DNA of 64,000 bases, taken from contig JACJGO010000001.1 in NCBI GenBank assembly GCA_014163555.1, positions 62,001 to 126,000 of the forward strand. The letters run 5' to 3'. The position numbers and the translations under genes were made by a program. A model generated the notes under the pieces. The model searched no databases and was not told the DNA's origin. It saw nothing but the letters and a program-made list of their open reading frames with translations. This DNA is from Flavisolibacter longurius (GTDB taxonomy: Bacteria; Bacteroidota; Bacteroidia; Chitinophagales; Chitinophagaceae). Positions 1 to 64,000 of the stretch are shown here, piece by piece (the stretch's first letter is position 1; each line of letters opens with the position of its first letter).

Positions 1-155
1 AAATATTTGCAGCCGGAGATTTACGCCGTGGCCAATCACTGGTGGTATGGGCCATCAGTGAAGGCCGCGAATGCGCCAAAGCGGTTGACGAATACTTGAC
101 AGGAAAAACATCTGCGCTGGAAAGCAAGGACCGGTCGGCGGTGCTGGTTAGCTAA
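1..155 (+). CDS. gltD: glutamate synthase small subunit, C-terminal fragment
   Basis: Only the last 50 or so codons lie in the window; the gene begins to the left. The visible reading frame starts at base 3 and ends at the TAA at 153-155. It contains [16 protein letters not shown] followed by [13 protein letters not shown], the conserved C-terminal FAD-proximal segment of GltD, the NADPH-oxidising flavoprotein subunit that feeds electrons to GltB in ammonia assimilation. The large subunit would be expected further left. Recognition rests on this one motif, which is highly characteristic, so other members of the GltD-like oxidoreductase family are less likely but not excluded. Confidence 0.85.
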
Positions 156-185
156 AGAATAGATACTGGTTGTTTTTAGTTGTAC

Positions 186-211
186 ATCCCGCTGAAAGGC
201 GGGATTTTTTT
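186..211 (+). terminator. intrinsic terminator after gltD
   Basis: A perfect 7-bp stem (ATCCCGC at 186-192 with GCGGGAT at 199-205), a 6-nt loop and a run of T. It lies 30 nt after the gltD stop codon. Confidence 0.85.
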
Positions 212-356
212 ATGCAAAACATTTATAATCGATTATGAATATTAATAAACGTTTATGTATATTGGTTACACCAAAACAACTGTTGGCGTCAACGGAGCAG
301 CGGTTGCCAAGTAAGATCATATAAACCTGTATTTTTTACCGCCAAATAAAACAACA

Positions 357-779
357 ATGAAAAAAGGATTCTTCTCTCTTGCTTTTGCCCTATTGTCCCT
401 GTTTTCTTTTAGTCAAACGGTCCATAAAGGTAGCCTGATCAGTGTACACAGCGCTACCCCTACGTTAAAGGAAGGTGTAACGATGGAAGACTTTATAAAG
501 TTTAATAAGACTACACTAATACCTGCTTATGAAAAAGCCTTTCCTGGTCTGAAGATGTATCTAACGAAACGTTTGCGCGGACAAGATTCGAGCAGTATGG
601 GTTTTATTCTCATGTTTGATAGTGAAGCTGTCAGAGACAAATACTTCAATAACGACGGTACAGCAACGGAACTCGGGAAAGCTGCGGGTGCAAAATTGAG
701 CAGTCTTGGGAAAGAGTACGACAAGTACGTAGTACGATCGAATGCTGCTGACATTTACACGGATTGGTTAATCGAATGA
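357..779 (+). CDS. small exported protein of unknown function
   Basis: 140 aa with a clear Sec signal peptide: MKK, then a hydrophobic stretch to about residue 18, ending SFSQ before the mature chain. The mature part is about 120 aa, mixed alpha/beta, with no cysteines and no metal or catalytic motif I can name; its size and pattern could suit a ferredoxin-like (dimeric alpha-beta barrel) fold, which is only a guess. It is a single-gene unit flanked by terminators on both sides. Probably periplasmic. The start is the first ATG and fits the signal peptide. Confidence 0.7.
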   Translation: MKKGFFSLAFALLSLFSFSQTVHKGSLISVHSATPTLKEGVTMEDFIKFNKTTLIPAYEKAFPGLKMYLTKRLRGQDSSSMGFILMFDSEAVRDKYFNNDGTATELGKAAGAKLSSLGKEYDKYVVRSNAADIYTDWLIE

Positions 780-800
780 GGTAACAAAAGTTGTATTAAA

Positions 801-828
801 AAACGCCCTGAAAAAAGGGCGTTTTTTA
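801..828 (+). terminator. intrinsic terminator
   Basis: Stem AAACGCCC (801-808) with GGGCGTTT (817-824), an A-rich 8-nt loop and a T-run. It closes the exported-protein gene that ends at 779. Confidence 0.88.
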
Positions 829-1009
829 TTGACATAAAACGAATGCGCAGCTAGCGTGTTTATTAACTTGTGGCGGAATGAATGCGCATTCAACAATAAA
901 TCGCTTTTTTGCTTTTGTGGTTATTTGAAGCTGTCCTTTTGCAAATACCACTGGTTCCTTTGGGCCGGAATTGATATTCTAGGAGAAGCGAATCATACAA
1001 AACAAGTTT

Positions 1010-1540
1010 ATGGGCAAAGTAATTATCTTTCATGGTACAGGAGCAAATCCGGATGTGTGTTGGTATCCATGGCTGGCAACTGAATTGACAAATAAAGGGC
1101 ACGACGTAACACGACCTTATTTTCCTGACTTAAATATTGAACCGATTGAAACGTTTCTGCCAAAAGTTTTAGCCAGTCTTGACTTTACACCCAACACCAT
1201 CTTAATTGGCCATTCGGGTGGCGCTCCCTTACTATTGAGTATATTAGAAAACATTGAAACGAAGGTAGCAAAAGCCATTTTAGTGGCTGGTTACCTGACG
1301 CCACCCAATACCGCACGTGAGCCCATATTGCAAGAATCGTATAACTGGGAAAAGATCAGATCAAATGCAAATGAATTGATCTTTATTAATTCCATTAACG
1401 ATCCTTATGGCTGTGATGACAAACAAGGGCGAATGTTATTTGATCGATTGGGCGGCAAACTAATTATCATGGATGAAGGCCACTTTGGTTCAGAATTCAA
1501 GGACTACCCAACGTTTGAATTCCTGAACCGGTTGATCTAA
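1010..1540 (+). CDS. RBBP9/YdeN-family alpha/beta hydrolase
   Basis: 176 aa, the usual size for the small RBBP9/YdeN serine hydrolases. An N-terminal beta strand leads into the HGTGANP oxyanion-side loop. The nucleophile elbow GHSGG places the catalytic Ser at residue 69. The likely acid is Asp131 in NDPYG and the likely base His158 in DEGHFG, the characteristic positions for this family. There is no signal peptide, so it is cytoplasmic. The substrate is unknown; family members are carboxylesterases or amidases of uncertain physiological role. It stands alone, with no operon partner on the same strand close by. Confidence 0.85.
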   Translation: MGKVIIFHGTGANPDVCWYPWLATELTNKGHDVTRPYFPDLNIEPIETFLPKVLASLDFTPNTILIGHSGGAPLLLSILENIETKVAKAILVAGYLTPPNTAREPILQESYNWEKIRSNANELIFINSINDPYGCDDKQGRMLFDRLGGKLIIMDEGHFGSEFKDYPTFEFLNRLI

Positions 1541-1703
1541 ATCCTTCCCCTTATTTTCCAAGTTCAATGGAGTTTCCTAAAAATACCCGCTGGCATTTTT
1601 TAAAGCATCACTTGAAGAAAAAGAGTTAAGTAATAAGGAAAAAAAACCACCGAAAAAATCTCAAAAAAGGACAAAACTGAAAACAGTCAAAACTAATCTT
1701 TTA

Positions 1704-2117
1704 ATGATGGAAAACGACGTCACAAAATATATTGCAACAGTTGGTGCTGGTGAACAAAAGGCATTACGTTCTTTACGACAGCAGATCCTTCAACTCCTTC
1801 CAGGTGCAGAAGAGCGTTTAAGTCGCGGCGTGCCCTTCTTTTATTACTGCGGTAAAAGAGCCGTAGGATTCAGGGCTTCCAAACATCATCTTTCCTTTTT
1901 TATCATGGAGGGCAATGTGCTGAATGAGCTGCGCAAGGAGATGGCGGATTTCAACAACGCATCAACAGTGGTCAGGTTCACGGCTGACAAACCACTTCCC
2001 GAAAGCCTTATTGAAAAACTCGTATGGGCAAGAATGAAAGAAATCGACCGAAAACTTGGTTCCAAAAGTCTAAAACCAAACTCCAGCAACGGCATAAAAA
2101 AAAGCCCGGAGTTGTGA
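1704..2117 (+). CDS. DUF1801 (YdhG-like) domain protein
   Basis: 137 aa. Residues about 5-115 match the DUF1801/YdhG pattern: an N-terminal helix with LRQQIL, a central segment with SRGVPFFYY and GFRASKHHLSFFI, then a C-terminal helix VWARMKEID. Related proteins are small cytoplasmic alpha/beta proteins of poorly known function, some linked to iron handling. The C-terminal tail (KSLKPNSSNGIKKSPEL) is disordered and overlaps the terminator stem. Two adjacent ATGs (1704 and 1707) are equally good starts. Confidence 0.75.
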   Translation: MMENDVTKYIATVGAGEQKALRSLRQQILQLLPGAEERLSRGVPFFYYCGKRAVGFRASKHHLSFFIMEGNVLNELRKEMADFNNASTVVRFTADKPLPESLIEKLVWARMKEIDRKLGSKSLKPNSSNGIKKSPEL

Positions 2118-2130
2118 ACCGGGCTTCTTT
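2102..2130. terminator. bidirectional intrinsic terminator
   Basis: An 8-bp perfect stem (AAGCCCGG 2102-2109 with CCGGGCTT 2119-2126) overlaps the stop codon of the DUF1801 gene. T-rich tracts lie downstream on the plus strand and an unbroken T-run lies downstream on the minus strand. It can therefore end both the DUF1801 gene and the decayed lysine-rich gene that converges on it. Confidence 0.85.
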
Positions 2131-2143
2131 GTTTTTTTTGAAC

Positions 2144-2239
2144 TTACCGTGCTTTTTTCTTTGGGTCTGCTTTCTTCTGTGCTGAGCTTTTCTATTTCGT
2201 AGCCTTATTCTTCTTGGGTTCAGCTGTCTTTTTCGGCAT
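2144..2239 (-). pseudogene. lysine-rich small basic protein interrupted by an in-frame TAG
   Basis: Read on the minus strand from the ATG at 2239, the frame gives MPKKTAEPKKNKATK, a TAG stop, then KSSAQKKADPKKKAR and TAA, 32 codons in total. Both halves have the same Lys/Ala/Pro-rich composition, and the second ends exactly at a TAA placed 18 nt before a strong minus-strand terminator. This looks like a tiny histone-H1-like or Lys-rich tail protein, of the kind common in Bacteroidota, broken by one nonsense mutation. Alternatively the first 15 codons alone are translated. No homology could be tested; the call rests on composition and context. Confidence 0.45.
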
Positions 2240-3159
2240 ACAATTAAAATTAAAGTTTATAGAATTTATGCATGGCTGTTGCGTGTTTCGTTCCAATCGT
2301 TTCTATTGAATTTACAGAAGGAGAAACTATACAGCCAGAAAATAAAGAAACTAAGATATGCCGATAAAGGTATTCAGCAGGTACAGGCCATTAGTGAATA
2401 CATCCGTGATTACAAGGCTAAGCAGAAAGTAAAAAGAATAGCCCTAAATCAACCAGAGTGACAAAACGTAAAAAAGCTTCGGCCTAAGCAACCGCTTGAC
2501 AGGCGTTTGCACACAACCAGATATTTTTGTAAAAGCAGTGTGAGGGAAAACTCTTCACTTTTGCTTCACTCATACCCTTGCTGTCATCATTACACTACTA
2601 CCGGTTTTTTAGTCAGTCGTTCCAAATCAAATTTTGTGATTGTGAACCTTCTTTTATAACGAAGACCTTTTACTGTCGTAACAGAATACATTTACAGGAA
2701 ATTAGCTTTAACGGCAGTGCTCAGGTAATTTTTTTACAACAAGAGGAAATGTTTGAAGACGAATCAAAGCCATAACGTTACCATTAAAATGCATTCATTT
2801 TGCCGCTAACAAGCGGAATCGCAAGAACCTTTTTAAAGATCTGGTACCATTTCTGCTCGCAACTGTTCCATTCTATTTTATAAATAGAGTAAGTTATTTT
2901 TTGCCAGCTCACACCTTCTGAGAACAATCAAAACACCCGCTGATTCTGCTCACCCCTACCTTTTTCAGAAGGGACTACCTTGATCTAGGTTTCCCGATAT
3001 GTTTCGCTGGACCCTGGCTTCTTGAAGACGCCAACGGGACTGAAATTGCCGGGTCATCCGATCATTCGCCAGCCGCATTATACCGATCTCCTTTCCCCTG
3101 GAAAATCCTCACCGCATGCTGTGAAAGCATTACCATTTTCTCATCTTAATATGCTGTTT
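2240..3159. other. 920-nt stretch with no convincing gene
   Basis: Two short open frames are present (about 60 codons from a TTG at 2279, and about 65 codons around 2578-2775). Both lack a good start, a recognisable motif or a terminator. The region is AT-rich and probably holds the promoter of the multicopper oxidase and possibly remnants of old genes. The open frame also extends 46 codons upstream of the preferred oxidase start, from a TTG, but that part does not look like a signal peptide. Confidence 0.4.
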
Positions 3160-5163
3160 ATGAAAAGGCATCATGCATCAATTAGTCTTGTTGCGCTTAC
3201 ACTGCTTTTTACCAGTGCCGAGGCGCAACAGCTGCTCGATCCAAAAACGCAGCCAAAATTTGTAAACCCCTTGCCGGTTCCCGCTGTGCTGGATGCGCGG
3301 AATGGTGGTAACTATTCAATTGCTGTTACCCAATTCCAGCAAGACTTGGGGTTGGTAAACCCGGTCACAAAACAGCCCCTGCTCACTACAGTCTGGGGCT
3401 ACAACGGCACCTACCCCGGTCCGACCATTCTGGCAAAAAAGGGCAAGCCCGTTGACAATCTCTGGAAAAACCAGTTGACCAATGGCAACACGCCGCTGCC
3501 TCACCTCTTGCCTATCGACCCCAGTTTGCACTGGGCCCTGAAAGGAAAGGATGATTACCAAAAACTGGGTGTACCACTCGTCACCCACCTGCATGGCGGC
3601 CATACCGAGTCGGCCAGCGACGGTCTGCCCGATGCATGGTTTACGCCTAACTTTTCTCTCACAGGACTAGATTTTGTCAAGCAGGTCTACCACTATTCAA
3701 ATGACCAGGAAGCAGCCACCATCTGGTACCATGATCATGCGTTGGGCATAACCCGGCTGAACGTGTATGCAGGACTTGCAGGCTTTTACCTGGTGACTGA
3801 TGAAAATGAAATAGCCCTGCAAAACGCCAACCAGTTGCCAAAGCCACCGTACGACCTGGGGCTTGCCATTCAGGACCGCATTTTCACTGAAGACGGGCAA
3901 CTGCACTACCCTGCCATGCCGCATGCGATGGGTGGTGAGGACAATAGCATCATGCCGGAGATGTTTGGCGATGTCATTCTTGTCAATGGAAAAGCCTGGC
4001 CGGTGCTGGAAGTGGAACCACGCATGTACCGTTTTCGCTTCCTCAATGGCTCCGACTCTCGCTTTTACAACCTGAATTTTCCCGGCAGCCTAAAATTTGT
4101 GCAGATTGGTTCAGACAACGGGCTGCTCCGGGCACCGTTTGCCACCGGCAACCTGCTCCTGGCTCCCGGCGAAAGAAAAGATGTTGTGCTTGATTTTTCC
4201 AACCCGGGTTTGTGGGGAAAGACCATCATCCTGCAGAACAATGCCAAAACACCTTTCCCTAAAGGCACACCGCCCGACCCGGCCACCACGGGCCAGATCA
4301 TGGCGTTCCGGGTGAGTAAGCCGTTGAACACGGCCATTGCCATGACCAGCTTACCGGCCAACCTTCGGCCATCCATTGCACCGCTGCAAACAGCATTACC
4401 ACCGCGTAAGCTTATTTTATTTGAAGGGTCCGATGAGATGGGCCGGCTGAAACCAATGTTGGGCACCGAGGAAGAAGGAACCAAAAGCTTTGAAGATCCG
4501 GTAACGGAAATCGTAAAGCAAAACGATACGGAGGTGTGGGAAATTTACAACCTCACTCCCGATGCGCACCCGGTGCACTTGCACATGGTGACCATGCAGC
4601 TTGTAAACCGGCAAAAGTTCCGCGCCAATGTTGACCTGAGAACGGGGCAACCCTCGGGGATTCGCTTCCAGGGACAGCCCCAAACGGCAGATGCCAGTGA
4701 GGCCGGCTGGAAAGATACCTATATCAGCTATCCTGGCGAAGTATTGCGGGTGATTGCCAAGTTTGACCTGGCCGGAAAATATGTCTGGCATTGCCACATT
4801 CTTTCGCATGAAGATCATGAAATGATGCGCCCCTATATGGTGCAAAAAGCTGGCAACCTGATTACAGCAAAGGGTGTGGATAATGAGGCTACCGAAGGAT
4901 TGTTGTCGCTTAACCTGCAAACGGTTCCCAATCCATTTGCCGGCAGCCTTCAGTTGCGTTATCAACTGGACAAACCCGCAAATGTTGTGGTGACGATCTA
5001 CGATGAAAAAGGAGCCGTAGTGAAAAAGATCTACCGCGGCAAAGAAAACGCCGGGCCGCGGGAACTCAGCATAGATGGCAAGGCCTGGCGAAACGGCATT
5101 TATTTCTGCGAGCTATTGGTTGATGGAATAAAAACAGTACGAAAAATGGTGCTTGAAAAATAA
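3160..5163 (+). CDS. secreted multicopper oxidase with type IX sorting domain
   Basis: 667 aa from the chosen ATG, which begins a clean signal peptide (MKRHH, a hydrophobic core, TSAEAQ). It has three cupredoxin domains with all copper motifs: THLHGGH, WYHDHALG, HPVHLHM and WHCHILSHEDHEMM, the last joining the type 1 and trinuclear sites. The closest relatives are the CotA/bilirubin-oxidase-like laccases. The last 85 residues form a separate beta domain starting VPNPF and ending KTVRKMVLEK, the pattern of type A C-terminal sorting domains that direct export through the T9SS and surface anchoring. It probably oxidises phenolics or metal ions at the cell surface. An ATG three codons earlier is also possible. 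Confidence 0.93.
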   Translation: MKRHHASISLVALTLLFTSAEAQQLLDPKTQPKFVNPLPVPAVLDARNGGNYSIAVTQFQQDLGLVNPVTKQPLLTTVWGYNGTYPGPTILAKKGKPVDNLWKNQLTNGNTPLPHLLPIDPSLHWALKGKDDYQKLGVPLVTHLHGGHTESASDGLPDAWFTPNFSLTGLDFVKQVYHYSNDQEAATIWYHDHALGITRLNVYAGLAGFYLVTDENEIALQNANQLPKPPYDLGLAIQDRIFTEDGQLHYPAMPHAMGGEDNSIMPEMFGDVILVNGKAWPVLEVEPRMYRFRFLNGSDSRFYNLNFPGSLKFVQIGSDNGLLRAPFATGNLLLAPGERKDVVLDFSNPGLWGKTIILQNNAKTPFPKGTPPDPATTGQIMAFRVSKPLNTAIAMTSLPANLRPSIAPLQTALPPRKLILFEGSDEMGRLKPMLGTEEEGTKSFEDPVTEIVKQNDTEVWEIYNLTPDAHPVHLHMVTMQLVNRQKFRANVDLRTGQPSGIRFQGQPQTADASEAGWKDTYISYPGEVLRVIAKFDLAGKYVWHCHILSHEDHEMMRPYMVQKAGNLITAKGVDNEATEGLLSLNLQTVPNPFAGSLQLRYQLDKPANVVVTIYDEKGAVVKKIYRGKENAGPRELSIDGKAWRNGIYFCELLVDGIKTVRKMVLEK

Positions 5164-5528
5164 GCGGTGACCGGTTTGTAAAATCATTGCCAGGTGAAAG
5201 CATGTTAATTTGTTTTTACCGGGCAATGGTTTTATGTTATTGATCTTTTGTTACGAAATGTAGTCAGGATTATTTTGTTCTACTACAACAAATTGAAAAC
5301 ACATTATAGCAGCATTCGTCTTTTATAGCTGAATCTCACTTCTACCTATTCTGCGCAATACGCCGCCATTTTGAAAATTGGCCACAAGCCTTATCTTACA
5401 ACGAAAACAACCTGGTGCGGAACGATGATTGCTGGAGAAAACTTACTTCGTCATGAAATGAATCATCAAAACGGAACGAGTTTTTGCAGCGAACACCTTT
5501 TCGGCAACAAAAACGAAAACTGCTTTTA
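5164..5528. other. 365-nt gap, no gene recognised
   Basis: Between the oxidase stop and the decayed methyltransferase. No open frame with coding character, no hairpin with a T-run and no repeated-word element was seen. Promoter elements for the methyltransferase would lie here but none is clear. Confidence 0.4.
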
Positions 5529-6318
5529 ATGGAAAATTCTTCTTTGCGCAAACCGTTTCAAAAATTGAAGCGATCCTGAATAAAAAGGGCACGAAACGGA
5601 AATGCTATATCTGCAAGCAAACGTTCAACTACTTTCTTCCCTACCTCGGCGGATCGAAAAACGTTAGTCCCTGGTTTCAAAACCTCCAGGAAATCGGAAG
5701 TGATATTGACAATTTTTATTGTCCGCATTGCGAATGCTTTGACAGGGAAAGACACCTGTGTATGTACTTCGACAAACTTTCGCTTTGGGACAGAATCAAA
5801 GGTACCAACGTGCTGCATTTTGCACCGGAATATCACCTGGCAAAAAAGATTGAAAGCCTGTCACCCAACCTGTATGTAAAAGTAGACCTGTTTCCATCCG
5901 ACGACAGCATACAGCAGATGGATGCCACATCGATTCCCTACGAAGATGCCACATCTGACTTACTCATTTTAATCATATCCTCGAGCATATTCCCATCTAT
6001 AAAAAAGCATTGGCAGGCTTATGCAGGGCTTTAAAGCCAAACGGCGTGGCCATTATGCAAACGCCTTTTTCAAAATTGTTGCAGCGCAATTTCGAAGACG
6101 AAGGCATCAATACCGATGAACTACGACTGTTGTATTACGGGCAGGAAGACCATGTCCGGATCTTTAGCGAAAGAGTATTGCTCCAGAGTTTTGCGGATGC
6201 AGGCTTCCGGTTGAATATTGTTCCGCACCATGACGTATTCAGCCCGGAAGATGCCACCTATTATGGCGTTAACAAAGACAAAGACCTGAGCTGTCTTATA
6301 AAACCTAGTAAGAAATAG
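5529..6318 (+). pseudogene. SAM-dependent methyltransferase, two frameshifts
   Basis: Three reading frames join into one protein. It starts MENSSLRKPFQKLKR from 5529, must shift near 5571 to continue ILNKKGTKRKCYICKQTF, and must shift again at the T-run 5967-5970 to turn DLLIL into the expected N-H-I-L-E-H-I-P. Each break is repaired by adding one base. The repaired protein is about 260 aa: an N-terminal CYIC...CPHC zinc-knuckle-like segment, a methyltransferase core with VLHFAPE (motif I region), VKVDLFPSD, and a C-terminal YGQEDHVRIFS segment. This is a Bacteroidota class I methyltransferase, perhaps acting on surface sugars. It could be a true pseudogene or carry sequencing errors. Confidence 0.75.
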
Positions 6319-6513
6319 AAGCGGATGTGTATGACCGTTTGCCAAGACAGAAGAACGTAGCGAGCCCTTCATAACTTCTATTATCAATATCACCGGTCCT
6401 CCCCTGCAGGCGACAGTACCACCGGGTCTGCAGCCATTTGTCAAAAACTAAATCGGTAAAATATAAATGCAAACCTATATATTGTTGGCTCATTAACCCC
6501 CTTGTTATAACAT

Positions 6514-6882
6514 ATGAAAAAGACAGTTTTTTTAGCCTTGTTCGCCATTTGCCTTGGCGCGGTGGAAGCCGCAGCGCAAACCTCCACGCCTTCCGGCAGC
6601 GGACCGGTTTTTGAAATCTCAGACAGCGCTACCTACATTGGTAAATACAAATACGAAGGCCTGCCCTTTGATTACATGACCGTTAGCGTGAAAGAAGGCA
6701 AGCTCTATTTTTTTGGCGGTGAATATTCCGGTTTTCTTACACCGGTCAAAGACAAAAAAGATGTGTTTGACGCCAATGGCGAAGCCCTTTTTACCTTCCA
6801 CCGCAACAGCGATAAAAAAGTGGCCGACCTGCAGATCGATTACCAGGGACAAAGCTTCATGGGCAAGCGGGAAACGAAGTAA
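6514..6882 (+). CDS. small exported protein resembling DUF3471
   Basis: 122 aa with a signal peptide (MKKTVFLALFAICLG...AAAQ). The mature part reads YIGKYKYEG, MTVSVKEGKLYF, then ALFTFHRNSDKKVADLQIDYQGQSFMGKRE. This order (Y-x-G-x-Y, xVxxxxGKLY, xFxRxxxGKVxxL, xGxxxxxKR) is that of the DUF3471 beta domain usually found at the end of serine beta-lactamase-like proteins, here standing alone. Periplasmic; role unknown. It is a single-gene unit closed by a strong terminator. Confidence 0.7.
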   Translation: MKKTVFLALFAICLGAVEAAAQTSTPSGSGPVFEISDSATYIGKYKYEGLPFDYMTVSVKEGKLYFFGGEYSGFLTPVKDKKDVFDANGEALFTFHRNSDKKVADLQIDYQGQSFMGKRETK

Positions 6883-6904
6883 GACAACATTTCAATAAGT
6901 AAGG

Positions 6905-6938
6905 AAGAGCTCATTTGCTGTTGCATTGAGCTCTTTTT
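6905..6938 (+). terminator. intrinsic terminator
   Basis: A 9-bp perfect stem, AAGAGCTCA (6905-6913) with TGAGCTCTT (6927-6935), followed by T residues, 23 nt after the stop codon of the DUF3471-like gene. Confidence 0.88.
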
Positions 6939-7196
6939 GTTTACTTCTTTATTCAGTAAAACTCCTACCAAGCCCTTTTTAAAAGAATATCCTCCGGGCA
7001 ACAGTGCATTACCTGAAAAGCACATTGGATAGGTGGAGCACTTTATAGCTAAGTTCTACCGCAACTATTCAGGAAACAAGCCTATTCTATCGCTTCCCAA
7101 TCAATTAACGGGCCCTTGCCATGCAAAAAACCGCCATTCCCATGCTGGTGCCGGCTCACCGTTGCGGTAATGCTTATCTTAGATGAAAGCGAACGG

Positions 7197-9242
7197 ATGG
7201 CTGTAAAAGGTTTTCTGCCGGTCATATTGGTTTTGTTTTACTTATCCGTTTCGGCACAATTACCGAAGCCACTCACTTTCCATGGGCAACCGGTGCTGGC
7301 GCAAGGCCTGGCAATTGAAAGATATGCGCTGTTCTTTGAAAGCCCATCCTATGATACGACACAGCTACCTTCTGATTTTGTACAAACACAATTCATTCCG
7401 GCAGCATCGGCATCTGCTACAAAATTTTTCAACAACAGGCAAATGAACCAGACCAGCCGGGTTGCCTGGCTGCAGTTTCGCATTGCCAATACACATGCTT
7501 TTGATACGCTGCGGTTATGGTATGGCGGTACAATACATGCTTATCTCTCCCTATATCTTAAAAACAAAGGATCTTTTTTACACCTGGCGAAAGGAGGCAT
7601 GTGCGCAACAAAACCAGAACATAACATGGGCCCCTATGCACTGCCTTTGATCGTTCCTCCGCTTACAACAAATCATTATTTTGTTCAGGTTGTAGATTAT
7701 CTTTTATTGTTTGACGGAGTGGCCGGCACTATCCACACAAGCCAAAGCTATCAAAGCCACCTTTTGGCAGAAACCCATTCAGGAAGATGGCTCTTTTTCA
7801 TCCTATCAATGATCATTGGAAGCTTGCTGCTAATGAGTCTTTACTCTGTTTACCAATATTTCCTGAACCGTGATCGCGCTTTTTTGTATTATGCCTTGTA
7901 CGCAATGCTCGCATTTTGCTGGATACTGAAGTTTGCCAACCCGCGTTTTGAGTTGGGGCTGACACCTGCGGCATTTCCCTGGCTGGCACATCCCTGGTCA
8001 TTTTCTTTCACCCATATCTTAAGCCTGGCTTATGCCCTGTTTCTTGCCAACCTTCTATCCATCCCGGCGGAACAACCAAAACTCTGGCGAATCATTCGCC
8101 CGGTAATAGTCCTATTGTTCCTGCTGCAGGTAATGGTTGGCGTGCAGGTTTTTACGGGCATTTTACTCTCCAGCGCTCCCTTGTTTTTTATGATTGACAC
8201 AATACCTTCTTTGTGTATGGGTGTGTTGTTGATTATTGCCACAAGCCGCAGCCGAAGCAAACTGAAGCCATTCCTACTTGTTGGTGCCATTAGTCTTTAT
8301 GTTATTTCGTTGTCACCGGTGCATGGGCTGTTTCTGTTGGAAAATGCTTCACCGGAGGTTTTGGCTGTTATCAATTACCCACCATTTTTTATGGCGTTAG
8401 GTTTGTTCATTGAGCTTCTTTGTTTTTCGATGGCACTGGCCTATCGTAACAAGTTGGTAGAAGTAGAAAAAAACGGCTTGCAAAAGCATTACACCAGCCA
8501 GTTGGAAACAGCGCTTTCACAGCGAACAGAAGAAATCAGGGAACAAAGCCGCCGGATTGAAGCGCAACATGCCAGACAATTAAAACTGGCGTTTGAGCAA
8601 AAACTGGCGGAAATGGAAATGACTGCTTTGCGGGCCCAGATGAACCCGCATTTTATTTTCAATTGCCTGAACTCTATCAAGCTTTACACAACCGAGAACG
8701 AGGCCGCAAAAGCCTCGGCTTACCTTACCAAATTTAGCCGGTTGATAAGGCTGGTATTAGAAAACTCACGGTCCGAACGGGTATCGCTGAAGGATGAACT
8801 GGATGCTTTAGAGTTGTACCTGGACATGGAAGCCATGCGGTTTAAAGACAAGCTGCACTTCACCATTGCTGTAGAATCTGACCTTGACACCGAAGCAACT
8901 GAGATACCGCCCTTGTTACTGCAACCCTATGTTGAAAACGCCATCTGGCATGGCTTGATGCACAAGAAAGAAGGTGGCAGTGTACATATAAAAATCGTAC
9001 AGCAGTATCCAGACTGCCTGCTGGTTACCATTACCGATGATGGCATTGGGCGCACAAAAGCTGCAGCCTTGAAAAGCAAGTCCGCAGCCGCCAATAAATC
9101 ATTCGGCATGAAAGTCACCAATGAGCGCATTGCCATTATTAACCAGTTGTACCAGACTCGTACCAGTGTGCAAGTCCATGACCGGATGGATACAGAAGGG
9201 CGTGCCGCTGGCACCGAGGTGGTGCTGGAAATTCCGGTTTAG
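7197..9242 (+). CDS. 7TM-DISM sensor histidine kinase of the LytS type
   Basis: 681 aa from ATG 7197, chosen because it begins a signal peptide (MAVKGFLPV...SVSAQ); the open frame continues upstream to a TTG at 7116. Residues about 25-190 form a periplasmic 7TMR-DISM extracellular domain (SRVAWLQFRI, FDTLRLWY). Next come seven hydrophobic segments and a coiled coil. The His_kinase domain has the phosphoacceptor in MNPHFIFN (about His485). The HATPase domain carries VENAIWHG and DDGIGR. It forms a two-gene unit with the LytTR regulator 28 nt downstream, its obvious partner. The ligand is unknown; DISM domains often bind carbohydrates. Confidence 0.92.
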   Translation: MAVKGFLPVILVLFYLSVSAQLPKPLTFHGQPVLAQGLAIERYALFFESPSYDTTQLPSDFVQTQFIPAASASATKFFNNRQMNQTSRVAWLQFRIANTHAFDTLRLWYGGTIHAYLSLYLKNKGSFLHLAKGGMCATKPEHNMGPYALPLIVPPLTTNHYFVQVVDYLLLFDGVAGTIHTSQSYQSHLLAETHSGRWLFFILSMIIGSLLLMSLYSVYQYFLNRDRAFLYYALYAMLAFCWILKFANPRFELGLTPAAFPWLAHPWSFSFTHILSLAYALFLANLLSIPAEQPKLWRIIRPVIVLLFLLQVMVGVQVFTGILLSSAPLFFMIDTIPSLCMGVLLIIATSRSRSKLKPFLLVGAISLYVISLSPVHGLFLLENASPEVLAVINYPPFFMALGLFIELLCFSMALAYRNKLVEVEKNGLQKHYTSQLETALSQRTEEIREQSRRIEAQHARQLKLAFEQKLAEMEMTALRAQMNPHFIFNCLNSIKLYTTENEAAKASAYLTKFSRLIRLVLENSRSERVSLKDELDALELYLDMEAMRFKDKLHFTIAVESDLDTEATEIPPLLLQPYVENAIWHGLMHKKEGGSVHIKIVQQYPDCLLVTITDDGIGRTKAAALKSKSAAANKSFGMKVTNERIAIINQLYQTRTSVQVHDRMDTEGRAAGTEVVLEIPV

Positions 9243-9270
9243 ATGTTCATAACCTATTCAACTTCCAACT

Positions 9271-10011
9271 ATGCTTAAAGCTATTCTGATAGATGATGAA
9301 CCGGATTGTGTTCGCTTGTTAGCACTCCAGTTAAAAGAATACTGCCCACAGGTACATATAGTTGGACAATATACCAGCAGTGAAGAAGGCCAGCAGGCGA
9401 TTCAAATGCTAAACCCGGATGTGGTGTTTCTTGATATTGAAATGCCGAAAATGAATGGATTTGCACTGCTGGAAAAAGTTGGCGACATCTCGTTCAGTCT
9501 CATTTTCGTTACCGCCTACAATGAATTTGCAGTAAAAGCGTTTCGCTTCAGCGCACTTGACTACCTGCTGAAACCTCTCGACAATCACGAACTACAAGAG
9601 GCGGTGAGGAAGGTTGAAAAACGCCAGCCATTAGACATGCGGCAACTGACCATGCTTCGGTCGCAATTGCAAGATGGGCAGCACCCCCAAAAAATTGCCG
9701 TTCCTTATCAGGGGGGTGTTCATTTTATCGAGCTAAAAGACTTGGTTTATGGTGAAGCCGACAGTAACTACACAAAGCTTTTTCTTACAAACGGCAAACA
9801 TTATCTGCTGAGTAAAACCTTGCGGGATGTAGAGCAGGTGCTGGAAGAACGGAACTTCTTACGGGTACACCGGCAATTCCTGGTGAATCTTGACCACATC
9901 AAAACCTATCACAAAGGAGAAGCTGCTTACCTGGTGATGCAAGGTGATATCAATATACCAGTGGCGAAAAATCAAAAAGATCGACTGGTTCAAAAATTTG
10001 GCTGGTTGTGA
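9271..10011 (+). CDS. LytTR-family response regulator
   Basis: 246 aa. The receiver domain covers residues 1-120, with acidic residues DDE at 8-10, phosphoacceptor Asp55 in FLDIEMP, Thr in FVTAYN and Lys in LLKPLD. A LytTR DNA-binding domain covers about 145-246 (YGEADSNYTKLFL, KTLRDVEQVL, FLRVHRQFLVNL). These regulators bind pairs of short direct repeats upstream of target genes. The partner is the kinase ending 28 nt upstream. No target is evident, though the next gene, a periplasmic amidohydrolase, is a candidate by position. Confidence 0.93.
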   Translation: MLKAILIDDEPDCVRLLALQLKEYCPQVHIVGQYTSSEEGQQAIQMLNPDVVFLDIEMPKMNGFALLEKVGDISFSLIFVTAYNEFAVKAFRFSALDYLLKPLDNHELQEAVRKVEKRQPLDMRQLTMLRSQLQDGQHPQKIAVPYQGGVHFIELKDLVYGEADSNYTKLFLTNGKHYLLSKTLRDVEQVLEERNFLRVHRQFLVNLDHIKTYHKGEAAYLVMQGDINIPVAKNQKDRLVQKFGWL

Positions 10012-10240
10012 CCTTCAACTCCATGATTAATCATTTTACTTTCCGGAATCAGACACTTTATTCATTGCTTCACTCGTCAATCCGTCTGTTCACAAAAGCA
10101 TTCCTGCTTTCCACAGGAATTTTCCCTAACTGCTCTCTCCTTTGATGGAAGTTTGATCAACAGTTTCTCCAGATTCACTATTGCAAAAATTTACAACATA
10201 GGCAAGGAGAAATTGGCTCTTCACGTTAAAATAAATCAGG

Positions 10241-11869
10241 ATGAAAAAGCAATTATATGCAATCGCGACGATTTTGTTCGTGTCTTGTTTTTGCAGTACA
10301 AAAATCAACGCCCAGCAGGCAGACTTGATACTCACGAATGGGAAAATATTTACGTCGGATGCAAAGCAACTTTATGTACAGGCACTGGCCATCAAGGGCA
10401 ACAGGGTAGTGGCAACCGGTAGTAGTGCTACCATCGAAAAATTAGCTTCCGCCAAAACGAAAAAGATTGACCTCAAAGGAAAAGTGGTTGTACCGGGATT
10501 CAATAATGGACATGATCATCCGGGTTGGGATGCACTAATAGGAAAATCCTATGCATACACAGATTTTCATCCGGACGGGCTGAGTAAATCGGCGGTGTTA
10601 GACTCTGTAAGCAGACTGGTAAAGGTTGCAAAACCAGGTGAATGGATCCATGGATTGATTGGCGTCGTGGTTCTTCATGATACCAGCATGCGGGCTGCTT
10701 TGGATAGTATAGCACCCAACAATCCGGTAGCCCTTCAAATTTGGTGGGGGCATGGTCTCACCATAAACGAAAAGGCACTTGTTGCATCAGGTTTGAGTGA
10801 TGGTCATAAAGACCCTGTGGGCGGCTGGTATATTAGGAATGCGTCCAATAAAATATCATCTATAGAGCAGAATGCGCAGGCACCCGTTTGGATTGCCATG
10901 TACAAGTCAGAACCGGAAAATTTGATTAAAGGATTAAAGACCTATGCCCAAAAACAATTACCCGTTGGTATAACGACTGTTCAATTTATGGGTACTGGCT
11001 TCAATGCGGCAGAAGCAATCACCGTTTGGCCTGCTGCTGATTTACCCCAACGTATCCGGATGATTGCCTGGCCACGATCAACTGCAGCGGGCAGACAGTT
11101 AACAGATTGGGATGCCAATGGCAACACTCCTTCCACACTTACTTACCTTACTGGAATAAAATATGTTATCGACGGCTCACCCATGGAAGGTAACGCCTTG
11201 CGCACCGTTCCGTATGCAGGTAAGCCAGGCTGGTATGGACGATTGAATTACCCAATTGACACAATGAAACAGATTTTAAGGGAAGCACTGACAACCGACA
11301 GGCAGTTGTTAATGCACATGACGGCTGACAGCAGTTTTGGAGTCGTGCTGGCGCTCATGAAAGAGATGGCAAGCGCAGACCAATGGAAAGCAAAAAGAGT
11401 ACGTATAGAACACAATTGCGTTGGAGACGTTGAAACAGGGAACATTTCAGCAAAAAACAGAAAAATTTTAAAAGAGTTTGGTATCCTGGTGATGCATACG
11501 CCAAAGTTCTGCATGGGCAGTCCAATGCGGTCTTTGCTGGATAGTGGGATCATCGTAGGCATTGCGCCGGATGGAACAATTAATCCATTTGTTGAAATTA
11601 TGAAAATGACAAGCACCCATCCAAATCCAAAAGAAAACTTTACCAGAGAGCAAGCTGTAATCGCTTATACAAAAACCAATGCCTTTGCGGAGTTTACCGA
11701 AAAGGAAAAAGGAACACTTGCGAAAGGAATGCTGGCAGATCTGGCCGTATTGTCGCAGGATATATTTATAATTCCAGCACAACAGCTTCCGTCTACGAAA
11801 AGTGTACTCACCATCATAGATGGAAAGATCGTTTACCAGCAAAAGAATGACTTGAGTTCAATAAGATAA
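10241..11869 (+). CDS. exported YtcJ-like amidohydrolase (amidohydrolase family 3)
   Basis: 542 aa with a signal peptide ending KINAQ. The mature chain begins with the amidohydrolase beta-sandwich (DLILTNGKIFTSD) and the segment KVVVPGFNNGHDHPG, with the metal-binding His-x-His at residues 91-93. Further motifs are HMTADSS (metal His), RIEHNC (metal His) and GIAPDGTI, a shifted form of the usual SDxP Asp segment. The C-terminal sandwich returns with LAKGMLADLAVLS. Related enzymes hydrolyse N-acyl or cyclic amides; the substrate here cannot be inferred. Start: first ATG, matching the signal peptide. It is 229 nt after the response regulator, so probably has its own promoter. Confidence 0.85.
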   Translation: MKKQLYAIATILFVSCFCSTKINAQQADLILTNGKIFTSDAKQLYVQALAIKGNRVVATGSSATIEKLASAKTKKIDLKGKVVVPGFNNGHDHPGWDALIGKSYAYTDFHPDGLSKSAVLDSVSRLVKVAKPGEWIHGLIGVVVLHDTSMRAALDSIAPNNPVALQIWWGHGLTINEKALVASGLSDGHKDPVGGWYIRNASNKISSIEQNAQAPVWIAMYKSEPENLIKGLKTYAQKQLPVGITTVQFMGTGFNAAEAITVWPAADLPQRIRMIAWPRSTAAGRQLTDWDANGNTPSTLTYLTGIKYVIDGSPMEGNALRTVPYAGKPGWYGRLNYPIDTMKQILREALTTDRQLLMHMTADSSFGVVLALMKEMASADQWKAKRVRIEHNCVGDVETGNISAKNRKILKEFGILVMHTPKFCMGSPMRSLLDSGIIVGIAPDGTINPFVEIMKMTSTHPNPKENFTREQAVIAYTKTNAFAEFTEKEKGTLAKGMLADLAVLSQDIFIIPAQQLPSTKSVLTIIDGKIVYQQKNDLSSIR

Positions 11870-11976
11870 AGCATGGAAGTACCCACAACTTCACTATTAT
11901 ACAATGCGCTCCATTCGCTTCAACATGGATTGGCCTTTCTGTATGACAAATCAAAGAGGAAACTTTGCCGAATTCA

Positions 11977-13233
11977 CTATACCAGGTAGCCAAACAGGTT
12001 GTCATCCTTGTTCAGTTCTGTGTAGCTGAATTTGTATCTACTTAAATTGTCAAGTAGGATGTCGTAGTCTTCCCTTGACTTTAGCTCCACTCCCACCAGC
12101 GCAGGCCCCGTTTCCTTGTTGTGCTTTTGCATGTACTCAAACCGGGTAATATCGTCGTCGGGTCCCAGCACATGGTTAACGAATTCTTTCAGCGCACCCG
12201 GACGCTGGGCAAAGCGAATGAGAAAATAATGTTTGAGGCCTTCGTATTGCAGCGACCGTTCTTTGATCTCCTGCATGCGGTCGATATCGTTGTTACCGCC
12301 GCTGATAATGCATACTACCTTTTTCCCGCGAATCTGTTCGGCAAACAGGTCCAGTGCGGCAATGGAAAGCGCACCGGCGGGTTCTACCACAATGGCTTCT
12401 TCGTTGTACAGTTTCAGGATGGTTGTACAAACTTTTCCTTCCGGAACGAGTTCGATCTGGTCGAGTACTTCTTTACAGATTGTATAATTTAGCTCGCCGA
12501 CCCGTTTGACAGCAGCGCCGTCTACAAATCGTTCAATATTTTCCAGCGTAACCGGTTGGCCGGCTTCAAAGGCAGCCTTCATGGAAGGGGCACCCTGTGG
12601 CTCCAGGCCAACAAGCGTTGTATGTGGAGAGAATGTTTTGAAATACGTACCTACGCCGGCAGCGAGTCCGCCGCCGCCTACAGGCATAAAAACATAATCA
12701 ATGCCATCCTGTTCTTCTAGGATTTCCACGCCAACCGTGGACTGTCCTTCAATGATGCGCAGGTGATCGAAGGGTGGAATAAACGTGAGGTTGTTCTGTG
12801 CCGTAAATTCTTTTGCCGCAATGGCACAATCGTCAAACGTGTCGCCAACCAGTTTAATTTCGATGAAATCTTCACCAAAAAGTTTGGTCTGCTGTACTTT
12901 TTGCTGCGGTGTGATGACGGGCATAAAAACGGTACCCTTCACCCGTAATTTTTTACACGAAAAGGCAAAACCCTGTGCATGGTTACCGGCACTGGCACAA
13001 ACAACACCTTTGGCTACTTGCTCAGCCGGCAAACTGCTCATCAGGTTAAAGGCGCCACGCAATTTGTAGGAACGCACTACCTGCAGATCTTCCCGTTTGA
13101 GGTAGATCTCGCAGCCATAACGCCGGGAGAGATTATGACTATACGCCAGTGGTGTTTTGTTCACCACCGGCTTTAGTCGTTCAACGGCGTTTTGAAAATT
13201 TAATTCCGATGCTATGGAAATTGTCTTAATCAC
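11977..13233 (-). CDS. ilvA: threonine dehydratase (threonine ammonia-lyase)
   Basis: 418 aa, fold-type II PLP enzyme. It deaminates threonine to 2-oxobutanoate, the first committed step to isoleucine. Visible motifs are KREDLQVVRSYKLRGA with the PLP lysine, SAGNHAQG, the VGGGGLAAG glycine loop and ISGGNND. A single C-terminal ACT-like domain (from about residue 325, YFLIRFAQRPGALKEF) is present rather than the two of the E. coli enzyme, so allosteric control is probably of the short type. It is the last gene of the operon and its start overlaps the ilvC stop by 8 nt. Confidence 0.95.
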   Translation of the reverse strand: MIKTISIASELNFQNAVERLKPVVNKTPLAYSHNLSRRYGCEIYLKREDLQVVRSYKLRGAFNLMSSLPAEQVAKGVVCASAGNHAQGFAFSCKKLRVKGTVFMPVITPQQKVQQTKLFGEDFIEIKLVGDTFDDCAIAAKEFTAQNNLTFIPPFDHLRIIEGQSTVGVEILEEQDGIDYVFMPVGGGGLAAGVGTYFKTFSPHTTLVGLEPQGAPSMKAAFEAGQPVTLENIERFVDGAAVKRVGELNYTICKEVLDQIELVPEGKVCTTILKLYNEEAIVVEPAGALSIAALDLFAEQIRGKKVVCIISGGNNDIDRMQEIKERSLQYEGLKHYFLIRFAQRPGALKEFVNHVLGPDDDITRFEYMQKHNKETGPALVGVELKSREDYDILLDNLSRYKFSYTELNKDDNLFGYLV

Positions 13234-14353
13234 GATAAAGGGGTGACGTGAATTTTACTTTCTGGTGTCTTTGCTCATTGGCCGATACGGGTTTATGTTC
13301 AGCAGGCTTTTGGTTTTCCGGACGCAGGCTGCGTACGGTTTTACCAGCTTGCCACAATTCGCTTTCCCGCAATTCCTTCAGCTCTTCTTCCAGGTTTTCG
13401 CGGTAGTCTGCTTTGGAGTTGCTTTCAATGGAACGAGCGGCTTCTTTTCCGGCAGCAACGCTTTCGTAAAGTTCTTTGAACACCGGTGCTGTGGCATCAC
13501 GGAATTTCTTCCACCAGTCCAGTGCTCCCCGTTGAGCCGTAGTAGAACAGTTGGCATACATCCAGTCCATACCGTTCTCCGCCACCAGCGGCATCAAGGA
13601 TTGCGTCAGCTCTTCTACTGTTTCGTTGAAGGCTTCAGAAGGCGTATGGCCTTTAGAGCGCAGCACTTCGTACTGGGCGGCAAAAATGCCCTGGATGGCG
13701 CCCATCAGGGTTCCGCGTTCGCCGGTTAAGTCTGAGTATACTTCTTTTTTAAAATCTGTTTCAAACAGGTATCCGCTACCGATAGCAATACCCAGGGCAA
13801 CAACCCTTTCCCATGCACGACCCGTGGCATCCTGGAAGATGGCAAAACTGGAGTTCAGTCCACGCCCCTGCAGGAACATGCGGCGCAATGATGTGCCCGA
13901 ACCTTTGGGTGCTACCAGGAATACATCCACATCAGCCGGAGGAATGATGCCGGTTTGATCGTTATAGGTAATGCCAAAGCCGTGAGAGAAATACAAGGCT
14001 TTGCCAGGTGTTAAATGTTTTTTTACCGTGGGCCACATGGCAATTTGGGCCGCATCGCTCAACAAATAGCAAATGATAGTGCCACGCTCCAGTGCCTCTT
14101 CAATTTCAAAAAGTGACTCGCCGGGCACAAAGCCATCACGTACGGCTTTATCCCAGGACTTAGAATTTTTGCGCTGGCCAACAATCACGTTGATGCCGTT
14201 TTCTTTTTGGTTCAATGCCTGGCCGGGGCCCTGCACACCATAGCCGATCACAGCGACCACCTCATTTTGCAATACTTCTTGTGCTTTGGAAAGCGGGAAC
14301 TCTTCTCGAGTCACTACATTTTCTTCCACACCACCGAAATTTAATTTTGCCAT
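13226..14353 (-). CDS. ilvC: ketol-acid reductoisomerase
   Basis: 375 aa. It converts 2-acetolactate or 2-aceto-2-hydroxybutanoate into the dihydroxy acids of valine and isoleucine synthesis, with NAD(P)H and Mg2+. The Rossmann motif is VAVIGYGVQG, with VGQRKNSKSW in the cofactor-specificity loop. The knotted C-terminal domain has SDLTGERGTLMGA (metal Asp/Glu) and EAFNETVEELTQ. A charged tail of about 45 residues (from around KADYREN) extends beyond the usual class I core. Its 3' end overlaps ilvA by 8 nt; upstream it is separated from ilvN by a repeated-word element. Confidence 0.96.
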   Translation of the reverse strand: MAKLNFGGVEENVVTREEFPLSKAQEVLQNEVVAVIGYGVQGPGQALNQKENGINVIVGQRKNSKSWDKAVRDGFVPGESLFEIEEALERGTIICYLLSDAAQIAMWPTVKKHLTPGKALYFSHGFGITYNDQTGIIPPADVDVFLVAPKGSGTSLRRMFLQGRGLNSSFAIFQDATGRAWERVVALGIAIGSGYLFETDFKKEVYSDLTGERGTLMGAIQGIFAAQYEVLRSKGHTPSEAFNETVEELTQSLMPLVAENGMDWMYANCSTTAQRGALDWWKKFRDATAPVFKELYESVAAGKEAARSIESNSKADYRENLEEELKELRESELWQAGKTVRSLRPENQKPAEHKPVSANEQRHQKVKFTSPLYRD

Positions 14354-14392
14354 TGTTCTTATTTTTTGTTGATGATGAATAGTTGTTGGGAA

Positions 14393-14465
14393 AGCTGTGA
14401 GCTACGAGCCATGAGCTTTGAGCAAAAAAACTAGAAGCTAGCAGCTAACAGCTCACGGCTGCTCT
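14393..14465. repeat. inverted repeated-word element, AGCTGTGAGC type
   Basis: Fills most of the 112-nt ilvN-ilvC gap. Left arm 14393-14423 is built of variants of GTGAGC/GAGCCATGAGC. Right arm 14431-14465 is the same word family on the other strand (TAGCAGC, ACAGCTCACGGCTGC). An A-rich core of 7 nt separates them. The arms can fold imperfectly on each other. There is no T-run, so it is not a simple terminator. Confidence 0.75.
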
Positions 14466-15062
14466 CTACATATCGAAAACTTCTTCCTGTTTGTTCAGGT
14501 ATTCGTTGGCCACAAGCTCGAAGCCGGGATTGAGCTCTTCAAACTCTTTCAATTTTTCGTGGAAACCATTGCTATTTTTAATGATGGCCACCCGGGCACT
14601 GCGAACAAATTCAATCAGGCCATGTGGCTCCAATACTTTGATCAACCGATCCGTTTCTTCACGGTGACCGGTGGTTTCAAATACCGTATAATCTTTGCGG
14701 ATCACCACGGCTCTGGCACCAAACTCACGCAGTAGGCGTTCTACTTTTACCTTTTCTGCAATTTCATCGGTAGGCACTTTGTAAAGGGCCAATTCCTGCC
14801 ACACAATCTCATCGCCGGTATTGTAGTAAGCCTTCAGCACTTCCACCTGCTTTTCAATCTGGCGAACCAGTTTGCGTACCACTTCTTCCGTTTCGTTGAT
14901 GACAATAGTAAAGCGATGAATACCGTCAACTTCGGAAGGCGAGGTGTTCATGCTTTCGATATTGATCTTGCGACGGGAGAAAATAATCGCAATGCGGTTA
15001 AGCAATCCGATGGTATTTTCTGTATAAACTGTTATGGTAAATTCCTGTTTCTGCATGGCCAT
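14466..15062 (-). CDS. ilvN: acetolactate synthase regulatory subunit
   Basis: 198 aa. An N-terminal ACT domain (EFTITVYTENTIGLLNRIAIIFSRRKINIES) and a second ACT-like half after about residue 85 (ALYKVPTDE, FGARAVVIRKD, TGHREETDRLI) give the full IlvH/IlvN architecture, which binds valine and controls the catalytic subunit. The ATG follows the ilvB stop with no spacing, consistent with coupled translation. An ATG two codons downstream (MQKQ) is an alternative start. Confidence 0.95.
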   Translation of the reverse strand: MAMQKQEFTITVYTENTIGLLNRIAIIFSRRKINIESMNTSPSEVDGIHRFTIVINETEEVVRKLVRQIEKQVEVLKAYYNTGDEIVWQELALYKVPTDEIAEKVKVERLLREFGARAVVIRKDYTVFETTGHREETDRLIKVLEPHGLIEFVRSARVAIIKNSNGFHEKLKEFEELNPGFELVANEYLNKQEEVFDM

Positions 15063-16802
15063 TTATTTAAGACGTATTTCGCTGACACTGGTTCCGGCTT
15101 CCACCATCGGGAACACATTGTTCTCTTTTCCTACCATTACTTCCAGCAGGTAAGAGCCGTCGTGCGCCAGCATTTCCTGCAACGCACCTTTTAATTCTTC
15201 TCGTTTGGAGATTCGTTTTCCGGCAATGCGGTAACCTTTGGCCACCTGTACAAAATCGGGGCTTTCGATGTTTACAAACGAGTAGCGCTTGCCGTGAAAA
15301 AGTTCCTGCCACTGTCGCACCATGCCCAGAAATTCATTGTTCAGGATAAGAATTTTTACATTGATGCCGGTTTGCATAATGGTGCCCAGTTCCTGTATGG
15401 TCATCTGGAAACCCCCGTCGCCGATGATGGCTACCACAGTTCTTTCAGGTGCACCAAATTTGGCACCGATAGCGGCAGGCAGGGCAAAGCCCATTGTCCC
15501 CAAACCACCGGATGTAATATTACTTTTTGAGCTGTTGAATTTGGCGTAACGGCAGGTCACCATCTGGTGTTGTCCCACGTCGGTTACCAGCACCGCTTCA
15601 CCACCCGAAAGTTCATTCAGGTGCTTGATCACTTCGCCCATGGTCATTTGTTCGGAATCAGGATTGAGCTCAGGGAAAATGCATTGCGTTACTTCCTCGC
15701 TTTCCAGTTCTTTGAAGCGTTGTAACCAGGCTGCATGATTGCGGAATTCCACCTGCTCGGTGAGCAGAGGCAAAGTTTCTTTGCAATCGCCCCAAACCGG
15801 AACGGTTGCTTTTACATTCTTGTCAATTTCAGCCGGATCAATATCGAGGTGGATCACTTTTGCCTGCTTGGCATATTTATCCAGGCGGCCGGTCACCCGG
15901 TCATCGAAGCGCATACCCACGGCGATAAGCACATCGCATTCGTTGGTGAGCACATTGGGCGCATAATTGCCATGCATTCCCAGCATACCTACATTCAAGG
16001 GATGATCAGATGGCAAGGCACTCAGGCCCAGGATAGTCCAGGCGGCAGGAATGCCGGCCTTTTCGATAAAGGCTTTGAATTCTTTTTCGGCTTTGCCAAG
16101 GATCACACCTTGGCCAAAAATCACAAACGGCTTTTTGGCGCTGTTGATCAGGGTTGCCGCTTCGGCAATGTATTCTTTGCGTACAATGGGCTTGGGCCGG
16201 TAACTGCGAATAAAGTTGCACTTTTCGTAACCGGTATAGTCAAACTTTTGTACTTGTGCGTTCTTGGTAATATCGATCAGCACCGGGCCGGGACGGCCAC
16301 TGGCAGCGATAAAAAAGGCTTTTGCCAAAACAGCCGGAATCTCGGTAGCATCCGTCACCTGGTAGTTCCACTTGGTGCAGGGTGTGGTCATGTTAATGAT
16401 GTCTGTCTCCTGGAAGGCATCGGTGCCTAACAAGTGTGCAAACACCTGACCCGTAATGCAAACAACAGGCGTACTGTCAATCAACGCATCGGCCAGTCCT
16501 GTGACCAGGTTGGTAGCACCCGGGCCGCTGGTGGCAAACACCACACCGGTTTTACCCGAGGTACGGGCAAAGCCCTGTGCGGCATGAATGGCTCCCTGTT
16601 CGTGACGAACCAAAATATGCTCCAACGAATCCTGGAAATCGTACAGGGCATCATAGATAGGCATGATAGCGCCACCGGGATAACCAAAAATGGTCTCCAC
16701 ACCTTCCTCTACAAATGCCCGCATCACAGCTTCTGATCCACTTATGGTTTCAGTCTTCGTCTGTAACGCATCCGTCTGCGGCTGTTTTAACGTGTCTTGC
16801 AT
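15063..16802 (-). CDS. ilvB: acetolactate synthase catalytic subunit
   Basis: 579 aa TPP-dependent enzyme that joins two pyruvates, or pyruvate and 2-oxobutanoate. Motifs are [18 protein letters not shown] with [11 protein letters not shown] (catalytic Glu of the N-terminal PYR domain), a central FAD-binding domain ([11 protein letters not shown]), and a C-terminal PP domain with GDGGFQM...[12 protein letters not shown] for TPP-Mg2+. Its first 53 nt lie inside the end of ilvD in another frame. The conserved core begins at [14 protein letters not shown], about 20 residues in, so the overlapping codons encode only a variable leader ([13 protein letters not shown]). Confidence 0.96.
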
Positions 16803-18432
16803 ATTTAAATAGTATTCCTTTTTCTGCTTTCAGGGCGGGCTGCTTCCACCGGGCTTTTCGCTGCGCCAGTTCTGCATCCCCAACCTTCAGCGTAATGGTG
16901 TTAGCTGTTGCGTCGAGTTCAATGATATCGTCATCCTGCACCAGTGCAAGGGTACCGCCATCAAAAGCTTCGGGTGTGATATGTCCCACCACAAAACCAT
17001 GCGTACCACCACTGAAACGACCGTCCGTGATCAAGGCAACGGATTTACCCAAACCAGCGCCGATGATGGCCGACGTGGGCTTCAGCATTTCAGGCATGCC
17101 AGGGCCACCTTTTGGTCCTACGTAGCGAATCACGACGACGTCGCCGGCCTTTACCTTACCCGAACGGATACCCGCAATGAGTTCAAATTCGCCGTCGAAC
17201 ACCCGGGCAGGACCTTCAAATCGTTCGCCTTCTTTGCCACTGATCTTGGCTACACTGCCGCCAGGGGCCAGATTACCATAGAGGATCTGCAGGTGACCAG
17301 TTGGCTTAAGAGGATCCGTGATCGGATGAATGATCTTTTGTGCTTCGAAATCCAGCGAAGGAACGTCGGCCAGGTTCTCCGCAACGGTTTTACCGGTTAC
17401 GGTTAAACAATCGCTGTGCAAAAGGCCTTGCTCCAGCAGGTATTTCATCACGGCAGGAACACCGCCGTGCTGATAGAGATCCTGCATTAAATATTTTCCG
17501 CTGGGTTTAAAATCAGCCAGTACCGGTACCCGATTACTAATGGTTTGAAAATCGTCCTGCGTGAGTTCCACATCCACGCTTTTGGCCATTGCAATCAGGT
17601 GCAGCACGGCATTGGTTGATCCACCCAAAACCATGATCACCGTGATGGCATTCTCAAATGCCTTGCGGGTCATGATGTCTTTAGGCTTGATATCTTTTTC
17701 CAGCAGGAGCCGAATGGCCTTCCCTGCCGCCAGGCATTCATCTTTTTTCTCCTGGCTCAAGGCAGGATTCGAAGAAGAAAACGGAAGGCTCATTCCCATC
17801 GCTTCAATTGCCGCTGCCATCGTATTGGCGGTGTACATGCCACCGCAGGCACCTGCGCTGGGGCAAGATGCTTTAACGATGCAGCGAAAATCTTCTTCGG
17901 TGATGGTACCGGCAATCTTTTGCCCCAAGGCCTCAAACGCTGAAACAATATTCAGATCCTGGCCATTGTAGTGGCCTGGTGCAATCGTTCCGCCGTACAC
18001 CATAATCGCCGGACGATTGAGTCGTCCCATGGCAATAATAGAACCGGGCATATTCTTATCGCAACCCGGCAGGGCAACCACCGCATCATAATACTGGGCA
18101 CCGCAAACTGCTTCAATGGAGTCAGCAATGATATCGCGGCTGACCAGCGAAAAGCGCATGCCGTCAGTACCGTTGCTGATGCCATCACTGACGCCAATGG
18201 TGTTAAATATCAATCCTACTAAATCGTTATCCCATACACCTTGTTTGACAATCCTGGCCAGATCGTTCAGGTGCATATTGCAGGTATTGCCGTCGTAGCC
18301 CATGCTCACAACGCCTACTTGCGCTTTCTTCAGGTCATCTTCCGTCAGGCCAATTCCGTACAGCATGGCTTGTGCAGCCGGCTGGGTTTCGTCCTGCGTA
18401 ATTGTTTTGCTGTATTTATTCAGTTCAATCAT
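16750..18432 (-). CDS. ilvD: dihydroxy-acid dehydratase
   Basis: 560 aa iron-sulfur enzyme that dehydrates dihydroxy acids to 2-oxo acids for valine and isoleucine. The cluster cysteines are in [27 protein letters not shown] and, earlier, [11 protein letters not shown]. The catalytic C-terminal region has [19 protein letters not shown]. The length is usual for the family. Its ATG overlaps the ilvE stop as ATGA; its 3' end overlaps ilvB by 53 nt, an unusually long overlap for this operon. Confidence 0.96.
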
Positions 18433-19322
18433 GCTACTTGCAAGGCGGTGCGGTATTCTTTTTCCAGCACGAGGTTTTTGTATGCTTTCTGAATAGTGGC
18501 ACCCAGTGTTTCTTTCCAGGGCTTGGCAAAGGCAACCTCATCGAGCGATTGAATGCCGATCACTTCTGCCGCCGTTCCGCACATGAAAGCGCCATCAACA
18601 CCTTTGATCTCTTCGGGCCTGATTTGTCGCTGGAGGACTTCAATGCCCAGGTCATTACAGATCTCCAGCACGGTGGCCCGGGTGATGCCCGGCAGAATGC
18701 TACCCAGTTGCGGGGTATGCAGCACACCGTCTTTTTCAAAGAAAATATTGGCGCCGGGACCTTCCGCTACAAAGCCGTCCACATCCAGCAGCAGCGCTTC
18801 GTCAAAACCAAGATCTTTGGCTTCCTGCGTGGCCATGATGGAATTGATGTAGTGGCCGGAGACTTTTGCTTCCACTTTAAAAGAAGCGGGTGTGATTCTT
18901 CTGTACGAAGAGGTGTAAAGGCGCAATAATTTTTCGCCGAGATAAGCACCCCACTCCCATGCGGCCAGGAGCAATTGCGCATCCTTGCCTTTTGTCAGTT
19001 GCATGTTGGGAGGACAGGTGACCAGCGGACGGATATACGCATCGCTGAAATTGTTGCGCTTCAGCAATTCGTAAGTCAGTTCAATGAGCTCGTCTGTTTT
19101 GTATGTATACGGAATGCCAATGGCTTTCGCAGAAAACTCCAGACGATCGTAGTGTTCTTTTGCTTTAAAAATGCGGGTACCGTTTTCAGTGTTGTAGGAA
19201 CGGATGCCTTCAAAAACGGCATAGCCATAATGCAAAGACTGATCGTAAACATTGCCCCTGGCCTCAGTTGCTTTAATAAACTCGCCATTGTAATACACAA
19301 TCGTGTTCTCGTTGTAATACAT
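18429..19322 (-). CDS. ilvE: branched-chain amino acid aminotransferase
   Basis: 297 aa fold-type IV PLP aminotransferase performing the last step of Val, Leu and Ile synthesis. Motifs are [33 protein letters not shown] with the PLP lysine, [19 protein letters not shown], and [11 protein letters not shown]. The start at 19322 gives [15 protein letters not shown], matching the family's N-terminus; an 18-codon upstream extension lies in the intergenic repeat and is rejected. It overlaps ilvD by 4 nt. Group I-type BCAT by pattern; D-amino acid or aromatic activity cannot be excluded from sequence alone. Confidence 0.94.
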
Positions 19323-19361
19323 ACGTATGATTTGATTTGTGGAACGAATCAATTCAAGGCA

Positions 19362-19402
19362 AGCAATCGTCAACAATCGCCGACAGCAATCGTAGCGTCG
19401 AT
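19362..19402. repeat. repeated-word element, CAATCG type
   Basis: In the 86-nt leuB-ilvE gap. Three variants of CAATCG(T/C)C are spaced 13-14 nt apart, followed by GCGTCGATC. Only one clear arm is seen; a weak TTGATT/AATCAA inversion lies on the ilvE side. This is a different word from the other two gaps of the operon. Confidence 0.5.
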
Positions 19403-19408
19403 CTAAAA

Positions 19409-20524
19409 TCAGATTAAGGTTGACTTCCGCAGTTCAACATTGATCTGGTTAATATCGTTAGGCACACGGCCAGCGATAGATTCACTAATCAGGTCGCCTA
19501 CCGTGGAGGTAAAATAATAGTTGATCGGGTCAATGTCTTTGGTGACAAACCTGGCATCCAGCGCCCATTTCACCGCGTTGCGAACCGCAGTTGCTTCTTC
19601 AAAAAGGTTGAAATAATCGAGCAGCATCGCAGCTGATAAAATAGAACCTACCGGGTTGGCAATGTCTTTCCCGGCGGCCTGGGGGTACGAACCGTGAATG
19701 GGTTCGAACATCGCTGTTTTTACACCAACCGATGCCGAAGGCAACATGCCCAGCGAACCGCTGATCACACTGGCTTCATCGGAAAGGATATCACCAAACA
19801 TGTTTTCGGTGAGCATCACGTCAAACTGCTTTGGATTGACGATGATCTGCATGGCTGCGTTGTCCACAAACATGTAGTCAACGATTACATCAACGTATGA
19901 AGGAGCCACTTCCTGCACTACTTTGCGCCAAAGACGGGATGTTTCCAGCACATTGGCTTTATCGACTAAGGTTAACCGTTTTTTGCGTTGTTGTGCCGCC
20001 CCGAAAGCCAGGTGGGCAATGCGTTCAATTTCTGAACGGTTATAGGTGCAGAGATCAGAGGCTTCATTGCCATCTTCTGCCAGTTCTTTTTTTCCGAAAT
20101 AAATACCCCCGGTCAGCTCGCGGTAGATCACAAAGTCCACATCTTCCAGCCGGTCTTCACGCAGGGGTGAAAGATGATGCAGGCTGGGATAGGTATTCAC
20201 CGGGCGGATGTTAGCATAAAGCTGTAACGATTTACGCAGCTTCAGCAATCCCTGTTCGGGGCGCACTTTCGCCGTAGGATCGTTATCGAACTTGGGGTGG
20301 CCAATTGCACCAAAAAGAATCGCATCGCTTTGTGTGCACAATTCAAGTGTTGCATCCGGAAGCGGGTCGCCGGTTTTATCAATCGCATCGGCTCCCATCA
20401 GGCCATGACTGTAGCTAAACTGGTGGCCAAAACGTTCGCCAACCGCATTCAACACTTTGATTGATTGCGCGGTTACTTCAGGCCCGATCCCATCACCATT
20501 TATGACTGCAATGCGTTTGTTCAT
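19409..20524 (-). CDS. leuB: 3-isopropylmalate dehydrogenase
   Basis: 371 aa NAD-dependent beta-decarboxylating dehydrogenase in leucine synthesis. Motifs are VINGDGIGPEV at the N-terminus, RPEQGLLKLRKSLQLYANIRPV for substrate binding, YRELTGGIYFG, DYMFVDNAAMQII and GDILSDEASVISGSLGMLPSASV with the metal aspartates, and EPIHGSYPQAAGKDIANP for NAD. The length is normal for the family. Its start lies 3 nt after the leuD stop, so the two are surely co-transcribed. Confidence 0.96.
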   Translation of the reverse strand: MNKRIAVINGDGIGPEVTAQSIKVLNAVGERFGHQFSYSHGLMGADAIDKTGDPLPDATLELCTQSDAILFGAIGHPKFDNDPTAKVRPEQGLLKLRKSLQLYANIRPVNTYPSLHHLSPLREDRLEDVDFVIYRELTGGIYFGKKELAEDGNEASDLCTYNRSEIERIAHLAFGAAQQRKKRLTLVDKANVLETSRLWRKVVQEVAPSYVDVIVDYMFVDNAAMQIIVNPKQFDVMLTENMFGDILSDEASVISGSLGMLPSASVGVKTAMFEPIHGSYPQAAGKDIANPVGSILSAAMLLDYFNLFEEATAVRNAVKWALDARFVTKDIDPINYYFTSTVGDLISESIAGRVPNDINQINVELRKSTLI

Positions 20525-20527
20525 TGT

Positions 20528-21115
20528 TTACTTCGTGTACGATTTTTCAAATGACTCAATCTCTTCTTTCATGCTTAACAGGAAATCAATATCATCAAAG
20601 CCGTTTAGCAAACAGGTCTTTTTGTATTGATTGATAGCGAAGCTTTCGGTTTCGCCGGTGCTGTCGATGGTGATTGATTGTGCGGCCAGGTCAACGGACA
20701 AGGTCGTGCCATTGGGCTGCGCAAATATTTTCTGCAAAAAAGCTTCGCTTACCTGAACCGGCAACAGGCCATTGTTCAGGGCATTGTTGCGGAAGATGTC
20801 GGCAAAAAAGCTTGACACCACTACTTTAAATCCGTAATCGGCAATGGACCAGGCAGCGTGTTCGCGGGATGAGCCACAACCGAAATTTTTTCCGGCTACT
20901 AAAAACTCGCCTTTATACTGCGGTTGGTTCAATACAAAATCAGCTTTCGGTTTTGTTTCATCATCGGCTTCGTAACGCCAATCGCGGAACAGGTTCTTGC
21001 CAAAACCCACTTTTGTGGTTGCTTTTAAAAAGCGGGCAGGAATGATCTGATCCGTATCGATATTTTCCACGGGCAGTGGAACAAATGTGCTATGTATGGT
21101 TGTTATCGCCTGCAT
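20528..21115 (-). CDS. leuD: isopropylmalate isomerase small subunit
   Basis: 195 aa swivel-domain subunit that partners LeuC in converting 2- to 3-isopropylmalate. Motifs are [19 protein letters not shown] near the N-terminus and [15 protein letters not shown], the active-site loop, followed by [20 protein letters not shown]. The length is typical. It sits 3 nt before leuB and 103 nt after leuC, with a repeated-word element in that gap. Confidence 0.96.
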
Positions 21116-21129
21116 TGTTCTTTATGAAA

Positions 21130-21215
21130 AATGTTCAACTCTCAACAATCAATGTTCAATTTTCAAATTGTTCATTCTTTTGCCTTGACAATTGAACATT
21201 GAACATTGAAAATTC
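21130..21215. repeat. inverted repeated-word element, AATGTTCAA type
   Basis: Fills the leuC-leuD gap. Left arm 21130-21175 has AATGTTCAACTCTCAAC, AATGTTCAATTTTCAA and TTGTTCATTC. Right arm 21186-21215 has the complement as tandem copies (ATTGAACATTGAACATTG, then AAAATTC). The core is about 10 nt. The arms are near-complementary, so RNA from either strand could form a long hairpin. Confidence 0.78.
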
Positions 21216-21218
21216 TTT

Positions 21219-22622
21219 CTAACTTAAAATTTCTCTTACATCGGTTATCACTCCGGTAATTGCTGCTGCTGCTGCCGTCAACGGACTGGCCAAAAGCGTT
21301 CGGGCACCTACCCCTTGTCTTCCTTCGAAATTGCGATTGCTGGTAGAAACACAATATTCACCGGCGGGGATCTTGTCTTCGTTCATACCCAGGCAGGCAC
21401 TGCACCCAGCCTGGCGCATTTCAAAACCAGCTTCTTCAAAAATTTTATCAAGACCTTCCGCTTTGGCTTGTGCCGCTACCTGCTGTGAGCCGGGAACGAT
21501 CATGACTCTTACCCCTTCATTCTTTTTTTTGCCTTTCACCAGGCTGGCAACCATGCGCAGATCCTCGATGCGGGAGTTGGTGCAACTGCCGATGAAAACA
21601 TTCTGCACCGGCATACCACGCAGCGGTTTTCCGGCCTGGAGACCCATATAGTCGAGCGCCTTGGCAATGTTCCTGCGTTCGGCTTCGTCAGGGATGCTTT
21701 CCGGCGTGGGAACAAGGCCGTTGATAGCAATGCCTAATCCCGGGTTGGTACCATAGGTGATCATTGGCTCAATTTCCGAGGCATCAATGTCGATCTCAAG
21801 ATCAAACTTAGCATCGGCATCACTGTATAGCTCTTTCCATTCAGCCAGTTTTTGATCCCAAGCTTCGCCTTTTGGAGCAAACTGGCGGCCATGCACATAC
21901 GCAAAAGTAGTTTCATCCGGAGCGATCATGCCGCCTCTGGCGCCCATCTCAATGCTCATATTGCAGATGGTCATACGGGCTTCCATCGACAGCGAACGAA
22001 TGGCCGAACCGGCGTATTCAACAAAATAACCGGTAGCACCGCTGGCCGAAATTTTGGCAATGATGTAAAGAATAATATCTTTTGACACCACCCCGTTCGC
22101 CAGTTCACCCTCTACATTGATGCGCATCAGTTTGGGCTTGCTTTGCAACAAGCATTGCGTTGCCAGCACCATCTCTACTTCCGATGTACCAATACCGAAG
22201 GCAATAGAACCAAAGGCACCATGCGTGGACGTATGGCTATCACCGCAAACCATCGTCATACCGGGTTGCGTGATGCCCAGTTCGGGACCGATCACATGCA
22301 CGATGCCCTGGTAAGGATGACCGAGTCCATAGAGTTCGATATTGTGGTTTTTGCAATTTTCAATGAGCTTTTCCACCTGCTTGCGGGAAAGTTCTTCGCG
22401 AATGGGCAGGTGCTGATTGATGGTAGGCACGTTGTGATCAGCCGTAGCCACCACACGGGCTGGGTTGAAAACGCTCAATCCTCGCTTTTCCAGTCCGGCA
22501 AAAGCCTGTGGGCTGGTGACTTCATGAATAAAATGCGTATCGATAAAAATCACGTCAGGTCCATTCTCGATGGACTTTACGACATGCTTGTCCCAGATCT
22601 TCTCAAATAAGGTTTTTCCCAT
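21219..22622 (-). CDS. leuC: isopropylmalate isomerase large subunit
   Basis: 467 aa aconitase-family subunit. The [4Fe-4S] cysteines are in [14 protein letters not shown] and [13 protein letters not shown]. Other motifs are [12 protein letters not shown] near the N-terminus, [42 protein letters not shown] and the C-terminal [12 protein letters not shown]. The length is usual for the bacterial two-subunit enzyme. The ATG follows the leuA stop by 4 nt. Confidence 0.96.
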
Positions 22623-22626
22623 GTTC

Positions 22627-23796
22627 TTATGCTACTTCTGCTTGCGGTACATATACGCTGGCCATTTCTTTAAGGTCTTCGTCTTTCACCTCTTTTTTCA
22701 TATCGGCCACTTTTAAAAACTCGTTGTATAAAACATCCACATCATTGCGGGTAAAGCTGAAGCCCAGCTTCTGTAGGCGGTAGGCCAGGGCACTGCGGCC
22801 GCTGCGTGCCGTCAGCACAATCTTGCTTTGCTCTGCTCCCACTTCTTCAGGATTGATGATTTCATAGGTCAGTGCATCTTTCAAAAAGCCGTCCTGGTGA
22901 ATGCCCGAAGAATGCGAGAAAGCATTGGCACCGACGATGGCTTTGTTGGGCTGAACCGGCATGCGCATGGTATCGGATACCATACGGCTCAGTGGGTTCA
23001 AAAGTTTCGTATTGATGTTAGTGTGAAGCCCCAGGTGTTTGTGCTGTTTCAGGATCATCACTACTTCTTCCAGCGAGGTATTACCGGCTCGTTCGCCCAA
23101 ACCGTTGATGGTACATTCGATCTGGCGGGCACCAGCAATTACGCCGGAAATGGAATTGGCCGTGGCCAGTCCCAGGTCGTTGTGGCAATGACAGGAAATA
23201 ACAGCTTTATCGATGTTCGATACGTTGTTCTTCAGGAAAGCAATCTTTTCGCCGTATTGGCTGGGCAGGCAATAACCGGTGGTATCCGGGATGTTCACTG
23301 TCGTGGCACCGGCAGCAATCACGGCTTCGATCACACGGGCCAGGTATTGGTTGTCGGTACGGCCAGCATCTTCGGCGTAAAACTCCACATCGTCGGTAAA
23401 GTTGCGGGCCCAGGTTACACACTGCACCGCTCTTTCCAGGATCTCCTCGCGGGTGGAATTAAATTTTGATTTGATATGATAATCAGAAGTGCCAATGCCG
23501 GTATGAATGCGCGGACGTTTGGCATATTTCAGGGCCTGTGCGGCTACCTCGATGTCTTTTTGAACGGCACGGCTCAGCGCACAGATGGTGACATCACGAA
23601 CATTTTTTGAAATCTGGTTTACCGATTCGTAGTCACCGGGACTGGAGATAGGGAACCCGGCTTCAATAATGTCAACGCCTAAAGCTTCCAACTCAAGGGC
23701 AAGCGCCACCTTTTCCGTTGTATTTAATTTACAACCGGGGACCTGCTCGCCGTCCCGCAGCGTTGTATCGAAGATGTAAATTTTACCGTCGGCCAT
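22627..23796 (-). CDS. leuA: 2-isopropylmalate synthase, short form
   Basis: 389 aa, first gene of the operon. It condenses 2-oxoisovalerate with acetyl-CoA, the committed step to leucine. The TIM-barrel core shows [13 protein letters not shown], the metal-binding [12 protein letters not shown], and [18 protein letters not shown] subdomain follows ([24 protein letters not shown]), and then the protein stops. The C-terminal LeuA dimer domain that binds leucine in the 500-plus-residue enzymes is absent. Feedback control by that route is therefore unlikely. Homocitrate or citramalate synthase is an alternative by family, but the leuCDB neighbours settle it. Confidence 0.94.
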
Positions 23797-23830
23797 ACGT
23801 TTTTTTACAGATTAGGATTACGATTTTAAC

Positions 23831-23861
23831 CGGTTCAGGCAATAATTGCGTAGGTGAACCG
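23831..23861. promoter_or_regulatory. nested dyad in the leuA leader
   Basis: CGGTTCA (23831-23837) is inverted as TGAACCG (23855-23861). Inside lies a second perfect palindrome, GCAAT-A-ATTGC (23839-23849). It is 35-65 nt upstream of the leuA ATG, in the probable 5' leader. It could be an operator for a repressor of the ilv/leu operon or an RNA hairpin; the sequence does not say which. Confidence 0.5.
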
Positions 23862-23870
23862 TCTTTAAAA

Positions 23871-23903
23871 GTACCTTAGCACTATGGGCAGCGGAAAACA
23901 AAA
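23871..23903 (-). promoter_or_regulatory. possible leuA promoter
   Basis: On the minus strand a TTTTG (23903-23899) lies 20 nt before TAAGGTAC (23878-23871). The spacing fits the Bacteroidota -33/-7 arrangement, but the -7 box matches TAnnTTTG only in part. Transcription would start near 23865, just before the dyad. Confidence 0.35.
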
Positions 23904-23983
23904 TACACCTTATTTTGCCCCCATGAAAGGGTGAGGCCCCTGCTGAAACCCTTGCCCCTATTGCATTTGGTCTAAAACATTAT

Positions 23984-25555
23984 ATGATGCCTAGCCGGTC
24001 GGCCGATACACTTTTTCAATTGATCCACTCCCTTCAAAAAGGCGAAAAGCGCAACTTTAAACTCTATATAAAGCGGAATTCTTCGAACGAAGACCTCAAG
24101 ATCATCCAGCTTTTTGATGCCATTGATAAAATGCAGGAATATGACGAAGCGGCCCTGCTGAAAAAGCTTCAGTTCACAAAAAAAGAACAACTGGCCAACC
24201 GTAAAACGCATCTGTACAAACAGATCCTGGCCAGCCTGCGCCTGCTGGAAAGCAGCAACAACATCGACATTCAATTGCACGAGCAATTGGACTATGCCCG
24301 CATTCTTTACAATAAGGGTCTTTACCTGCAAAGCCTGAAAGCACTGGAAAAAACAAAAGAGGCCGCCCGAAGCCGCCACCAGGACAGCTTTTTGTTGCAA
24401 GCCATTTTTCTGGAAAAAAAGATCGAAGCCCTGCACATTACCCGGAGTCTGAAAGATCGGTCGCGGCAACTGACCAACGAGTCGAAAGCCCTGATGGACG
24501 AACTGGCGTTGACGAACCACCTTTCCAACCTGGCGCTGGAGTTGTATGGCTGGTTCATCAATTATGGTCATGCCCGAAACGATACGGATGAAGGCATGCT
24601 GACACAGTTTTTCCAGCACAACATACCTGCCGGACAGGGCAAAGGTTTTTACCAGAAGCTGTACCTGCACCAGAGCTATTGCTGGTATGCCTTTATTCGC
24701 CTCGATTTCCTGATGTACTACCGTCACACGCAAAAATGGGTGGATACTTTCCATGAAGAGCCACAAATGATTCCCGTAGAAACAGGACATTATATCAGGG
24801 GCATGCACAATCTGATCAGCGCACATTTTGACTTGGGCAATTATGAAAAATTTGAAAAAACGCTCAAAGCATTTGAAACATTTGCCGAATCGGATGTCGT
24901 GCAGCACAATGAGAACAACACCATCCAGGTGTTTGTGTACCTGTTCACAGCCAAGATCAACCGGCATTTTATGATGGGCACTTTTGATGAAGGCGTTAAA
25001 CTGGTGCCGGAGATCACGGAAAAATTAAAGGAGTATTCCCTTTACCTCGATAATCACCGGGTACTCGTTTTTTACTACAAAATTGCTTCGCTTTATTTTG
25101 GCAGTGGCGACTTCGACAACACCGTTAAATACCTCACCCGCATTATCAACTGGAAAGTAAACCTTCGGAACGACCTGCAGTGTTATGCACGCCTGCTGCA
25201 CCTGATTGCCCATTATGAACTGGGCAATTACGAATTGCTGGAGTACCTTACCAAATCGGTGTACCGCTTCATGGCCAAGATGGAAAACCTGAGCCTGGTA
25301 GAAGAGGAAATTTTTCTCTTCCTGCGCAAATCATTCAATCTTTCGCCGCGGGAACTAAAGCCTGAATTTGAAAAGCTGTTGACAAAACTAAAACAGATCG
25401 AGAGCAATAAATTTGAGAGCCGGGCCTTTGCTTATCTCGATATCATTTCCTGGCTGGAAAGCAAAATCAGCGGACAACGGGTGCAGGATGTTATCAGGGA
25501 AAAGTTTCTGAAGAGGCAACGGGACAAACAACATCGCACTGCAGAAAGCCGGTAA
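23984..25555 (+). CDS. conserved all-helical protein, unknown function
   Basis: 523 aa, predicted almost wholly alpha-helical, without signal peptide or membrane segment. The pattern of paired amphipathic helices (LYNKGLYLQSLKALEKTKE, FYYKIASLYFGSGDFDNTVKYLTRII, LIAHYELGNYELLEYL) is TPR-like but too irregular for confident repeat assignment. The N-terminus (SADTLFQLIHSLQKGEKRNFKLY) is the most distinctive segment. I believe similar proteins are widespread in Bacteroidota without known function. It is transcribed divergently from leuA across a 187-nt spacer, so shared regulation is possible but unproven. Two adjacent ATGs can serve as the start. Confidence 0.7.
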   Translation: MMPSRSADTLFQLIHSLQKGEKRNFKLYIKRNSSNEDLKIIQLFDAIDKMQEYDEAALLKKLQFTKKEQLANRKTHLYKQILASLRLLESSNNIDIQLHEQLDYARILYNKGLYLQSLKALEKTKEAARSRHQDSFLLQAIFLEKKIEALHITRSLKDRSRQLTNESKALMDELALTNHLSNLALELYGWFINYGHARNDTDEGMLTQFFQHNIPAGQGKGFYQKLYLHQSYCWYAFIRLDFLMYYRHTQKWVDTFHEEPQMIPVETGHYIRGMHNLISAHFDLGNYEKFEKTLKAFETFAESDVVQHNENNTIQVFVYLFTAKINRHFMMGTFDEGVKLVPEITEKLKEYSLYLDNHRVLVFYYKIASLYFGSGDFDNTVKYLTRIINWKVNLRNDLQCYARLLHLIAHYELGNYELLEYLTKSVYRFMAKMENLSLVEEEIFLFLRKSFNLSPRELKPEFEKLLTKLKQIESNKFESRAFAYLDIISWLESKISGQRVQDVIREKFLKRQRDKQHRTAESR

Positions 25556-25792
25556 CAAGCTTTGCATTTTACAATGAGAATCTTCTTCCCCAAACAAGAG
25601 GTTGCCTAATTTAATGGCCCATTATGGTTTAAAGGATAGCGTCAAATTTCCTAGACAAACAGGCCCAACCAGAGAATTTAGTTTGAGACTGTAATAGCTT
25701 TCCCTTAGTACACTTGATTCTTAACAATTTTTCAATCAGTAGAGTTAAAATCGGTATGATTCTTTACAGAGTAGAAGTCAAAATTCTACCTT

Positions 25793-26047
25793 ATGGTTCT
25801 GTTTTCAACCGTGCTCTTTATTGAAGGCCATCCTGTGGGTTACCAGGTGCTGGAAGAGGATCGAAACCGCCTTCGGCTGAACCCTGCTGAAAACCCCAAC
25901 CGCGAAATTGCTCCACCAATTATTCTGGCTAGCCAGGAATCCGGTTTCTGGCGTGTGGAGGGTACCCGTGACCGTGACCTGATTGACCAGGTATTGGAAG
26001 ACATCTCCCTTCAACTGCCAACTGCCCCGCAAAGCGCAGCACCGTAG
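25793..26047 (+). CDS. small hypothetical protein
   Basis: 84 aa without signal peptide. The sequence has a beta-strand-rich start (LFSTVLFIEGHPVGYQVLEED), then AENPNREIAPPIILASQESGFWRVEGT and an acidic helix RDLIDQVLEDI. The features look protein-like: good codon use, a plausible beta-sheet followed by a helix. No family is recognised. The stop codon abuts a repeated-word element. The preceding 237 nt (25556-25792) hold no other gene. Confidence 0.55.
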   Translation: MVLFSTVLFIEGHPVGYQVLEEDRNRLRLNPAENPNREIAPPIILASQESGFWRVEGTRDRDLIDQVLEDISLQLPTAPQSAAP

Positions 26048-26191
26048 ATGATATGCGAATATGCGGATACATAGATATGCTGATTTAAGGCAATACAAAG
26101 TCAGTTGATTTTCCTGATTGTTAATAGATTGTTGCCAACGGTATAGGCGAATGCATATCCGCATATTGGCACATCTGCCTATCCGCACATC
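26048..26191. repeat. inverted repeated-word element, ATATGCGGATA type
   Basis: Begins directly after a stop codon and ends 40 nt before rlmH. Left arm 26048-26083 has GATATGCGAATATGCGGATAC and AGATATGC. Right arm 26147-26191 carries GCATATCCGCATATT and CTATCCGCACATC, the same words inverted. The core is about 63 nt. It shares AATATGCGGATATGC (15 nt, right arm inverted) with the element at 52.7 kb. Confidence 0.78.
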
Positions 26192-26231
26192 ATTTCCCCT
26201 TACCTTTCCGCCTTCAGCAGAATCAACGCGT

Positions 26232-26705
26232 ATGAAGATTTCATTCTGGTCGGTTGGCAAGGCGCATGAGGGCTATGTAAAGAGCGGCATCGATGAATTT
26301 ACCAAACGGCTCTCCAATTATTTCGCGGTGCAATGGAACATTATTCCCGTTCCAAAAAACGCCGGCCTGCTTTCGGAAGCAGACCTCAAAAAACGGGAAG
26401 GCGAAACTATTCTTGGACTCCTGAAAGATGATGACTACCTCATTGCACTGGATGAAAGAGGCAAAAGCCTGACCTCCGAAGGACTGGCCAATTTCCTTCA
26501 ACAGCGGGCCAATGAAAGCAGCAAAAACCTGGTGTTCCTGATTGGCGGTGCGTTCGGGCTGGATGAAAAAGTATTGCAGGCCGCCAGGCTCAAATGGTCG
26601 CTTTCACCTCTTACCTTTCCCCATCAATTGGTACGATTGATCCTTGCCGAACAGGTTTACCGTGCCTGCACTATTTTGCGCAACGAAAAATATCACCACC
26701 GGTAA
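26232..26705 (+). CDS. rlmH: 23S rRNA (pseudouridine-1915-N3)-methyltransferase
   Basis: 157 aa SPOUT-class methyltransferase that modifies helix 69 of 23S rRNA in assembled ribosomes. The trefoil-knot core shows LIALDERGKSLTSEGLA, FLIGGAFGLDEKV (SAM loop), and the C-terminal signature LSPLTFPHQLVRLILAEQVYRA followed by the invariant end KYHH. The start at 26232 gives MKISFWSVGKAHEGY, the family N-terminus; 38 upstream open codons fall in the repeat element and are rejected. Confidence 0.96.
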   Translation: MKISFWSVGKAHEGYVKSGIDEFTKRLSNYFAVQWNIIPVPKNAGLLSEADLKKREGETILGLLKDDDYLIALDERGKSLTSEGLANFLQQRANESSKNLVFLIGGAFGLDEKVLQAARLKWSLSPLTFPHQLVRLILAEQVYRACTILRNEKYHHR

Positions 26706-26799
26706 ACACTGATTTTTGCATGGATTGCACGAATGGAGCGTCAAGGCAACTGCTGTCTTTACAGAATAATAGAATTGAATAGCGATCGGAGTAAGGAGA

Positions 26800-26863
26800 T
26801 AGAAAACGACAAACGACAAAAGAAAAACGGACAACCACAAACTACAAAACACAAACGACAAAC
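26800..26863. repeat. one-armed repeated-word element, ACGACAAAC type
   Basis: A/C-rich stretch just before the rhomboid gene: variants of ACGACAAAC, CACAAACTAC and ACAAACGACAAAC follow each other for about 64 nt. No inverted partner arm is visible. It ends 6 nt before the ATG. Confidence 0.6.
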
Positions 26864-26869
26864 TTAAAC

Positions 26870-27526
26870 ATGGAGCTTAGCATTACCCTTATACTTGTTA
26901 TCATTACGGCCATTGTTTCTATCAGCGGGTTTAGCAATTCAAAAGTGATCGATGACCTGATCTTTTACCCGCCGGCCGTGTCGCAGCACAACCAGTTCTA
27001 CCGTTTTTTTAGCTGCGGATTGATCCATGCGGATTGGGGTCACCTTATTTTCAACATGCTGGCCCTATACCTTTTCGGAAAAGGTGTGGAAGATGGTTTT
27101 GTCGAACTGATGGGATCTTCCGGTCGTTACGTTTACCTGTTGATGTATGTGTCCGCCTTGCTGATTTCGCTCCTGCCTACCTATTTTAAAAACCGCGACA
27201 ATTACCACTACCGCAGCCTGGGTGCTTCCGGTGCGGTTAGTGCCGTAATTTTTGCGGGCCTGATGCTGGCACCGCACACGGAAGTTTTTATCTTCTTTAT
27301 TCCCATCCCAATCCCCGGGTTCATCTTTGCCCCGCTTTATCTTATTATATCTGCCATCATGGATCGGAAAGGTGGCAGTAACATCAACCATTCGGCCCAT
27401 ATCTGGGGGGCTATTTACGGGCTTGCTTTTGTGATTGTTTTAGGACGCCTGATCGATTACAACGTAGTGGCAGCCGGCATTGAGCGGATTAAAGCCTACA
27501 TGCAGATCAGAGGTTGGACAAACTAA
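26870..27526 (+). CDS. rhomboid family intramembrane serine protease
   Basis: 218 aa with about six hydrophobic segments. The catalytic Ser is at residue 120 in GASGAVSA, and His177 lies in NHSAHIWGAIYG in the last helix. HADWGHLIFNMLALYLFG is the conserved early helix/loop region. Bacterial rhomboids cleave single-pass membrane proteins within the bilayer; the substrate is unknown. Its last 20 nt overlap the 3' end of tilS on the other strand. Confidence 0.92.
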   Translation: MELSITLILVIITAIVSISGFSNSKVIDDLIFYPPAVSQHNQFYRFFSCGLIHADWGHLIFNMLALYLFGKGVEDGFVELMGSSGRYVYLLMYVSALLISLLPTYFKNRDNYHYRSLGASGAVSAVIFAGLMLAPHTEVFIFFIPIPIPGFIFAPLYLIISAIMDRKGGSNINHSAHIWGAIYGLAFVIVLGRLIDYNVVAAGIERIKAYMQIRGWTN

Positions 27527-28835
27527 GCTGCAGCACCTGCCGTGTAGCCTCCGTGACTTTAAAACGGTCATCGATGCGGTAGCCCACGATCCATACAATG
27601 CGCTTGTGACTTTCCAGCACCCATGCTTTTTCTTTCTGGGTCTGCGATAATTTTTGATCGATGAAGAACCGGGCAAGCTTTTTCTTTTTGTGCATGCCCA
27701 TCGGGTAGAAATAATCGCCCCGTTTCCACTTCCGCAACACCAGTGGAAACTGCAGTTCCCTTGCGTCCAGTTGAGCGATCGTTGGGGAAGGATTCAAGGA
27801 AAATTTTTCCATCCGAATAAACTTTAAAAACAGTTCACTGTTGTCGAACGCTATTCTTTCCACGTTCTTTTCAATTACTATGGTTGCTGCCGTTGTTGCG
27901 ATGGGAGCAATGATAAACCAGGCACGATGGCGAATGATGCGATAGCGATCGTTAGCAATATACTTTCCTGATTCAGCTTTGGACAGTTTTACCAGTTCCG
28001 CTACATAGGGCTCCCCAAACCCAAACGGTTTGATGATCTCGTAAAGGAGCGAGGTGTTTTTATACTGCATCAGTTTCAGCACTGAAATGTGCACCTCCTC
28101 TCCTTTGATGATACAAATCTTTTTTTTGAGGTCTTCCACCAGGCTGTTATACAGGTTTGCTGTTTCCTGCAGGCGACGGATGTTTTGCAGTATATTGTCT
28201 TCGGCCTGCGGAAAAACAGTTTGTACTTGTGGAATCAGGCTGTTGCGAAAAAAATTACGGGTGTACGTATCCGAAATATTGGAACTGTCTTCCACCCATT
28301 CCAGTTCTCTTTCTTTGGCAAAAGACAAAATTTCGCTTCGCTTCAGGTGCAGCATCGGCCGCAGGCAATGCTTTTCCTTATTCTCCTCCGGTATCCCTGT
28401 AAGGCCTTCCAGCCCGGTTCCGCGGAAGAAATGCATCAGTACCGTTTCCATATTGTCGTTGGCATGATGCGCCAGCAGGATATAATCGAAGCCGTTGTTT
28501 TTTCTTACTTCTTCAAACCAACCGTACCGAAGGTTACGGGCCGCCTCCTGGATCGAAAGCTTATGACTTTCCGCAAACGCTTTTGTTTCGAAAGCCTGCA
28601 CAAATATCGCTACGCCGTACTTCTGTCCAAGGCTTCGCACAAAGCTTTCATCCCGCAGACTTTCCTCGCCTCGCAAACCAAAATTGCAATGGGCAATGGC
28701 AAAGGAAAGTCCTGCCGCTTTGCTCAATTCGCAGAGCACCACGCTGTCCACGCCACCACTCACGGCCAGCAGGTACCGTTGATGGGTAAGCGATAAATTT
28801 TTTTCCTTAAAAAACCGGGTGAATTGTTCGAACAA
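27507..28835 (-). CDS. tilS: tRNA(Ile)-lysidine synthetase
   Basis: 442 aa. It modifies C34 of tRNA-Ile(CAU) to lysidine, essential for AUA decoding. The PP-loop SGGVDS is at residues 26-31, followed by HCNFGLRGEES, YILLAHHANDNMET and FFRGTGLEGLTGI. A C-terminal substrate-binding region has FPLVLRKWKRGDYFYPMGM and KKKKLARFFIDQKLS. The length is normal for the full-length form. It is the second gene of a two-gene unit with the TPR gene 15 nt upstream and converges on the rhomboid gene with a 20-nt overlap. Confidence 0.95.
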   Translation of the reverse strand: MFEQFTRFFKEKNLSLTHQRYLLAVSGGVDSVVLCELSKAAGLSFAIAHCNFGLRGEESLRDESFVRSLGQKYGVAIFVQAFETKAFAESHKLSIQEAARNLRYGWFEEVRKNNGFDYILLAHHANDNMETVLMHFFRGTGLEGLTGIPEENKEKHCLRPMLHLKRSEILSFAKERELEWVEDSSNISDTYTRNFFRNSLIPQVQTVFPQAEDNILQNIRRLQETANLYNSLVEDLKKKICIIKGEEVHISVLKLMQYKNTSLLYEIIKPFGFGEPYVAELVKLSKAESGKYIANDRYRIIRHRAWFIIAPIATTAATIVIEKNVERIAFDNSELFLKFIRMEKFSLNPSPTIAQLDARELQFPLVLRKWKRGDYFYPMGMHKKKKLARFFIDQKLSQTQKEKAWVLESHKRIVWIVGYRIDDRFKVTEATRQVLQLSLSNL

Positions 28836-28850
28836 GAGTTATGGCTTTAA

Positions 28851-29162
28851 TCAGTAAACAAGATCTTCATAGGCGGCCTGCAATTCGTTGTAGGCATGGT
28901 TATCACCGGAGGTTTTTGCCACCTGCATCCCCTTTTCATAGGTGGCGATGGCCGCTTCTCTGTTTCCTTGCCGCTCCTGCAATTTGGCCAGGTGATAATA
29001 AGCGCCAATATAGGTTTCATCCCCCGCCAACAAAGTCTCCCACTGTTCCCTTGCGGCGGCATCATTGTTCAACTTTACATACTCCAGCGCCAGCGCATGC
29101 TGCACAAAACTGTCGGTTGGATTTTGTTCCAGAAAAGCTTTTAATTTTTCAATCCGCTCCAT
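28851..29162 (-). CDS. small TPR protein
   Basis: 103 aa from the ATG at 29162 (MERIEKLKAFLEQ). It holds about two and a half TPR motifs: SFVQHALALEYVKLNNDAAAREQWETLL, AYYHLAKLQERQGNREAAIATYEKGMQVA, and NELQAAYEDL. It is soluble and probably a protein-interaction module. The downstream tilS start is 15 nt away, so they are co-transcribed. Seventeen more open codons lie upstream but cover the shared etfB promoter region and are not favoured. Confidence 0.8.
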   Translation of the reverse strand: MERIEKLKAFLEQNPTDSFVQHALALEYVKLNNDAAAREQWETLLAGDETYIGAYYHLAKLQERQGNREAAIATYEKGMQVAKTSGDNHAYNELQAAYEDLVY

Positions 29163-29198
29163 AAATGATTTCCCTCTTTTTCCGTTCCTGTTTGCAAT

Positions 29199-29206
29199 TA
29201 TATTTG
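29199..29206 (+). promoter_or_regulatory. etfB -7 promoter box
   Basis: TATATTTG matches the Bacteroidota -7 consensus TAnnTTTG exactly. Predicted transcription start is about 29211-29213, giving a leader of roughly 50 nt before the etfB ATG. No clear -33 element was found. Confidence 0.5.
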
Positions 29207-29261
29207 CATACAAATCTTAGTTGCTTATGCAACTAATCATTTCTTACTTTAAATTAGCTAT

Positions 29262-29999
29262 ATGAAAATTCTAGTGTGTATAAGCAAAACACCTGATACC
29301 ACGGCAAAAATAGCCTTCACCGATAACAACACGAAATTCGCTGAAGCAGGTGTGCAATGGATCATCAATCCCTATGACGAATGGTATGCGCTGGTACGTG
29401 CCATCGAACTGAAAGAAGCCGATGCTTCCGCCTCCATTCACCTGGTAACCGTGGGTGGCGCCGATGCCGAGCCTATCATCCGTAAAGCCCTGGCGCTGGG
29501 CGGCGATGAAGCCATTCGCATCAACACACAACCACTCGAAAGCTACCAGGTGGCGTCGCTGATTGCCGACGTGGCCAAAGACTACGACCTGATTTTGCTG
29601 GGTAAAGAAACCATTGATTACAATGGCGGCGCTGTAGGCGGTATGCTGGCCGAAATGCTGGATCGTCCTTACGTGGCCAATGCCACAAGCTTCCAGCTTT
29701 CAGGTACCACGGCTACGGTTAAACGTGAAATTGAAGGTGGCGAAGAAACCCTGGAGTGTTCGCTGCCCCTGGTAGTGAGTTGCCAGAAGGGGATGGCCGA
29801 AGCCCGTATCCCCAACATGCGGGGTATCATGGCAGCCCGTACCAAGCCCCTGAAAGTGGTGGAGCCTTCCGGCAACGAAACATTCACGGAATACAAAGAA
29901 TTCCAGTTGCCGCCTGCCAAAGCCGGTGTGAAGCTGGTGTCTCCCGACAACATCGACGAACTGGTTCGCCTGCTGCACGAAGAAGCAAGAGCCATCTAA
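29262..29999 (+). CDS. etfB: electron transfer flavoprotein beta subunit
   Basis: 245 aa. It forms a heterodimer with EtfA that takes electrons from acyl-CoA dehydrogenases and passes them to the quinone pool. It starts MKILVCISKTPDTTAKIAF, the N-terminus of the Bacteroidota subgroup. Motifs are INPYDEWYALVRAIEL, VGGADAEPIIRKALALGGDEAIRI, ILLGKETIDYNGGAVGGMLAE and RIPNMRGIMAAR. AMP and FAD are bound at the interface. Its partner etfA is 226 nt downstream, an unusually long gap for this pair, filled with a repeated-word element. Confidence 0.94.
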   Translation: MKILVCISKTPDTTAKIAFTDNNTKFAEAGVQWIINPYDEWYALVRAIELKEADASASIHLVTVGGADAEPIIRKALALGGDEAIRINTQPLESYQVASLIADVAKDYDLILLGKETIDYNGGAVGGMLAEMLDRPYVANATSFQLSGTTATVKREIEGGEETLECSLPLVVSCQKGMAEARIPNMRGIMAARTKPLKVVEPSGNETFTEYKEFQLPPAKAGVKLVSPDNIDELVRLLHEEARAI

Positions 30000-30000
30000 T

Positions 30001-30220
30001 GTGCCAATAGGCAAATGTGAAAATGTGCAAATTGAAGCAGTCGTTGCACAAATGCTAAGCAGTTCTTTTATCGGTTTTGTTTTGGTCGCAAGCAGCAATG
30101 CTACTATCCAGCAACTGTTGCGTCGCACTCTTGTACATTCAGAACACTACTGAACAAAAAAGAGAATTTGAGATGAGGACATCATTTTCAAATTTTCACA
30201 TTATCAAATTTTCAAATTAC
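30001..30220. repeat. inverted repeated-word element, AAATGTGAAAATG type
   Basis: Fills the gap between etfB and etfA. Left arm about 30011-30033: GCAAATGTGAAAATGTGCAAATT. Right arm about 30164-30220 holds TTTTCAAATTTTCACATTATC and AAATTTTCAAATTAC, its complement with variation. A 130-nt core without any gene call separates them. Confidence 0.7.
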
Positions 30221-30225
30221 TCCCC

Positions 30226-31191
30226 ATGAGCGTATTAATTTTTGTCGATCAACTCGACGGACACATAAAAAAAGCTTCCCACGAAGCCCTCTCCTACGGT
30301 GCTAAAATTGCCGAGCAAACCGGAACTACCGCCGAAGCTGTTGTTTTGGGAAACGTAAACGAAGACTTGGCCGCTTTGGGTCAGCATGGCGTTAAAAAAG
30401 TACACCATGTACAGGCCGACGGACTAAACCAGTTCGACAGCCAGGTATATACAAAAGTGATCACGCAGGTAGCCGAACAAACCGGCGCCAAAGTGGTTGT
30501 TTTCTCCAACAACTCCAGCGGAAAAGCCCTGGCTCCAAGGGTTGCCGTTCGGTTGAGAGCGGGTTTGGTAGCCGGCGCCACCGCCCTGCCAGATACCACC
30601 AATGGTTTCGTGGTACGCAAGAACGTATTCTCCGGTAAGGCCATTGCCAACGTGGCCATCAAGAGCGATATCAAGGTGATTTCGCTGAACGTAAATGCCT
30701 ACACCATCACACAGGGCGAAGGCACTGCTGAAGTGGTTCCCTTCAACGCCACTGTGGAAGCACCGAAAATGAAACTGGTGGACAGCACCAAAACCACAGG
30801 AAAGGTAACCCTTACTGAAGCCGATGTGGTGGTCAGTGCGGGCAGAGGTTTAAAAGGTCCCGAGAACTGGCAAATGGTGGAAGACCTTGCCGATACATTG
30901 GGCGCCGCCTTGGCTTGCAGCCGCCCCGTCGCCGATGCACATTGGCGTCCGCATAACGAGCACGTTGGACAAACCGGTGTGGCCATTGCTCCCAATCTTT
31001 ACATTGCCATCGGTATCAGTGGGGCCATTCAGCACCTGGCTGGTGTGAACCGCAGCAAAACCATCGTGGTCATCAACAAAGACGCGGAAGCACCATTTTT
31101 CAAAGCCGCCGATTACGGTATTGTAGGCGATGCCTTCGAGATTGTACCGAAGTTTACAGCGGCTGTCAAAAAATTAAAAGGGCAAGCGTAA
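30226..31191 (+). CDS. etfA: electron transfer flavoprotein alpha subunit
   Basis: 321 aa FAD-binding subunit. The C-terminal FAD domain shows VVSAGRGLKGPENWQM, ADTLGAALACSRPVADAHWRPHNEHVGQTG, and IAIGISGAIQHLAGVNRSKTIVVINKD, the diagnostic ETF-alpha signature. The N-terminal domain pairs with EtfB. The gene is closed by a strong terminator 15 nt downstream. In this organism it may serve beta-oxidation together with the FadN-type enzyme at 50-52 kb, which is an inference from function rather than position. Confidence 0.95.
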   Translation: MSVLIFVDQLDGHIKKASHEALSYGAKIAEQTGTTAEAVVLGNVNEDLAALGQHGVKKVHHVQADGLNQFDSQVYTKVITQVAEQTGAKVVVFSNNSSGKALAPRVAVRLRAGLVAGATALPDTTNGFVVRKNVFSGKAIANVAIKSDIKVISLNVNAYTITQGEGTAEVVPFNATVEAPKMKLVDSTKTTGKVTLTEADVVVSAGRGLKGPENWQMVEDLADTLGAALACSRPVADAHWRPHNEHVGQTGVAIAPNLYIAIGISGAIQHLAGVNRSKTIVVINKDAEAPFFKAADYGIVGDAFEIVPKFTAAVKKLKGQA

Positions 31192-31205
31192 GACAACATT
31201 TTCTG

Positions 31206-31240
31206 AAAAGCCAAATGAAAATTTCATTTGGCTTTTTTCT
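31206..31240 (+). terminator. intrinsic terminator after etfA
   Basis: A long near-perfect palindrome with arms AAAGCCAAATGAAA and TTTCATTTGGCTTT, followed by a T-rich run. Confidence 0.88.
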
Positions 31241-31294
31241 TTTTCGGTAAATAGTAATTAGGCCTCAAATTGCGTCTGTTTAGCATTTAACGCT

Positions 31295-31302
31295 TAATTT
31301 TG
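31295..31302 (+). promoter_or_regulatory. -7 promoter box of the DUF151 gene
   Basis: TAATTTTG fits TAnnTTTG, 29 nt before the ATG. An ATTG lies about 22 nt further upstream (31269-31272) as a possible -33 element. Confidence 0.5.
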
Positions 31303-31331
31303 GCCCAATTTGGACACGTAGTAAAGCTTGT

Positions 31332-31940
31332 ATGAAAAAAATAGAATTGGAAATTGTGGCGCTTTCGCATAGTATTACGCAAACTCATTCCTATGCGGTG
31401 GTGCTTGGCGAAGTAAATGGATTAAGAAGATTGCCGATAGTGATTGGAGGTTTTGAAGCGCAAGCCATTGCCGTTGCCCTTGAAAAAATGCAACCCAGCC
31501 GTCCGCTGACGCACGACCTGATGAAAAACTTCATGAATGCATTCAACATTGAACTGCACGAAGTGGTGATCTCCGATCTGCAGGAAGGCATTTTTTATTC
31601 GAAACTGATCTGTTCTTCCGACAATGATACCATTGAAATTGATAGTCGTACCTCTGATGCGCTGGCTCTTGCCGTTCGTTTTGGCTGCCCGGTTTATACA
31701 TACGAGCATATCCTGGAAAGCGCTGGTATATTGATGGAAGACACCGGCGGTGCTGGGAAAAAGAAAAGAACCTCCACTGTTACAACAAGTGAAGAGCATG
31801 GCGGTGGTGGCAAAGACGACCTGAAAGCCCTTTCCCTCGAAGAGTTGAACACCCTCCTTAATGAAGTGTTGGAACAGGAAGACTACATCCGCGCCATTGC
31901 CATCCGCGATGAGATTAATGCGAGGAAAAAAGGAAAGTGA
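31332..31940 (+). CDS. bifunctional nuclease family protein (DUF151) with UVR motif
   Basis: 202 aa. Residues 1-135 form the DUF151/BFN domain: VVLGEVNGLRRLPIVIGGFEAQAIA, RPLTHDLMKNF, VVISDLQEGIFYSKL and IDSRTSDALALAVRFGCPVY. A flexible Gly/Lys/Thr-rich linker follows (about 140-162), then a UvrB/UvrC-type helical hairpin LEELNTLLNEVLEQEDYIRAIAIRDEI. This fusion is typical of Bacteroidota. The biological role is unclear; related proteins have reported RNase/DNase activity. Its stop is followed at once by a repeated-word element. Confidence 0.92.
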   Translation: MKKIELEIVALSHSITQTHSYAVVLGEVNGLRRLPIVIGGFEAQAIAVALEKMQPSRPLTHDLMKNFMNAFNIELHEVVISDLQEGIFYSKLICSSDNDTIEIDSRTSDALALAVRFGCPVYTYEHILESAGILMEDTGGAGKKKRTSTVTTSEEHGGGGKDDLKALSLEELNTLLNEVLEQEDYIRAIAIRDEINARKKGK

Positions 31941-31944
31941 GTTT

Positions 31945-32068
31945 TCGGTTTGGGGTCTGGCGTTTGGGGTTCTTCAGGCGTAAGTCTCAAAAAACTTTCT
32001 GACTGTCATCTGTATTAATTTTTGCCAAGGCACGACACCCCCAAACCCCTAACGCCAAACCCCAAACT
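31945..32068. repeat. inverted repeated-word element, GTTTGGGGT type
   Basis: Between the DUF151 gene and ispE. Left arm 31945-31972: CGGTTTGGGGTCTGGCG then TTTGGGGTT. Right arm 32036-32068: CCCCCAAACCCCTAACGCC then AAACCCCAAACTT. The right arm runs into the TTG start codon of ispE. CCAAACCCCAAACT (14 nt) recurs in the element at 52.8 kb. The core holds a near-consensus promoter box (TAATTTTTG, about 32015-32023). Confidence 0.8.
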
Positions 32069-32889
32069 TGATACTGTTTCCTAACTGCAAAATCAACCTC
32101 GGTCTCCATATTTTGCGCAAACGCGAAGATGGGTATCATGACCTGCAGACGATTTTTTATCCTTTTCCTTTAAAAGATGCACTGGAAGTGGTGCGACATC
32201 CATCCCCCCCGGTTACCGATGTGGAATACAGCGGCTCGGGCCTGCAGGTGCAGGGCGATCTTTCCAACAACATTTGCATAAAAGCCTACCATTTACTAAA
32301 GCAAGATTTCCCGGACTTGGCGCCGGTAAAAATGCACCTGCACAAAACCATTCCCATGGGTGCCGGGTTGGGCGGAGGCAGCGCCGATGGTGCGTTTACC
32401 CTTCTCCTGCTGAATCAAAAATTCAACCTTGGTTTATCCGAAGAGGCGTTGCTGCAGTACGCATTGCAACTGGGCAGCGATTGCCCGTTCTTTATCCGGA
32501 ATCAGCCTTCTTTTGCCACCGGCCGTGGGGAAATTCTGGAACCCATTTCACTCGATCTTTCCGGCTATCAATTTGTGGTGGTCAATCCCGGCATCCATGT
32601 CAATACCGGATGGGCGTTTTCGCAAATCCGGCCTATGGCAGAGCGACCCTCGCTAAAAGAAATTGTTCAAAAGCCTGTGGAAACGTGGAAAGAATCGCTT
32701 TCCAACGATTTTGAGAGCCCCGTCAGCAGGCAGCATCCCCAGATCGGCCGTATCAAAAACCTGCTCTCTGAACAAGGTGCTGTTTATGCCGCCATGACGG
32801 GCAGTGGCTCCACGGTTTTTGGAATTTTTTCAAAAGAAGCTAAACCCGAATTAGATTTTCCTCCCTCCTATTTTGTACGTATCGTTTAA
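32068..32889 (+). CDS. ispE: 4-diphosphocytidyl-2-C-methyl-D-erythritol kinase
   Basis: 273 aa GHMP kinase of the MEP isoprenoid pathway. It starts MILFPNCKINLGLHILRKREDGYHDL, the family N-terminus, so the start must be the TTG at 32068; there is no nearby in-frame ATG. The ATP loop is PMGAGLGGGSADGAF and motif 3 is AAMTGSGSTVFGIF. The TTG lies at the very end of the upstream repeat arm. Together with ispH at 37 kb it indicates the MEP route. Confidence 0.93.
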   Translation: MILFPNCKINLGLHILRKREDGYHDLQTIFYPFPLKDALEVVRHPSPPVTDVEYSGSGLQVQGDLSNNICIKAYHLLKQDFPDLAPVKMHLHKTIPMGAGLGGGSADGAFTLLLLNQKFNLGLSEEALLQYALQLGSDCPFFIRNQPSFATGRGEILEPISLDLSGYQFVVVNPGIHVNTGWAFSQIRPMAERPSLKEIVQKPVETWKESLSNDFESPVSRQHPQIGRIKNLLSEQGAVYAAMTGSGSTVFGIFSKEAKPELDFPPSYFVRIV

Positions 32890-33007
32890 CACACAGATCC
32901 GCCGTTGCCAGCATTATTAAACATAAATGATTTTGTTAAAAGCCGCATTTCACCGAAGGCAAGTCCTTTTTTGTCTTTTCCTGTTTAAAATTGGCTTTCC
33001 GCCTTCG

Positions 33008-33015
33008 TACTTTTG
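33008..33015 (+). promoter_or_regulatory. -7 promoter box of the queD-like gene
   Basis: TACTTTTG, an exact TAnnTTTG match, ends only 7 nt before the ATG at 33023. Transcription would begin almost at the start codon, implying a very short leader. Confidence 0.5.
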
Positions 33016-33022
33016 CGGCCTG

Positions 33023-33379
33023 ATGGAGATTTACAAAGATTTTTCGTTTGACAGTGCGCATTTCCTGCCCCATGTACCCGATGGGCACAAATGCAAGAAC
33101 ATGCACGGTCATACCTACAAGCTACGTGTATTTGTGAAAGGCCAGCCCGATCCGCACCTGGGCTGGGTGATGGATTTTAAAGAATTAAAAGACATCGTCA
33201 ACCCCATCATCGATACGTTGGATCATAAACTGATCAACGACATTGAAGGCCTGCAAAACCCTACGGCAGAAAATATTACAGTCTGGATCTGGAACAAGAT
33301 CAAACCGCTGCTCTCCAATCTCAGCAAAATTGAACTCTACGAAACCCCAACCACCGGGGTGATTTATACCGGCGAGTAA
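33023..33379 (+). CDS. queD: 6-pyruvoyltetrahydropterin synthase/QueD family protein
   Basis: 118 aa T-fold enzyme. The zinc histidines are His13 in FDSAHFLP and His28/His30 in MHGHTY, and the catalytic Cys24 is in KCKNMHGH. WVMDFKELKDIV, LDHKLIND and NPTAENITVWIW complete the signature. Probably 6-carboxy-5,6,7,8-tetrahydropterin synthase for queuosine precursors; PTPS activity is the alternative. The ATG at 33023 is preferred over a 32-codon extension because it gives the normal N-terminus and follows a -7 box. Confidence 0.88.
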   Translation: MEIYKDFSFDSAHFLPHVPDGHKCKNMHGHTYKLRVFVKGQPDPHLGWVMDFKELKDIVNPIIDTLDHKLINDIEGLQNPTAENITVWIWNKIKPLLSNLSKIELYETPTTGVIYTGE

Positions 33380-33443
33380 GCACACAGGGCTCCGAATGCC
33401 AGAGAATTGGCAACAAGAATAAAATTGAAGGCAATTTTTTATG

Positions 33444-33932
33444 CTACCGGGTAAGTTCTGAAAGTAGGTCCTCCAAATCCAGGGCTTCAGTGATCATTTG
33501 CAGGTTGCCTCCTTCATCCCGCGGCCATTCATCTTTTGGACGGTCCCAATAAAGCTCAACCCCATTATTGTCCGGGTCATTCATGTACAGGGCTTCCGAA
33601 ACGCCATGATCCGAAGCACCCGTCATCGGGTAGCCGGCTTCCAGCAAACGTTTTAAAACCACCGCCAGGTCTTTCCGTGTATTGTACAAAATTGCGGTGT
33701 GAAACAGCCCGGCGGACCGCACCGGTGCCGGCGAGGCGCCCTTGCTGTACCAGGTATTCAGGCCAATGTGGTGGTGGTAGCCACCGGCCGATAAAAACAC
33801 GGCGTTGTCACCATACCACTGCGTAATTTCAAACCCCAGGATATCGCGGTAAAACTCCAATGCTTTTTCAATGTCAGCAACCTTTAGGTGAACATGCCCG
33901 ATGCGTGTAGCCGGTGGTACTTTGTAATCCAT
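33444..33932 (-). CDS. VOC family (glyoxalase/extradiol dioxygenase-like) protein
   Basis: 162 aa from MDYKVPPATRIGHVHLKVADIEKALEFYRDILGFE, the first betaalphabetabetabeta module; the second is GLFHTAILYNTRKDLAVVLKRLLEAGYPMTGASDHG...YMNDPDNNGVELYWDRP. Putative metal ligands are His in GHVHL, His in GLFHTA and Glu in GVELYWD. This resembles the CatE-like extradiol dioxygenase branch. The physiological substrate is unknown. In-frame ATGs 8 and 19 codons further upstream are possible. It is a single gene between convergent queD and divergent rocD. Confidence 0.82.
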   Translation of the reverse strand: MDYKVPPATRIGHVHLKVADIEKALEFYRDILGFEITQWYGDNAVFLSAGGYHHHIGLNTWYSKGASPAPVRSAGLFHTAILYNTRKDLAVVLKRLLEAGYPMTGASDHGVSEALYMNDPDNNGVELYWDRPKDEWPRDEGGNLQMITEALDLEDLLSELTR

Positions 33933-34079
33933 ATTCGTTATTTTTGCCGTGATCATGAGCACAGAAGTTACACCTTTTCTTTCGTCCAATCTAGACCTGC
34001 TGAATCACTGACGAAGCGATTGCGACTCGTTTGTGCTACCTCCTTCCCACCATTTTACTGACTTTTTAAAACCAATCGT

Positions 34080-35312
34080 ATGCAATCAGCAACGCTTGCT
34101 ATGGATACAAATTATTATTTATCGCTGGAAGAAAAACACGGCGCTCATAATTACCACCCCCTGCCCGTAGTGCTCAACCGTGGTGAAGGCGTTTTCCTTT
34201 GGGACGTAGAAGGCAAACGGTACTATGATTTCCTCAGCGGCTATTCGGCCGTTAACCAGGGACACTGTCATCCGAAAATTATTTCAGCCCTGATAGAACA
34301 GGCGCAAAAGCTCACCCTCACCAGCCGCGCTTTTCACAGCGACTTATTGGGTGAATATGCCCGTTATATTACTGATCTTTTTGGCTACGACAAAGTTTTG
34401 CCGATGAACGCAGGTGCAGAGGCTGTGGAGACAGCTATCAAGCTTTGCCGCAAATGGGCCTACGAGAAAAAAGGACTGGCGGAGAACAGCGCAAAAATGA
34501 TTGTTTGCGAAGGCAATTTCCATGGCCGCACGTCCACCATTATTTCCTTCAGCAGCGATCCGGATGCAAAACGTAATTACGGACCTTACACACCCGGCTT
34601 TGTCAGCATTCCCTTTAACGATCTTTCTGCTTTGCAGGAAGCCCTGCAGGACCCGACGGTTGCCGGCTTTTTGGTAGAACCCATCCAGGGCGAAGCCGGC
34701 GTGGTGGTGCCGGATGAAGGGTACCTGGCCGCAGCATACAGCCTGTGTAAAAAAGCAGATGTGCTTTTTATGGCCGATGAAATTCAAACCGGCCTGGCCC
34801 GAACCGGCCGGATGCTGGCATGTGATCATGAAGACGTTCATCCCGATATTTTGATTCTGGGCAAAGCCCTGAGCGGCGGTGTGCTGCCGATCAGTGCCGT
34901 GCTTGCAAACGACGATATTATGCTGACCATCAAATCCGGCCAGCATGGCTCAACTTTCGGCGGTAACCCACTCGCCTGCAAAGTAGCCATGGCGGCCCTG
35001 CAGGTTTTGCAGGAGGAAAACATGGCGCAAAACGCAGAAGAACTGGGCCGTTATTTCAGGGAGAAAATAAGCGCAATCGGCTCACCCTTTATTCGCACGG
35101 TGCGTGGCAAAGGGCTGCTCAATGCCATTGTGATCGATCACCAGGATAAAGAAGCCGCCTGGAAACTTTGCATGCACATGAAAGAAGCAGGACTGCTGGC
35201 AAAACCCACACATGGCGACAAGATCCGCTTGGCGCCGCCCCTTGTCATTACAAGGGAGCAAGTGGATGAATGCATCACTATTTTGGAGAAAAGCCTGGCA
35301 GCTCTGAATTGA
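34080..35312 (+). CDS. rocD: ornithine aminotransferase
   Basis: 410 aa class III PLP aminotransferase converting ornithine and 2-oxoglutarate to glutamate semialdehyde and glutamate. Motifs are [79 protein letters not shown] and [15 protein letters not shown], where Lys262 binds PLP. The [10 protein letters not shown] and GAEAVETA variants are characteristic of RocD rather than ArgD. A second ATG at codon 8 is an alternative start. It is a single-gene unit with a terminator just downstream. Confidence 0.94.
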
Positions 35313-35322
35313 GTAGAATAGA

Positions 35323-35730
35323 TCAGTTTATTTGCGAGGGGTCTGCGGTTACAGGCCCCTTTTTTACCGGTGCCAGCAAGCATGTGATAAAAAGGAGGAT
35401 AGCGCTGACGAGCAAAATATAAAGTCCTGTTTGTCGCACCGGGCAATCACCCATCTGGCAGGCCGGCAGGAGCATGAAATTGCGAAAGGCCCAGGCCAGG
35501 TTAAAGGCAGAAAACGCCATTGCAGCTCTCCTGGACCAAACCCGGTTGATCAGAAAGAAAACCAGGAACAGCCCTGTCCAGAAAAAATGGAAATAGGCCG
35601 GCTTGCCAAAGGAGGTTCCGGTGGTATCCACACCGGTGATGGTAAGGCCTTTGCTTTCAATAATCATCCAAGGCATAAAACAACTCCAGAGAAGAGCGGC
35701 GGCAACAATAATAGGAATCAAAAATCGCAT
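35323..35730 (-). CDS. small membrane protein of unknown function
   Basis: 135 aa from ATG 35730. Four hydrophobic segments: residues about 3-23, 46-62, 70-88 and 100-118. The first loop (ESKGLTITGVDTTGTSFGKPAYFHF) probably faces the periplasm. Two cysteines in LLPACQMGDCPVRQ lie between TM3 and TM4. No family was recognised. It is convergent with rocD, and its last codons share sequence with the rocD terminator. Confidence 0.7.
   Translation of the reverse strand: MRFLIPIIVAAALLWSCFMPWMIIESKGLTITGVDTTGTSFGKPAYFHFFWTGLFLVFFLINRVWSRRAAMAFSAFNLAWAFRNFMLLPACQMGDCPVRQTGLYILLVSAILLFITCLLAPVKKGPVTADPSQIN
35338..35365 (+). terminator. intrinsic terminator after rocD
   Basis: GGGGTCTG (35338-35345) pairs with CAGGCCCC (35352-35359), including one G-U pair, followed by six T. 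It lies within the 3' end of the converging membrane-protein gene. Confidence 0.6.
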
Positions 35731-35754
35731 GCAGACAGGTTCGATAATGAGCGG

Positions 35755-35762
35755 CAAAAGTA
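35755..35762 (-). promoter_or_regulatory. -7 promoter box of the small membrane protein gene
   Basis: On the minus strand TACTTTTG, an exact TAnnTTTG match, 24 nt upstream of the ATG at 35730. It lies just beyond the stop of the GH13 gene, so the membrane protein can be expressed independently of it. Confidence 0.45.
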
Positions 35763-35770
35763 CGGTGTGC

Positions 35771-37018
35771 TTATTTTACAATCACTGAAAAACCCCAGGG
35801 TTGTAAGGTAATCGGCGTATCCTGTTCCAGCATGACGTCCGCACCGGAAAAAGCATCCCTTCCCTTACCTGTGTGATGTGCCGGCAGGTCCACCTTTTTT
35901 TCTTCACCGGAAAAATTCAGCGCTACCACTATGCTTCGACCGGATGCCACTCGGGCAAACGCCAAAACCCGCTGTCCTTCATCCTCAACTAAAACGTCCA
36001 GCGGTGCACCAGCGGCCAGTGCCGGGTGGCTTTTTTTCAGCGTAAAAAGAGTTTTGTAAAAGTTGTGCAGGACACATTCCGGTCCCCATTCGATCGGGTC
36101 TTTTTCAAAAAACTGAAGCCGCTTGTGGTTGGGAAGTTCCTGCCCGCTGTACAGGAGCGGCACACCGGGCCAGGTGCAACCAAATACCGCCAGCAGGTGG
36201 GCCATTTCGCCATATTTTTCATATTCGGTGCCGTTCCAGGTGTTCTCATCATGGTTGGCCGTAAACCAGGCTTTGAGTCCCGGTGCCACCTGGTACCGCT
36301 GCAGCACATGCAGCAGGTCTGCAAACGAAGCCCCTCCTTTGTAAAACTGTTCGGCTTTGTGCATCCATTGCCAGGTATAGGCCGCATCAAATACCTGCAT
36401 ATACTCCGGGTTGTCCAGCGAATCCATTTCGCCCAACCAAAACAGCGGCTTTATCGCTTCGAGTTGCGGTTTTGCTTCCTGCCAAAAATCCAGCTCCACC
36501 CAAAACGCCAGGTCGCAACGAAAGCCATCAATATCAGTTTCGTTGATCCAGAACGCCATCGCATCGATCATGGCTTGCCGCAGCGCCGGGTTCCGGAAAT
36601 CCAGCTCGATGATATCATCCATGCCATGCGCCTTTTTAAAATCGCCGCTCTGCTCATCGTGTTCAAACCAATCGGGGTGCTCCAAGGTCCAGCGATGATC
36701 CCAGCCCGTGTGGTTGGCCACCCAATCCAGGATCACTTTCATGCCCATATTGTGAGCCGTTTGCACCAGAGTTTTAAAATCGTCCAGCGTTCCGAACTCT
36801 TCTCCCACCGCCGTATAATCCGAGCAGGCATAATAACTTCCCAGGCTGCCTTTCTTCTCCTTTTGCGCAATGGGTGTAATGGGCATAAACCAAAGCGTTT
36901 CCACGCCCATGTCTTTTAGCCTTGGAAGGTGCACAGCGAATGCATTAATGGTGCCTTCCGGGGTGTATTGCCGAAGGTTTACTTCATAGATGTTGGTGTG
37001 CTGAATCCAGTCTTGCAT
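35771..37018 (-). CDS. intracellular GH13 alpha-amylase family enzyme
   Basis: 415 aa without signal peptide. The GH13 regions are VILDWVANHT (region I), GFRCDLAFW with nucleophile Asp169 (II), FWLGEMD with acid/base Glu197 (III) and FTANHDENT with Asp257 (IV). The C-terminal beta domain has ALNFSGEEKKVDLP. The N-terminus (WIQHTNIYEVNLRQYTPEGTI) and the small size are like cytoplasmic maltodextrin-acting amylases. The substrate is probably an alpha-1,4-glucan. A GT35-like protein lies 1.5 kb away beyond ispH, suggesting shared glycogen or maltodextrin metabolism. Confidence 0.9.
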   Translation of the reverse strand: MQDWIQHTNIYEVNLRQYTPEGTINAFAVHLPRLKDMGVETLWFMPITPIAQKEKKGSLGSYYACSDYTAVGEEFGTLDDFKTLVQTAHNMGMKVILDWVANHTGWDHRWTLEHPDWFEHDEQSGDFKKAHGMDDIIELDFRNPALRQAMIDAMAFWINETDIDGFRCDLAFWVELDFWQEAKPQLEAIKPLFWLGEMDSLDNPEYMQVFDAAYTWQWMHKAEQFYKGGASFADLLHVLQRYQVAPGLKAWFTANHDENTWNGTEYEKYGEMAHLLAVFGCTWPGVPLLYSGQELPNHKRLQFFEKDPIEWGPECVLHNFYKTLFTLKKSHPALAAGAPLDVLVEDEGQRVLAFARVASGRSIVVALNFSGEEKKVDLPAHHTGKGRDAFSGADVMLEQDTPITLQPWGFSVIVK

Positions 37019-37032
37019 AGGCGGTGAAGATA

Positions 37033-37160
37033 GAGCTAGGAGGTCAAACGAGAAAAGGAGAAAAAAGGTATAAATTGAAGTTGAGATAGTAACTCCTACA
37101 TTGAAGCCTTAACCTTAACCTAAATCTCTCCCCCTCCTTTCGCTCTTTTCACTCTTAGCT
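37033..37160. repeat. inverted repeated-word element in a divergent promoter region
   Basis: Between GH13 (minus) and ispH (plus). Left arm 37033-37068: GAGCTAGGAGG...ACGAGAAAAGGAGAAAAAAGG. Right arm 37107-37160: CTCTCCCCCTCCTTTCGC followed by TCTTTTCACTCTTAGCTT, its complement with variation. The core is about 38 nt. The ispH -7 box begins at the next base. Confidence 0.72.
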
Positions 37161-37168
37161 TACTTTTG
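37161..37168 (+). promoter_or_regulatory. ispH -7 promoter box
   Basis: TACTTTTG matches TAnnTTTG exactly. The G at 37168 is 6 nt before the ATG at 37175, so the mRNA may be leaderless or nearly so. Confidence 0.5.
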
Positions 37169-37174
37169 TACCAC

Positions 37175-38410
37175 ATGAAAAGCTTCGATGTTCCTGTAAT
37201 GTACCGCAGCCCGCTGATTTCCGCCATCAAAAAGGCACGGAAAGAAGCAGACCGCATGAAAAAAGATTTTTCTCCCACTCTGCTCGATTTCGGTCCGCTG
37301 AAGGTTTACCTGGCCCGCCACTTTGGGTTTTGTTATGGCGTGGAAAATGCCATTGACATTGCGTTTCGGACAATAGAAGAAAACAGGGACAAGCGCATTT
37401 TTTTGCTTAGTGAAATGATTCACAATCCGCAGGTGAATGCCGATTTGCAGGCCAGCGGCGTACAGTTTCTCCAGGATAATTACGGCAAGCAGATTATCCC
37501 TTTCGAATCGTTAACGTCCGATGATATTGTGCTCATTCCGGCCTTTGGTACCACGCTGGCCATTGAAGAAAAGCTCCGCAACATTGGAATCCGGGTGGAC
37601 AAATACAACACCACCTGTCCGTTCGTAGAAAAAGTCTGGAACCGCAGCGAAGTGATTGCCAAAAAAGACTACACCATCATTATCCACGGCAAACCCACGC
37701 ATGAAGAAACAAGAGCCACGTTTTCGCATGCAGCAGCCAGTGCACCGGCGGTGGTGGTAAAAGACATGCAACAAACAGTTGAACTGGCAAAATACATCTC
37801 CGGAGAAAAACCGGCCGAACAGTTTTACACCGAATTTAAATACCAGTACTCTGCAGGTTTTGATGTCACCAAGCATTTGGAGCGGATTGGTGTGGTCAAC
37901 CAAACCACGATGCTGGCTTCCGATACACAAGCCATTGCCGACTACCTGCGGGAAATTATGATTCGCAAATACAACCTTACCGACGAGAATGTAAGAGAAC
38001 GGTTTGCCGACACAAGAGACACACTTTGTTATGCCACCAATGACAACCAGACCTCTGTGACCGGCATGCTTTCCACACCGGCGGAACTGGCGATTGTGGT
38101 GGGCGGTTACAATTCTTCCAACACCTCGCACCTGGTGGAGCTTTGTGAAGAAAAATTACCAACCTATTATATCAGCAGCGAGGAAAAAATGCTGTCGGCA
38201 CAAACCATCCTGCATTATAATTTTCATACAAAAGAAGAAAAGGTAACGGAGAACTATCTTCTGCAAAAAGAAAGTGTTTCGGTGCTCATCACCAGTGGCG
38301 CCTCCTGTCCGGATGCTATTGTGGAGGCAGTAATACGCCGGCTGACAGAGTTTTTCCCCGGCAGCAAAAGCGTGGAAGACCTGATAGCAGAAATGTCCGA
38401 GCAATACTAA
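37175..38410 (+). CDS. ispH: 4-hydroxy-3-methylbut-2-enyl diphosphate reductase
   Basis: 411 aa, the long form seen in Bacteroidota and cyanobacteria rather than the 310-residue E. coli type. The [4Fe-4S] ligands are expected at Cys53 (HFGFCYGVENA), Cys148 (NTTCPFVEKVW) and Cys285 (RDTLCYATNDNQ). IIHGKPTHEETRAT and VVNQTTMLA are further signatures. It catalyses the last step of the MEP pathway to IPP and DMAPP. An upstream TTG (37166) is in frame but lies inside the promoter and is rejected. A terminator shared with the next gene follows. Confidence 0.94.
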   Translation: MKSFDVPVMYRSPLISAIKKARKEADRMKKDFSPTLLDFGPLKVYLARHFGFCYGVENAIDIAFRTIEENRDKRIFLLSEMIHNPQVNADLQASGVQFLQDNYGKQIIPFESLTSDDIVLIPAFGTTLAIEEKLRNIGIRVDKYNTTCPFVEKVWNRSEVIAKKDYTIIIHGKPTHEETRATFSHAAASAPAVVVKDMQQTVELAKYISGEKPAEQFYTEFKYQYSAGFDVTKHLERIGVVNQTTMLASDTQAIADYLREIMIRKYNLTDENVRERFADTRDTLCYATNDNQTSVTGMLSTPAELAIVVGGYNSSNTSHLVELCEEKLPTYYISSEEKMLSAQTILHYNFHTKEEKVTENYLLQKESVSVLITSGASCPDAIVEAVIRRLTEFFPGSKSVEDLIAEMSEQY

Positions 38411-38482
38411 CCCATAGGCACAACCGAAAAGAGTTTGCCGAATCTGAGTTCTGTTTTAAAACTCCTCCTATAACAAAAAAAG

Positions 38483-38507
38483 ACGCTGTTTGCACAGCGT
38501 TTTTTTC
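38483..38507. terminator. bidirectional terminator between ispH and the GT35-like gene
   Basis: ACGCTGT (38483-38489) pairs with ACAGCGT (38494-38500). An A-run precedes and a T-run follows, so it works on both strands for these convergent genes. Confidence 0.88.
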
Positions 38508-38524
38508 ATTTTGAATCGGCCTAC

Positions 38525-40231
38525 TTAATGGGCCATATCTTTTACCAGCACAGGTTTTGTTCCCTGTGTGTATTCGCGGTTGTAAAGCAGATCATAATAC
38601 TGCTCGGCCATGCGGTTGCTGTCGAAACGGAACTGCACATCCCGCATACCATTCTTCACGATCTGGCGCCATGTGGCCGGATCATCGTAATACAGCGGCA
38701 GAATTTCTTCGTTCAGGATCTTGTACAACTGGTCAAGGTCATACTGGTCCTGTTCCTGCACATTCACATTGGTGTAATCGATCGGCGGTACTACGAAACC
38801 ATTGTTGCCATGGTGTACAAACTCCGGAATCCAGCCATCGTTGGTGCTGAAGTTAACCGCACCATTCATAGCCGCCGTCATACCACTGGTGCCCGACGCT
38901 TCGCGGGGAACGCGGGGGTTGTTCAGCCAGCAGTCAGCTGCCTGCTTCAGGCGCTTCGACAGGGCCAATTCGTACCCGATCACAACCGCCACATTTTTGT
39001 ACGCCTTACTCAGGTGTACCAGGTGATTGAATTCGGAAATGGCAGGATAATCTACCGGGTAAGGCTTGCCTCCCCAGATGATTTGAACAGGGTATTTCGG
39101 ATTGTTCAGCAGGGCTTCGAAACGTTTGATGTCCGAAGCGATCATGCCCGCCCGTTTGTAACCAGCAAAACGGCGTGCCCATACAATCGTAAATACATTC
39201 GGATCGAAGATCTTGCCGGTTTGATCGGCAACAATCTCAAAGGCCCGCTTTTTCATCCACTTTTTGCGGTCGTCAAAAACCACATCATCATTATCTTCTT
39301 TGGCCTTGTACAATTGCTTGTCAGCCCAGTAGCGCCAGTTTTGCGCATTGGTAATGGCAAGGATGGGGCAAATGCCTTCGTACTTCGACCACATTTGACG
39401 TGACACTTCGCCATGCAACTGCGAAACGCCATTGGCGATGCGGGCAAAGCGCAGGGCTGCCAGGGAATGGTTAAACTGGTCGTCGGTAATACCGGTCAGT
39501 TCACGCACTTCATCAATCGTAAGCCCGGAGAAATAACTCATTTTGTTGCACAGGTAAATGTCGTGCTTTTCGTTACCGGCTTCTTCAGGGGTATGCGTGG
39601 TGAACACAAGGCGCTTGCGCACTTCCTCGATGTTCTTTTTGTATTTCTGGTAGAGATAAAATGCTGCTGAGATGCCATGTGCTTCGTTCAGGTGATAAAC
39701 TTCCGGGTCAAATCCAATCTGATCCAGCAACTTCGCACCACCAGCACCGAGCAGGATAAACTGCGCCACTTTGGTAGATACGTTGGCATCGTACAGGCGG
39801 TGGGTGATGGTTTGTGACACATAATCGTTCTCCGGAATGTCGGTCGTCATCAGGAACAGGGGCGCCGAGCAAAACGTAGTGGGTGGCAGGTACATCACCT
39901 TTACCCAAACCGGGTGATCATGAATAGTGAGCGAAAACTTAATGCCGGTATCTTCCAGGAAGCTGTAAATCTTTTCCATCCAGGTCACCTGCAAGGACTG
40001 GTCCTGGTTACGGGCCTGGTCGTAGTAACCGTATTTCCAAAGAATGCCAATTCCAACAAGATTCTGACGCAGTTCATAAGCGCTGCGCATGTGAGAACCG
40101 GCCAGGAAGCCAAGGCCTCCGCTGTAAATTTTCAGAGGCTGATGAATAGCAAATTCCATTGAGAAATAAGCGACACGTTTCGTAAATCGTTTATCAATGG
40201 GGTATGGGACAGAATAGGATGTAAAACTCAT
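38525..40231 (-). CDS. GT35-like alpha-glucan phosphorylase homologue lacking the PLP lysine
   Basis: 568 aa. The fold matches the short alpha-glucan phosphorylase family: AYFSMEFAIHQPLKIYSGGLGFLAG, VYHLNEAHG, VFTTHTPEEAGNEKHD, FTIVWARRFAGYKRAGM, IIWGGKPYPVD and REASGTSGMTAAMNGAVNFST. In true phosphorylases the last motif is EASGT(G/S)xMK, where the Lys holds PLP; here that position (residue 452) is Thr. The enzyme is therefore unlikely to be a PLP-dependent phosphorylase and may be a retaining glycosyltransferase or a non-catalytic glucan binder. Automated annotation would call it glycogen phosphorylase. Cytoplasmic. Its 3' end converges on ispH. Confidence 0.85.
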   Translation of the reverse strand: MSFTSYSVPYPIDKRFTKRVAYFSMEFAIHQPLKIYSGGLGFLAGSHMRSAYELRQNLVGIGILWKYGYYDQARNQDQSLQVTWMEKIYSFLEDTGIKFSLTIHDHPVWVKVMYLPPTTFCSAPLFLMTTDIPENDYVSQTITHRLYDANVSTKVAQFILLGAGGAKLLDQIGFDPEVYHLNEAHGISAAFYLYQKYKKNIEEVRKRLVFTTHTPEEAGNEKHDIYLCNKMSYFSGLTIDEVRELTGITDDQFNHSLAALRFARIANGVSQLHGEVSRQMWSKYEGICPILAITNAQNWRYWADKQLYKAKEDNDDVVFDDRKKWMKKRAFEIVADQTGKIFDPNVFTIVWARRFAGYKRAGMIASDIKRFEALLNNPKYPVQIIWGGKPYPVDYPAISEFNHLVHLSKAYKNVAVVIGYELALSKRLKQAADCWLNNPRVPREASGTSGMTAAMNGAVNFSTNDGWIPEFVHHGNNGFVVPPIDYTNVNVQEQDQYDLDQLYKILNEEILPLYYDDPATWRQIVKNGMRDVQFRFDSNRMAEQYYDLLYNREYTQGTKPVLVKDMAH

Positions 40232-40294
40232 TTGTTACTTTTTTCAGTTGCACAAAATAAAGGATTTTAAAATTAGTGTGTAGTTGCCACACTA

Positions 40295-41281
40295 TTAAGA
40301 GCGATTCGGCCGGTTGGCTTTTTTTGTAGATTCTTTCTGCTTTTCCTCCTTTTTACGGATGAACTTCCCATCGAGGGGACAATCCAAACCTCTGTAATTG
40401 CCACACCCGCGTTCTTCATTAAGGGATACCGAATTGCCGGAAAAGGTCAGCGCAAGAATACAGGGATCGCCACCTTGTCGGTAAACAGCCGTGGTGGAAC
40501 TGGTGAGGATAAACTCGCCTTTGAGTTCGCCTTTACAGTCGCCATCCCTGTTCTCTGTATGAATATAAACCAGGATTTGGTTGGGGTAACGACCATCCCG
40601 AATGGCCACAAGATTTTTTTTGTTCCCAAAATAATCGCCGGCGAGCTTATGGGTTTTGGGAAATGTGTCGATGGGATTGATCAAAACATTAGGATCGCTA
40701 TGAAGTTGATCCGTCATAATCAGGGAGAATCGCTTTTCATTGCCATCATATGCCAGTACCTCTTTTCCTTCACCAACAACCGCACCGCCACTCTTCTCCG
40801 AAACAACTCTTGTGATAGTATATGATTTATCGATCAAACTGGTTTGAGAGGTTTCCGATTTTTTGTCCGGAAGGAGGAAAGGCATGGCAGCCCCATAGTT
40901 CCCATCCTTATCAAACAAAAGCAAAAAAGCAGCTTTTTTCCCTGCGGCCGTACCTTTTACGATGTAATAGGCATCGCGGCCTTCTTCCTGCAATTTAGCC
41001 AGTGGCGCATAGCGTATTTTGGTAGTTTGACCAAATGCCTGCTCTTTCAGGCTGTCGGGCAACAGCGTGGTCAGATAGCGGGAAGACAAGGTATCCTTGC
41101 TTTCATTCTTCAGCAAGGTTGTATCACTTAATTGATACGGAACAGATACGGCTTTAAAAGACCGCACAAAAGCAGCCGGCAGGTCACTGTCAGCGGCTGA
41201 GTCCGATTCACCACTTCGATCATTGTTACCACTGCATGCCAGCAGCAGGCATCCCAATACAACAAGGCCAATCCTGTACAT
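40295..41281 (-). CDS. lipoprotein of unknown function, divergent from mntR
   Basis: 328 aa from ATG 41281. The signal peptide ends in LLLACSGN, a lipobox with Cys at about residue 16, followed by an acidic Ser-rich linker. The mature part has repeated beta segments (YYIVKGTAAGKKAAFLLLFDKDGNYGAAMPFLL, PNQILVYIHTENRDGDCKGELKGEFIL) and four cysteines near the C-terminus (GGDPCILALTF, RGCGNYRGLDCPLDG) that could form disulfides. The end is very basic (KKEEKQKESTKKANRPNRS). No family was recognised. Its start is 66 nt from the MntR-type dyad, so it may belong to the manganese regulon. Confidence 0.72.
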   Translation of the reverse strand: MYRIGLVVLGCLLLACSGNNDRSGESDSAADSDLPAAFVRSFKAVSVPYQLSDTTLLKNESKDTLSSRYLTTLLPDSLKEQAFGQTTKIRYAPLAKLQEEGRDAYYIVKGTAAGKKAAFLLLFDKDGNYGAAMPFLLPDKKSETSQTSLIDKSYTITRVVSEKSGGAVVGEGKEVLAYDGNEKRFSLIMTDQLHSDPNVLINPIDTFPKTHKLAGDYFGNKKNLVAIRDGRYPNQILVYIHTENRDGDCKGELKGEFILTSSTTAVYRQGGDPCILALTFSGNSVSLNEERGCGNYRGLDCPLDGKFIRKKEEKQKESTKKANRPNRS

Positions 41282-41342
41282 AGTCGATTCTTTCTGTAAA
41301 TAAAAGAAAAAATGCGGAAGAATGGTTTGCCGGATTGCCACT

Positions 41343-41367
41343 AAATTTTTAGGTTTGTCTAAAATTT
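41343..41367. promoter_or_regulatory. MntR/DtxR-type operator candidate
   Basis: TTTTAG (41347-41352) and CTAAAA (41359-41364) form a perfect dyad with a 6-nt spacer; outer bases AAATT/ATTT extend it imperfectly. It lies 14 nt before the mntR start and between divergent genes, the expected place for an autoregulatory site controlling mntR-mntH and perhaps the lipoprotein. The shape resembles known DtxR-family boxes (TTAGG-type half sites). Confidence 0.6.
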
Positions 41368-41380
41368 AAATTAGAGAGCC

Positions 41381-42049
41381 TTGAATTATACGGTTAGCGA
41401 AGAAAATTACATCAAGACCATCTACCACCTGCAGGAAGAAAGCGGAACGGTCAGCACCAATGCGCTGGCGGAAAAGCTTTCCACCAAAGCGGCGTCGGTT
41501 ACGGACATGATGAAAAAGCTCAGCGCTAAAAAACTTCTCAACTACAAACCTTATTACGGCTTTACCCTGAGTACCGAAGGAAGAAAGGCCGCACTTTTCA
41601 TCATCCGCCGCCACCGGCTTTGGGAGTTCTTTTTATCGCAAAAACTAGGGTTTGAATGGGAAGAAGTGCACAGCATAGCAGAAGAGCTGGAGCATGTAAG
41701 CAGCAAAAAGCTGATCGACCGGCTGGACGAATATCTGGGCTTCCCTCCTTTTGATCCCCATGGCGATCCGATCCCCGACCAGAAAGGAAAGATTGTAACC
41801 CGAAACCATTTACCACTACTGCTGCTGCCCAAAAACAAAAGTGGCGTGGTATGCCATGTCACCAATCAATCAGCCGATATGCTGGAGTTGTTGAAGCACA
41901 AGGAAATTGGTATCGGCACCCGGGTGGAGGTGAAAAAACTTTTCCCCTTCGATCAGTCCCTGGAGATTAAAGTAAAAAGACAAACCATAACCATCAGTGA
42001 ACAATTGGCTAAAAACATTTTTGTGACCTATGACGAAACTTCAAAGTGA
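41381..42049 (+). CDS. mntR: DtxR/MntR-family metal-dependent regulator
   Basis: 222 aa. The winged-helix domain covers residues 1-65 (YTVSEENYIKTIYHLQEESGTVSTNALAEKLSTKAASVTDMMKKL), followed by a dimerisation/metal domain with RRHRLWEFFL, EEVHSIAEELEHVSS and LIDRLDEYLGFPPFDPHGDPIP. The C-terminal 70 residues are an FeoA/SH3-like domain (IGIGTRVEVKKLFPF). The start is the TTG at 41381, giving the usual family N-terminus; there is no ATG nearby. It overlaps mntH by 20 nt, so the regulator and transporter are co-expressed. Metal preference (Mn or Fe) is inferred from the neighbour. Confidence 0.9.
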   Translation: MNYTVSEENYIKTIYHLQEESGTVSTNALAEKLSTKAASVTDMMKKLSAKKLLNYKPYYGFTLSTEGRKAALFIIRRHRLWEFFLSQKLGFEWEEVHSIAEELEHVSSKKLIDRLDEYLGFPPFDPHGDPIPDQKGKIVTRNHLPLLLLPKNKSGVVCHVTNQSADMLELLKHKEIGIGTRVEVKKLFPFDQSLEIKVKRQTITISEQLAKNIFVTYDETSK

Positions 42050-43910
42050 CGCCTCCCTTAGCGAAGTGCACCAGAGTGTGGACACCACCAATGTGAAAAA
42101 ACCGCGTTGGCGCCGCATACTTTCTTTTTTCGGTCCGGCCTACCTGGTAAGCGTTGGCTACATGGACCCCGGCAACTGGGCCACCGACCTGCAGGGCGGA
42201 AGCAAATTCGGGTACTCACTCTTATGGGTGTTGCTCATGAGTAATCTCATGGCGCTCTTGCTGCAAAGCCTTTCGGCACGACTTGGAATTGTCCGTGGTC
42301 GGGATCTGGCACAGGCTAACAGGGAAACCTACCCGAAAAAGATCAATTTCTTTCTTTACATTTTGGCGGAGATTGCCATTGCCGCCACCGACCTTGCCGA
42401 AGTACTGGGAATGGCCATTGGTATCCAACTACTCACCGGCATGCCGCTGATGTGGGCGGTGGGCATTACCGTTTTCGATACGTTTTTGCTGCTTCTGCTG
42501 CAGCGGCTGGGTATGCGCAAAATGGAAGCCTTTATCATTGGCTTGGTTGCCATTATCGGGCTTTCATTTTTAACGGAGATCATCCTCGCAAAACCGGTCC
42601 TTGGTGAAGTGGTGACAGGATTTGTACCCACGATTCCCAATCACGAGGCGCTCTTTATTGCCATTGGTATCATAGGCGCCACGGTTATGCCGCACAATCT
42701 TTACCTGCACTCGGCCCTGGTGCAAACACGCAAAATTCAACGTGACGACCAAGGCATCAAAAAAGCGCTGAAGTATAATTTTATTGACAGTGCCGTGGCC
42801 CTGAACGCCGCTTTCCTGGTGAATGCAGCTATCCTTGTACTTGCTGCCACCGTTTTTTACAAAGCGGGTCGGCAGGATGTAGCGGAGATCAAAACGGCGC
42901 ATGAACTCTTGAATGGTTTCCTGGGTACCAACCTGGCGCCTACTCTTTTTGCTGTGGCCCTGATTGCAGCGGGACAAAGCAGTACCGTCACGGGTACGCT
43001 GGCGGGACAGATTGTAATGGAAGGGTATCTGCGCATTCGGATCAATCCCTGGATACGCCGCCTGCTGACGCGACTCATTGCGATCATTCCGGCAGTGATC
43101 GTCATTATGATCAATGGCGAAAATAACATCGATGACCTGCTGGTGTTGAGCCAGGTTATCCTTAGCCTGCAATTGGGTTTTGCCGTGATACCGCTGATTC
43201 ATTTTGTAAGCGATAAAAAAACAATGGGTGCCTTTACCATCAAGCCCTATGTACAATTTTTGGCCTGGCTGATCACCGCCGTATTGGTGTACCTGAACCT
43301 TCGGATGGTGTACGAACAGGCGATGGACTTTTTTCTCACCAGCGACGAAACTCTATGGAAAATTGTAATTGTTCTTTCCACCCTTCTTTACCTGGTGTTG
43401 CTGGTCATCGCCATTGTTTATCCGCTGTGGAAAAAAACGCCGCAACCTACCTCTATCAAAGTGCATAAGAAAGAGGTGAACCTGGAGGCGATTTCATTGC
43501 CTAAATACCGCCGGGTGGCAGTAGCCCTCGACTTTAGCGAACGTGACCAGATCGTTCTTTCCCATGCCATGGCACAAGCCGAAACCGGAGCAACGCTTAT
43601 CCTGATCCACGTGGTGGAAAGTGCTTCGGCAAAAATTCTCGGGCAACAAAGTGATGATTATGAAACCCGGTCGGACCAGGAGAAACTGGATACTTACGCC
43701 GCGCAATTGCGTGAGTTTAATTTTACCGGCGAAACGCATCTTGGCTTTCGCAACCGCAGTAAAGAAATCCCACGCCTAGTAAAAGAAGCCAGCGCTGACC
43801 TGCTGGTTATTGGAGCACACGGACACAAAGGCGTTAAGGACTGGCTTTATGGCGAAACCATCGATACGGTACGCCACCAGTTGAAGATTCCGGTCCTGAT
43901 CGTATCATAA
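42030..43910 (+). CDS. mntH: Nramp manganese transporter fused to a universal stress domain
   Basis: 626 aa. Residues about 25-470 form the Nramp transporter with eleven or twelve membrane helices. The metal-site motifs are GYMDPGNWATDLQGGS (Asp46, Asn49) in helix 1 and GATVMPHNLYLHSA in helix 6. After a short linker, residues about 490-626 form a UspA-like domain: RRVAVALDFSERDQIVLSHAMAQA, then the nucleotide-binding GAHGHKGVKDWLYGETIDTV and IPVLIV. This fusion occurs in Bacteroidota and may let nucleotide binding modulate uptake, which is inference. Proton-coupled Mn2+ (and perhaps Fe2+) import across the inner membrane. Translationally coupled to mntR. Confidence 0.93.
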   Translation: MTKLQSDASLSEVHQSVDTTNVKKPRWRRILSFFGPAYLVSVGYMDPGNWATDLQGGSKFGYSLLWVLLMSNLMALLLQSLSARLGIVRGRDLAQANRETYPKKINFFLYILAEIAIAATDLAEVLGMAIGIQLLTGMPLMWAVGITVFDTFLLLLLQRLGMRKMEAFIIGLVAIIGLSFLTEIILAKPVLGEVVTGFVPTIPNHEALFIAIGIIGATVMPHNLYLHSALVQTRKIQRDDQGIKKALKYNFIDSAVALNAAFLVNAAILVLAATVFYKAGRQDVAEIKTAHELLNGFLGTNLAPTLFAVALIAAGQSSTVTGTLAGQIVMEGYLRIRINPWIRRLLTRLIAIIPAVIVIMINGENNIDDLLVLSQVILSLQLGFAVIPLIHFVSDKKTMGAFTIKPYVQFLAWLITAVLVYLNLRMVYEQAMDFFLTSDETLWKIVIVLSTLLYLVLLVIAIVYPLWKKTPQPTSIKVHKKEVNLEAISLPKYRRVAVALDFSERDQIVLSHAMAQAETGATLILIHVVESASAKILGQQSDDYETRSDQEKLDTYAAQLREFNFTGETHLGFRNRSKEIPRLVKEASADLLVIGAHGHKGVKDWLYGETIDTVRHQLKIPVLIVS

Positions 43911-43922
43911 AGACATAAAAAT

Positions 43923-43948
43923 AGCCGGCAAACAGTTGCCGGCTTTTC
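43923..43948 (+). terminator. intrinsic terminator after mntH
   Basis: AGCCGGCAA (43923-43931) pairs with TTGCCGGCT (43936-43944) around a 4-nt loop, followed by TTTT. Confidence 0.85.
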
Positions 43949-43972
43949 ATTTACGCTTGAATTTGTTTTTCC

Positions 43973-44392
43973 TTACTCTTCCATCAACTCTGCGTTCTCC
44001 ACAATGTTTTTAAGGCGCAGCGCCAATGTTACCACTTCGGTAATCTGCTGGCCTTTTTCAAAACAATGTGTGGCACCCATGTTTTTTAGTTTGGTTTCCA
44101 GGCTGCGCATGCCGGTTGAATACATAGCTACAGGGATGTCCCGTAATCCATCGTCCATTTTCATGCGCATCAATACTTCACCCCCGTTCATGCCGGGCAT
44201 GTTGTAGTCCAAAACAACCAGAGAGGGATAAAGGTCGGAGTGCGGCAGGGCTTGCAGGTATTTTAAAATGTCTTCCCCGCTGTTAAACACTTTTACCTGT
44301 TCGGCGTAGTTTAATTCGGTGAAAGCCAGATGCATTATGTACCGGTCGTCTGCATCATCTTCCACTAATAAAATGCTGTGGCTCTTACTCAT
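43973..44392 (-). CDS. single-domain response regulator (CheY/Rcp1-like)
   Basis: 139 aa, receiver domain only. The acidic pocket is EDD (11-13), the phosphoacceptor Asp62 is in VVLDYNMPGMNGGE, the Thr/Ser switch is MYSTGM and the Lys is in CFEKGQQ. The start at 44392 (MSKSHSILLVEDD) is chosen because it fits the domain. No output domain, so it works through protein contacts, for example with a phytochrome-like or hybrid kinase located elsewhere. No kinase is adjacent. Confidence 0.88.
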   Translation of the reverse strand: MSKSHSILLVEDDADDRYIMHLAFTELNYAEQVKVFNSGEDILKYLQALPHSDLYPSLVVLDYNMPGMNGGEVLMRMKMDDGLRDIPVAMYSTGMRSLETKLKNMGATHCFEKGQQITEVVTLALRLKNIVENAELMEE

Positions 44393-44469
44393 AACGCGAT
44401 AGTTTCGGGAGGTAAAATACAACATAAACCGTAGAAACCGCTATCTCTCCGGATTATCTTTTCTTCTGC

Positions 44470-44495
44470 CAGATAAAAGGCCTCCCGCAGGAGGC
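44470..44495 (-). terminator. probable terminator after the ABC-2 permease
   Basis: GCCTCC (44480-44485) with GGAGGC (44490-44495) and a CGCA loop. On the minus strand the stem is followed by CTTTTAT. It sits 9 nt past the permease stop. Confidence 0.5.
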
Positions 44496-44503
44496 TATTT
44501 ATT

Positions 44504-45289
44504 TTACAGGTCATCCGTAACAAATTTCTTTCGGGTGAAAAAGAGATATGCTGAGATATAAAGCAGAATCGCAATCACCAGGCTTAGGGCGGATGGAGCA
44601 TCTTTATAAATGACATCCTTTCCAAACGGAAGCGGTATCAGCACATCGGAGGTTTGCAGGGGAAGAAAATAACTATAGGGCGTCCAATTTAGCTGAAAGG
44701 TCATGGTAGCGGTGATGAGCCATTCAAAAATAAGCCCGAAAAGAATAAACACGATAATTGCCAGACCGCTGCGGCGAAAAAGGACGGCCAGCATCAGGGC
44801 AAAAAAGATATAGGCGATCGACTGCAGGAAAATATAGGCCAGGAACTGCATGCCATCGGTACTGAACGAGCCATCGGTGATAAAGCCAAAGGTTAATCCG
44901 GTAAAAAAATTAATAAGGGTAATAATGATCGCCAGCAGAAAAACAAGCATCATTTTAACGGTAATAAACTGGTTCCGGCTGAGGCCATCAATTACATTTT
45001 GCCGGTGTGTTTTGAAATTAAATTCATTTGTCATCAGCATGATCACCAGCATGCCGGGCAGGTACAACAGCCAGCTGCTCATCCATCCAACGGTTTGCCA
45101 GACTTTCGGAAATGCATAGGGATTGCCCAGAAGTTGCTGGGCTTGCGGGGCTTTTTCAAACGCTTGTTGTTGAATGTTCCAACCAATATAATTGATCAGG
45201 AAAATAGAAGCCAGGTAAAACAGTGAGAAGACCCAAAAAGCACGGTAGTTCTTTATTTTCAGCCATTCGATTTTGAGAAGATGTAGCAT
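44504..45289 (-). CDS. ABC-2 type transporter permease
   Basis: 261 aa with six predicted membrane helices, beginning MLHLLKIEWLKIKNYRAFW, the cytoplasmic start typical of ABC-2 permeases, with the first helix at about 18-38. NVIDGLSRNQFITVKMMLV is the cytoplasmic coupling segment between helices 2 and 3. The C-terminus ends with ALSLVIAILLYISAYLFFTRKKF. It pairs with the ATPase gene 131 nt upstream. Substrate unknown; such pairs export drugs, lipids or act in surface assembly. Confidence 0.85.
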   Translation of the reverse strand: MLHLLKIEWLKIKNYRAFWVFSLFYLASIFLINYIGWNIQQQAFEKAPQAQQLLGNPYAFPKVWQTVGWMSSWLLYLPGMLVIMLMTNEFNFKTHRQNVIDGLSRNQFITVKMMLVFLLAIIITLINFFTGLTFGFITDGSFSTDGMQFLAYIFLQSIAYIFFALMLAVLFRRSGLAIIVFILFGLIFEWLITATMTFQLNWTPYSYFLPLQTSDVLIPLPFGKDVIYKDAPSALSLVIAILLYISAYLFFTRKKFVTDDL

Positions 45290-45290
45290 A

Positions 45291-45420
45291 GTGGTTGGTT
45301 AGTTGATTTGTTGAAAAGTTGATGAGTTGAAAGGCTGATAGATGAATCATATGAAAGGCTTAAAAATGTATTTTTAGTTTTAACCAATCAATGTAGTAAC
45401 CTACCAACTTACTCACCTCC
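45291..45420. repeat. inverted repeated-word element, GTTGATGAGTTGA type
   Basis: Fills the whole gap between the ABC ATPase and permease genes. Left arm 45291-45340: GGTTGGTTAGTTGATTTGTTG, AAAAGTTGATGAGTTGAAAGG. Right arm 45382-45424: AACCAATCAATG, CCTACCAACTTACTCACC and TCCTTAC, running into the ATPase stop codon. The core is about 40 nt. Confidence 0.75.
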
Positions 45421-46335
45421 TTACTGTTCGCTTACGGTGCCGGTAATTTCCAGGAAAGTTTTTTCCAGCGTTTTGCGTTGCGGCAAGAGGCGTTCCAGCA
45501 CAATGCCGGACTCAAAAAGTGCTTTGTTCAGGTCACGGGCCGAAAGGTGTGGTTCGCAAATCACCCTGACAAAACCTTCCTGCACGTAAGCCTCTTTCAC
45601 ACCAGGGATGGAACTTGCCACAATCAGCAGTTGTTCGTTGTTGTCAGCGCCAATTTCATACACCGTAAATGCATCGGCATTATGCGACAGCACTTCATGC
45701 ACCGTGCCCACTGTTTTCAGATCGCCTTTCTGTATGATGGCCACATGGGTACATACTTTTTCCACTTCATCCAGGATATGACTTGCCATGATAATGGTCT
45801 TTCCTTCGGAGGCCAGTTGCCGGATCAGTTCGCGGATCTCCGCAATACCCACCGGGTCCAGTCCATTGGTCGGTTCGTCAAACACCAGCACATTCGGATT
45901 GCCCAGCAGCGCAGACGCAATGGCCAGGCGTTGTTTCATACCCAAGGAATACGTACTGAACTTGCTTTTTTTGCGCTGGTAGAGATTTACTTTTTTCAGC
46001 ACATCATCAATCTGGTCGAGGCCACGGCCTTTGATTTCGGCAGCAATGCGCAGGTTTCGTTCGCCGGAGAGGTAGTGATAAAAATTCGGAGTTTCGAGCA
46101 ATGTTCCGATCTGTTTGCGCCGGTCAGCATCCGGTATGGTGCCAAAAAACTGGAAGGTGCCGGATGTGGGGCGAAGAATATCCATCACGATCCCCAGCAA
46201 GGTTGTTTTTCCGCTACCGTTTGGCCCCAGGATACCAAACACACTTCCCTGCGGCACGTCGAATGAAATATTTTTCAGCGCCTGGATTGGGCCATAGAAC
46301 TTGGTTATGTTCTGAACCGAAAGAACTGCAGTCAT
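45421..46335 (-). CDS. ABC transporter ATP-binding protein
   Basis: 304 aa. Walker A is ILGPNGSGKTTL, the signature is YSLGMKQRLAIA, Walker B is VLVFDEPTNGLDP, and the switch His is in IIMASHILDE. Residues about 215-304 form the C-terminal extension common to DrrA/CcmA-type exporters (KTVGTVHEVLSHNADAFTVYEIG). The start at 46335 (MTAVLSVQNITKFYGP) is chosen; 66 further open codons upstream show no conservation pattern. It is upstream of and co-directional with the ABC-2 permease; together they form one exporter. Confidence 0.92.
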   Translation of the reverse strand: MTAVLSVQNITKFYGPIQALKNISFDVPQGSVFGILGPNGSGKTTLLGIVMDILRPTSGTFQFFGTIPDADRRKQIGTLLETPNFYHYLSGERNLRIAAEIKGRGLDQIDDVLKKVNLYQRKKSKFSTYSLGMKQRLAIASALLGNPNVLVFDEPTNGLDPVGIAEIRELIRQLASEGKTIIMASHILDEVEKVCTHVAIIQKGDLKTVGTVHEVLSHNADAFTVYEIGADNNEQLLIVASSIPGVKEAYVQEGFVRVICEPHLSARDLNKALFESGIVLERLLPQRKTLEKTFLEITGTVSEQ

Positions 46336-46570
46336 CAAGGTATATTTTTTGGAAGATAAGTTTTCCTTGCCGTTCAAGCAACCTTTTTGATAAGCGGCAA
46401 CAAGGGATGAATAGTGAGATATTAGGATACTGGGATATTTATTTTGTGCGAAAATTTTTAATGGAAGGAATTTGGTTGTAGTGAAACGGAAAGCCAGTAT
46501 CCGGTTGTGCATGCAAATTTTTGCTGCTTCCATAAGGCCAACAAATCACATCTTTGATTGTAGATAACAT

Positions 46571-47494
46571 ATGGCAACAATTGTAATTACAGGCGGAACA
46601 GGAATGGTTGGAACAGCCCTGACAAAGCTGTTGGTTGATAAAGGTCACGAGATCATCATCCTGACCCGCAAGGCAAAGCTGGCAAAAGGAAATATTCAGT
46701 ACAAGGAATGGAATGTCGATAAGGGAACCATCGATGCTTCGGCCATTACCGAAGCGGATTATATTGTACACCTGGCCGGGGCAAACGTTGCTGACGGGAG
46801 ATGGACAGAGAAACGCAAAAAAATGATAATTGACAGCCGTGTAAAAAGCGGAGAACTATTGGTTAAAACGCTCCACCAGCACCCCAATAAGGTGAAAGCT
46901 GTGATCAGTGCTTCAGCACAGGGTTGGTACGGACCTGATCCGCAGATACCGAATCCACGACCGTTTACAGAAACCGACCCTGCCCACAATGATTTTTTAG
47001 GCACGACCTGCAAAGCCTGGGAAGATGCCATAACACCGGTAACGCAACAGGGCAAGCGGCTGGTAATTTTTCGTATTGGCATTGTGCTCAGCAACGAAGG
47101 CGGTGCGTATGCCGAATTCAAAAAACCAGTAACGTTTGGGGGCGCCACCATTTTAGGGAACGGCAAGCAGGTGATTAGCTGGATTCACATCCGCGATCTT
47201 ATTCGTCTGTTTGCAGCCGCCATCGAAAACGACAGTTGGAAAGGTGTGTACAACGCGGTTGCCCCTAACCCCGTTTCCAACCAAACGCTGATCCTGCAGA
47301 TTGCCAAAGAAAGAGGGAAGTTTTATGTACCATTCAAAGTGCCTTCGTTTGCCTTGAAAATTGCTTTGGGTGAGATGAGTATTGAAGTGCTGAAAAGTGT
47401 TACAGTCAGTGCCAACAAAGTACTGGATACCGGTTTTGAATTTCTCTACCCTACCATTGGCAAAGCCGTAGCGGCGCTTGAATTCAGGGCATAA
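46571..47494 (+). CDS. TIGR01777 family SDR-like protein (YfcH type)
   Basis: 307 aa extended SDR. The NAD(P) loop is VITGGTGMVGTALTKLL, and VHLAGANVADGRWTEKRKKMIIDSR is the family hallmark. SASAQGWYGP takes the place of the YxxxK region. FRIGIVLSNEGGA and SWIHIRDLIRLFAAAIEND follow, and the DUF1731 C-terminal segment includes VPFKVPSFALKIALGEMS...SVTVSANKVLDTGFEF. Role unknown; often described as a nucleoside-diphosphate sugar epimerase-like protein, and a cell-division link has been proposed for relatives in plants and cyanobacteria. Cytoplasmic single gene. A CATCTTTG box just upstream is one base from the -7 consensus. Confidence 0.9.
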   Translation: MATIVITGGTGMVGTALTKLLVDKGHEIIILTRKAKLAKGNIQYKEWNVDKGTIDASAITEADYIVHLAGANVADGRWTEKRKKMIIDSRVKSGELLVKTLHQHPNKVKAVISASAQGWYGPDPQIPNPRPFTETDPAHNDFLGTTCKAWEDAITPVTQQGKRLVIFRIGIVLSNEGGAYAEFKKPVTFGGATILGNGKQVISWIHIRDLIRLFAAAIENDSWKGVYNAVAPNPVSNQTLILQIAKERGKFYVPFKVPSFALKIALGEMSIEVLKSVTVSANKVLDTGFEFLYPTIGKAVAALEFRA

Positions 47495-47496
47495 AA

Positions 47497-47533
47497 AAGC
47501 GGAACAGATTTTTGAAAAAACCCTGCTCCGCTT
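47497..47533 (-). terminator. terminator for the metzincin-like gene
   Basis: AAGCGGA (47497-47503) pairs with TCCGCTT (47527-47533), extended by CAG/CTG inside. On the minus strand the stem is followed by TTTTTTAT. It lies just downstream of the TIGR01777 stop and may act weakly in that direction as well. Confidence 0.65.
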
Positions 47534-47545
47534 CTTGTAAAACTA

Positions 47546-47656
47546 TCAGGAATCAGAACGCTTTTTCACCTCCGGAACGGGTGGCGTCTGCGGTTGGGTA
47601 TAAAGGGTTTTATTTACCACTTTTGGATCTTCTATTAATACTTGAAACAGAAACAA
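47546..47656 (-). CDS. possible small ORF or lost C-terminal extension
   Basis: From a TTG at 47656 the frame gives 36 residues, including FQVLIEDPKVVNKTLY, TQPQTPPVPEVKKRSDS, ending TGA just before a terminator. It is in the same frame as the metzincin-like gene immediately upstream, separated by one TGA and two codons. It could be a Pro-rich C-terminal extension cut off by a stop, a small separate peptide, or chance. Composition looks protein-like, but there is no independent evidence. Confidence 0.25.
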   Translation of the reverse strand: MFLFQVLIEDPKVVNKTLYTQPQTPPVPEVKKRSDS

Positions 47657-47662
47657 CTTGAA

Positions 47663-48352
47663 TCAGCCAACCACCGGCGGCGGCAGAAAATGTTCGGGGC
47701 CAGTTGTGGCATGGTTCCAGTGATAAATATTCGTGAACTCACCCACTTTTGCCTTGTTGCCGGTATATCGTAGCCGGTGAAGCCCGATTTCGGCGATATC
47801 CTCCTGTTTTACCTTCCGGTGCATCGGGTGCATAGTGCCGCCTTTTTGCCCGGCTGGTATGGCGGGATCATACTGGTAAGGCGGATCCACCAGCGTTCCG
47901 CGGGGATACATGATACCCGGTACGCCGGTGCCACGGATATCCAGGTAGCGGGGATGATCGAGGCCCAGGGTATGTCCGTACTCATGAGCGGCGGTTGTTG
48001 AACCTTTGTATAAATTTTCGAGCAAAAAATAACCGGTGTTGCAGCCCAGTCCATCCACAAATGAAATGCTGCCGTGCACAAATTCTTCGATGCGGAAATA
48101 ATTCTTGCGGGGGTCGACATTCTGCAGCACTTCCAGTTCTGTTACATCGGCCTGCAAAGCAGCCGTAATGCGAAATTGAATCCGGTATTCCTGCCCGTTG
48201 AGGGTTGTGTATCCCCGCGGCTCGTTCCACATCGTTTCAATTTCGTCCCGGATTTGTTCCGTTAATTCCGCAGTGGCGGCATTACCGTAACATACCAGGT
48301 GCGAATAGATGGTTATACACTTTTTACTGCTTTCAACTTCTGCTTCTCCCAT
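47663..48352 (-). CDS. metzincin-like zinc metalloprotease without signal peptide
   Basis: 229 aa. The zinc site AAHEYGHTLGLDH at residues 121-133 is a full HExxHxxGxxH (His123, Glu124, His127, His133), and GIMYPRG supplies the Met-turn at Met148. These define a metzincin. The N-terminus MGEAEVESSKKCITIYSHLVCYG is not a signal peptide, which is unusual for this clan; no propeptide is visible either. A second MHPMHRK segment follows the Met-turn. The role is unknown: an intracellular protease, or a protein exported by another route. It is a single-gene unit with a terminator downstream. Confidence 0.8.
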   Translation of the reverse strand: MGEAEVESSKKCITIYSHLVCYGNAATAELTEQIRDEIETMWNEPRGYTTLNGQEYRIQFRITAALQADVTELEVLQNVDPRKNYFRIEEFVHGSISFVDGLGCNTGYFLLENLYKGSTTAAHEYGHTLGLDHPRYLDIRGTGVPGIMYPRGTLVDPPYQYDPAIPAGQKGGTMHPMHRKVKQEDIAEIGLHRLRYTGNKAKVGEFTNIYHWNHATTGPEHFLPPPVVG

Positions 48353-48492
48353 AGCTGTAAAATAGCGAAGTTTGACTGGCAGAACAAACGTTTCTACCCC
48401 TTTCTAAACGCTTCATCCCAAACAATCGCCGGTTCGTACCATTCTGCTTGCAGGTGCCGTACCCATCGATTTTATTTGCACAAAACCAGAAC

Positions 48493-48921
48493 ATGAAGAT
48501 CGTTGCTGCCTTTTTGCTCCTTTCCTTTTTTGCTTTCTGCAAACAGGATAAACCATTTCTCCCGGAAAAACCGCAACAGAAAAAAACTGTTTATGAAATT
48601 TTTGCGGCCCGCAATTATAATGGCACCCTGGTGGAAAATGTAAAAGCCGAACTGCGGTTGCAGATGCGCATCATTAACTACCAAACCGGTGAACAAAAAC
48701 TGGTTTGGGACAGCATCTTACCAGTTCGCCGTATTGCCGATTTTCCGCTTTATGATAATCGTATCATCGTAGAAAGATCTTTACCGGTTTTGAACAGCCA
48801 TCAAAAGCTGAACGGCTCCTATTCTATCATTTATCGCGAAGGCCAAACCATCAATCAGGTTGGGAGTTCCGATGAGGCAGGACCGGGTACGGATTCCGTT
48901 ATGTTGGAAGTGGATATTTAG
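48493..48921 (+). CDS. small lipoprotein, unknown function
   Basis: 142 aa from MKIVAAFLLLSFFAFCKQDKPF. The hydrophobic segment ends at Cys16, a plausible lipobox (FAFC). The mature chain is beta-rich (AELRLQMRIINYQTGEQKLVWDSILPVRRI, SYSIIYREGQT) and could be an immunoglobulin-like or small lipocalin-like domain; this is a guess. It is transcribed divergently from the metzincin-like gene with a 140-nt spacer. Fifteen more codons are open upstream but lack signal peptide character. Confidence 0.65.
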   Translation: MKIVAAFLLLSFFAFCKQDKPFLPEKPQQKKTVYEIFAARNYNGTLVENVKAELRLQMRIINYQTGEQKLVWDSILPVRRIADFPLYDNRIIVERSLPVLNSHQKLNGSYSIIYREGQTINQVGSSDEAGPGTDSVMLEVDI

Positions 48922-48985
48922 TTCGTGAGTGGTGTGAGAAGCAGACTTTTTTTTAACCTTTTTTCTATCCCAAAGATTTATTGCT

Positions 48986-50047
48986 TCAAACAAAATCCAG
49001 CGCAAAAAGCTGCTCTTTTTCCTCCCTGCCGCGAAAGCCGGTTTCACCAATCTCGCGGATCACAAAGCCATTTGCATTTTGTAAGCCACCTAAAAAATCA
49101 TAAGTCATAACATAGGAATAGCCCAATTCGTTGCACATGCTGCGAATGCGGGCCGTTGTGTTAAGCGTATCGCCACTAAAGACCAGTTCTTTTTTGATAA
49201 TGCCAATATACCCTGCCGTTACCTCGCCGGCATGGATGCCGGTTTTAAACCGGGGTACAAAACCATAGGTTTGCAGGTAATGCCCTTCCCGCCGCTCGAG
49301 GGCTTCCACCGCCTGTTTCACAAAATAAAGGCATCGGAATTTATTTTCTTCTGTATTGAGCCAGGAGATGCTCACTTCATCACCCACATACTGGTAGATG
49401 CTGCCTTTGTTCTCCAAAATAGGATCCGTAATGTCGGCAAAAAAATCTTTCAGCATGCAGAAATAACGCTCATGGCCCAACCGCTCTGCAATAGCGGTGG
49501 AATCATTGATGTCGAGAAAAAGAAAAATGCGGTTTTCCTGGCGGGGCTTGTTATACCGGCCCCACAGGAGATTGCGAAGACCGCCGGGTCCATATTTATC
49601 CGTAATCTCCAGGATCATGATAGAGAGAAAAGACAACACGCCGAGATCGATCATGAACACCAGAAAGCTGGGCGTAAGAATAATTTTTTCGATGTAGATA
49701 TCACTGAATTCGGAAAACGTTCCGTTGTAACGAACAACATAATAAAGCGCCAAGAAAAGCAAGGATACAAAAAGAAAAAGAAAAAAGGTCAAGGTCATGC
49801 GCAGGATGGTAGAAAGCCAGAGCGGGAACTGGCGAAAGGCATTTTTCAGGTAAAAAGCTTCGGCGCCGGCCACAATAAACCCAATGATGGCAAAGGCCAG
49901 TGAAAAATAACTGAGTCGCCGGGTGCGCAGGAGTTCTTTGTCCACTTCCACGATGTTGTATAAAATCAGAATGCTGAAAAGCACCCAGATAACGGCAATG
50001 ACAGCCACCAGGTAAAGCCGGTAAAGAAAAACCTTTTTAAAGCGCAT
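48986..50047 (-). CDS. membrane-bound class III adenylate/guanylate cyclase
   Basis: 353 aa. The N-terminal half has four membrane helices (residues about 10-30, 45-65, 80-105 and 125-145) with short loops. The catalytic domain follows: FLFLDINDSTAIAERLGHERYF with the first metal Asp, IYQYVGDEVSISW with the second, KTGIHAGEVTAGYIG and VFSGDTLNTTARIRSMC with the transition-state Asn/Arg segment. A nucleotide-specificity Asp/Lys pair cannot be assigned with confidence. It would make cAMP (or cGMP) at the inner membrane; a Crp-family protein at 63 kb is a candidate responder but lacks evidence of cyclic nucleotide binding. Confidence 0.88.
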   Translation of the reverse strand: MRFKKVFLYRLYLVAVIAVIWVLFSILILYNIVEVDKELLRTRRLSYFSLAFAIIGFIVAGAEAFYLKNAFRQFPLWLSTILRMTLTFFLFLFVSLLFLALYYVVRYNGTFSEFSDIYIEKIILTPSFLVFMIDLGVLSFLSIMILEITDKYGPGGLRNLLWGRYNKPRQENRIFLFLDINDSTAIAERLGHERYFCMLKDFFADITDPILENKGSIYQYVGDEVSISWLNTEENKFRCLYFVKQAVEALERREGHYLQTYGFVPRFKTGIHAGEVTAGYIGIIKKELVFSGDTLNTTARIRSMCNELGYSYVMTYDFLGGLQNANGFVIREIGETGFRGREEKEQLFALDFV

Positions 50048-50059
50048 ACAGGTGGGTTA

Positions 50060-50241
50060 ACGTGAAAGGTCAAACATTAGACGTGAAAATGGGTCGCTTA
50101 CAGCTCACGCCTCTCTAATTTACCAAGTATTCTTTGCAGCAGGCAAATAAAAAACGGGAGCGCCTTTAAGCTCTCCCGTTTTACGTTTACCGTTTACAGT
50201 TTCACGTCTCTTGTTTGACGTCTCACTTCTTATGTCTCACG
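50060..50241. repeat. inverted repeated-word element, GACGTGAAA type, around a terminator
   Basis: Between the cyclase and fadN-type genes. Left arm 50060-50090: ACGTGAAAGGTCAAAC, TAGACGTGAAAATGGG. Right arm 50181-50241: TTACGTTTACCGTTTACAG, TTTCACGTCTC, GTTTGACGTCTCAC, TATGTCTCACGTCC. The core holds an intrinsic terminator and ACAGCTCACG, which also occurs in the ilvN-ilvC element. The right arm ends next to the fadN-type stop codon. Confidence 0.75.
50151..50182 (-). terminator. terminator after the fadN-type gene
   Basis: AAAACGGGAG (50151-50160) pairs with CTCCCGTTTT (50173-50182), a 10-bp perfect stem. On the minus strand it is followed by TTTATTT. It lies inside the core of the repeated-word element. 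Confidence 0.85.
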
Positions 50242-50244
50242 TCC

Positions 50245-52626
50245 TTAGTTGCGTACCGGTTTGCCGCCCTTCAACACCGATTGAATCCGCTCCAGGGTTT
50301 TGCGTTCGCCGCAAAGAGAAAGAAAAGCTTCCCGTTCCAGGTCCAGCAGGTATTGCTCGCTTACCAGACTGGCTTCACTCAGGTCGCCGCCACACATCAC
50401 GTAGGCCAGTTTGCGGGCTACCAAGGCATCATGCTCAGTGGCATAACCTGCTTTCAGCATACCGTTGATGCCGGAATAAAGTGCACCGAGGGCACTGCGG
50501 CCCAATGCTTTTACATCCTTGCGCAGCACCGGTGTTACATAACCGCTGTCATACAATTCAACTACTGATTTTTTCGCTTCCATTACTCTGCGGTCCATGT
50601 TCATCACCACTTCATCAAGACCTTTGCGGTAGATGCCAAGCTGGTAGGCTTCGTTTGCTGAGGTGGCTACTTTGGCTGTAGCAATGGTCAGGAAACGATT
50701 TTTCAACGTGATGGTTTCCGGTTCGTCTTCGTGCATTTCATCAGAAGCACGCAGCACAAATTCTTTGGTACCGCCACCGCCGGGTATTAGGCCCACGCCC
50801 AGTTCCACTAGCCCTGTATACGTTTCTGCGGCCGCACATACTTTGTCGCTGTGCAGGCTCATTTCGCAGGCACCACCAAGCGCCAGTCCGTGCGGCGCCA
50901 CTACCACGGGAACGGCCGAATAACGGCAACGCATCATCGTATTTTGAAACAGGCGAATGGCTATGTCCAGTTCATCCCACTCCTGCTCAATGGCAAACAT
51001 GAAGATCATACCCACGTTGGCACCTGCGCTGAAGTTCCCGCCTTCATTGGCAATCACCAGGCCCTTGTATTCTTTTTCCGCCAGCTCAATGGCTTTGCTG
51101 ATGCCGGTAAGCACATCGCCGCCAATGGAATTCATTTTGGTGTGCCACTGCAGACCAAGCACCCCATCACCAATATCAAACACACGACTACTGCTGTTTT
51201 TCCAAACCAGCTTTTCCGTGTAATTTCTTAAAATAATAAACTCGCCGCTGCCTGGAATTGCTTTGTATTGTTTCGAAGAAGGATCATACACCAAAGTTTT
51301 GCCCCCTTCCACTTTGTAAAAGGTTTTGTTGCCGGCGGCCAGCATTTCATCCACCCAGGCGGCTACATTGTAGCCGGCTTCTTTCATTGCTTTTACTGTA
51401 CGCTCCACACCCATCACATCCCAACTTTCGAAGGCGCCAATTTCCCAGCCAAAGCCGGCTTTCATGGCATCATCGATGCGGTACACTTCGTCACTGATTT
51501 CAGGAATGCGGTGCGAGATGTACGAGAACAGCCCGTAATGAAACTGCCTGTAAAATTCACCCGCCTTGTCCTGCGCACCTGTGAGCATTTTCAGACGCTG
51601 CTTCAGGTCATCAATCGGCTTGGCGGCATCTACCGATGCAAATTTTGGCTTTTGCCGCGGTGCATACTCCAGGGTTTGAAGGTTCAGTGTGAGAATTTCT
51701 TTTTCACCGCCGGTGCCTTTTGTTTTTTTGAAAAAACCCTGGCCGGTTTTGTCACCCAGCCAGCCGTTCTCCACCATCTTATTCAGCCAGGTTGGAATGT
51801 TGAATACATCGCGTTGTTCATCCTGCGGACAATTCTCAGCTACTCCTTTCGCAACATTTACCAGCGTATCAATACCCACCACATCGGCCGTACGGAAGGT
51901 TGCCGATTTTGGCCGACCAATAATAGGTCCAGTCAGGGCATCCACTTCATCGATGGTGAGACCCAGCTTTTCAACAGCACCGAAAATGGCCATGATACCA
52001 AACACACCGATTCGGTTGGCAATAAAGGCTGGCGTGTCCTTGGCCAGAACAGTTGTTTTACCAAGATAGAGATCACCATAATGCAGCAGGAAATCGACAA
52101 CCTCTTTGCTGGTTTCGGGGGATGGAATCACCTCCAGCAGGCGCAGGTACCGTGGCGGGTTAAAGAAGTGTGTTCCGCAAAAATGTTTTTTAAAATCTTC
52201 GCTACGGCCTTTTGTCAGCAGGTGAATCGGAATGCCCGAAGTGTTGGTGGTAATGAGTGTTCCGGGCTTGCGAAACTGCTCCACTTTTTCGTACAATGCT
52301 TGTTTAATATCGAGACGCTCCACCACCACTTCTATCACCCAGTCGTAACCGCCAATTTCTTTCAGGTTATCATCAAAATTGCCGGTGGTGATTCGTTTCA
52401 CCACATCTTTGGTAAACACCGGCGAAGGATTGCTTTTGACGGCGGCTTCCAGTGAACTGTTCACGATCTTATTTCGCTGCGCCTTGTCTGTACTGTCTTT
52501 TGCCTCTGCGGGTACAATGTCCAATAAGAGTACCTGCAATCCCACGCCTGCAAAATGACAGGCGATGCGGGAACCCATAACGCCACTTCCTAAAACTGCA
52601 ACCTTTTTGATGATTCGTTTGCTCAT
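50245..52626 (-). CDS. fadN: 3-hydroxyacyl-CoA dehydrogenase/enoyl-CoA hydratase (FadN type)
   Basis: 793 aa. Unlike E. coli FadB, the dehydrogenase half comes first: KVAVLGSGVMGSRIACHFAG (NAD loop), GTHFFNPPRYLRLLEVIPS, and the two helical C-terminal HAD domains with FRTADVVGIDTL and ENGWLGDKTGQGFF. The enoyl-CoA hydratase/isomerase domain follows at about residues 490-690 (VIANEGGNFSAGANVGM, APHGLALGGACEMSLHSDKVCAAAETYTGLVELGVGLIPGGGGTKEF). This is the Bacillus FadN architecture for fatty acid beta-oxidation. The thiolase and acyl-CoA dehydrogenase partners are not adjacent; the etfBA pair at 29-31 kb could accept electrons from the cycle. Confidence 0.92.
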   Translation of the reverse strand: MSKRIIKKVAVLGSGVMGSRIACHFAGVGLQVLLLDIVPAEAKDSTDKAQRNKIVNSSLEAAVKSNPSPVFTKDVVKRITTGNFDDNLKEIGGYDWVIEVVVERLDIKQALYEKVEQFRKPGTLITTNTSGIPIHLLTKGRSEDFKKHFCGTHFFNPPRYLRLLEVIPSPETSKEVVDFLLHYGDLYLGKTTVLAKDTPAFIANRIGVFGIMAIFGAVEKLGLTIDEVDALTGPIIGRPKSATFRTADVVGIDTLVNVAKGVAENCPQDEQRDVFNIPTWLNKMVENGWLGDKTGQGFFKKTKGTGGEKEILTLNLQTLEYAPRQKPKFASVDAAKPIDDLKQRLKMLTGAQDKAGEFYRQFHYGLFSYISHRIPEISDEVYRIDDAMKAGFGWEIGAFESWDVMGVERTVKAMKEAGYNVAAWVDEMLAAGNKTFYKVEGGKTLVYDPSSKQYKAIPGSGEFIILRNYTEKLVWKNSSSRVFDIGDGVLGLQWHTKMNSIGGDVLTGISKAIELAEKEYKGLVIANEGGNFSAGANVGMIFMFAIEQEWDELDIAIRLFQNTMMRCRYSAVPVVVAPHGLALGGACEMSLHSDKVCAAAETYTGLVELGVGLIPGGGGTKEFVLRASDEMHEDEPETITLKNRFLTIATAKVATSANEAYQLGIYRKGLDEVVMNMDRRVMEAKKSVVELYDSGYVTPVLRKDVKALGRSALGALYSGINGMLKAGYATEHDALVARKLAYVMCGGDLSEASLVSEQYLLDLEREAFLSLCGERKTLERIQSVLKGGKPVRN

Positions 52627-52708
52627 AGCAAAAAATTAGTTAGTTAAACAACTATGTCTGTGAAGATAGGAAAAGAATGGGCAAGAATGCAAATGAAGAA
52701 TAGAGAAA

Positions 52709-52870
52709 CTATGCGGATGCGTGGATATGTAAATATGCGGATATGCGAATCCGATAATTTGATAATTCGATAAGGTGATAATGGGATGATTAAAAAGCAC
52801 GAGAGCAAACGAAATAAGCAGAGCACAACCGCCTAACCTACTCCAAACGCCAGATACCAAACCCCAAACT
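52709..52870. repeat. composite repeated-word element with three word families
   Basis: Between rsmI and the fadN-type gene. Block 1 (52709-52751): CTATGCGGATGCGTGGATATG, AAATATGCGGATATGCGAAT, sharing words with the element at 26.1 kb. Block 2 (52752-52790): GATAATTTGATAATTCGATAAGGTGATAATGGGATG-type repeats. Block 3 (52842-52870): CCAAACGCCAGATACC, then AAACCCCAAACT, shared with the element at 32.0 kb. Block 3 runs into the rsmI stop codon. It appears to be a mosaic of words used elsewhere. Confidence 0.72.
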
Positions 52871-53534
52871 ATTCCTTCCCTTCCACCACAATCACGATCT
52901 CTCCTTTCACTGCTTTTTGCTTGAAATGATCGTGCACCTCCTGCAGGGTACCCCTTGCGTTTTCTTCAAAGAGTTTGGTGAGTTCGCGGCTGACAGAACA
53001 TTTACGGTCTGCGCCAAAGTACTGGATAAAATCTTCCAGCGTTTTTACCAGCCGCATGGGGCTTTCGTAAAAAATAAGGGTACGCTCTTCAGTAGCCAGT
53101 TGCGTAAGTAAGGTATGTCGGCCTTTTTTGAGGGGAAGAAAGCCTTCAAAAGCAAAGCGGTTGGTGGTTAGCCCGCTGTTGACCAAGGCCGGAACGAAGG
53201 CTGTTGCACCGGGCAGGCATTCCACCTTAATGTCATTTTTGACACACTCTCTTACCAGCAGAAAAGCTGGATCACTGATTGCCGGTGTACCCGCATCCGT
53301 GACCACCGCCATGGTTTTGCCAGTACGCAACTGGTCAACCAGGTGCTGGAGTATTTTGTGCTCGTTGTGCTGGTGGTATGGCGACAACGGCTTTTGAATC
53401 TGGTAATGATTGAGCAGTTTGGAGGTGGTACGGGTGTCTTCGGCCAGGATCACATCCACCTGTTGCAACACCTCCAGTGCCCGCAGGGTAATGTCTTTCA
53501 AATTGCCGATGGGTGTAGGAACAAGGTAGAGCAT
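52869..53534 (-). CDS. rsmI: 16S rRNA (cytidine-1402-2'-O)-methyltransferase
   Basis: 221 aa tetrapyrrole-methylase-fold enzyme. Motifs are LYLVPTPIGNLKDITLRALEVL, LAEDTRTTSKLLNHYQI, VTDAGTPAISDPAFLLVREC, CLPGATAFVPALVNSGL and FYESPMRLVKTL, all diagnostic of RsmI, which methylates C1402 in the ribosomal P site together with RsmH. The start at 53534 (MLYLVPTPIGN) is the usual N-terminus; 13 upstream codons are rejected. The length is slightly short because the C-terminal extension of some homologues is absent. Confidence 0.95.
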   Translation of the reverse strand: MLYLVPTPIGNLKDITLRALEVLQQVDVILAEDTRTTSKLLNHYQIQKPLSPYHQHNEHKILQHLVDQLRTGKTMAVVTDAGTPAISDPAFLLVRECVKNDIKVECLPGATAFVPALVNSGLTTNRFAFEGFLPLKKGRHTLLTQLATEERTLIFYESPMRLVKTLEDFIQYFGADRKCSVSRELTKLFEENARGTLQEVHDHFKQKAVKGEIVIVVEGKE

Positions 53535-53592
53535 TTCACTTGAAAATTGATACGTTGACTGGTTGGCAGGCAATGCTATACTTATCAGCCAT

Positions 53593-53850
53593 TCAACTTG
53601 TCAACGCATTCACCTCGATCTCGTAATATTCCATCACCGGGTTGGCCAGGAGTTTTTTGCTGGCTTCTTCAGCAAGGCTTTTGGCTTCCTCTTCCGAAGC
53701 AGCTTCAATTTGCAGGGAGATGTGCTTGCCTACCCGAACGTCTTCAATGGCGCCAAGACCTAAACTCTTTAATCCGCCCAAAACGGCTTTGCCTTGCGGG
53801 TCTAACAATTCTTTCAATGGCATCACATGCACCTGTACAGAATATTTCAT
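53593..53850 (-). CDS. purS: phosphoribosylformylglycinamidine synthase, PurS subunit
   Basis: 85 aa. KYSVQVHVMPLKELLDPQGKAVLGGLKSLG, VRVGKHISLQIEA and EEASKKLLANPVMEYYEIEV are the full PurS pattern. PurS bridges PurQ and PurL in the three-subunit FGAM synthase of purine synthesis. PurL and PurQ are not in the window. The gene has its own promoter box 25 nt upstream. A short inverted word pair (GTTGACTGGTTG with CAACTTGTCAAC) spans its 3' end and the rsmI leader. Confidence 0.93.
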   Translation of the reverse strand: MKYSVQVHVMPLKELLDPQGKAVLGGLKSLGLGAIEDVRVGKHISLQIEAASEEEAKSLAEEASKKLLANPVMEYYEIEVNALTS

Positions 53851-53874
53851 TGGAATGATTTATGATTTGCGCAG

Positions 53875-53882
53875 CAAATTTA
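53875..53882 (-). promoter_or_regulatory. purS -7 promoter box
   Basis: On the minus strand TAAATTTG, an exact TAnnTTTG match, 24 nt before the purS ATG. Predicted leader is about 18 nt. Confidence 0.5.
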
Positions 53883-53928
53883 GGTGAACATATTTTTTAA
53901 TCGGCCCAAAGCTTTTCAAGAGGAACCT

Positions 53929-54765
53929 TCACACAGAAAGATCAAGGGTTTTGTTGCCCTCTTTTTCAGGTGCGGATGGCGGCGTTTTGGAGAAGGCTGA
54001 AAAAATAAGATACAGCACAAAGATCAGGGGAATGGCCAGCCAGCGCAGCACAATCAATAAAAGCACCGACAGAATCAGCAGGCTATACTTGATGGTATTG
54101 TTGCTCCAGGAATAATCCTTGAATTTAAAGGCAATGAAATTCCGGTTGCACACCATCAGGTAGCTCAGGAGAATGATGGTAGCATAAAGCAGCCAGACGT
54201 TGATCAGTGCCTGCGGAATTTGAAGTGATGTCTGCCAGCTTTCCGGATCGGTATCGGCAAACCAAATGATCAGCGGGAATGATGCCACAACCAGTCCTGC
54301 AGCCGGTGAGGGCACGCCAATAAAATTTTCCGATTGATTGGTACTGACATTAAATTTTGCCAGCCGGTACGCTACAGCGCAGGTAAACAAGAAAGCAGGC
54401 AAAAGATAGGCAATTGAAACATCCAGTCCGCCCTCTCCCCTTGCATAGCCAAGACGGAGTAACTGGTACAGGATCATGCCCGGCGCCACGCCAAAGCTCA
54501 CTACGTCGCTGAGCGAATCGAGTTGTTTTCCTTTGTCCGTGGAAGCCTTCAGCAACCTTGCAACAAAGCCGTCAAAAAAATCAATAGCCGCCGCAAAGAA
54601 AATAAACAGGGCGCCCCATGCCATTTTTTCCGGGAAGAAAGGTTCATAGGTTCCGAGGCCTTCGTTCAGGATGACAATGCTCTGCCCTGTCTGCAAAATG
54701 AAAACAATGGCAATACAGCCAAAAAGCAGGTTCAGTAACGTGAAGAGATTTGGTATTTGCTTCAT
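53929..54765 (-). CDS. pssA: CDP-diacylglycerol-serine O-phosphatidyltransferase
   Basis: 278 aa integral membrane enzyme making phosphatidylserine. The CDP-alcohol phosphotransferase motif reads FFDGFVARLLKASTDKGKQLDSLSDVVSFGVAP, with DG, AR, G, D and D in the required spacing. There are about eight hydrophobic segments. MKQIPNLFTLLNLLFGCIAIVF is the typical PssA N-terminus. It acts at the inner membrane on the route to phosphatidylethanolamine. A near-consensus box (TAATTTTC) lies about 10 nt upstream of the ATG. The tail (PPSAPEKEGNKTLDLSV) is soluble. Confidence 0.93.
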   Translation of the reverse strand: MKQIPNLFTLLNLLFGCIAIVFILQTGQSIVILNEGLGTYEPFFPEKMAWGALFIFFAAAIDFFDGFVARLLKASTDKGKQLDSLSDVVSFGVAPGMILYQLLRLGYARGEGGLDVSIAYLLPAFLFTCAVAYRLAKFNVSTNQSENFIGVPSPAAGLVVASFPLIIWFADTDPESWQTSLQIPQALINVWLLYATIILLSYLMVCNRNFIAFKFKDYSWSNNTIKYSLLILSVLLLIVLRWLAIPLIFVLYLIFSAFSKTPPSAPEKEGNKTLDLSV

Positions 54766-54806
54766 CGAAAGCGAAAATTAGTCTATTTGAATGAGGATGT
54801 ATCTTC

Positions 54807-56120
54807 TTACAGTTGAATATCAGCAACCTTGTTGTTTTGCATAACGGCTTCGATTTCTTCTACCGTAATGGGAATGCCTTCAAACAAATCCACATTGCCA
54901 TCTTTTGTAATCCAAACATTGTTTTCAATACGAATACCAATGCCTTCTTCCTGAATGTAGATACCCGGCTCCACTGTCAGCAACATGCCTTCCTGCAGTG
55001 GCTCTGTCCGTGTACCCAGGTCATGCACATCAATACCAAGGTGGTGCGAAATGCCATGATACAGGTATTTGCGGTAAGCCCTGTTCTCGGGATCCTCATT
55101 TTTAAAATCTTCTTCTTTCAACAAGCCAATTTTCATGAATTGTGCGGTGGCTTCGTCGCCCACTTTCTCCGTATAATCAATGATGGTGATGCCCGGCTTC
55201 AACAGGCTTTTGGCATAATTGTGCAGGTGAAGGCAAGCGTTGTACACTTCTTTTTGCCGCTGCGTAAATTTTCCGTTCACCGGAATGGTGCGGGTAAGAT
55301 CGGCTGCGTAACCGCCGTAGGAAGCGCCAAAGTCCATCAGGATCAGCTCACCGTCTTTACACTCTTCGTTGTTGGAAACATAGTGCAGGGTTCGGGCCCT
55401 GTCGCCGCTGGCAATGATGCTGCCGTACGCAGGTCCATCGGCCCGCTGGCTGATGAATGAGTGCAAAATCTCCGCTTCAATTTCATACTCCATGACACCG
55501 GGTTGCACAAACTGCATCACCCGACGAAACGTGCTGTGCGTAATGTCCACCGCTTTTTTTACCACTTCAATTTCACGTTCCGTTTTTACGGCCCTGAGCT
55601 CTTTCAGAAGCTTTGCCGCCCGTTCGTAGTGGTGCAAAGGATAACGTGCCTTCATCTCATCTACAAAGCGGTAGTCTCTTGTCCGCACAAGACTTGCTTT
55701 GCGGTCGTTTTCATTTGTATCGAGGTAGATGGTATCTGCCAGGTGAATCCAGGGTTGCAAGAGGCCCTCCAAACTATCAAGCCACACAATGGTTTTTATG
55801 CCGCTGATGGCGGTTGCTTCTTCTTTGCGCAGACGCTTGCCATCCCATTTTTCCTTCAGCTCATTGGGACGAACAAGCACCAGCACTTCCCGGTATTTTG
55901 CATCGGGGTTATCCGGAAATAGAATCACCATGCTGTCTTCCTGGGTAATCCCGGTAAGCCAGTACAGGTCGCTGTTCTGCTTAAAAGGATAAAGGGCATC
56001 GCCGTTGCTGGGCACTTCGTCGTTGCTCACAAAAATGGCAATGCTATTGGGCTTCATCTTTTCAGTAAATCGGCCTCTATTTGCTACAAACAATTCCGGG
56101 TTCAGGGGCAAATTTTTCAT
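54807..56120 (-). CDS. pepP: Xaa-Pro aminopeptidase (aminopeptidase P)
   Basis: 437 aa M24B metallopeptidase. The N-terminal creatinase-like domain includes MVILFPDNPDAKYREVLVLVRP. The catalytic pita-bread domain has metal ligands in LILMDFGASYGGYAADLTRTIPV (two Asp), GISHHLGIDVHD (His), TVEPGIYI (Glu) and IGIRIENNVWI (Glu). It removes N-terminal residues before proline. There is no signal peptide, so it is cytoplasmic. It is divergent from pckA across 207 nt and lies 41 nt upstream of pssA, so both could share a transcript. Confidence 0.92.
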   Translation of the reverse strand: MKNLPLNPELFVANRGRFTEKMKPNSIAIFVSNDEVPSNGDALYPFKQNSDLYWLTGITQEDSMVILFPDNPDAKYREVLVLVRPNELKEKWDGKRLRKEEATAISGIKTIVWLDSLEGLLQPWIHLADTIYLDTNENDRKASLVRTRDYRFVDEMKARYPLHHYERAAKLLKELRAVKTEREIEVVKKAVDITHSTFRRVMQFVQPGVMEYEIEAEILHSFISQRADGPAYGSIIASGDRARTLHYVSNNEECKDGELILMDFGASYGGYAADLTRTIPVNGKFTQRQKEVYNACLHLHNYAKSLLKPGITIIDYTEKVGDEATAQFMKIGLLKEEDFKNEDPENRAYRKYLYHGISHHLGIDVHDLGTRTEPLQEGMLLTVEPGIYIQEEGIGIRIENNVWITKDGNVDLFEGIPITVEEIEAVMQNNKVADIQL

Positions 56121-56297
56121 GCAAGAATTTTTACAACAGCAGCAAAGTAACCGAATTAAAGAAAGTAAACGTCAAAAGAAAAAATTCATAACAACGGAGG
56201 GTAAAACCCTTGCAATCCATATCTTTTTCGCCCATGAACTTTGACGTTTCATTGTGTAAGAAAAACACGCAAAATAGGCCGTCAGTTTTTCCTGCCT

Positions 56298-56305
56298 TAC
56301 CTTTG
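56298..56305 (+). promoter_or_regulatory. pckA -7 promoter box
   Basis: TACCTTTG, an exact TAnnTTTG match, 22 nt before the pckA ATG. No convincing -33 box. Confidence 0.55.
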
Positions 56306-56327
56306 TAGCCTAAAAACGATTGCTACT

Positions 56328-57932
56328 ATGTCAGTACCTACTATTTCTTTTTCGCCAGGCGATCTGGCGAAGCTGGGATTGTCTATTTCCGACTCTATCC
56401 ATTACCAATCCACACCCGATGAACTTGTACAGGACACGATCCGTATCGGCGAAGGCAGATTGACCAGTACCGGCGCACTGGCCATTAACACCGGCAAATT
56501 TACCGGCCGTTCTCCCAAAGACAAGTTTACCGTAAAGGACGAGATTACCGCAAACACGGTGCACTGGAACAACTTCAATATTCCGATTGAAGAAAAGTTC
56601 TTCCACATTGTTCACCAGAAAATGATGGCACACCTGAGCAGCCAGCCCGAATTGTGGATTCGCGACTGCTATGCCTGTGCCGATCCCCGCTTCCGTTTGA
56701 ATATCCGAATTGTAACGGAAAAACCCTGGATCAACCTCTTTGCATACAACATGTTTCTCCGGCCTACCGAGGAAGAACTGGAGGATTTTGTACCCGACTG
56801 GCATGTGATCTCCGCCCCGGATTTAAAGCTGGATCCGGTGGAATGCGGCACCCGTCAGCCCAATGCCGCCATCATCTCTTTTAAGTACAAAACCATCCTC
56901 ATTGCCGGTACCGGCTACACCGGTGAAACCAAAAAAGGCATTTTCTCCATTCTCAATTACATTCTGCCGCAGGAGAAAGGTGTGCTGAGCATGCATTGCA
57001 GTGCGAACATGGGCCGCGCCGGCGACACGGCAGTTTTCTTTGGCCTGAGCGGAACCGGCAAAACAACATTGAGTGCTGACCCGGCCCGCAAACTGATTGG
57101 TGATGATGAACACGGCTGGACCGGCGACAATGTCTTTAATTTTGAAGGCGGCTGTTATGCCAAGCTGATCAACCTTTCTGAAGAAAAAGAACCCGAAATT
57201 TTTAATGCCATTCGCCCCGGCGCCATTGTGGAGAATGTGCAGTTTTACCCCGGCACCAACAAGATCAATTTTGATGATGGCAGCATTACGGAAAACACCC
57301 GTGTATCGTACCCGCTGCACTACATTTCCAATGCACTGGAGCCATCGATCGGCAATGTTCCGAAAAACATTTTTTTCCTGACCTGTGATGCCTATGGTGT
57401 TTTGCCACCCATTGCCAGGCTTACACCCGGCCAGGCCATGTACCAGTTTATTTCCGGGTATACGGCAAAGGTAGCCGGAACCGAAGCCGGGGTAACGGAA
57501 CCCAAGCCTACGTTCAGTGCTTGCTTTGGCGCTCCTTTTCTTCCGCTGCACCCGGGTAAATATGCCGAAATGCTGGGCCGTAAAATGGAAGAAGGAAACG
57601 TAGCGGTTTGGCTGATCAATACCGGCTGGACTGGCGGTCCTTACGGAGAAGGCCACCGGATGAAACTTTCGTACACCCGTGCGATGATCACAGCGGCGCT
57701 GAATGGCCAACTGGATAAGGTGGAAACTGAGAACGATGTCATCTTTAGGGTGGCCATCCCGAAAGAAGTGCCCGGCGTACCTTCTGATCTTTTGCAGCCA
57801 CGAAACATCTGGGCCGACAAAACAGCCTACGATGAAAAGGCCCGCTTTCTGGCCAACCTGTTTATTGAAAACTTTAAAAAATATGAGGCCGGCGTATCTG
57901 CCGAAATTCTGGCGGCCGCTCCAAAATTGTAA
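56328..57932 (+). CDS. pckA: phosphoenolpyruvate carboxykinase (ATP)
   Basis: 534 aa, gluconeogenic enzyme converting oxaloacetate and ATP to PEP and CO2. The kinase loop is FFGLSGTGKTTLSADP, preceded by SMHCSANMG and followed by GDDEHGWTGDNVFNFEGGCYAK with the metal Asp. Other motifs are RSPKDKF and GYTAKVAGTEAGVTEP. This is the ATP-dependent class, not the GTP class. The start at 56328 (MSVPTISFSPGDLAKLG) gives the standard length; an upstream open frame of 29 codons covers the promoter and is rejected. A strong terminator follows. Confidence 0.96.
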   Translation: MSVPTISFSPGDLAKLGLSISDSIHYQSTPDELVQDTIRIGEGRLTSTGALAINTGKFTGRSPKDKFTVKDEITANTVHWNNFNIPIEEKFFHIVHQKMMAHLSSQPELWIRDCYACADPRFRLNIRIVTEKPWINLFAYNMFLRPTEEELEDFVPDWHVISAPDLKLDPVECGTRQPNAAIISFKYKTILIAGTGYTGETKKGIFSILNYILPQEKGVLSMHCSANMGRAGDTAVFFGLSGTGKTTLSADPARKLIGDDEHGWTGDNVFNFEGGCYAKLINLSEEKEPEIFNAIRPGAIVENVQFYPGTNKINFDDGSITENTRVSYPLHYISNALEPSIGNVPKNIFFLTCDAYGVLPPIARLTPGQAMYQFISGYTAKVAGTEAGVTEPKPTFSACFGAPFLPLHPGKYAEMLGRKMEEGNVAVWLINTGWTGGPYGEGHRMKLSYTRAMITAALNGQLDKVETENDVIFRVAIPKEVPGVPSDLLQPRNIWADKTAYDEKARFLANLFIENFKKYEAGVSAEILAAAPKL

Positions 57933-57956
57933 AGGTTATAGATGATGAATAAATAC

Positions 57957-57987
57957 GACGGCCTCTGTTTAGAGGCCGTCTTTTTTT
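57957..57987 (+). terminator. intrinsic terminator after pckA
   Basis: GACGGCCTCT (57957-57966) pairs with AGAGGCCGTC (57971-57980), a 10-bp stem with a GTTT loop followed by seven T. Confidence 0.93.
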
Positions 57988-58016
57988 GGGAAATGAAGAG
58001 CAAGTAGCGAAGGGTG

Positions 58017-58089
58017 AGTGGTCAGCTGCTAGTAGCCAGTTAAAATGAAACATGCCTCCCAATAATCAGTAACCAATAATTAATAATTG
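58017..58089. repeat. repeated-word stretch, CAGCTGCTAG and AATAATCAGTAACC words
   Basis: Between the pckA terminator and the M1 peptidase gene. It contains GTGGTCAGCTGCTAGTAGCCAG, related to the AGCTGC words of the ilvN-ilvC element, then CAATAATCAGTAACC, AATAATTAATAATTG. No inverted partner is evident. Confidence 0.45.
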
Positions 58090-58181
58090 TCCAACAACAC
58101 AGACGTTAAAAGTTTTCGCCAATTGAGGATGGCCAGACACCATTGCTTATTTTTATCCCTAACGAAAATGCAGACGACACT

Positions 58182-60047
58182 ATGACGACAACCATGAAAG
58201 CAGGATTTTTTTCCCTTTTTTTCCTTATCTCTTTTTCGCTCTTTGCGCAACCCGATCGCTGGCAGCAACGCATCAAATACAACATGAACATTGACATGAA
58301 TGTTCAGACCAACCAGTACAAAGGGACCCAAACCATCACCTACTGGAACAATTCACCCGATACGCTGGACCATGTGTTTTTTCACCTGTACTGGAACGCT
58401 TTTCAGCCGGGCAGCATGATGGATGAACGCAGCCGCCGGCAAGGCACCGTTAAGATCCGTCGTGCTAATGGCGAAGCCCCTGATTGGGATCAAAGGGTTC
58501 GTGACCGTATCGCCAACTTGAAGCCCGACGAGATCGGCTACCAGAAAGTCACCTCGCTTAAAATGAACGGACGGGAGCAAAAAACAAAGCTGCATGAAAC
58601 CATTCTGGAAGTGCAACTCGACCGGCCGATCCTGCCCAAATCGCAGGTAAGCTTTGATATGGCCTGGGATGCACAGGTGCCCTTACAGATTCGCCGTAGC
58701 GGCCGCGACAACCCATCAACCAATGTTCGGTATACTATGACACAATGGTATCCGAAAATGGCGGAATATGATTACGAAGGCTGGCATCCCAACCCCTATA
58801 TTGCCCGTGAGTTTTATGGCGTTTGGGGCGATTACGATGTCACCATTAACATCGACAAAAGCTTTATCCTTGGTGCTACCGGCTACCTGCAGAATGCAGC
58901 GCAGGTAGGTTACGGTTACGAAGAAAAAGGCACCACCGTTCGCCGGCCGGCTGGTGAGAAACTGGCGTGGAAATTTAGTGCGCCCAACGTACATGATTTT
59001 GCCTGGGCGGCCGATCCCGATTTTGTTCACTTGGCGAAGAAGATCCGTCCGGACCTGACCCTTCATGTGCTTTACGATAAAACCGACAGCCGTGTGGAGC
59101 AGTGGCAGCAGGTGATCCCGAAAATGGAAAAGATCATTCCGTTTGTGGAGAAAAAATTCGGTGCCTATCCCTACAAGCAATACTCCTGGGTGCATGGTGG
59201 CGATGGCGGAATGGAATATCCCATGCTGACAATGGTGAGTGGTCCGGGTGATGGGGTGACGGTACATGAATTTTTGCATAGCTGGTACCAGGGATTCCTG
59301 GGCACCAATGAATCGCTTTATCCCTGGATGGATGAAGGCTTTACCACGTTTGCCGAAAACCTGGCGCTGGCGCATTTGAACAACAGCACGGAGTTCCCGC
59401 ACGAAGGCGATTACGCTGGCTATTATGCCCTGGCCCGTTCTGGTTTGGAAGAACCTATGACCACACATGCCGATCATTACAACACCAATTTCGCCTATAG
59501 CGTGGCTTCATATTCAAAAGGCGCTGTATTTCTGTCGCAGTTGGGATATATCGTCAGCGATTCCATTCGCGACCGCATTATGCTTGAGTACTACAGGCAG
59601 TGGCGTTTCAAGCATCCGAACGTGAATGATTTTATGCGCATTGCCGAAAAAGAAAGCGGCATGAAGCTGGACTGGTACAAACAGTATTGGGTGAACAGTA
59701 CCCGCACCATCGATTACGGTATCGACAGCCTGTGGGAAGCCGGCGGCGCAACCAATATCCGGCTGGCCAAAATAGGCGCTATGCCCATGCCAATGGATAT
59801 TAAGATCACCTTTAAAGACGGCAGCAGCGAGTGGCATTACATACCCACCTACCAGATGTTTGGCGAAAAGCCCGTGGAACCGGGACAAACAGCACGAAAA
59901 GTGTATGAGTCATGGCGTTGGACCAGCCCCACGTTTAACATTGCCACCAACCGGCGACTGACCGACATTACCACCGTGGAGATTGACCCGTCGATGCGAC
60001 TGGCCGATATCAATTCAAGAAATAATAAGATTGAGTTGAAGTGGTAG
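58182..60047 (+). CDS. exported M1 family metallopeptidase
   Basis: 621 aa from ATG 58182, with signal peptide (MTTTMKAGFFSLFFLISFSLFAQ); ATG 58194 is an alternative. An N-terminal beta domain resembles the M1 saddle (NMNIDMNVQTNQYKGTQTITYWNNSPDTLDHVFFHLYWNAF). The substrate-anchoring GGMEYPMLTMV replaces GAMEN. The zinc site is HEFLHSWYQ followed by WMDEGFTTFAENLA, giving HExxH-x18-E. It is probably an aminopeptidase in the periplasm or outer membrane. The last 150 residues (after TRTIDYGID) form a beta-rich C-terminal domain. Single gene with a strong terminator. Confidence 0.92.
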   Translation: MTTTMKAGFFSLFFLISFSLFAQPDRWQQRIKYNMNIDMNVQTNQYKGTQTITYWNNSPDTLDHVFFHLYWNAFQPGSMMDERSRRQGTVKIRRANGEAPDWDQRVRDRIANLKPDEIGYQKVTSLKMNGREQKTKLHETILEVQLDRPILPKSQVSFDMAWDAQVPLQIRRSGRDNPSTNVRYTMTQWYPKMAEYDYEGWHPNPYIAREFYGVWGDYDVTINIDKSFILGATGYLQNAAQVGYGYEEKGTTVRRPAGEKLAWKFSAPNVHDFAWAADPDFVHLAKKIRPDLTLHVLYDKTDSRVEQWQQVIPKMEKIIPFVEKKFGAYPYKQYSWVHGGDGGMEYPMLTMVSGPGDGVTVHEFLHSWYQGFLGTNESLYPWMDEGFTTFAENLALAHLNNSTEFPHEGDYAGYYALARSGLEEPMTTHADHYNTNFAYSVASYSKGAVFLSQLGYIVSDSIRDRIMLEYYRQWRFKHPNVNDFMRIAEKESGMKLDWYKQYWVNSTRTIDYGIDSLWEAGGATNIRLAKIGAMPMPMDIKITFKDGSSEWHYIPTYQMFGEKPVEPGQTARKVYESWRWTSPTFNIATNRRLTDITTVEIDPSMRLADINSRNNKIELKW

Positions 60048-60069
60048 AATAAAAACAGTGCATGATAAA

Positions 60070-60098
60070 AAAACGCAGCCACTGATGGCTGCGTTTTT
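60070..60098 (+). terminator. intrinsic terminator after the M1 peptidase
   Basis: A 12-bp perfect stem, AAAACGCAGCCA (60070-60081) with TGGCTGCGTTTT (60086-60097), and a CTGA loop. The flanking A- and T-runs would allow action in both directions. Confidence 0.92.
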
Positions 60099-60304
60099 AT
60101 AGTCTGAGAAGAAAAGAATCAAGCCTTACGATTTTGCTTTTCTGAAAACATTGTTCACAACGCAATAGCCAGAAGATGTCACAAGGAAACATAAATGCAA
60201 GGGTTCGATACAATGACGGTTGCAGTGAAAACATATTCTACTCAACTCACGAACCGAAGCTGTGGTTTATTATTATCTGCATTTTTTTCCGAGCTTGGCA
60301 AGTT

Positions 60305-60874
60305 TCAGAACTTCAAATGACCCTTATATGGAAAGTTTCCTGCCACGACATCATCTTTAAAATTCAATCGACCTGTGACACCGTCGAAGCCTCCAGTACC
60401 ACTACCCTTAACAACAGGATGTTGACATCGTCCGAAGATTTCAGCTCCCAGTGGAGCACCATTGGCAGCGCATCCTTCATACTTCGCCTCAAACTTGTAA
60501 GAAGTCCAGAACGTGCCAGTCTTTCCATTATAAGAACCCACAAAATACTCTCTTCCTTCCTCACGGTATGTACCACTTGGAGAACAATCAAAATCGTCAA
60601 TAAAAACGTAAAGGCAACCTTCCAATTCCCCTGTCATTTTAACGGCGTAGGCAGCGCCTTGCAGCAATGGCTCACATTCGCCTGTGACCGCAAAAAAACC
60701 AACCCCATAAACCTGTATAGCTCCCCTATCACTGGCTGAGGCATTATCCATCTTTCCCACAGCAGATTCCGAGGTTTCTTGGGTCAGGTCAGGCAACAAG
60801 GTTTTATCCTTGCTGCAACTGAAGATCATAAGCGCAAAACATAAAAACAGACGGTTAAAAATGTTGTTTGTCAT
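60305..60874 (-). CDS. lipoprotein of unknown function
   Basis: 189 aa. The signal peptide ends LMIFSCSKDK, a good lipobox with Cys at residue 20. After a Ser/Glu-rich linker, the mature domain (about 50-189) is beta-rich with four cysteines (GECEPLL, EGCLYVFIDDFDCSPSG, EGCAANGA, GRCQHPV) and ends GTGGFDGVTGRLNFKDDVVAGNFPYKGHL. The last segment resembles the closing strands of allene-oxide-cyclase/DUF3224-like barrels, which is a loose analogy. It lies downstream of the haloperoxidase-like gene on the same strand, 114 nt apart, possibly one transcript. Confidence 0.7.
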   Translation of the reverse strand: MTNNIFNRLFLCFALMIFSCSKDKTLLPDLTQETSESAVGKMDNASASDRGAIQVYGVGFFAVTGECEPLLQGAAYAVKMTGELEGCLYVFIDDFDCSPSGTYREEGREYFVGSYNGKTGTFWTSYKFEAKYEGCAANGAPLGAEIFGRCQHPVVKGSGTGGFDGVTGRLNFKDDVVAGNFPYKGHLKF

Positions 60875-60988
60875 GATTTACCTCCCGATTTTATTCTGAG
60901 CAAATAAAGACAATAGCAAAAACAGGTTGCATGAATGGTACAGGCTTTCAGCCCCTACTCTCTAAACACTCAATTCGCATTTCTGATG

Positions 60989-62386
60989 TTATTCATACTC
61001 CGGCCCTACAACTCTTATCTTGTCAATAGCATCGCCCAATTCAATGCCCATTTGTATGGAAACATCCTGTGTAAACCGGTAGTGGATTCCAGCATAAACC
61101 CTTGAATACGCCACCTCCTTGCGCAACGCGGACAAGGAAGGATAGTGCCGAACCGGCAAGCCTCTCCAAACATAGGCATCGTCGGTAACAGGAATATCGC
61201 CAAACTCATTGATCAGGACTTCTACAACCCCTCCAAACAGGCCCATGATGCCTGATGTATAATCAGGATAAGGCGGATTCACCAGCAACGACATCCACAT
61301 CGGATCGATGTGGCGCTGAATGTAAGTAATAGGACGCAGCAGGTCATAATAGTACTTCGACCGGAACGTAATGATCGGACCGTCTTTCAGTGCGATACCG
61401 GTTTTGCCATACACCTCGGCAGCCTTCCACAAACCGGCGTTCTGACTTTGCAAAACGTTTGTGATCACCGTAAAAACATGGTACGGAGCAGGAACGCCTG
61501 CACCAGCACCGCCAAAATCAGCCCACCAATAAGCCGTCGCTTTGTTTGCCTCGGTCACCGTGGTAACGCCGCCAAGATCATGTACTTCTTTTGCCGCTTT
61601 GTAAAAAGCCGATGCCGGATCTTCTGAATACGGTATCGGAAGGGGGGGTGCTAATTCGGTAAGACTATACTTTAAAAAAGGACGGGAAAGCCCCAGGTCG
61701 GCACCAACAGGTGCAGGGAAATTAGGCGGTGTAGGCACCCAGGACCAGGCTGCATTGGTAGGTTTATAACTGGAACTGGCTGTACTAAATTTATCCGTAG
61801 TAGACCATTCGTAGATAGCTGCAGCTACGGCACGGCCGAAGGCCTCTGAGCGCTGAATAACATCTTCCGGCGCCATGGCTAGCAACTGGCTCCGGATCTG
61901 AGCTTCTCTGGCGTCGATGCTTGCTTTGTTCACCATGGAAAGGCCGGCTGAAAACAGTTTGAAAAGGCTGGCCAGGGCAGCATTGGCAGATGCGCTCCAC
62001 AAGTATTCCTTCGACATGTCGGGTTTGGGCATTTTCGGCATCTCGTAGAGTTTTGGCGAGAAGCTGGACCCACCTTTTATACCCGGCTGTACCGCTTCGT
62101 ACAAACCAACACCGATGTAAGCAAAGGACCTGCTTTGTACAAGTGGTGAAGGTTGGGGTGCTACAAGCCTTTGCAGTTCGGCCATGTAGTTGTACCAATC
62201 GTACACAACGTCGGCACTTTCGGCACTGGGTTTTGGTTTTTTACCACCGCCCCTGGCCAGAGCAGCAGCATCGGAAGTTGTATCCGGTAAGTGGTCGGCT
62301 TTTTTACAGCTGTTCAGCATACCAAAAAACAAAAAAACAACAAGCGTTTTTGTGAGGGCCTGTTTCTGGAAAACGTGCAGTTTCAT
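60989..62386 (-). CDS. vanadium-dependent haloperoxidase-like lipoprotein, SGH motif altered
   Basis: 465 aa from ATG 62386. The signal peptide ends LNSCKKAD (lipobox Cys27), then a basic linker. The helical PAP2/haloperoxidase domain has KYYYDLLRP (Lys344, Arg351: KX6RP) and SRVYAGIH (Arg429, His435: SRX5H), but the middle motif, normally PSGH, reads PDYTSGIMG (residues 375-382). The histidine that serves as acid/base in haloperoxidases is replaced by Ile380. The vanadate/phosphate pocket looks kept, but classical catalysis is doubtful. It is anchored to the periplasmic or outer face. Related Bacteroidota proteins are common and mostly uncharacterised. Confidence 0.87.
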   Translation of the reverse strand: MKLHVFQKQALTKTLVVFLFFGMLNSCKKADHLPDTTSDAAALARGGGKKPKPSAESADVVYDWYNYMAELQRLVAPQPSPLVQSRSFAYIGVGLYEAVQPGIKGGSSFSPKLYEMPKMPKPDMSKEYLWSASANAALASLFKLFSAGLSMVNKASIDAREAQIRSQLLAMAPEDVIQRSEAFGRAVAAAIYEWSTTDKFSTASSSYKPTNAAWSWVPTPPNFPAPVGADLGLSRPFLKYSLTELAPPLPIPYSEDPASAFYKAAKEVHDLGGVTTVTEANKATAYWWADFGGAGAGVPAPYHVFTVITNVLQSQNAGLWKAAEVYGKTGIALKDGPIITFRSKYYYDLLRPITYIQRHIDPMWMSLLVNPPYPDYTSGIMGLFGGVVEVLINEFGDIPVTDDAYVWRGLPVRHYPSLSALRKEVAYSRVYAGIHYRFTQDVSIQMGIELGDAIDKIRVVGPEYE

Positions 62387-62955
62387 AATCCTGGTTTTAA
62401 TTGTGGAAGTATAGTTTTGATAAAAAAGAACATGGATAAATGATCGTTTGCTTGCGATGACGGTATTGATACGGAGAACCATCGACAGTCGTCGCCAGGC
62501 ATTTAATGGCGCCTGCCTTCACGATGCAAACAGGCAAAGCTTCACAGGCAACTGGATCAGGGCATTTTCATGACAGGTGAAGAAGATTCACGTGATAAAA
62601 CAAAACTGTTGTTCTCAAGGCAGGATGGCTTTTCTCCTGTTTCATCCGGGGTGGTGTGAAGCGAAACGTATCTGATGAATTAAGCCAAAAAATACAAATG
62701 CCGATTACCGGTACGTAAGGAGAAAAAAGAAAAGAGTTACTCTACTAAAGATATAATTTTAATTCTATACATATACAAGAAAATTTCTATCTTTTTTTAT
62801 AGAAATGAACAAAATCTGCTACGATCATTTTTATGATAGCGTAGAACACCGAACAGGTATTGTGGTATTTTTAACTGCTACCAATCAGCTACGGTACGCA
62901 TATCTCGAATTGCCGTGACGGTAGCGGCACAAAGCGAACAAACCAGGTTGAAAGA
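62387..62955. other. 569-nt divergent intergenic region with inverted repeats
   Basis: Between the haloperoxidase-like gene (minus) and the Crp-family gene (plus). It is AT-rich. Two inverted repeats stand out: ATTTCTAT (62783-62790) with ATAGAAAT (62799-62806), separated by 8 nt, and CTACGATCAT (62819-62828) with ATGAT (62833-62837) and CGTAG (62840-62844), a bulged hairpin. They could be regulator sites or RNA structure. A 37-codon frame from 62805 to 62918 overlaps the second; it is not convincing as a gene. Confidence 0.4.
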
Positions 62956-63534
62956 ATGACAGAAGCCCTCGACAAAATATTAACCGGTTCCGGTATCAGC
63001 TCAAGCACCTCGCGGCAATTGTTTATCAACAAGTCAACGTTTCATACGCAGCAAAAGCTTGCTCATATTTTCGTAGAAGGGAAACAGAACCGGAGCGAAT
63101 ATGTTCTTGTTTCCGGCATTGCCCATCGGTATAATATTTCTTCCAAGGGTGGTGTTGCAACCACCGGTTTTTATATGGCAGGAACCGTCATTACGCCGCA
63201 TTTTGCCCGGACAAAAAATAACAGGAGTCTTTACAGCCTGCAGGTTTTAACCGATGCTGTTGTGGCGGAGATTCCGGTAGACGTTTTAAACCAACTGCGG
63301 GCAGAAAACAAAGAGCTTTACGACTTTGGAAATAACGTAGTGGAAAAAGAGCTTTCCCTTTCCATGCTTCAGGAACTGCACTTTCGTTCCTTCGATGCCA
63401 AAGAACGGCTTCTGGCCATGCGACAACAATATCCCAACCTTGAAAACCTTGTTCCGCACCATATCATTGCTTCCTATCTCGGCATCACACATGTTTCCTT
63501 CAGCCGGCTACGCAAAGAACTTTCCGGCCGATAG
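62956..63534 (+). CDS. Crp/Fnr family transcriptional regulator
   Basis: 192 aa. Residues about 20-115 form a cupin-like cNMP-binding fold: QLFINKSTFHTQQKLAHIFVEG, SEYVLVSGIAHRYNISSKGGVATTGFYMAGTVITPHF, LQVLTDAVVAEIP. The phosphate-binding cassette residues needed for cAMP are not evident. The C-terminal part (HFRSFDAKERLLAMRQQYPNLENLVPHHIIASYLGITHVSFSRLRKEL) is the helix-turn-helix with the recognition helix HVSFSRLRKEL. This is the common Bacteroidota type, with an unknown ligand. The hydrolase beginning 76 nt downstream may be its target or partner. Confidence 0.88.
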   Translation: MTEALDKILTGSGISSSTSRQLFINKSTFHTQQKLAHIFVEGKQNRSEYVLVSGIAHRYNISSKGGVATTGFYMAGTVITPHFARTKNNRSLYSLQVLTDAVVAEIPVDVLNQLRAENKELYDFGNNVVEKELSLSMLQELHFRSFDAKERLLAMRQQYPNLENLVPHHIIASYLGITHVSFSRLRKELSGR

Positions 63535-63609
63535 TGATTTTATCAAATGATAACGGCCGCCGTTGTTATCCGCCACAATTTTGTTGCAGAAACTTTTACA
63601 GCTTACAAC

Positions 63610-64000
63610 ATGAAAAATTCTTTCATTGCAGATGGGGCTCCGGATGCTTTACCAACCAAAGTCAAAGCGGCTAGGCAGCGAATAACCAACATTGTTGCCA
63701 GCAATGGCGCTGACCTGTTTACAATACTTTATCCTAACGAGGGAAAAGAGACGATTCTGTTATTGCACGGCGGTCCCGGCTTTCCCGATGATTTGCCCGG
63801 TGTGGTTTTGCTCTTGCAGGACCGTTTTCAAATTATTACATTTCACCAAAGAGGCACTGGTAAATCGCCCTGCCGGTCGAAAGACTATTCAATGGATGCT
63901 TATGTGCATGATGTGGAAGCCATCCGGACCTTTTATGGCATTGGAAAGTTTCATTTGTGGGGACATTCCTGGGGCGGGCTCTATGCGCAGATCTATGCGG
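63610..64000 (+). CDS. S33 alpha/beta hydrolase (proline iminopeptidase-like), 5' part
   Basis: 130 codons are visible before the window ends. LLLHGGPGFPDDL is the oxyanion-hole loop of the proline iminopeptidase family, ITFHQRGTGKSPCR the next conserved loop, and LWGHSWGGLYAQIY the nucleophile elbow with the catalytic Ser. The Asp and His of the triad lie beyond the edge. No signal peptide is visible at this start. An in-frame ATG 21 codons upstream (63547) is possible. It may be an iminopeptidase, an epoxide hydrolase or another esterase. Confidence 0.85.
   Translation, partial: MKNSFIADGAPDALPTKVKAARQRITNIVASNGADLFTILYPNEGKETILLLHGGPGFPDDLPGVVLLLQDRFQIITFHQRGTGKSPCRSKDYSMDAYVHDVEAIRTFYGIGKFHLWGHSWGGLYAQIYA

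Follow-up and report, generated by a model that had tools for sequence, protein, structure and literature searches.

What occupies the spaces between genes in this stretch of Flavisolibacter longurius DNA, and how did it come to be there? The DNA between bacterial genes is commonly regarded as a mixture of regulatory sequence and neutral filler. In the window (the whole stretch analysed, 64,000 nt) and beyond it, a visible share of the intergenic DNA consists of words with a step of 7 or 8 nt and a fixed polarity, and orthologous gaps may hold different mirrored words.

Inverted word arrays in the window

The preliminary description listed eight two-armed elements, each a repeated word that recurs inverted across a core, and one-armed or composite forms at four other gaps. 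All eight two-armed elements are present, with arms that pair above shuffled and coding controls. The features are as follows.

14393–14460, unstranded: two-armed element built on the heptad AGCTNTG and its complement, lying between ilvC and the gene for the small subunit of acetolactate synthase
21135–21214, unstranded: two-armed element, heptad TTGAACA, in the gap between two aconitase-family genes
26050–26191, unstranded: two-armed element, octad GATATGCG, right arm at about 26156–26191
26804–26863, minus strand (that of the G-rich word): one-armed array of the heptad AAACNAC, with its end 6 nt upstream of an ATG
29997–30219, unstranded: two-armed element, octad AATGTGAA, with the core but not the arms homologous in genomes G009 and G006
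31941–32067, unstranded: two-armed element, heptad GTTTGGN, word retained in G009 and G006
37024–37160, unstranded: two-armed element, AAGGAGA-like words, in a divergent gap; RNA fold z −2.72
45293–45417, unstranded: two-armed element, octad GTTGATNN; weak RNA fold, z −1.71
50062–50243, unstranded: two-armed element, heptads GACGTGA / GTTTACN; RNA fold z −5.71
52715–52869, unstranded: composite of octads GATATGCG and GATAATNN, then CCAAAC heptads at the right; period array found
58060–58088, minus strand (that of the G-rich word): one-armed heptad array CCAATAA; period array found

The arm test sets the best inverted local score of each gap against 500 shuffles of that gap made with a first-order (dinucleotide) model. 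The observed score is reached by no shuffle at 21.2, 32.0 and 50.1 kb, by one each at 26.1 and 30.1 kb, and by 6, 10 and 18 at 45.3, 14.4 and 37.1 kb, respectively. Coding pieces of the same length never reach it (0/200 for each of the eight elements). As proposed earlier, the left arm is G-rich (G > C) and the right arm C-rich (C > G) in seven of the eight, only just so at 14.4 kb; the exception is the 21.2 kb element, with its C-rich left arm. At 26.1 kb, the right arm falls inside the ORF called at 26118, which is over-long. The core at 50.1 kb holds a separate terminator-like hairpin (50151–50182), and the 58.0 kb gap carries AGTAGCN-like words and another separate terminator-like hairpin alongside the CCAATAA array.

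The one-armed and composite forms hold up in part. Period-7 or period-8 arrays are found at 26.8, 52.7 and 58.0 kb, none with a significant inverted partner when the inverted score is compared with shuffles, and 19.4 kb passes neither the period-array test nor the inverted-pair test. Rfam gives 0 matches at gathering score within the window.

Words, free slots and position relative to genes

The class recurs in samples of 1.18 Mb of the F. longurius genome and 0.85 Mb of a sister species, mostly in intergenic DNA. The units are 7 or 8 nt long, cleaner than the 6–12 nt first described. The 94,775 nt of F. longurius intergenic DNA contain 39 arrays of period 7, 18 of period 8, and 14 and 8 at the double periods; all remaining periods from 3 to 20 give 2 arrays, and shuffles give 0.4 in total. 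Per kb of noncoding DNA, arrays account for 33 and 52 nt in the two genomes sampled. The commonest array length is four units. The arrays are mostly degenerate, with only 5 of 411 being perfect arrays of at least 3 copies; perfect heptad repeats also reach 18.6 and 18.7 copies, as predicted by slippage.

There are many words, not one. The two genomes together have about 30 heptad and 13 octad word clusters, most of them without runs of three G. The words form a limited set of fixed letters with one or two free slots, and the slots coincide between loci. In independent arrays of the same word, the coincidence of free-slot positions is 679 in F. longurius against a null maximum of 543, and 988 in G009 against a null maximum of 810 (0/1000 permutations each). 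Same-word arrays at different loci have little unit order in common: 14.15 nt against 13.94 nt permuted in F. longurius, and 16.21 nt against 15.31 nt in G009, a slight excess, with one permutation per array. The dictionary is lineage-specific, GTGAGTN being found in 7 of 18 genus genomes and GTTTGGN in 8 of 244 family genomes. The words at 14.4 and 21.2 kb are also present in G009.

The preliminary description had the elements filling gaps from stop to start, which is broadly right. Among 142 arrays in the stop-side half of gaps, 66% either overlap the stop codon or begin no more than 5 nt from it, whereas random placement would give 12%; 50 overlap the ORF end, and 61 of the 92 others begin 0–10 nt past the stop. 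This abutment is partly built in, because many words contain stop codons. On the other side, arrays lie nearer the first in-frame ATG than controls (41% versus 18% within 10 nt), with distances that rest on greedy ORFs and are rough. At either edge of a gap, the G-rich word reads away from the gene and into the gap. One-array gaps are common, and in them the polarity is alike in co-directional and convergent gaps; array polarity and position do not follow gene orientation. Divergent gaps carry arrays about half as often (13/146 in F. longurius, 12/113 in G009), a depletion not seen in the small sample of G017 (4/18).

Pairing of arms, word differences between orthologous gaps and proposed origin

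Across seven genomes, same-word partners are inverted in 46 cases (at most 250 nt apart) and direct in none (10–250 nt apart; direct same-word pairs closer than 10 nt merge into a single array). The left member of the inverted pairs is G-rich in 36, C-rich in 3 and neutral in 7. An inverted score of at least 16 is found between the halves of the same gap in 17% of 109 array gaps, compared with 2.8% for halves of different gaps and 0.9% in direct orientation. The arrays could in principle be ordinary heptamer microsatellites only, with slippage arrays in decay and inverted pairs due to chance or composition. In support of that, heptamers are the most over-represented of the 6–11 nt repeats in six of eight columns, and tied in one, in part of a table of PMC4060949. 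However, same-word neighbours are 46 inverted and 0 direct, and this reading is therefore disfavoured; same-gap pairing well above other-gap pairing and the sharp stop-codon abutment also argue against it. We consider it quite improbable.

The longest exact match is 12.0 nt for same-gap arms and 9.8 nt for same-word arms elsewhere, a moderate excess (mean rank 0.70 versus 0.5 expected, in 24 of 46 elements; the other 22 had under four comparators). Unit-level mirroring of the arms shows no mean excess (0.858 versus 0.855 in the 33 testable of 36 elements), with P under 0.1 in 2 of the 33. Some arms are near-exact copies with their free letters included, for example over 21 nt at L223:15868. 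In other Bacteroidota, four inverted CTTTGCGN pairs stand about 60–180 nt apart, two of them with identical free letters.

Comparison of orthologous gaps, proposed earlier as a check on whether both arms change together, gives two clear cases and two weaker ones in which the word differs in both arms at once. In gap own58:160537, the arm scores are 21 and 19 within species (0/200 shuffles each) and 4 and 9 between species. In the 37.1 kb gap, G009 carries GTTGATAA in both arms where F. longurius has AAGGAGA-like words, and by eye the orthologous gaps of the 26.1 kb element carry different words in G009 and G006. The core at 30.1 kb, about 150 nt long, has matches in both G009 and G006 (0/500 shuffles each), but the F. 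longurius arms do not (77 to 301 of 500 shuffles reach the score), and no two-armed element is present there in either genome (best score 9 each). The ilvC gap holds a two-armed AGTANNN/TACTNNN element in 5 among the 19 Mucilaginibacter loci listed. Where an array is present in G009 only, the gap is longer in G009 in 15/15 cases (median 62 nt); where it is present in F. longurius only, the gap is longer there in just 3/5.

In 16 orthologous arrays, substitutions are found at 38/323 fixed and 40/149 free positions, and at 283/1062 positions in the remainder of the gaps; some of these alignments seem doubtful, and 13 of 29 candidate arrays were dropped (11 that could not be aligned or fell below 70% identity, and 2 for which comparators were too few). 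We do not count this as constraint, because the F. longurius arrays were picked as periodic, which masks fixed-site changes in that lineage.

The reading we favour, at a probability of roughly 0.4, is that the gaps are rewritten at the DNA level by 7–8 nt slippage and fold-back copying, bounded by selection at stops and starts. The elements would then be degenerate tandem arrays of 7- or 8-nt words, many of them set as convergent inverted pairs in the unconstrained part of the gap. A G-rich word would expand by slippage with a step of 7–8 nt, and a fold-back template switch would copy the array, inverted, to the other side of the gap across any core. Near-exact arm copies, seen in a few elements, bear on this copying. 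Insertions that enter coding sequence, promoters or starts would be lost, as the position data suggest, and we propose that this loss is why the arrays that survive reach to stop codons and lie close to starts. Units would turn over, and occasionally a whole element may be replaced by an element of another word, to which the orthologous differences point. The process would act on DNA, and a function at the RNA level is unnecessary for it.

An origin by slippage and template switching on hairpins, put forward in the preliminary description, is a reasonable one, given that same-word partners are inverted only and some arms are near-exact; slippage alone in place leaves the recurrence of words and the coinciding free slots unexplained. 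Slippage with fold-back copying also leaves the dictionary, the free slots and the fixed polarity unexplained. Free slots at matching unit positions count against slippage with mutation, because random positions are predicted. Further observations weigh against the favoured reading: words recur despite little unit order common to loci, arms lack unit-level mirroring in the first test, gaps with arrays in F. longurius only are longer in just 3/5, and the model is silent on G-left 36 versus C-left 3.

A rival reading is a trans-acting polymerase with a short heritable set of templates, which, where a gap is broken or opened, would lengthen both 3' ends by a fixed 5–6 nt word and 1–2 untemplated letters. 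Such an activity would give inward G-rich words on both sides, the same word in each arm with independent fill, and a common dictionary. The equal polarity of single arrays in co-directional and convergent gaps, the division of unit positions into fixed and free, the lineage-specific words, and the use of the same word with little unit order common to loci, often also between arms, are in accordance with it. However, there is no candidate enzyme. An RVT_1 reverse transcriptase is found in 6 of 18 genus genomes but not in array-bearing G006 and G016; a Y1 (IS200-type) transposase match is found in 14 of 18 but not in G002, which is 100% complete and bears period-7 arrays. A telomerase-like reverse transcriptase or a Y1 transposase as required machinery is not supported, neither being found in all array-bearing genomes (presence and absence in only 18 genomes). 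At 30.1 kb, differing arms flank a conserved core, an outcome that extension of one break would not give, and the near-exact arms and the two identical CTTTGCGN pairs include the free letters. We regard such a polymerase as unlikely. Slightly less likely again is the broader form, in which Bacteroidota (perhaps also Xanthomonas and cyanobacteria) have a trans-acting activity that writes 5–6 fixed and 1–2 free letters from the gap edges out of a lineage-specific heritable dictionary, so that gaps would at intervals be cleared and filled again with a different mirrored word.

Alternatively, selection may keep the arms as RNA hairpins that serve as terminators, in transcript-end protection or as intercistronic processing sites. 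RNA folds have z of −2.1 to −5.7 for six of the eight two-armed elements (at 14.4, 21.2, 30.1, 32.0, 37.1 and 50.1 kb; −4.95, −3.97 and −4.65 at 14.4, 21.2 and 32.0 kb), and the lower array frequency in divergent gaps (G017 apart) and the Mucilaginibacter ilvC elements are consistent with this. However, arm mismatches on the transcript strand in 73 co-directional gaps comprise 79 G-U, 85 A-C and 238 others, with no preference for G-U, although pairing kept in RNA would tolerate G-U and not A-C. Moreover, array polarity and position are unrelated to gene orientation, one-array gaps are common, the 50.1 kb core already contains its own terminator-like hairpin, the 45.3 kb element folds weakly (z −1.7), and hairpins have no need of tandem words. 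The z of 0.0 at 26.1 kb was computed without the right arm and is uninformative on the element. Selection for RNA hairpins is not supported, the wobble test being negative, and we think it an improbable explanation.

The elements could also be mobile but non-autonomous, resembling MITEs or REP/BIME and having variable ends. They have inverted ends and intergenic sites, the gaps are longer in all G009-only cases, and 39 of 111 F. longurius array gaps match elsewhere in that sample at E ≤ 1e-6. However, the longest 14 among the matches listed belong either to other dispersed repeats or to elements that have the word in common but not the spacer, and the other 72 gaps are without such a match. 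Loci have words but little sequence order in common, in disagreement with a MITE with fixed terminal inverted repeats. The defining feature of REP/BIME is, as described in PMC3733652, a fixed palindromic family with a conserved end tetranucleotide; no common sequence is found between loci here, hence no fixed palindromic family. Dispersal of whole arrays between loci is unsupported in F. longurius, with the slight excess in G009. A non-systematic look found no element that recurs almost identically over its full length at several loci and has empty sites in a relative, and the Y1 transposase expected alongside REP/BIME of the RAYT kind is not found in G002, as above. The earlier statement that the elements are not transposon-like stands; they have no fixed ends or core, and a mobile origin is highly improbable.

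Comparison with known systems

The preliminary description recognised no named class, but the class is not nameless: published accounts of heptamer repeats between genes cover many bacteria, and those of Xanthomonas include convergent inverted pairs (PMC4692102). A search of the open-access literature, with most subscription papers outside it, found no prior account of such elements in Bacteroidota among the papers listed. The repeats belong to a known, poorly understood class; here they are many-worded, and whole elements may be swapped for other words between related species. If they are mutational, they expose a measurable error mode of replication or repair, with a 7–8 nt step and fold-back copying; if they are written, they point to an unknown DNA-synthesising system. 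Either way, the long-standing puzzle of why prokaryotes have too many heptamer repeats becomes open to direct test.

Cyanobacterial heptanucleotide repeats are named STRR. Like the elements here, they are heptads with more than one word per genome. PMC4692102 cites a case in Calothrix with three heptanucleotides, and reports few inverted pairs for Nostoc. The over-representation of period 7 in prokaryotic simple repeats, and the proposal that links slippage to a 7-nt polymerase contact, are reported by Mrazek 2007 (as cited in PMC4679880 and PMC4692102) and by Huang and Mrazek 2014 (PMC4060949); perfect repeats are what was counted there, whereas the arrays here are mostly degenerate and often paired. 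The TAACTGA repeats of Beggiatoaceae, Cyanobacteria and five Bacteroidetes (MacGregor 2015, PMC4679880) are likewise intergenic heptads near start codons with a patchy distribution, but consist of a single word that is nearly always direct in the genome studied there (169 direct sets, one indirect). The BrickBuilt MITE of Porphyromonas, as described in PMC4596501, is also from Bacteroidota and intergenic, with tandem repeats and inverted ends, but is one fixed family with 23-nt units; the elements here are not BrickBuilt.

The Xanthomonas GGGNATC heptads (Rehm et al. 2015, PMC4692102) are reported as intergenic and mostly of four units, and their consensus has a free letter. Two genomes have 70 and 75 inverted pairs in convergent orientation, divergent gaps hold few of the repeats, and both length and sequence vary between close species. 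The elements here share the tandem 7-nt units and the mostly intergenic sites, and include octads too. Convergent G-rich inverted pairs are the rule without exception in Xanthomonas as reported, and here number 36 G-left, 3 C-left and 7 neutral. Xanthomonas has one G-quadruplex-type word in that account, whereas about 30 heptad and 13 octad clusters, mostly without GGG runs, are found here, together with word switches in orthologous gaps and a measured abutment on stop codons.

Unit length and words of the arrays

All eight two-armed elements of the preliminary description are present in the window (G000:C58:62001-126000 of a 5.66-Mb genome in 58 contigs), with arm complementarity above that of shuffles and coding controls. 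At 26.8, 52.7, and 58.0 kb the additional forms hold up as arrays, not as inverted pairs, and the 19.4 kb form does not pass the tests.

Intergenic sequence of the source genome (785 kb) and of the sister species G009 (453 kb; 86% identity at the locus compared first) was searched for runs of s[i]=s[i+p], and arrays were counted at a score of at least 13. The source genome contains 39 arrays of period 7 and 18 of period 8, plus 14 and 8 with twice these periods; all remaining periods within 3-20 contribute 2, and shuffled sequence yields 0.4 in total. The corresponding counts in G009 are 48 and 15, 30 and 7, and 13. Coding sequence of the source genome, about 7x longer, has no 7/8 peak (5 arrays of period 7 and 1 of period 8, of 55). 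Period 7 is again the commonest in G009 coding sequence, yet with just 7 arrays.

In an enlarged sample (1.18 Mb, one fifth of the source genome; 0.85 Mb of G009; 0.1-0.18 Mb from each of five further genomes), period 7 leads in the source genome, G009, and the relatives G016, G017, G005, and G006. The exception is the relative G002, in which period-11 arrays outnumber period-7 arrays (7 vs 4) and there is no clear 7/8 peak within the 160 kb sampled. Long degenerate period-11 arrays occur there at L029:2949-3077. Array densities in G016, G017, G005 (4.72-4.76 Mb), and contigs C6 and C32 of the source genome are overestimated because these stretches were chosen by word-search hits; the pieces of source contigs C58 and C21, G009 contigs C33 and C22, G006, and G002 are synteny or whole contig runs. 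Array detection relied on a single simple score, which degenerate arms escape, so one-armed counts are too high.

Four units are the commonest array length (179 of 411 arrays), and 8 of the 411 are free of mismatches. The source genome also carries two long perfect heptad arrays:

L041:160-290, (AATAACC)n, 18.7 copies
L061:10378-10507, (TCCTGAC)n, 18.6 copies

With two extremely long perfect arrays omitted, and with orthologous arrays entered from both genomes, clustering of the source and G009 arrays by word gives 30 heptad clusters (131 arrays, 12 singletons) and 13 octad clusters (48 arrays, 7 singletons). The approximate cluster words include GTTTGGN, GTTTGTN, GTGAGTN, AGTAGCN, GAGCTNY, GCAATNN, GATATTNN, GATAATNN, GTTGATNN, and GTGAACNN. 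Some words are found at both periods 7 and 8 (GATATTG / GATATTGG; GTTATTG-like / GTTATTGG-like). Within each genome, the variable unit positions coincide among independent arrays of the same word (0/1000 permutations in each; clusters of at least 4 arrays, 8 clusters and 54 arrays in the source genome, 8 and 61 in G009), a signal that word clustering and rotation could slightly inflate. Same-word arrays at different loci barely share unit order (longest match 14.15 nt vs 13.94 nt permuted in the source genome; 16.21 vs 15.31 nt in G009) and therefore do not resemble recent copies.

A separate repeat of about 370-540 nt (72-80% identity) occurs in at least 4 places of the source genome, two of them array-bearing gaps: L235:15912-16719, with relatives at G000:C21:115888, G000:C21:206937, and G000:C58:423353.

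Orientation and position relative to genes

When a gap holds a single array, the G-rich strand of that array points inward, away from the closer of the two flanking genes.

Polarity of one-array gaps (with : against the rule; arrays without clear G or C excess, 18, 9, and 6, omitted)
Source genome: left 24:7, right 24:9
G009: left 30:5, right 16:6
Five other genomes pooled: left 20:9, right 13:0

This polarity is independent of gene direction in co-directional and convergent gaps; the small sample of divergent gaps gives no clear rule (left 2:2, right 3:2). Polarity in array-free gaps reaches no more than one third to one half of that in array gaps, and GC skew is at most 0.10 either way, compared with 0.20-0.32. 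Gaps with two arrays run G-rich then C-rich in 19 (source), 25 (G009), and 10 (others) cases, and the reverse in 1, 1, and 0. Same-word inverted pairs no more than 250 nt apart number 46 (36 G-left, 3 C-left, 7 neutral), versus no direct pairs 10-250 nt apart.

Genes were called as greedy longest ORFs. In the stop-side half of gaps (142 arrays), the outer edge overlaps or lies within 5 nt of the stop in 66% (expected 12%) and within 10 nt in 78% (expected 24%). The array overlaps the ORF end in 50 of the 142, and the abutment is partly built in, because stop-containing words let ORFs end inside arrays. Stop codons in words do not explain the 61 arrays that begin 0-10 nt past the stop. On the start side, the first in-frame ATG lies within 10 nt of the array in 41% of 123 cases (controls, 18% of 906). 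Divergent gaps hold arrays least often (13/146 in the source genome, 12/113 in G009), the other classes ranging from 33/201 to 33/110; in the small G017 sample they are not the lowest (4/18).

Ten proteins looked up, neighbours of elements among them, are all ordinary: ilvC, acetolactate synthase small subunit, aconitase-family genes, an ETF subunit, a bifunctional-nuclease-domain protein, an amylase, an ABC-2 membrane protein, and a hydroxyacyl-CoA dehydrogenase are represented. Of the three ORFs at window 7116-11869, which include one with 7TMR-DISM and histidine kinase domains, none has a match in regions fetched from five relatives; the genes on either side do match in G009.

Orthologous gaps and likeness of arms

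Among 104 gaps orthologous between the source genome and G009, 35 carry an array in at least one of the two: both species in 15, the source genome alone in 5, and G009 alone in 15. The G009-only gaps are all longer in G009 (15/15, median 62 nt), and 3 of the 5 source-only gaps are longer in the source genome.

In eight gaps picked by eye for arm scoring, the word differs in four and is kept in four. Where it is kept (own58:76353, 83115, 93940, and 146357; own58:n is G000:C58:n, window position n - 62000), cross-species arm scores are about equal to within-species scores.

Arm scores in gaps with differing words
own58:160537, GATAATNN vs GTTTGTN: within species 21 and 19, across 4 and 9; within-species arms matched by 0/200 shuffles in both species
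own58:140955: within 16 and 13, across 8 and 7; 0/200 shuffles in both species
own58:99018 (37.1 kb element): within 12 and 18, across 6 and 7; source score attained by 6/200 shuffles
own58:139427: within 16 and 11, across 6 and 6; G009 score attained by 13/200 shuffles

By eye, the 26.1 kb gap has three different words in three species. At 30.1 kb, both G009 and G006 have a sequence homologous to the core of the element (0/500 shuffles each). The source arms, AATGTGAA, are not found in this gap of either relative; both have GTTTGGG words at its right edge and no two-armed element. A dispersed motif, GTTGCGTCGCACTC, lies in the source core at window 30117, and TTGTACGTTC-like sequence often comes after it. 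At no more than 1 mismatch, the motif has 8 copies each in 1.18 Mb of the source genome and in 120 kb of G005 (loci L037-L040 and L277-L278); its reversed form has none in either.

We infer the mechanism of element formation from the anatomy of the elements. Over 33 elements, arm-to-arm unit order is on average no closer than that of permuted units (0.858 vs 0.855). The longest exact match is 12.0 nt between same-gap arms and 9.8 nt between same-word arms of other gaps (24 elements, mean rank 0.70), an excess that stems from a few near-exact copies, such as 21 nt at L223:15868 (G000:C6). Thus, some elements appear to be recent copies; the majority appear to have turned over or to have been written separately.

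Selected RNA pairing was also considered, and would give more G-U than A-C mismatches on the transcribed strand. The 73 co-directional gaps, among 100 having a strong inverted pair, contain 79 and 85, respectively, and 238 others; this reading is not supported.

Distribution and relation to known repeats

Noncoding arrays at 80 ilvC loci of named genomes, mostly Bacteroidota, are again dominated by period 7 (32), followed by 14 (18), 8 (14), and 9 (7). They occur in Mucilaginibacter, Cnuella, and others, with differing words. Among the 33 of 80 loci listed, 5 of 19 from Mucilaginibacter have an AGTANNN / TACTNNN pair 3' of ilvC; the remaining ones have different words or no word. GTGAGTN is found in 7 of 18 genus genomes, and GTTTGGN in 8 of 244 genomes and 6 of 101 genera of the family. 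The octad CTTTGCGN is found in 15 of 296 phylum genomes, from several Bacteroidota families, and its close inverted pairs have identical free letters in both arms in 2 of 4 cases. Genomes from this phylum search include G648, G679, and G699. Strings resembling this octad probably occur in cyanobacterial genomes.

Our search of an open-access literature collection found no prior account of the many-word form in Bacteroidota, of the word switch, of the gene-to-gap polarity of single arrays, or of stop-codon abutment. Mrazek, as cited in PMC4679880 and PMC4692102, described a heptamer excess and proposed 7-nt polymerase slippage. Xanthomonas GGGNATC repeats, convergent pairs included, are described in PMC4692102, TAACTGA repeats in PMC4679880, and heptamer-derived satellites in bacteria in PMC6749651. 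Together, the heptamer excess and the Xanthomonas GGGNATC and TAACTGA repeats define a known kind.
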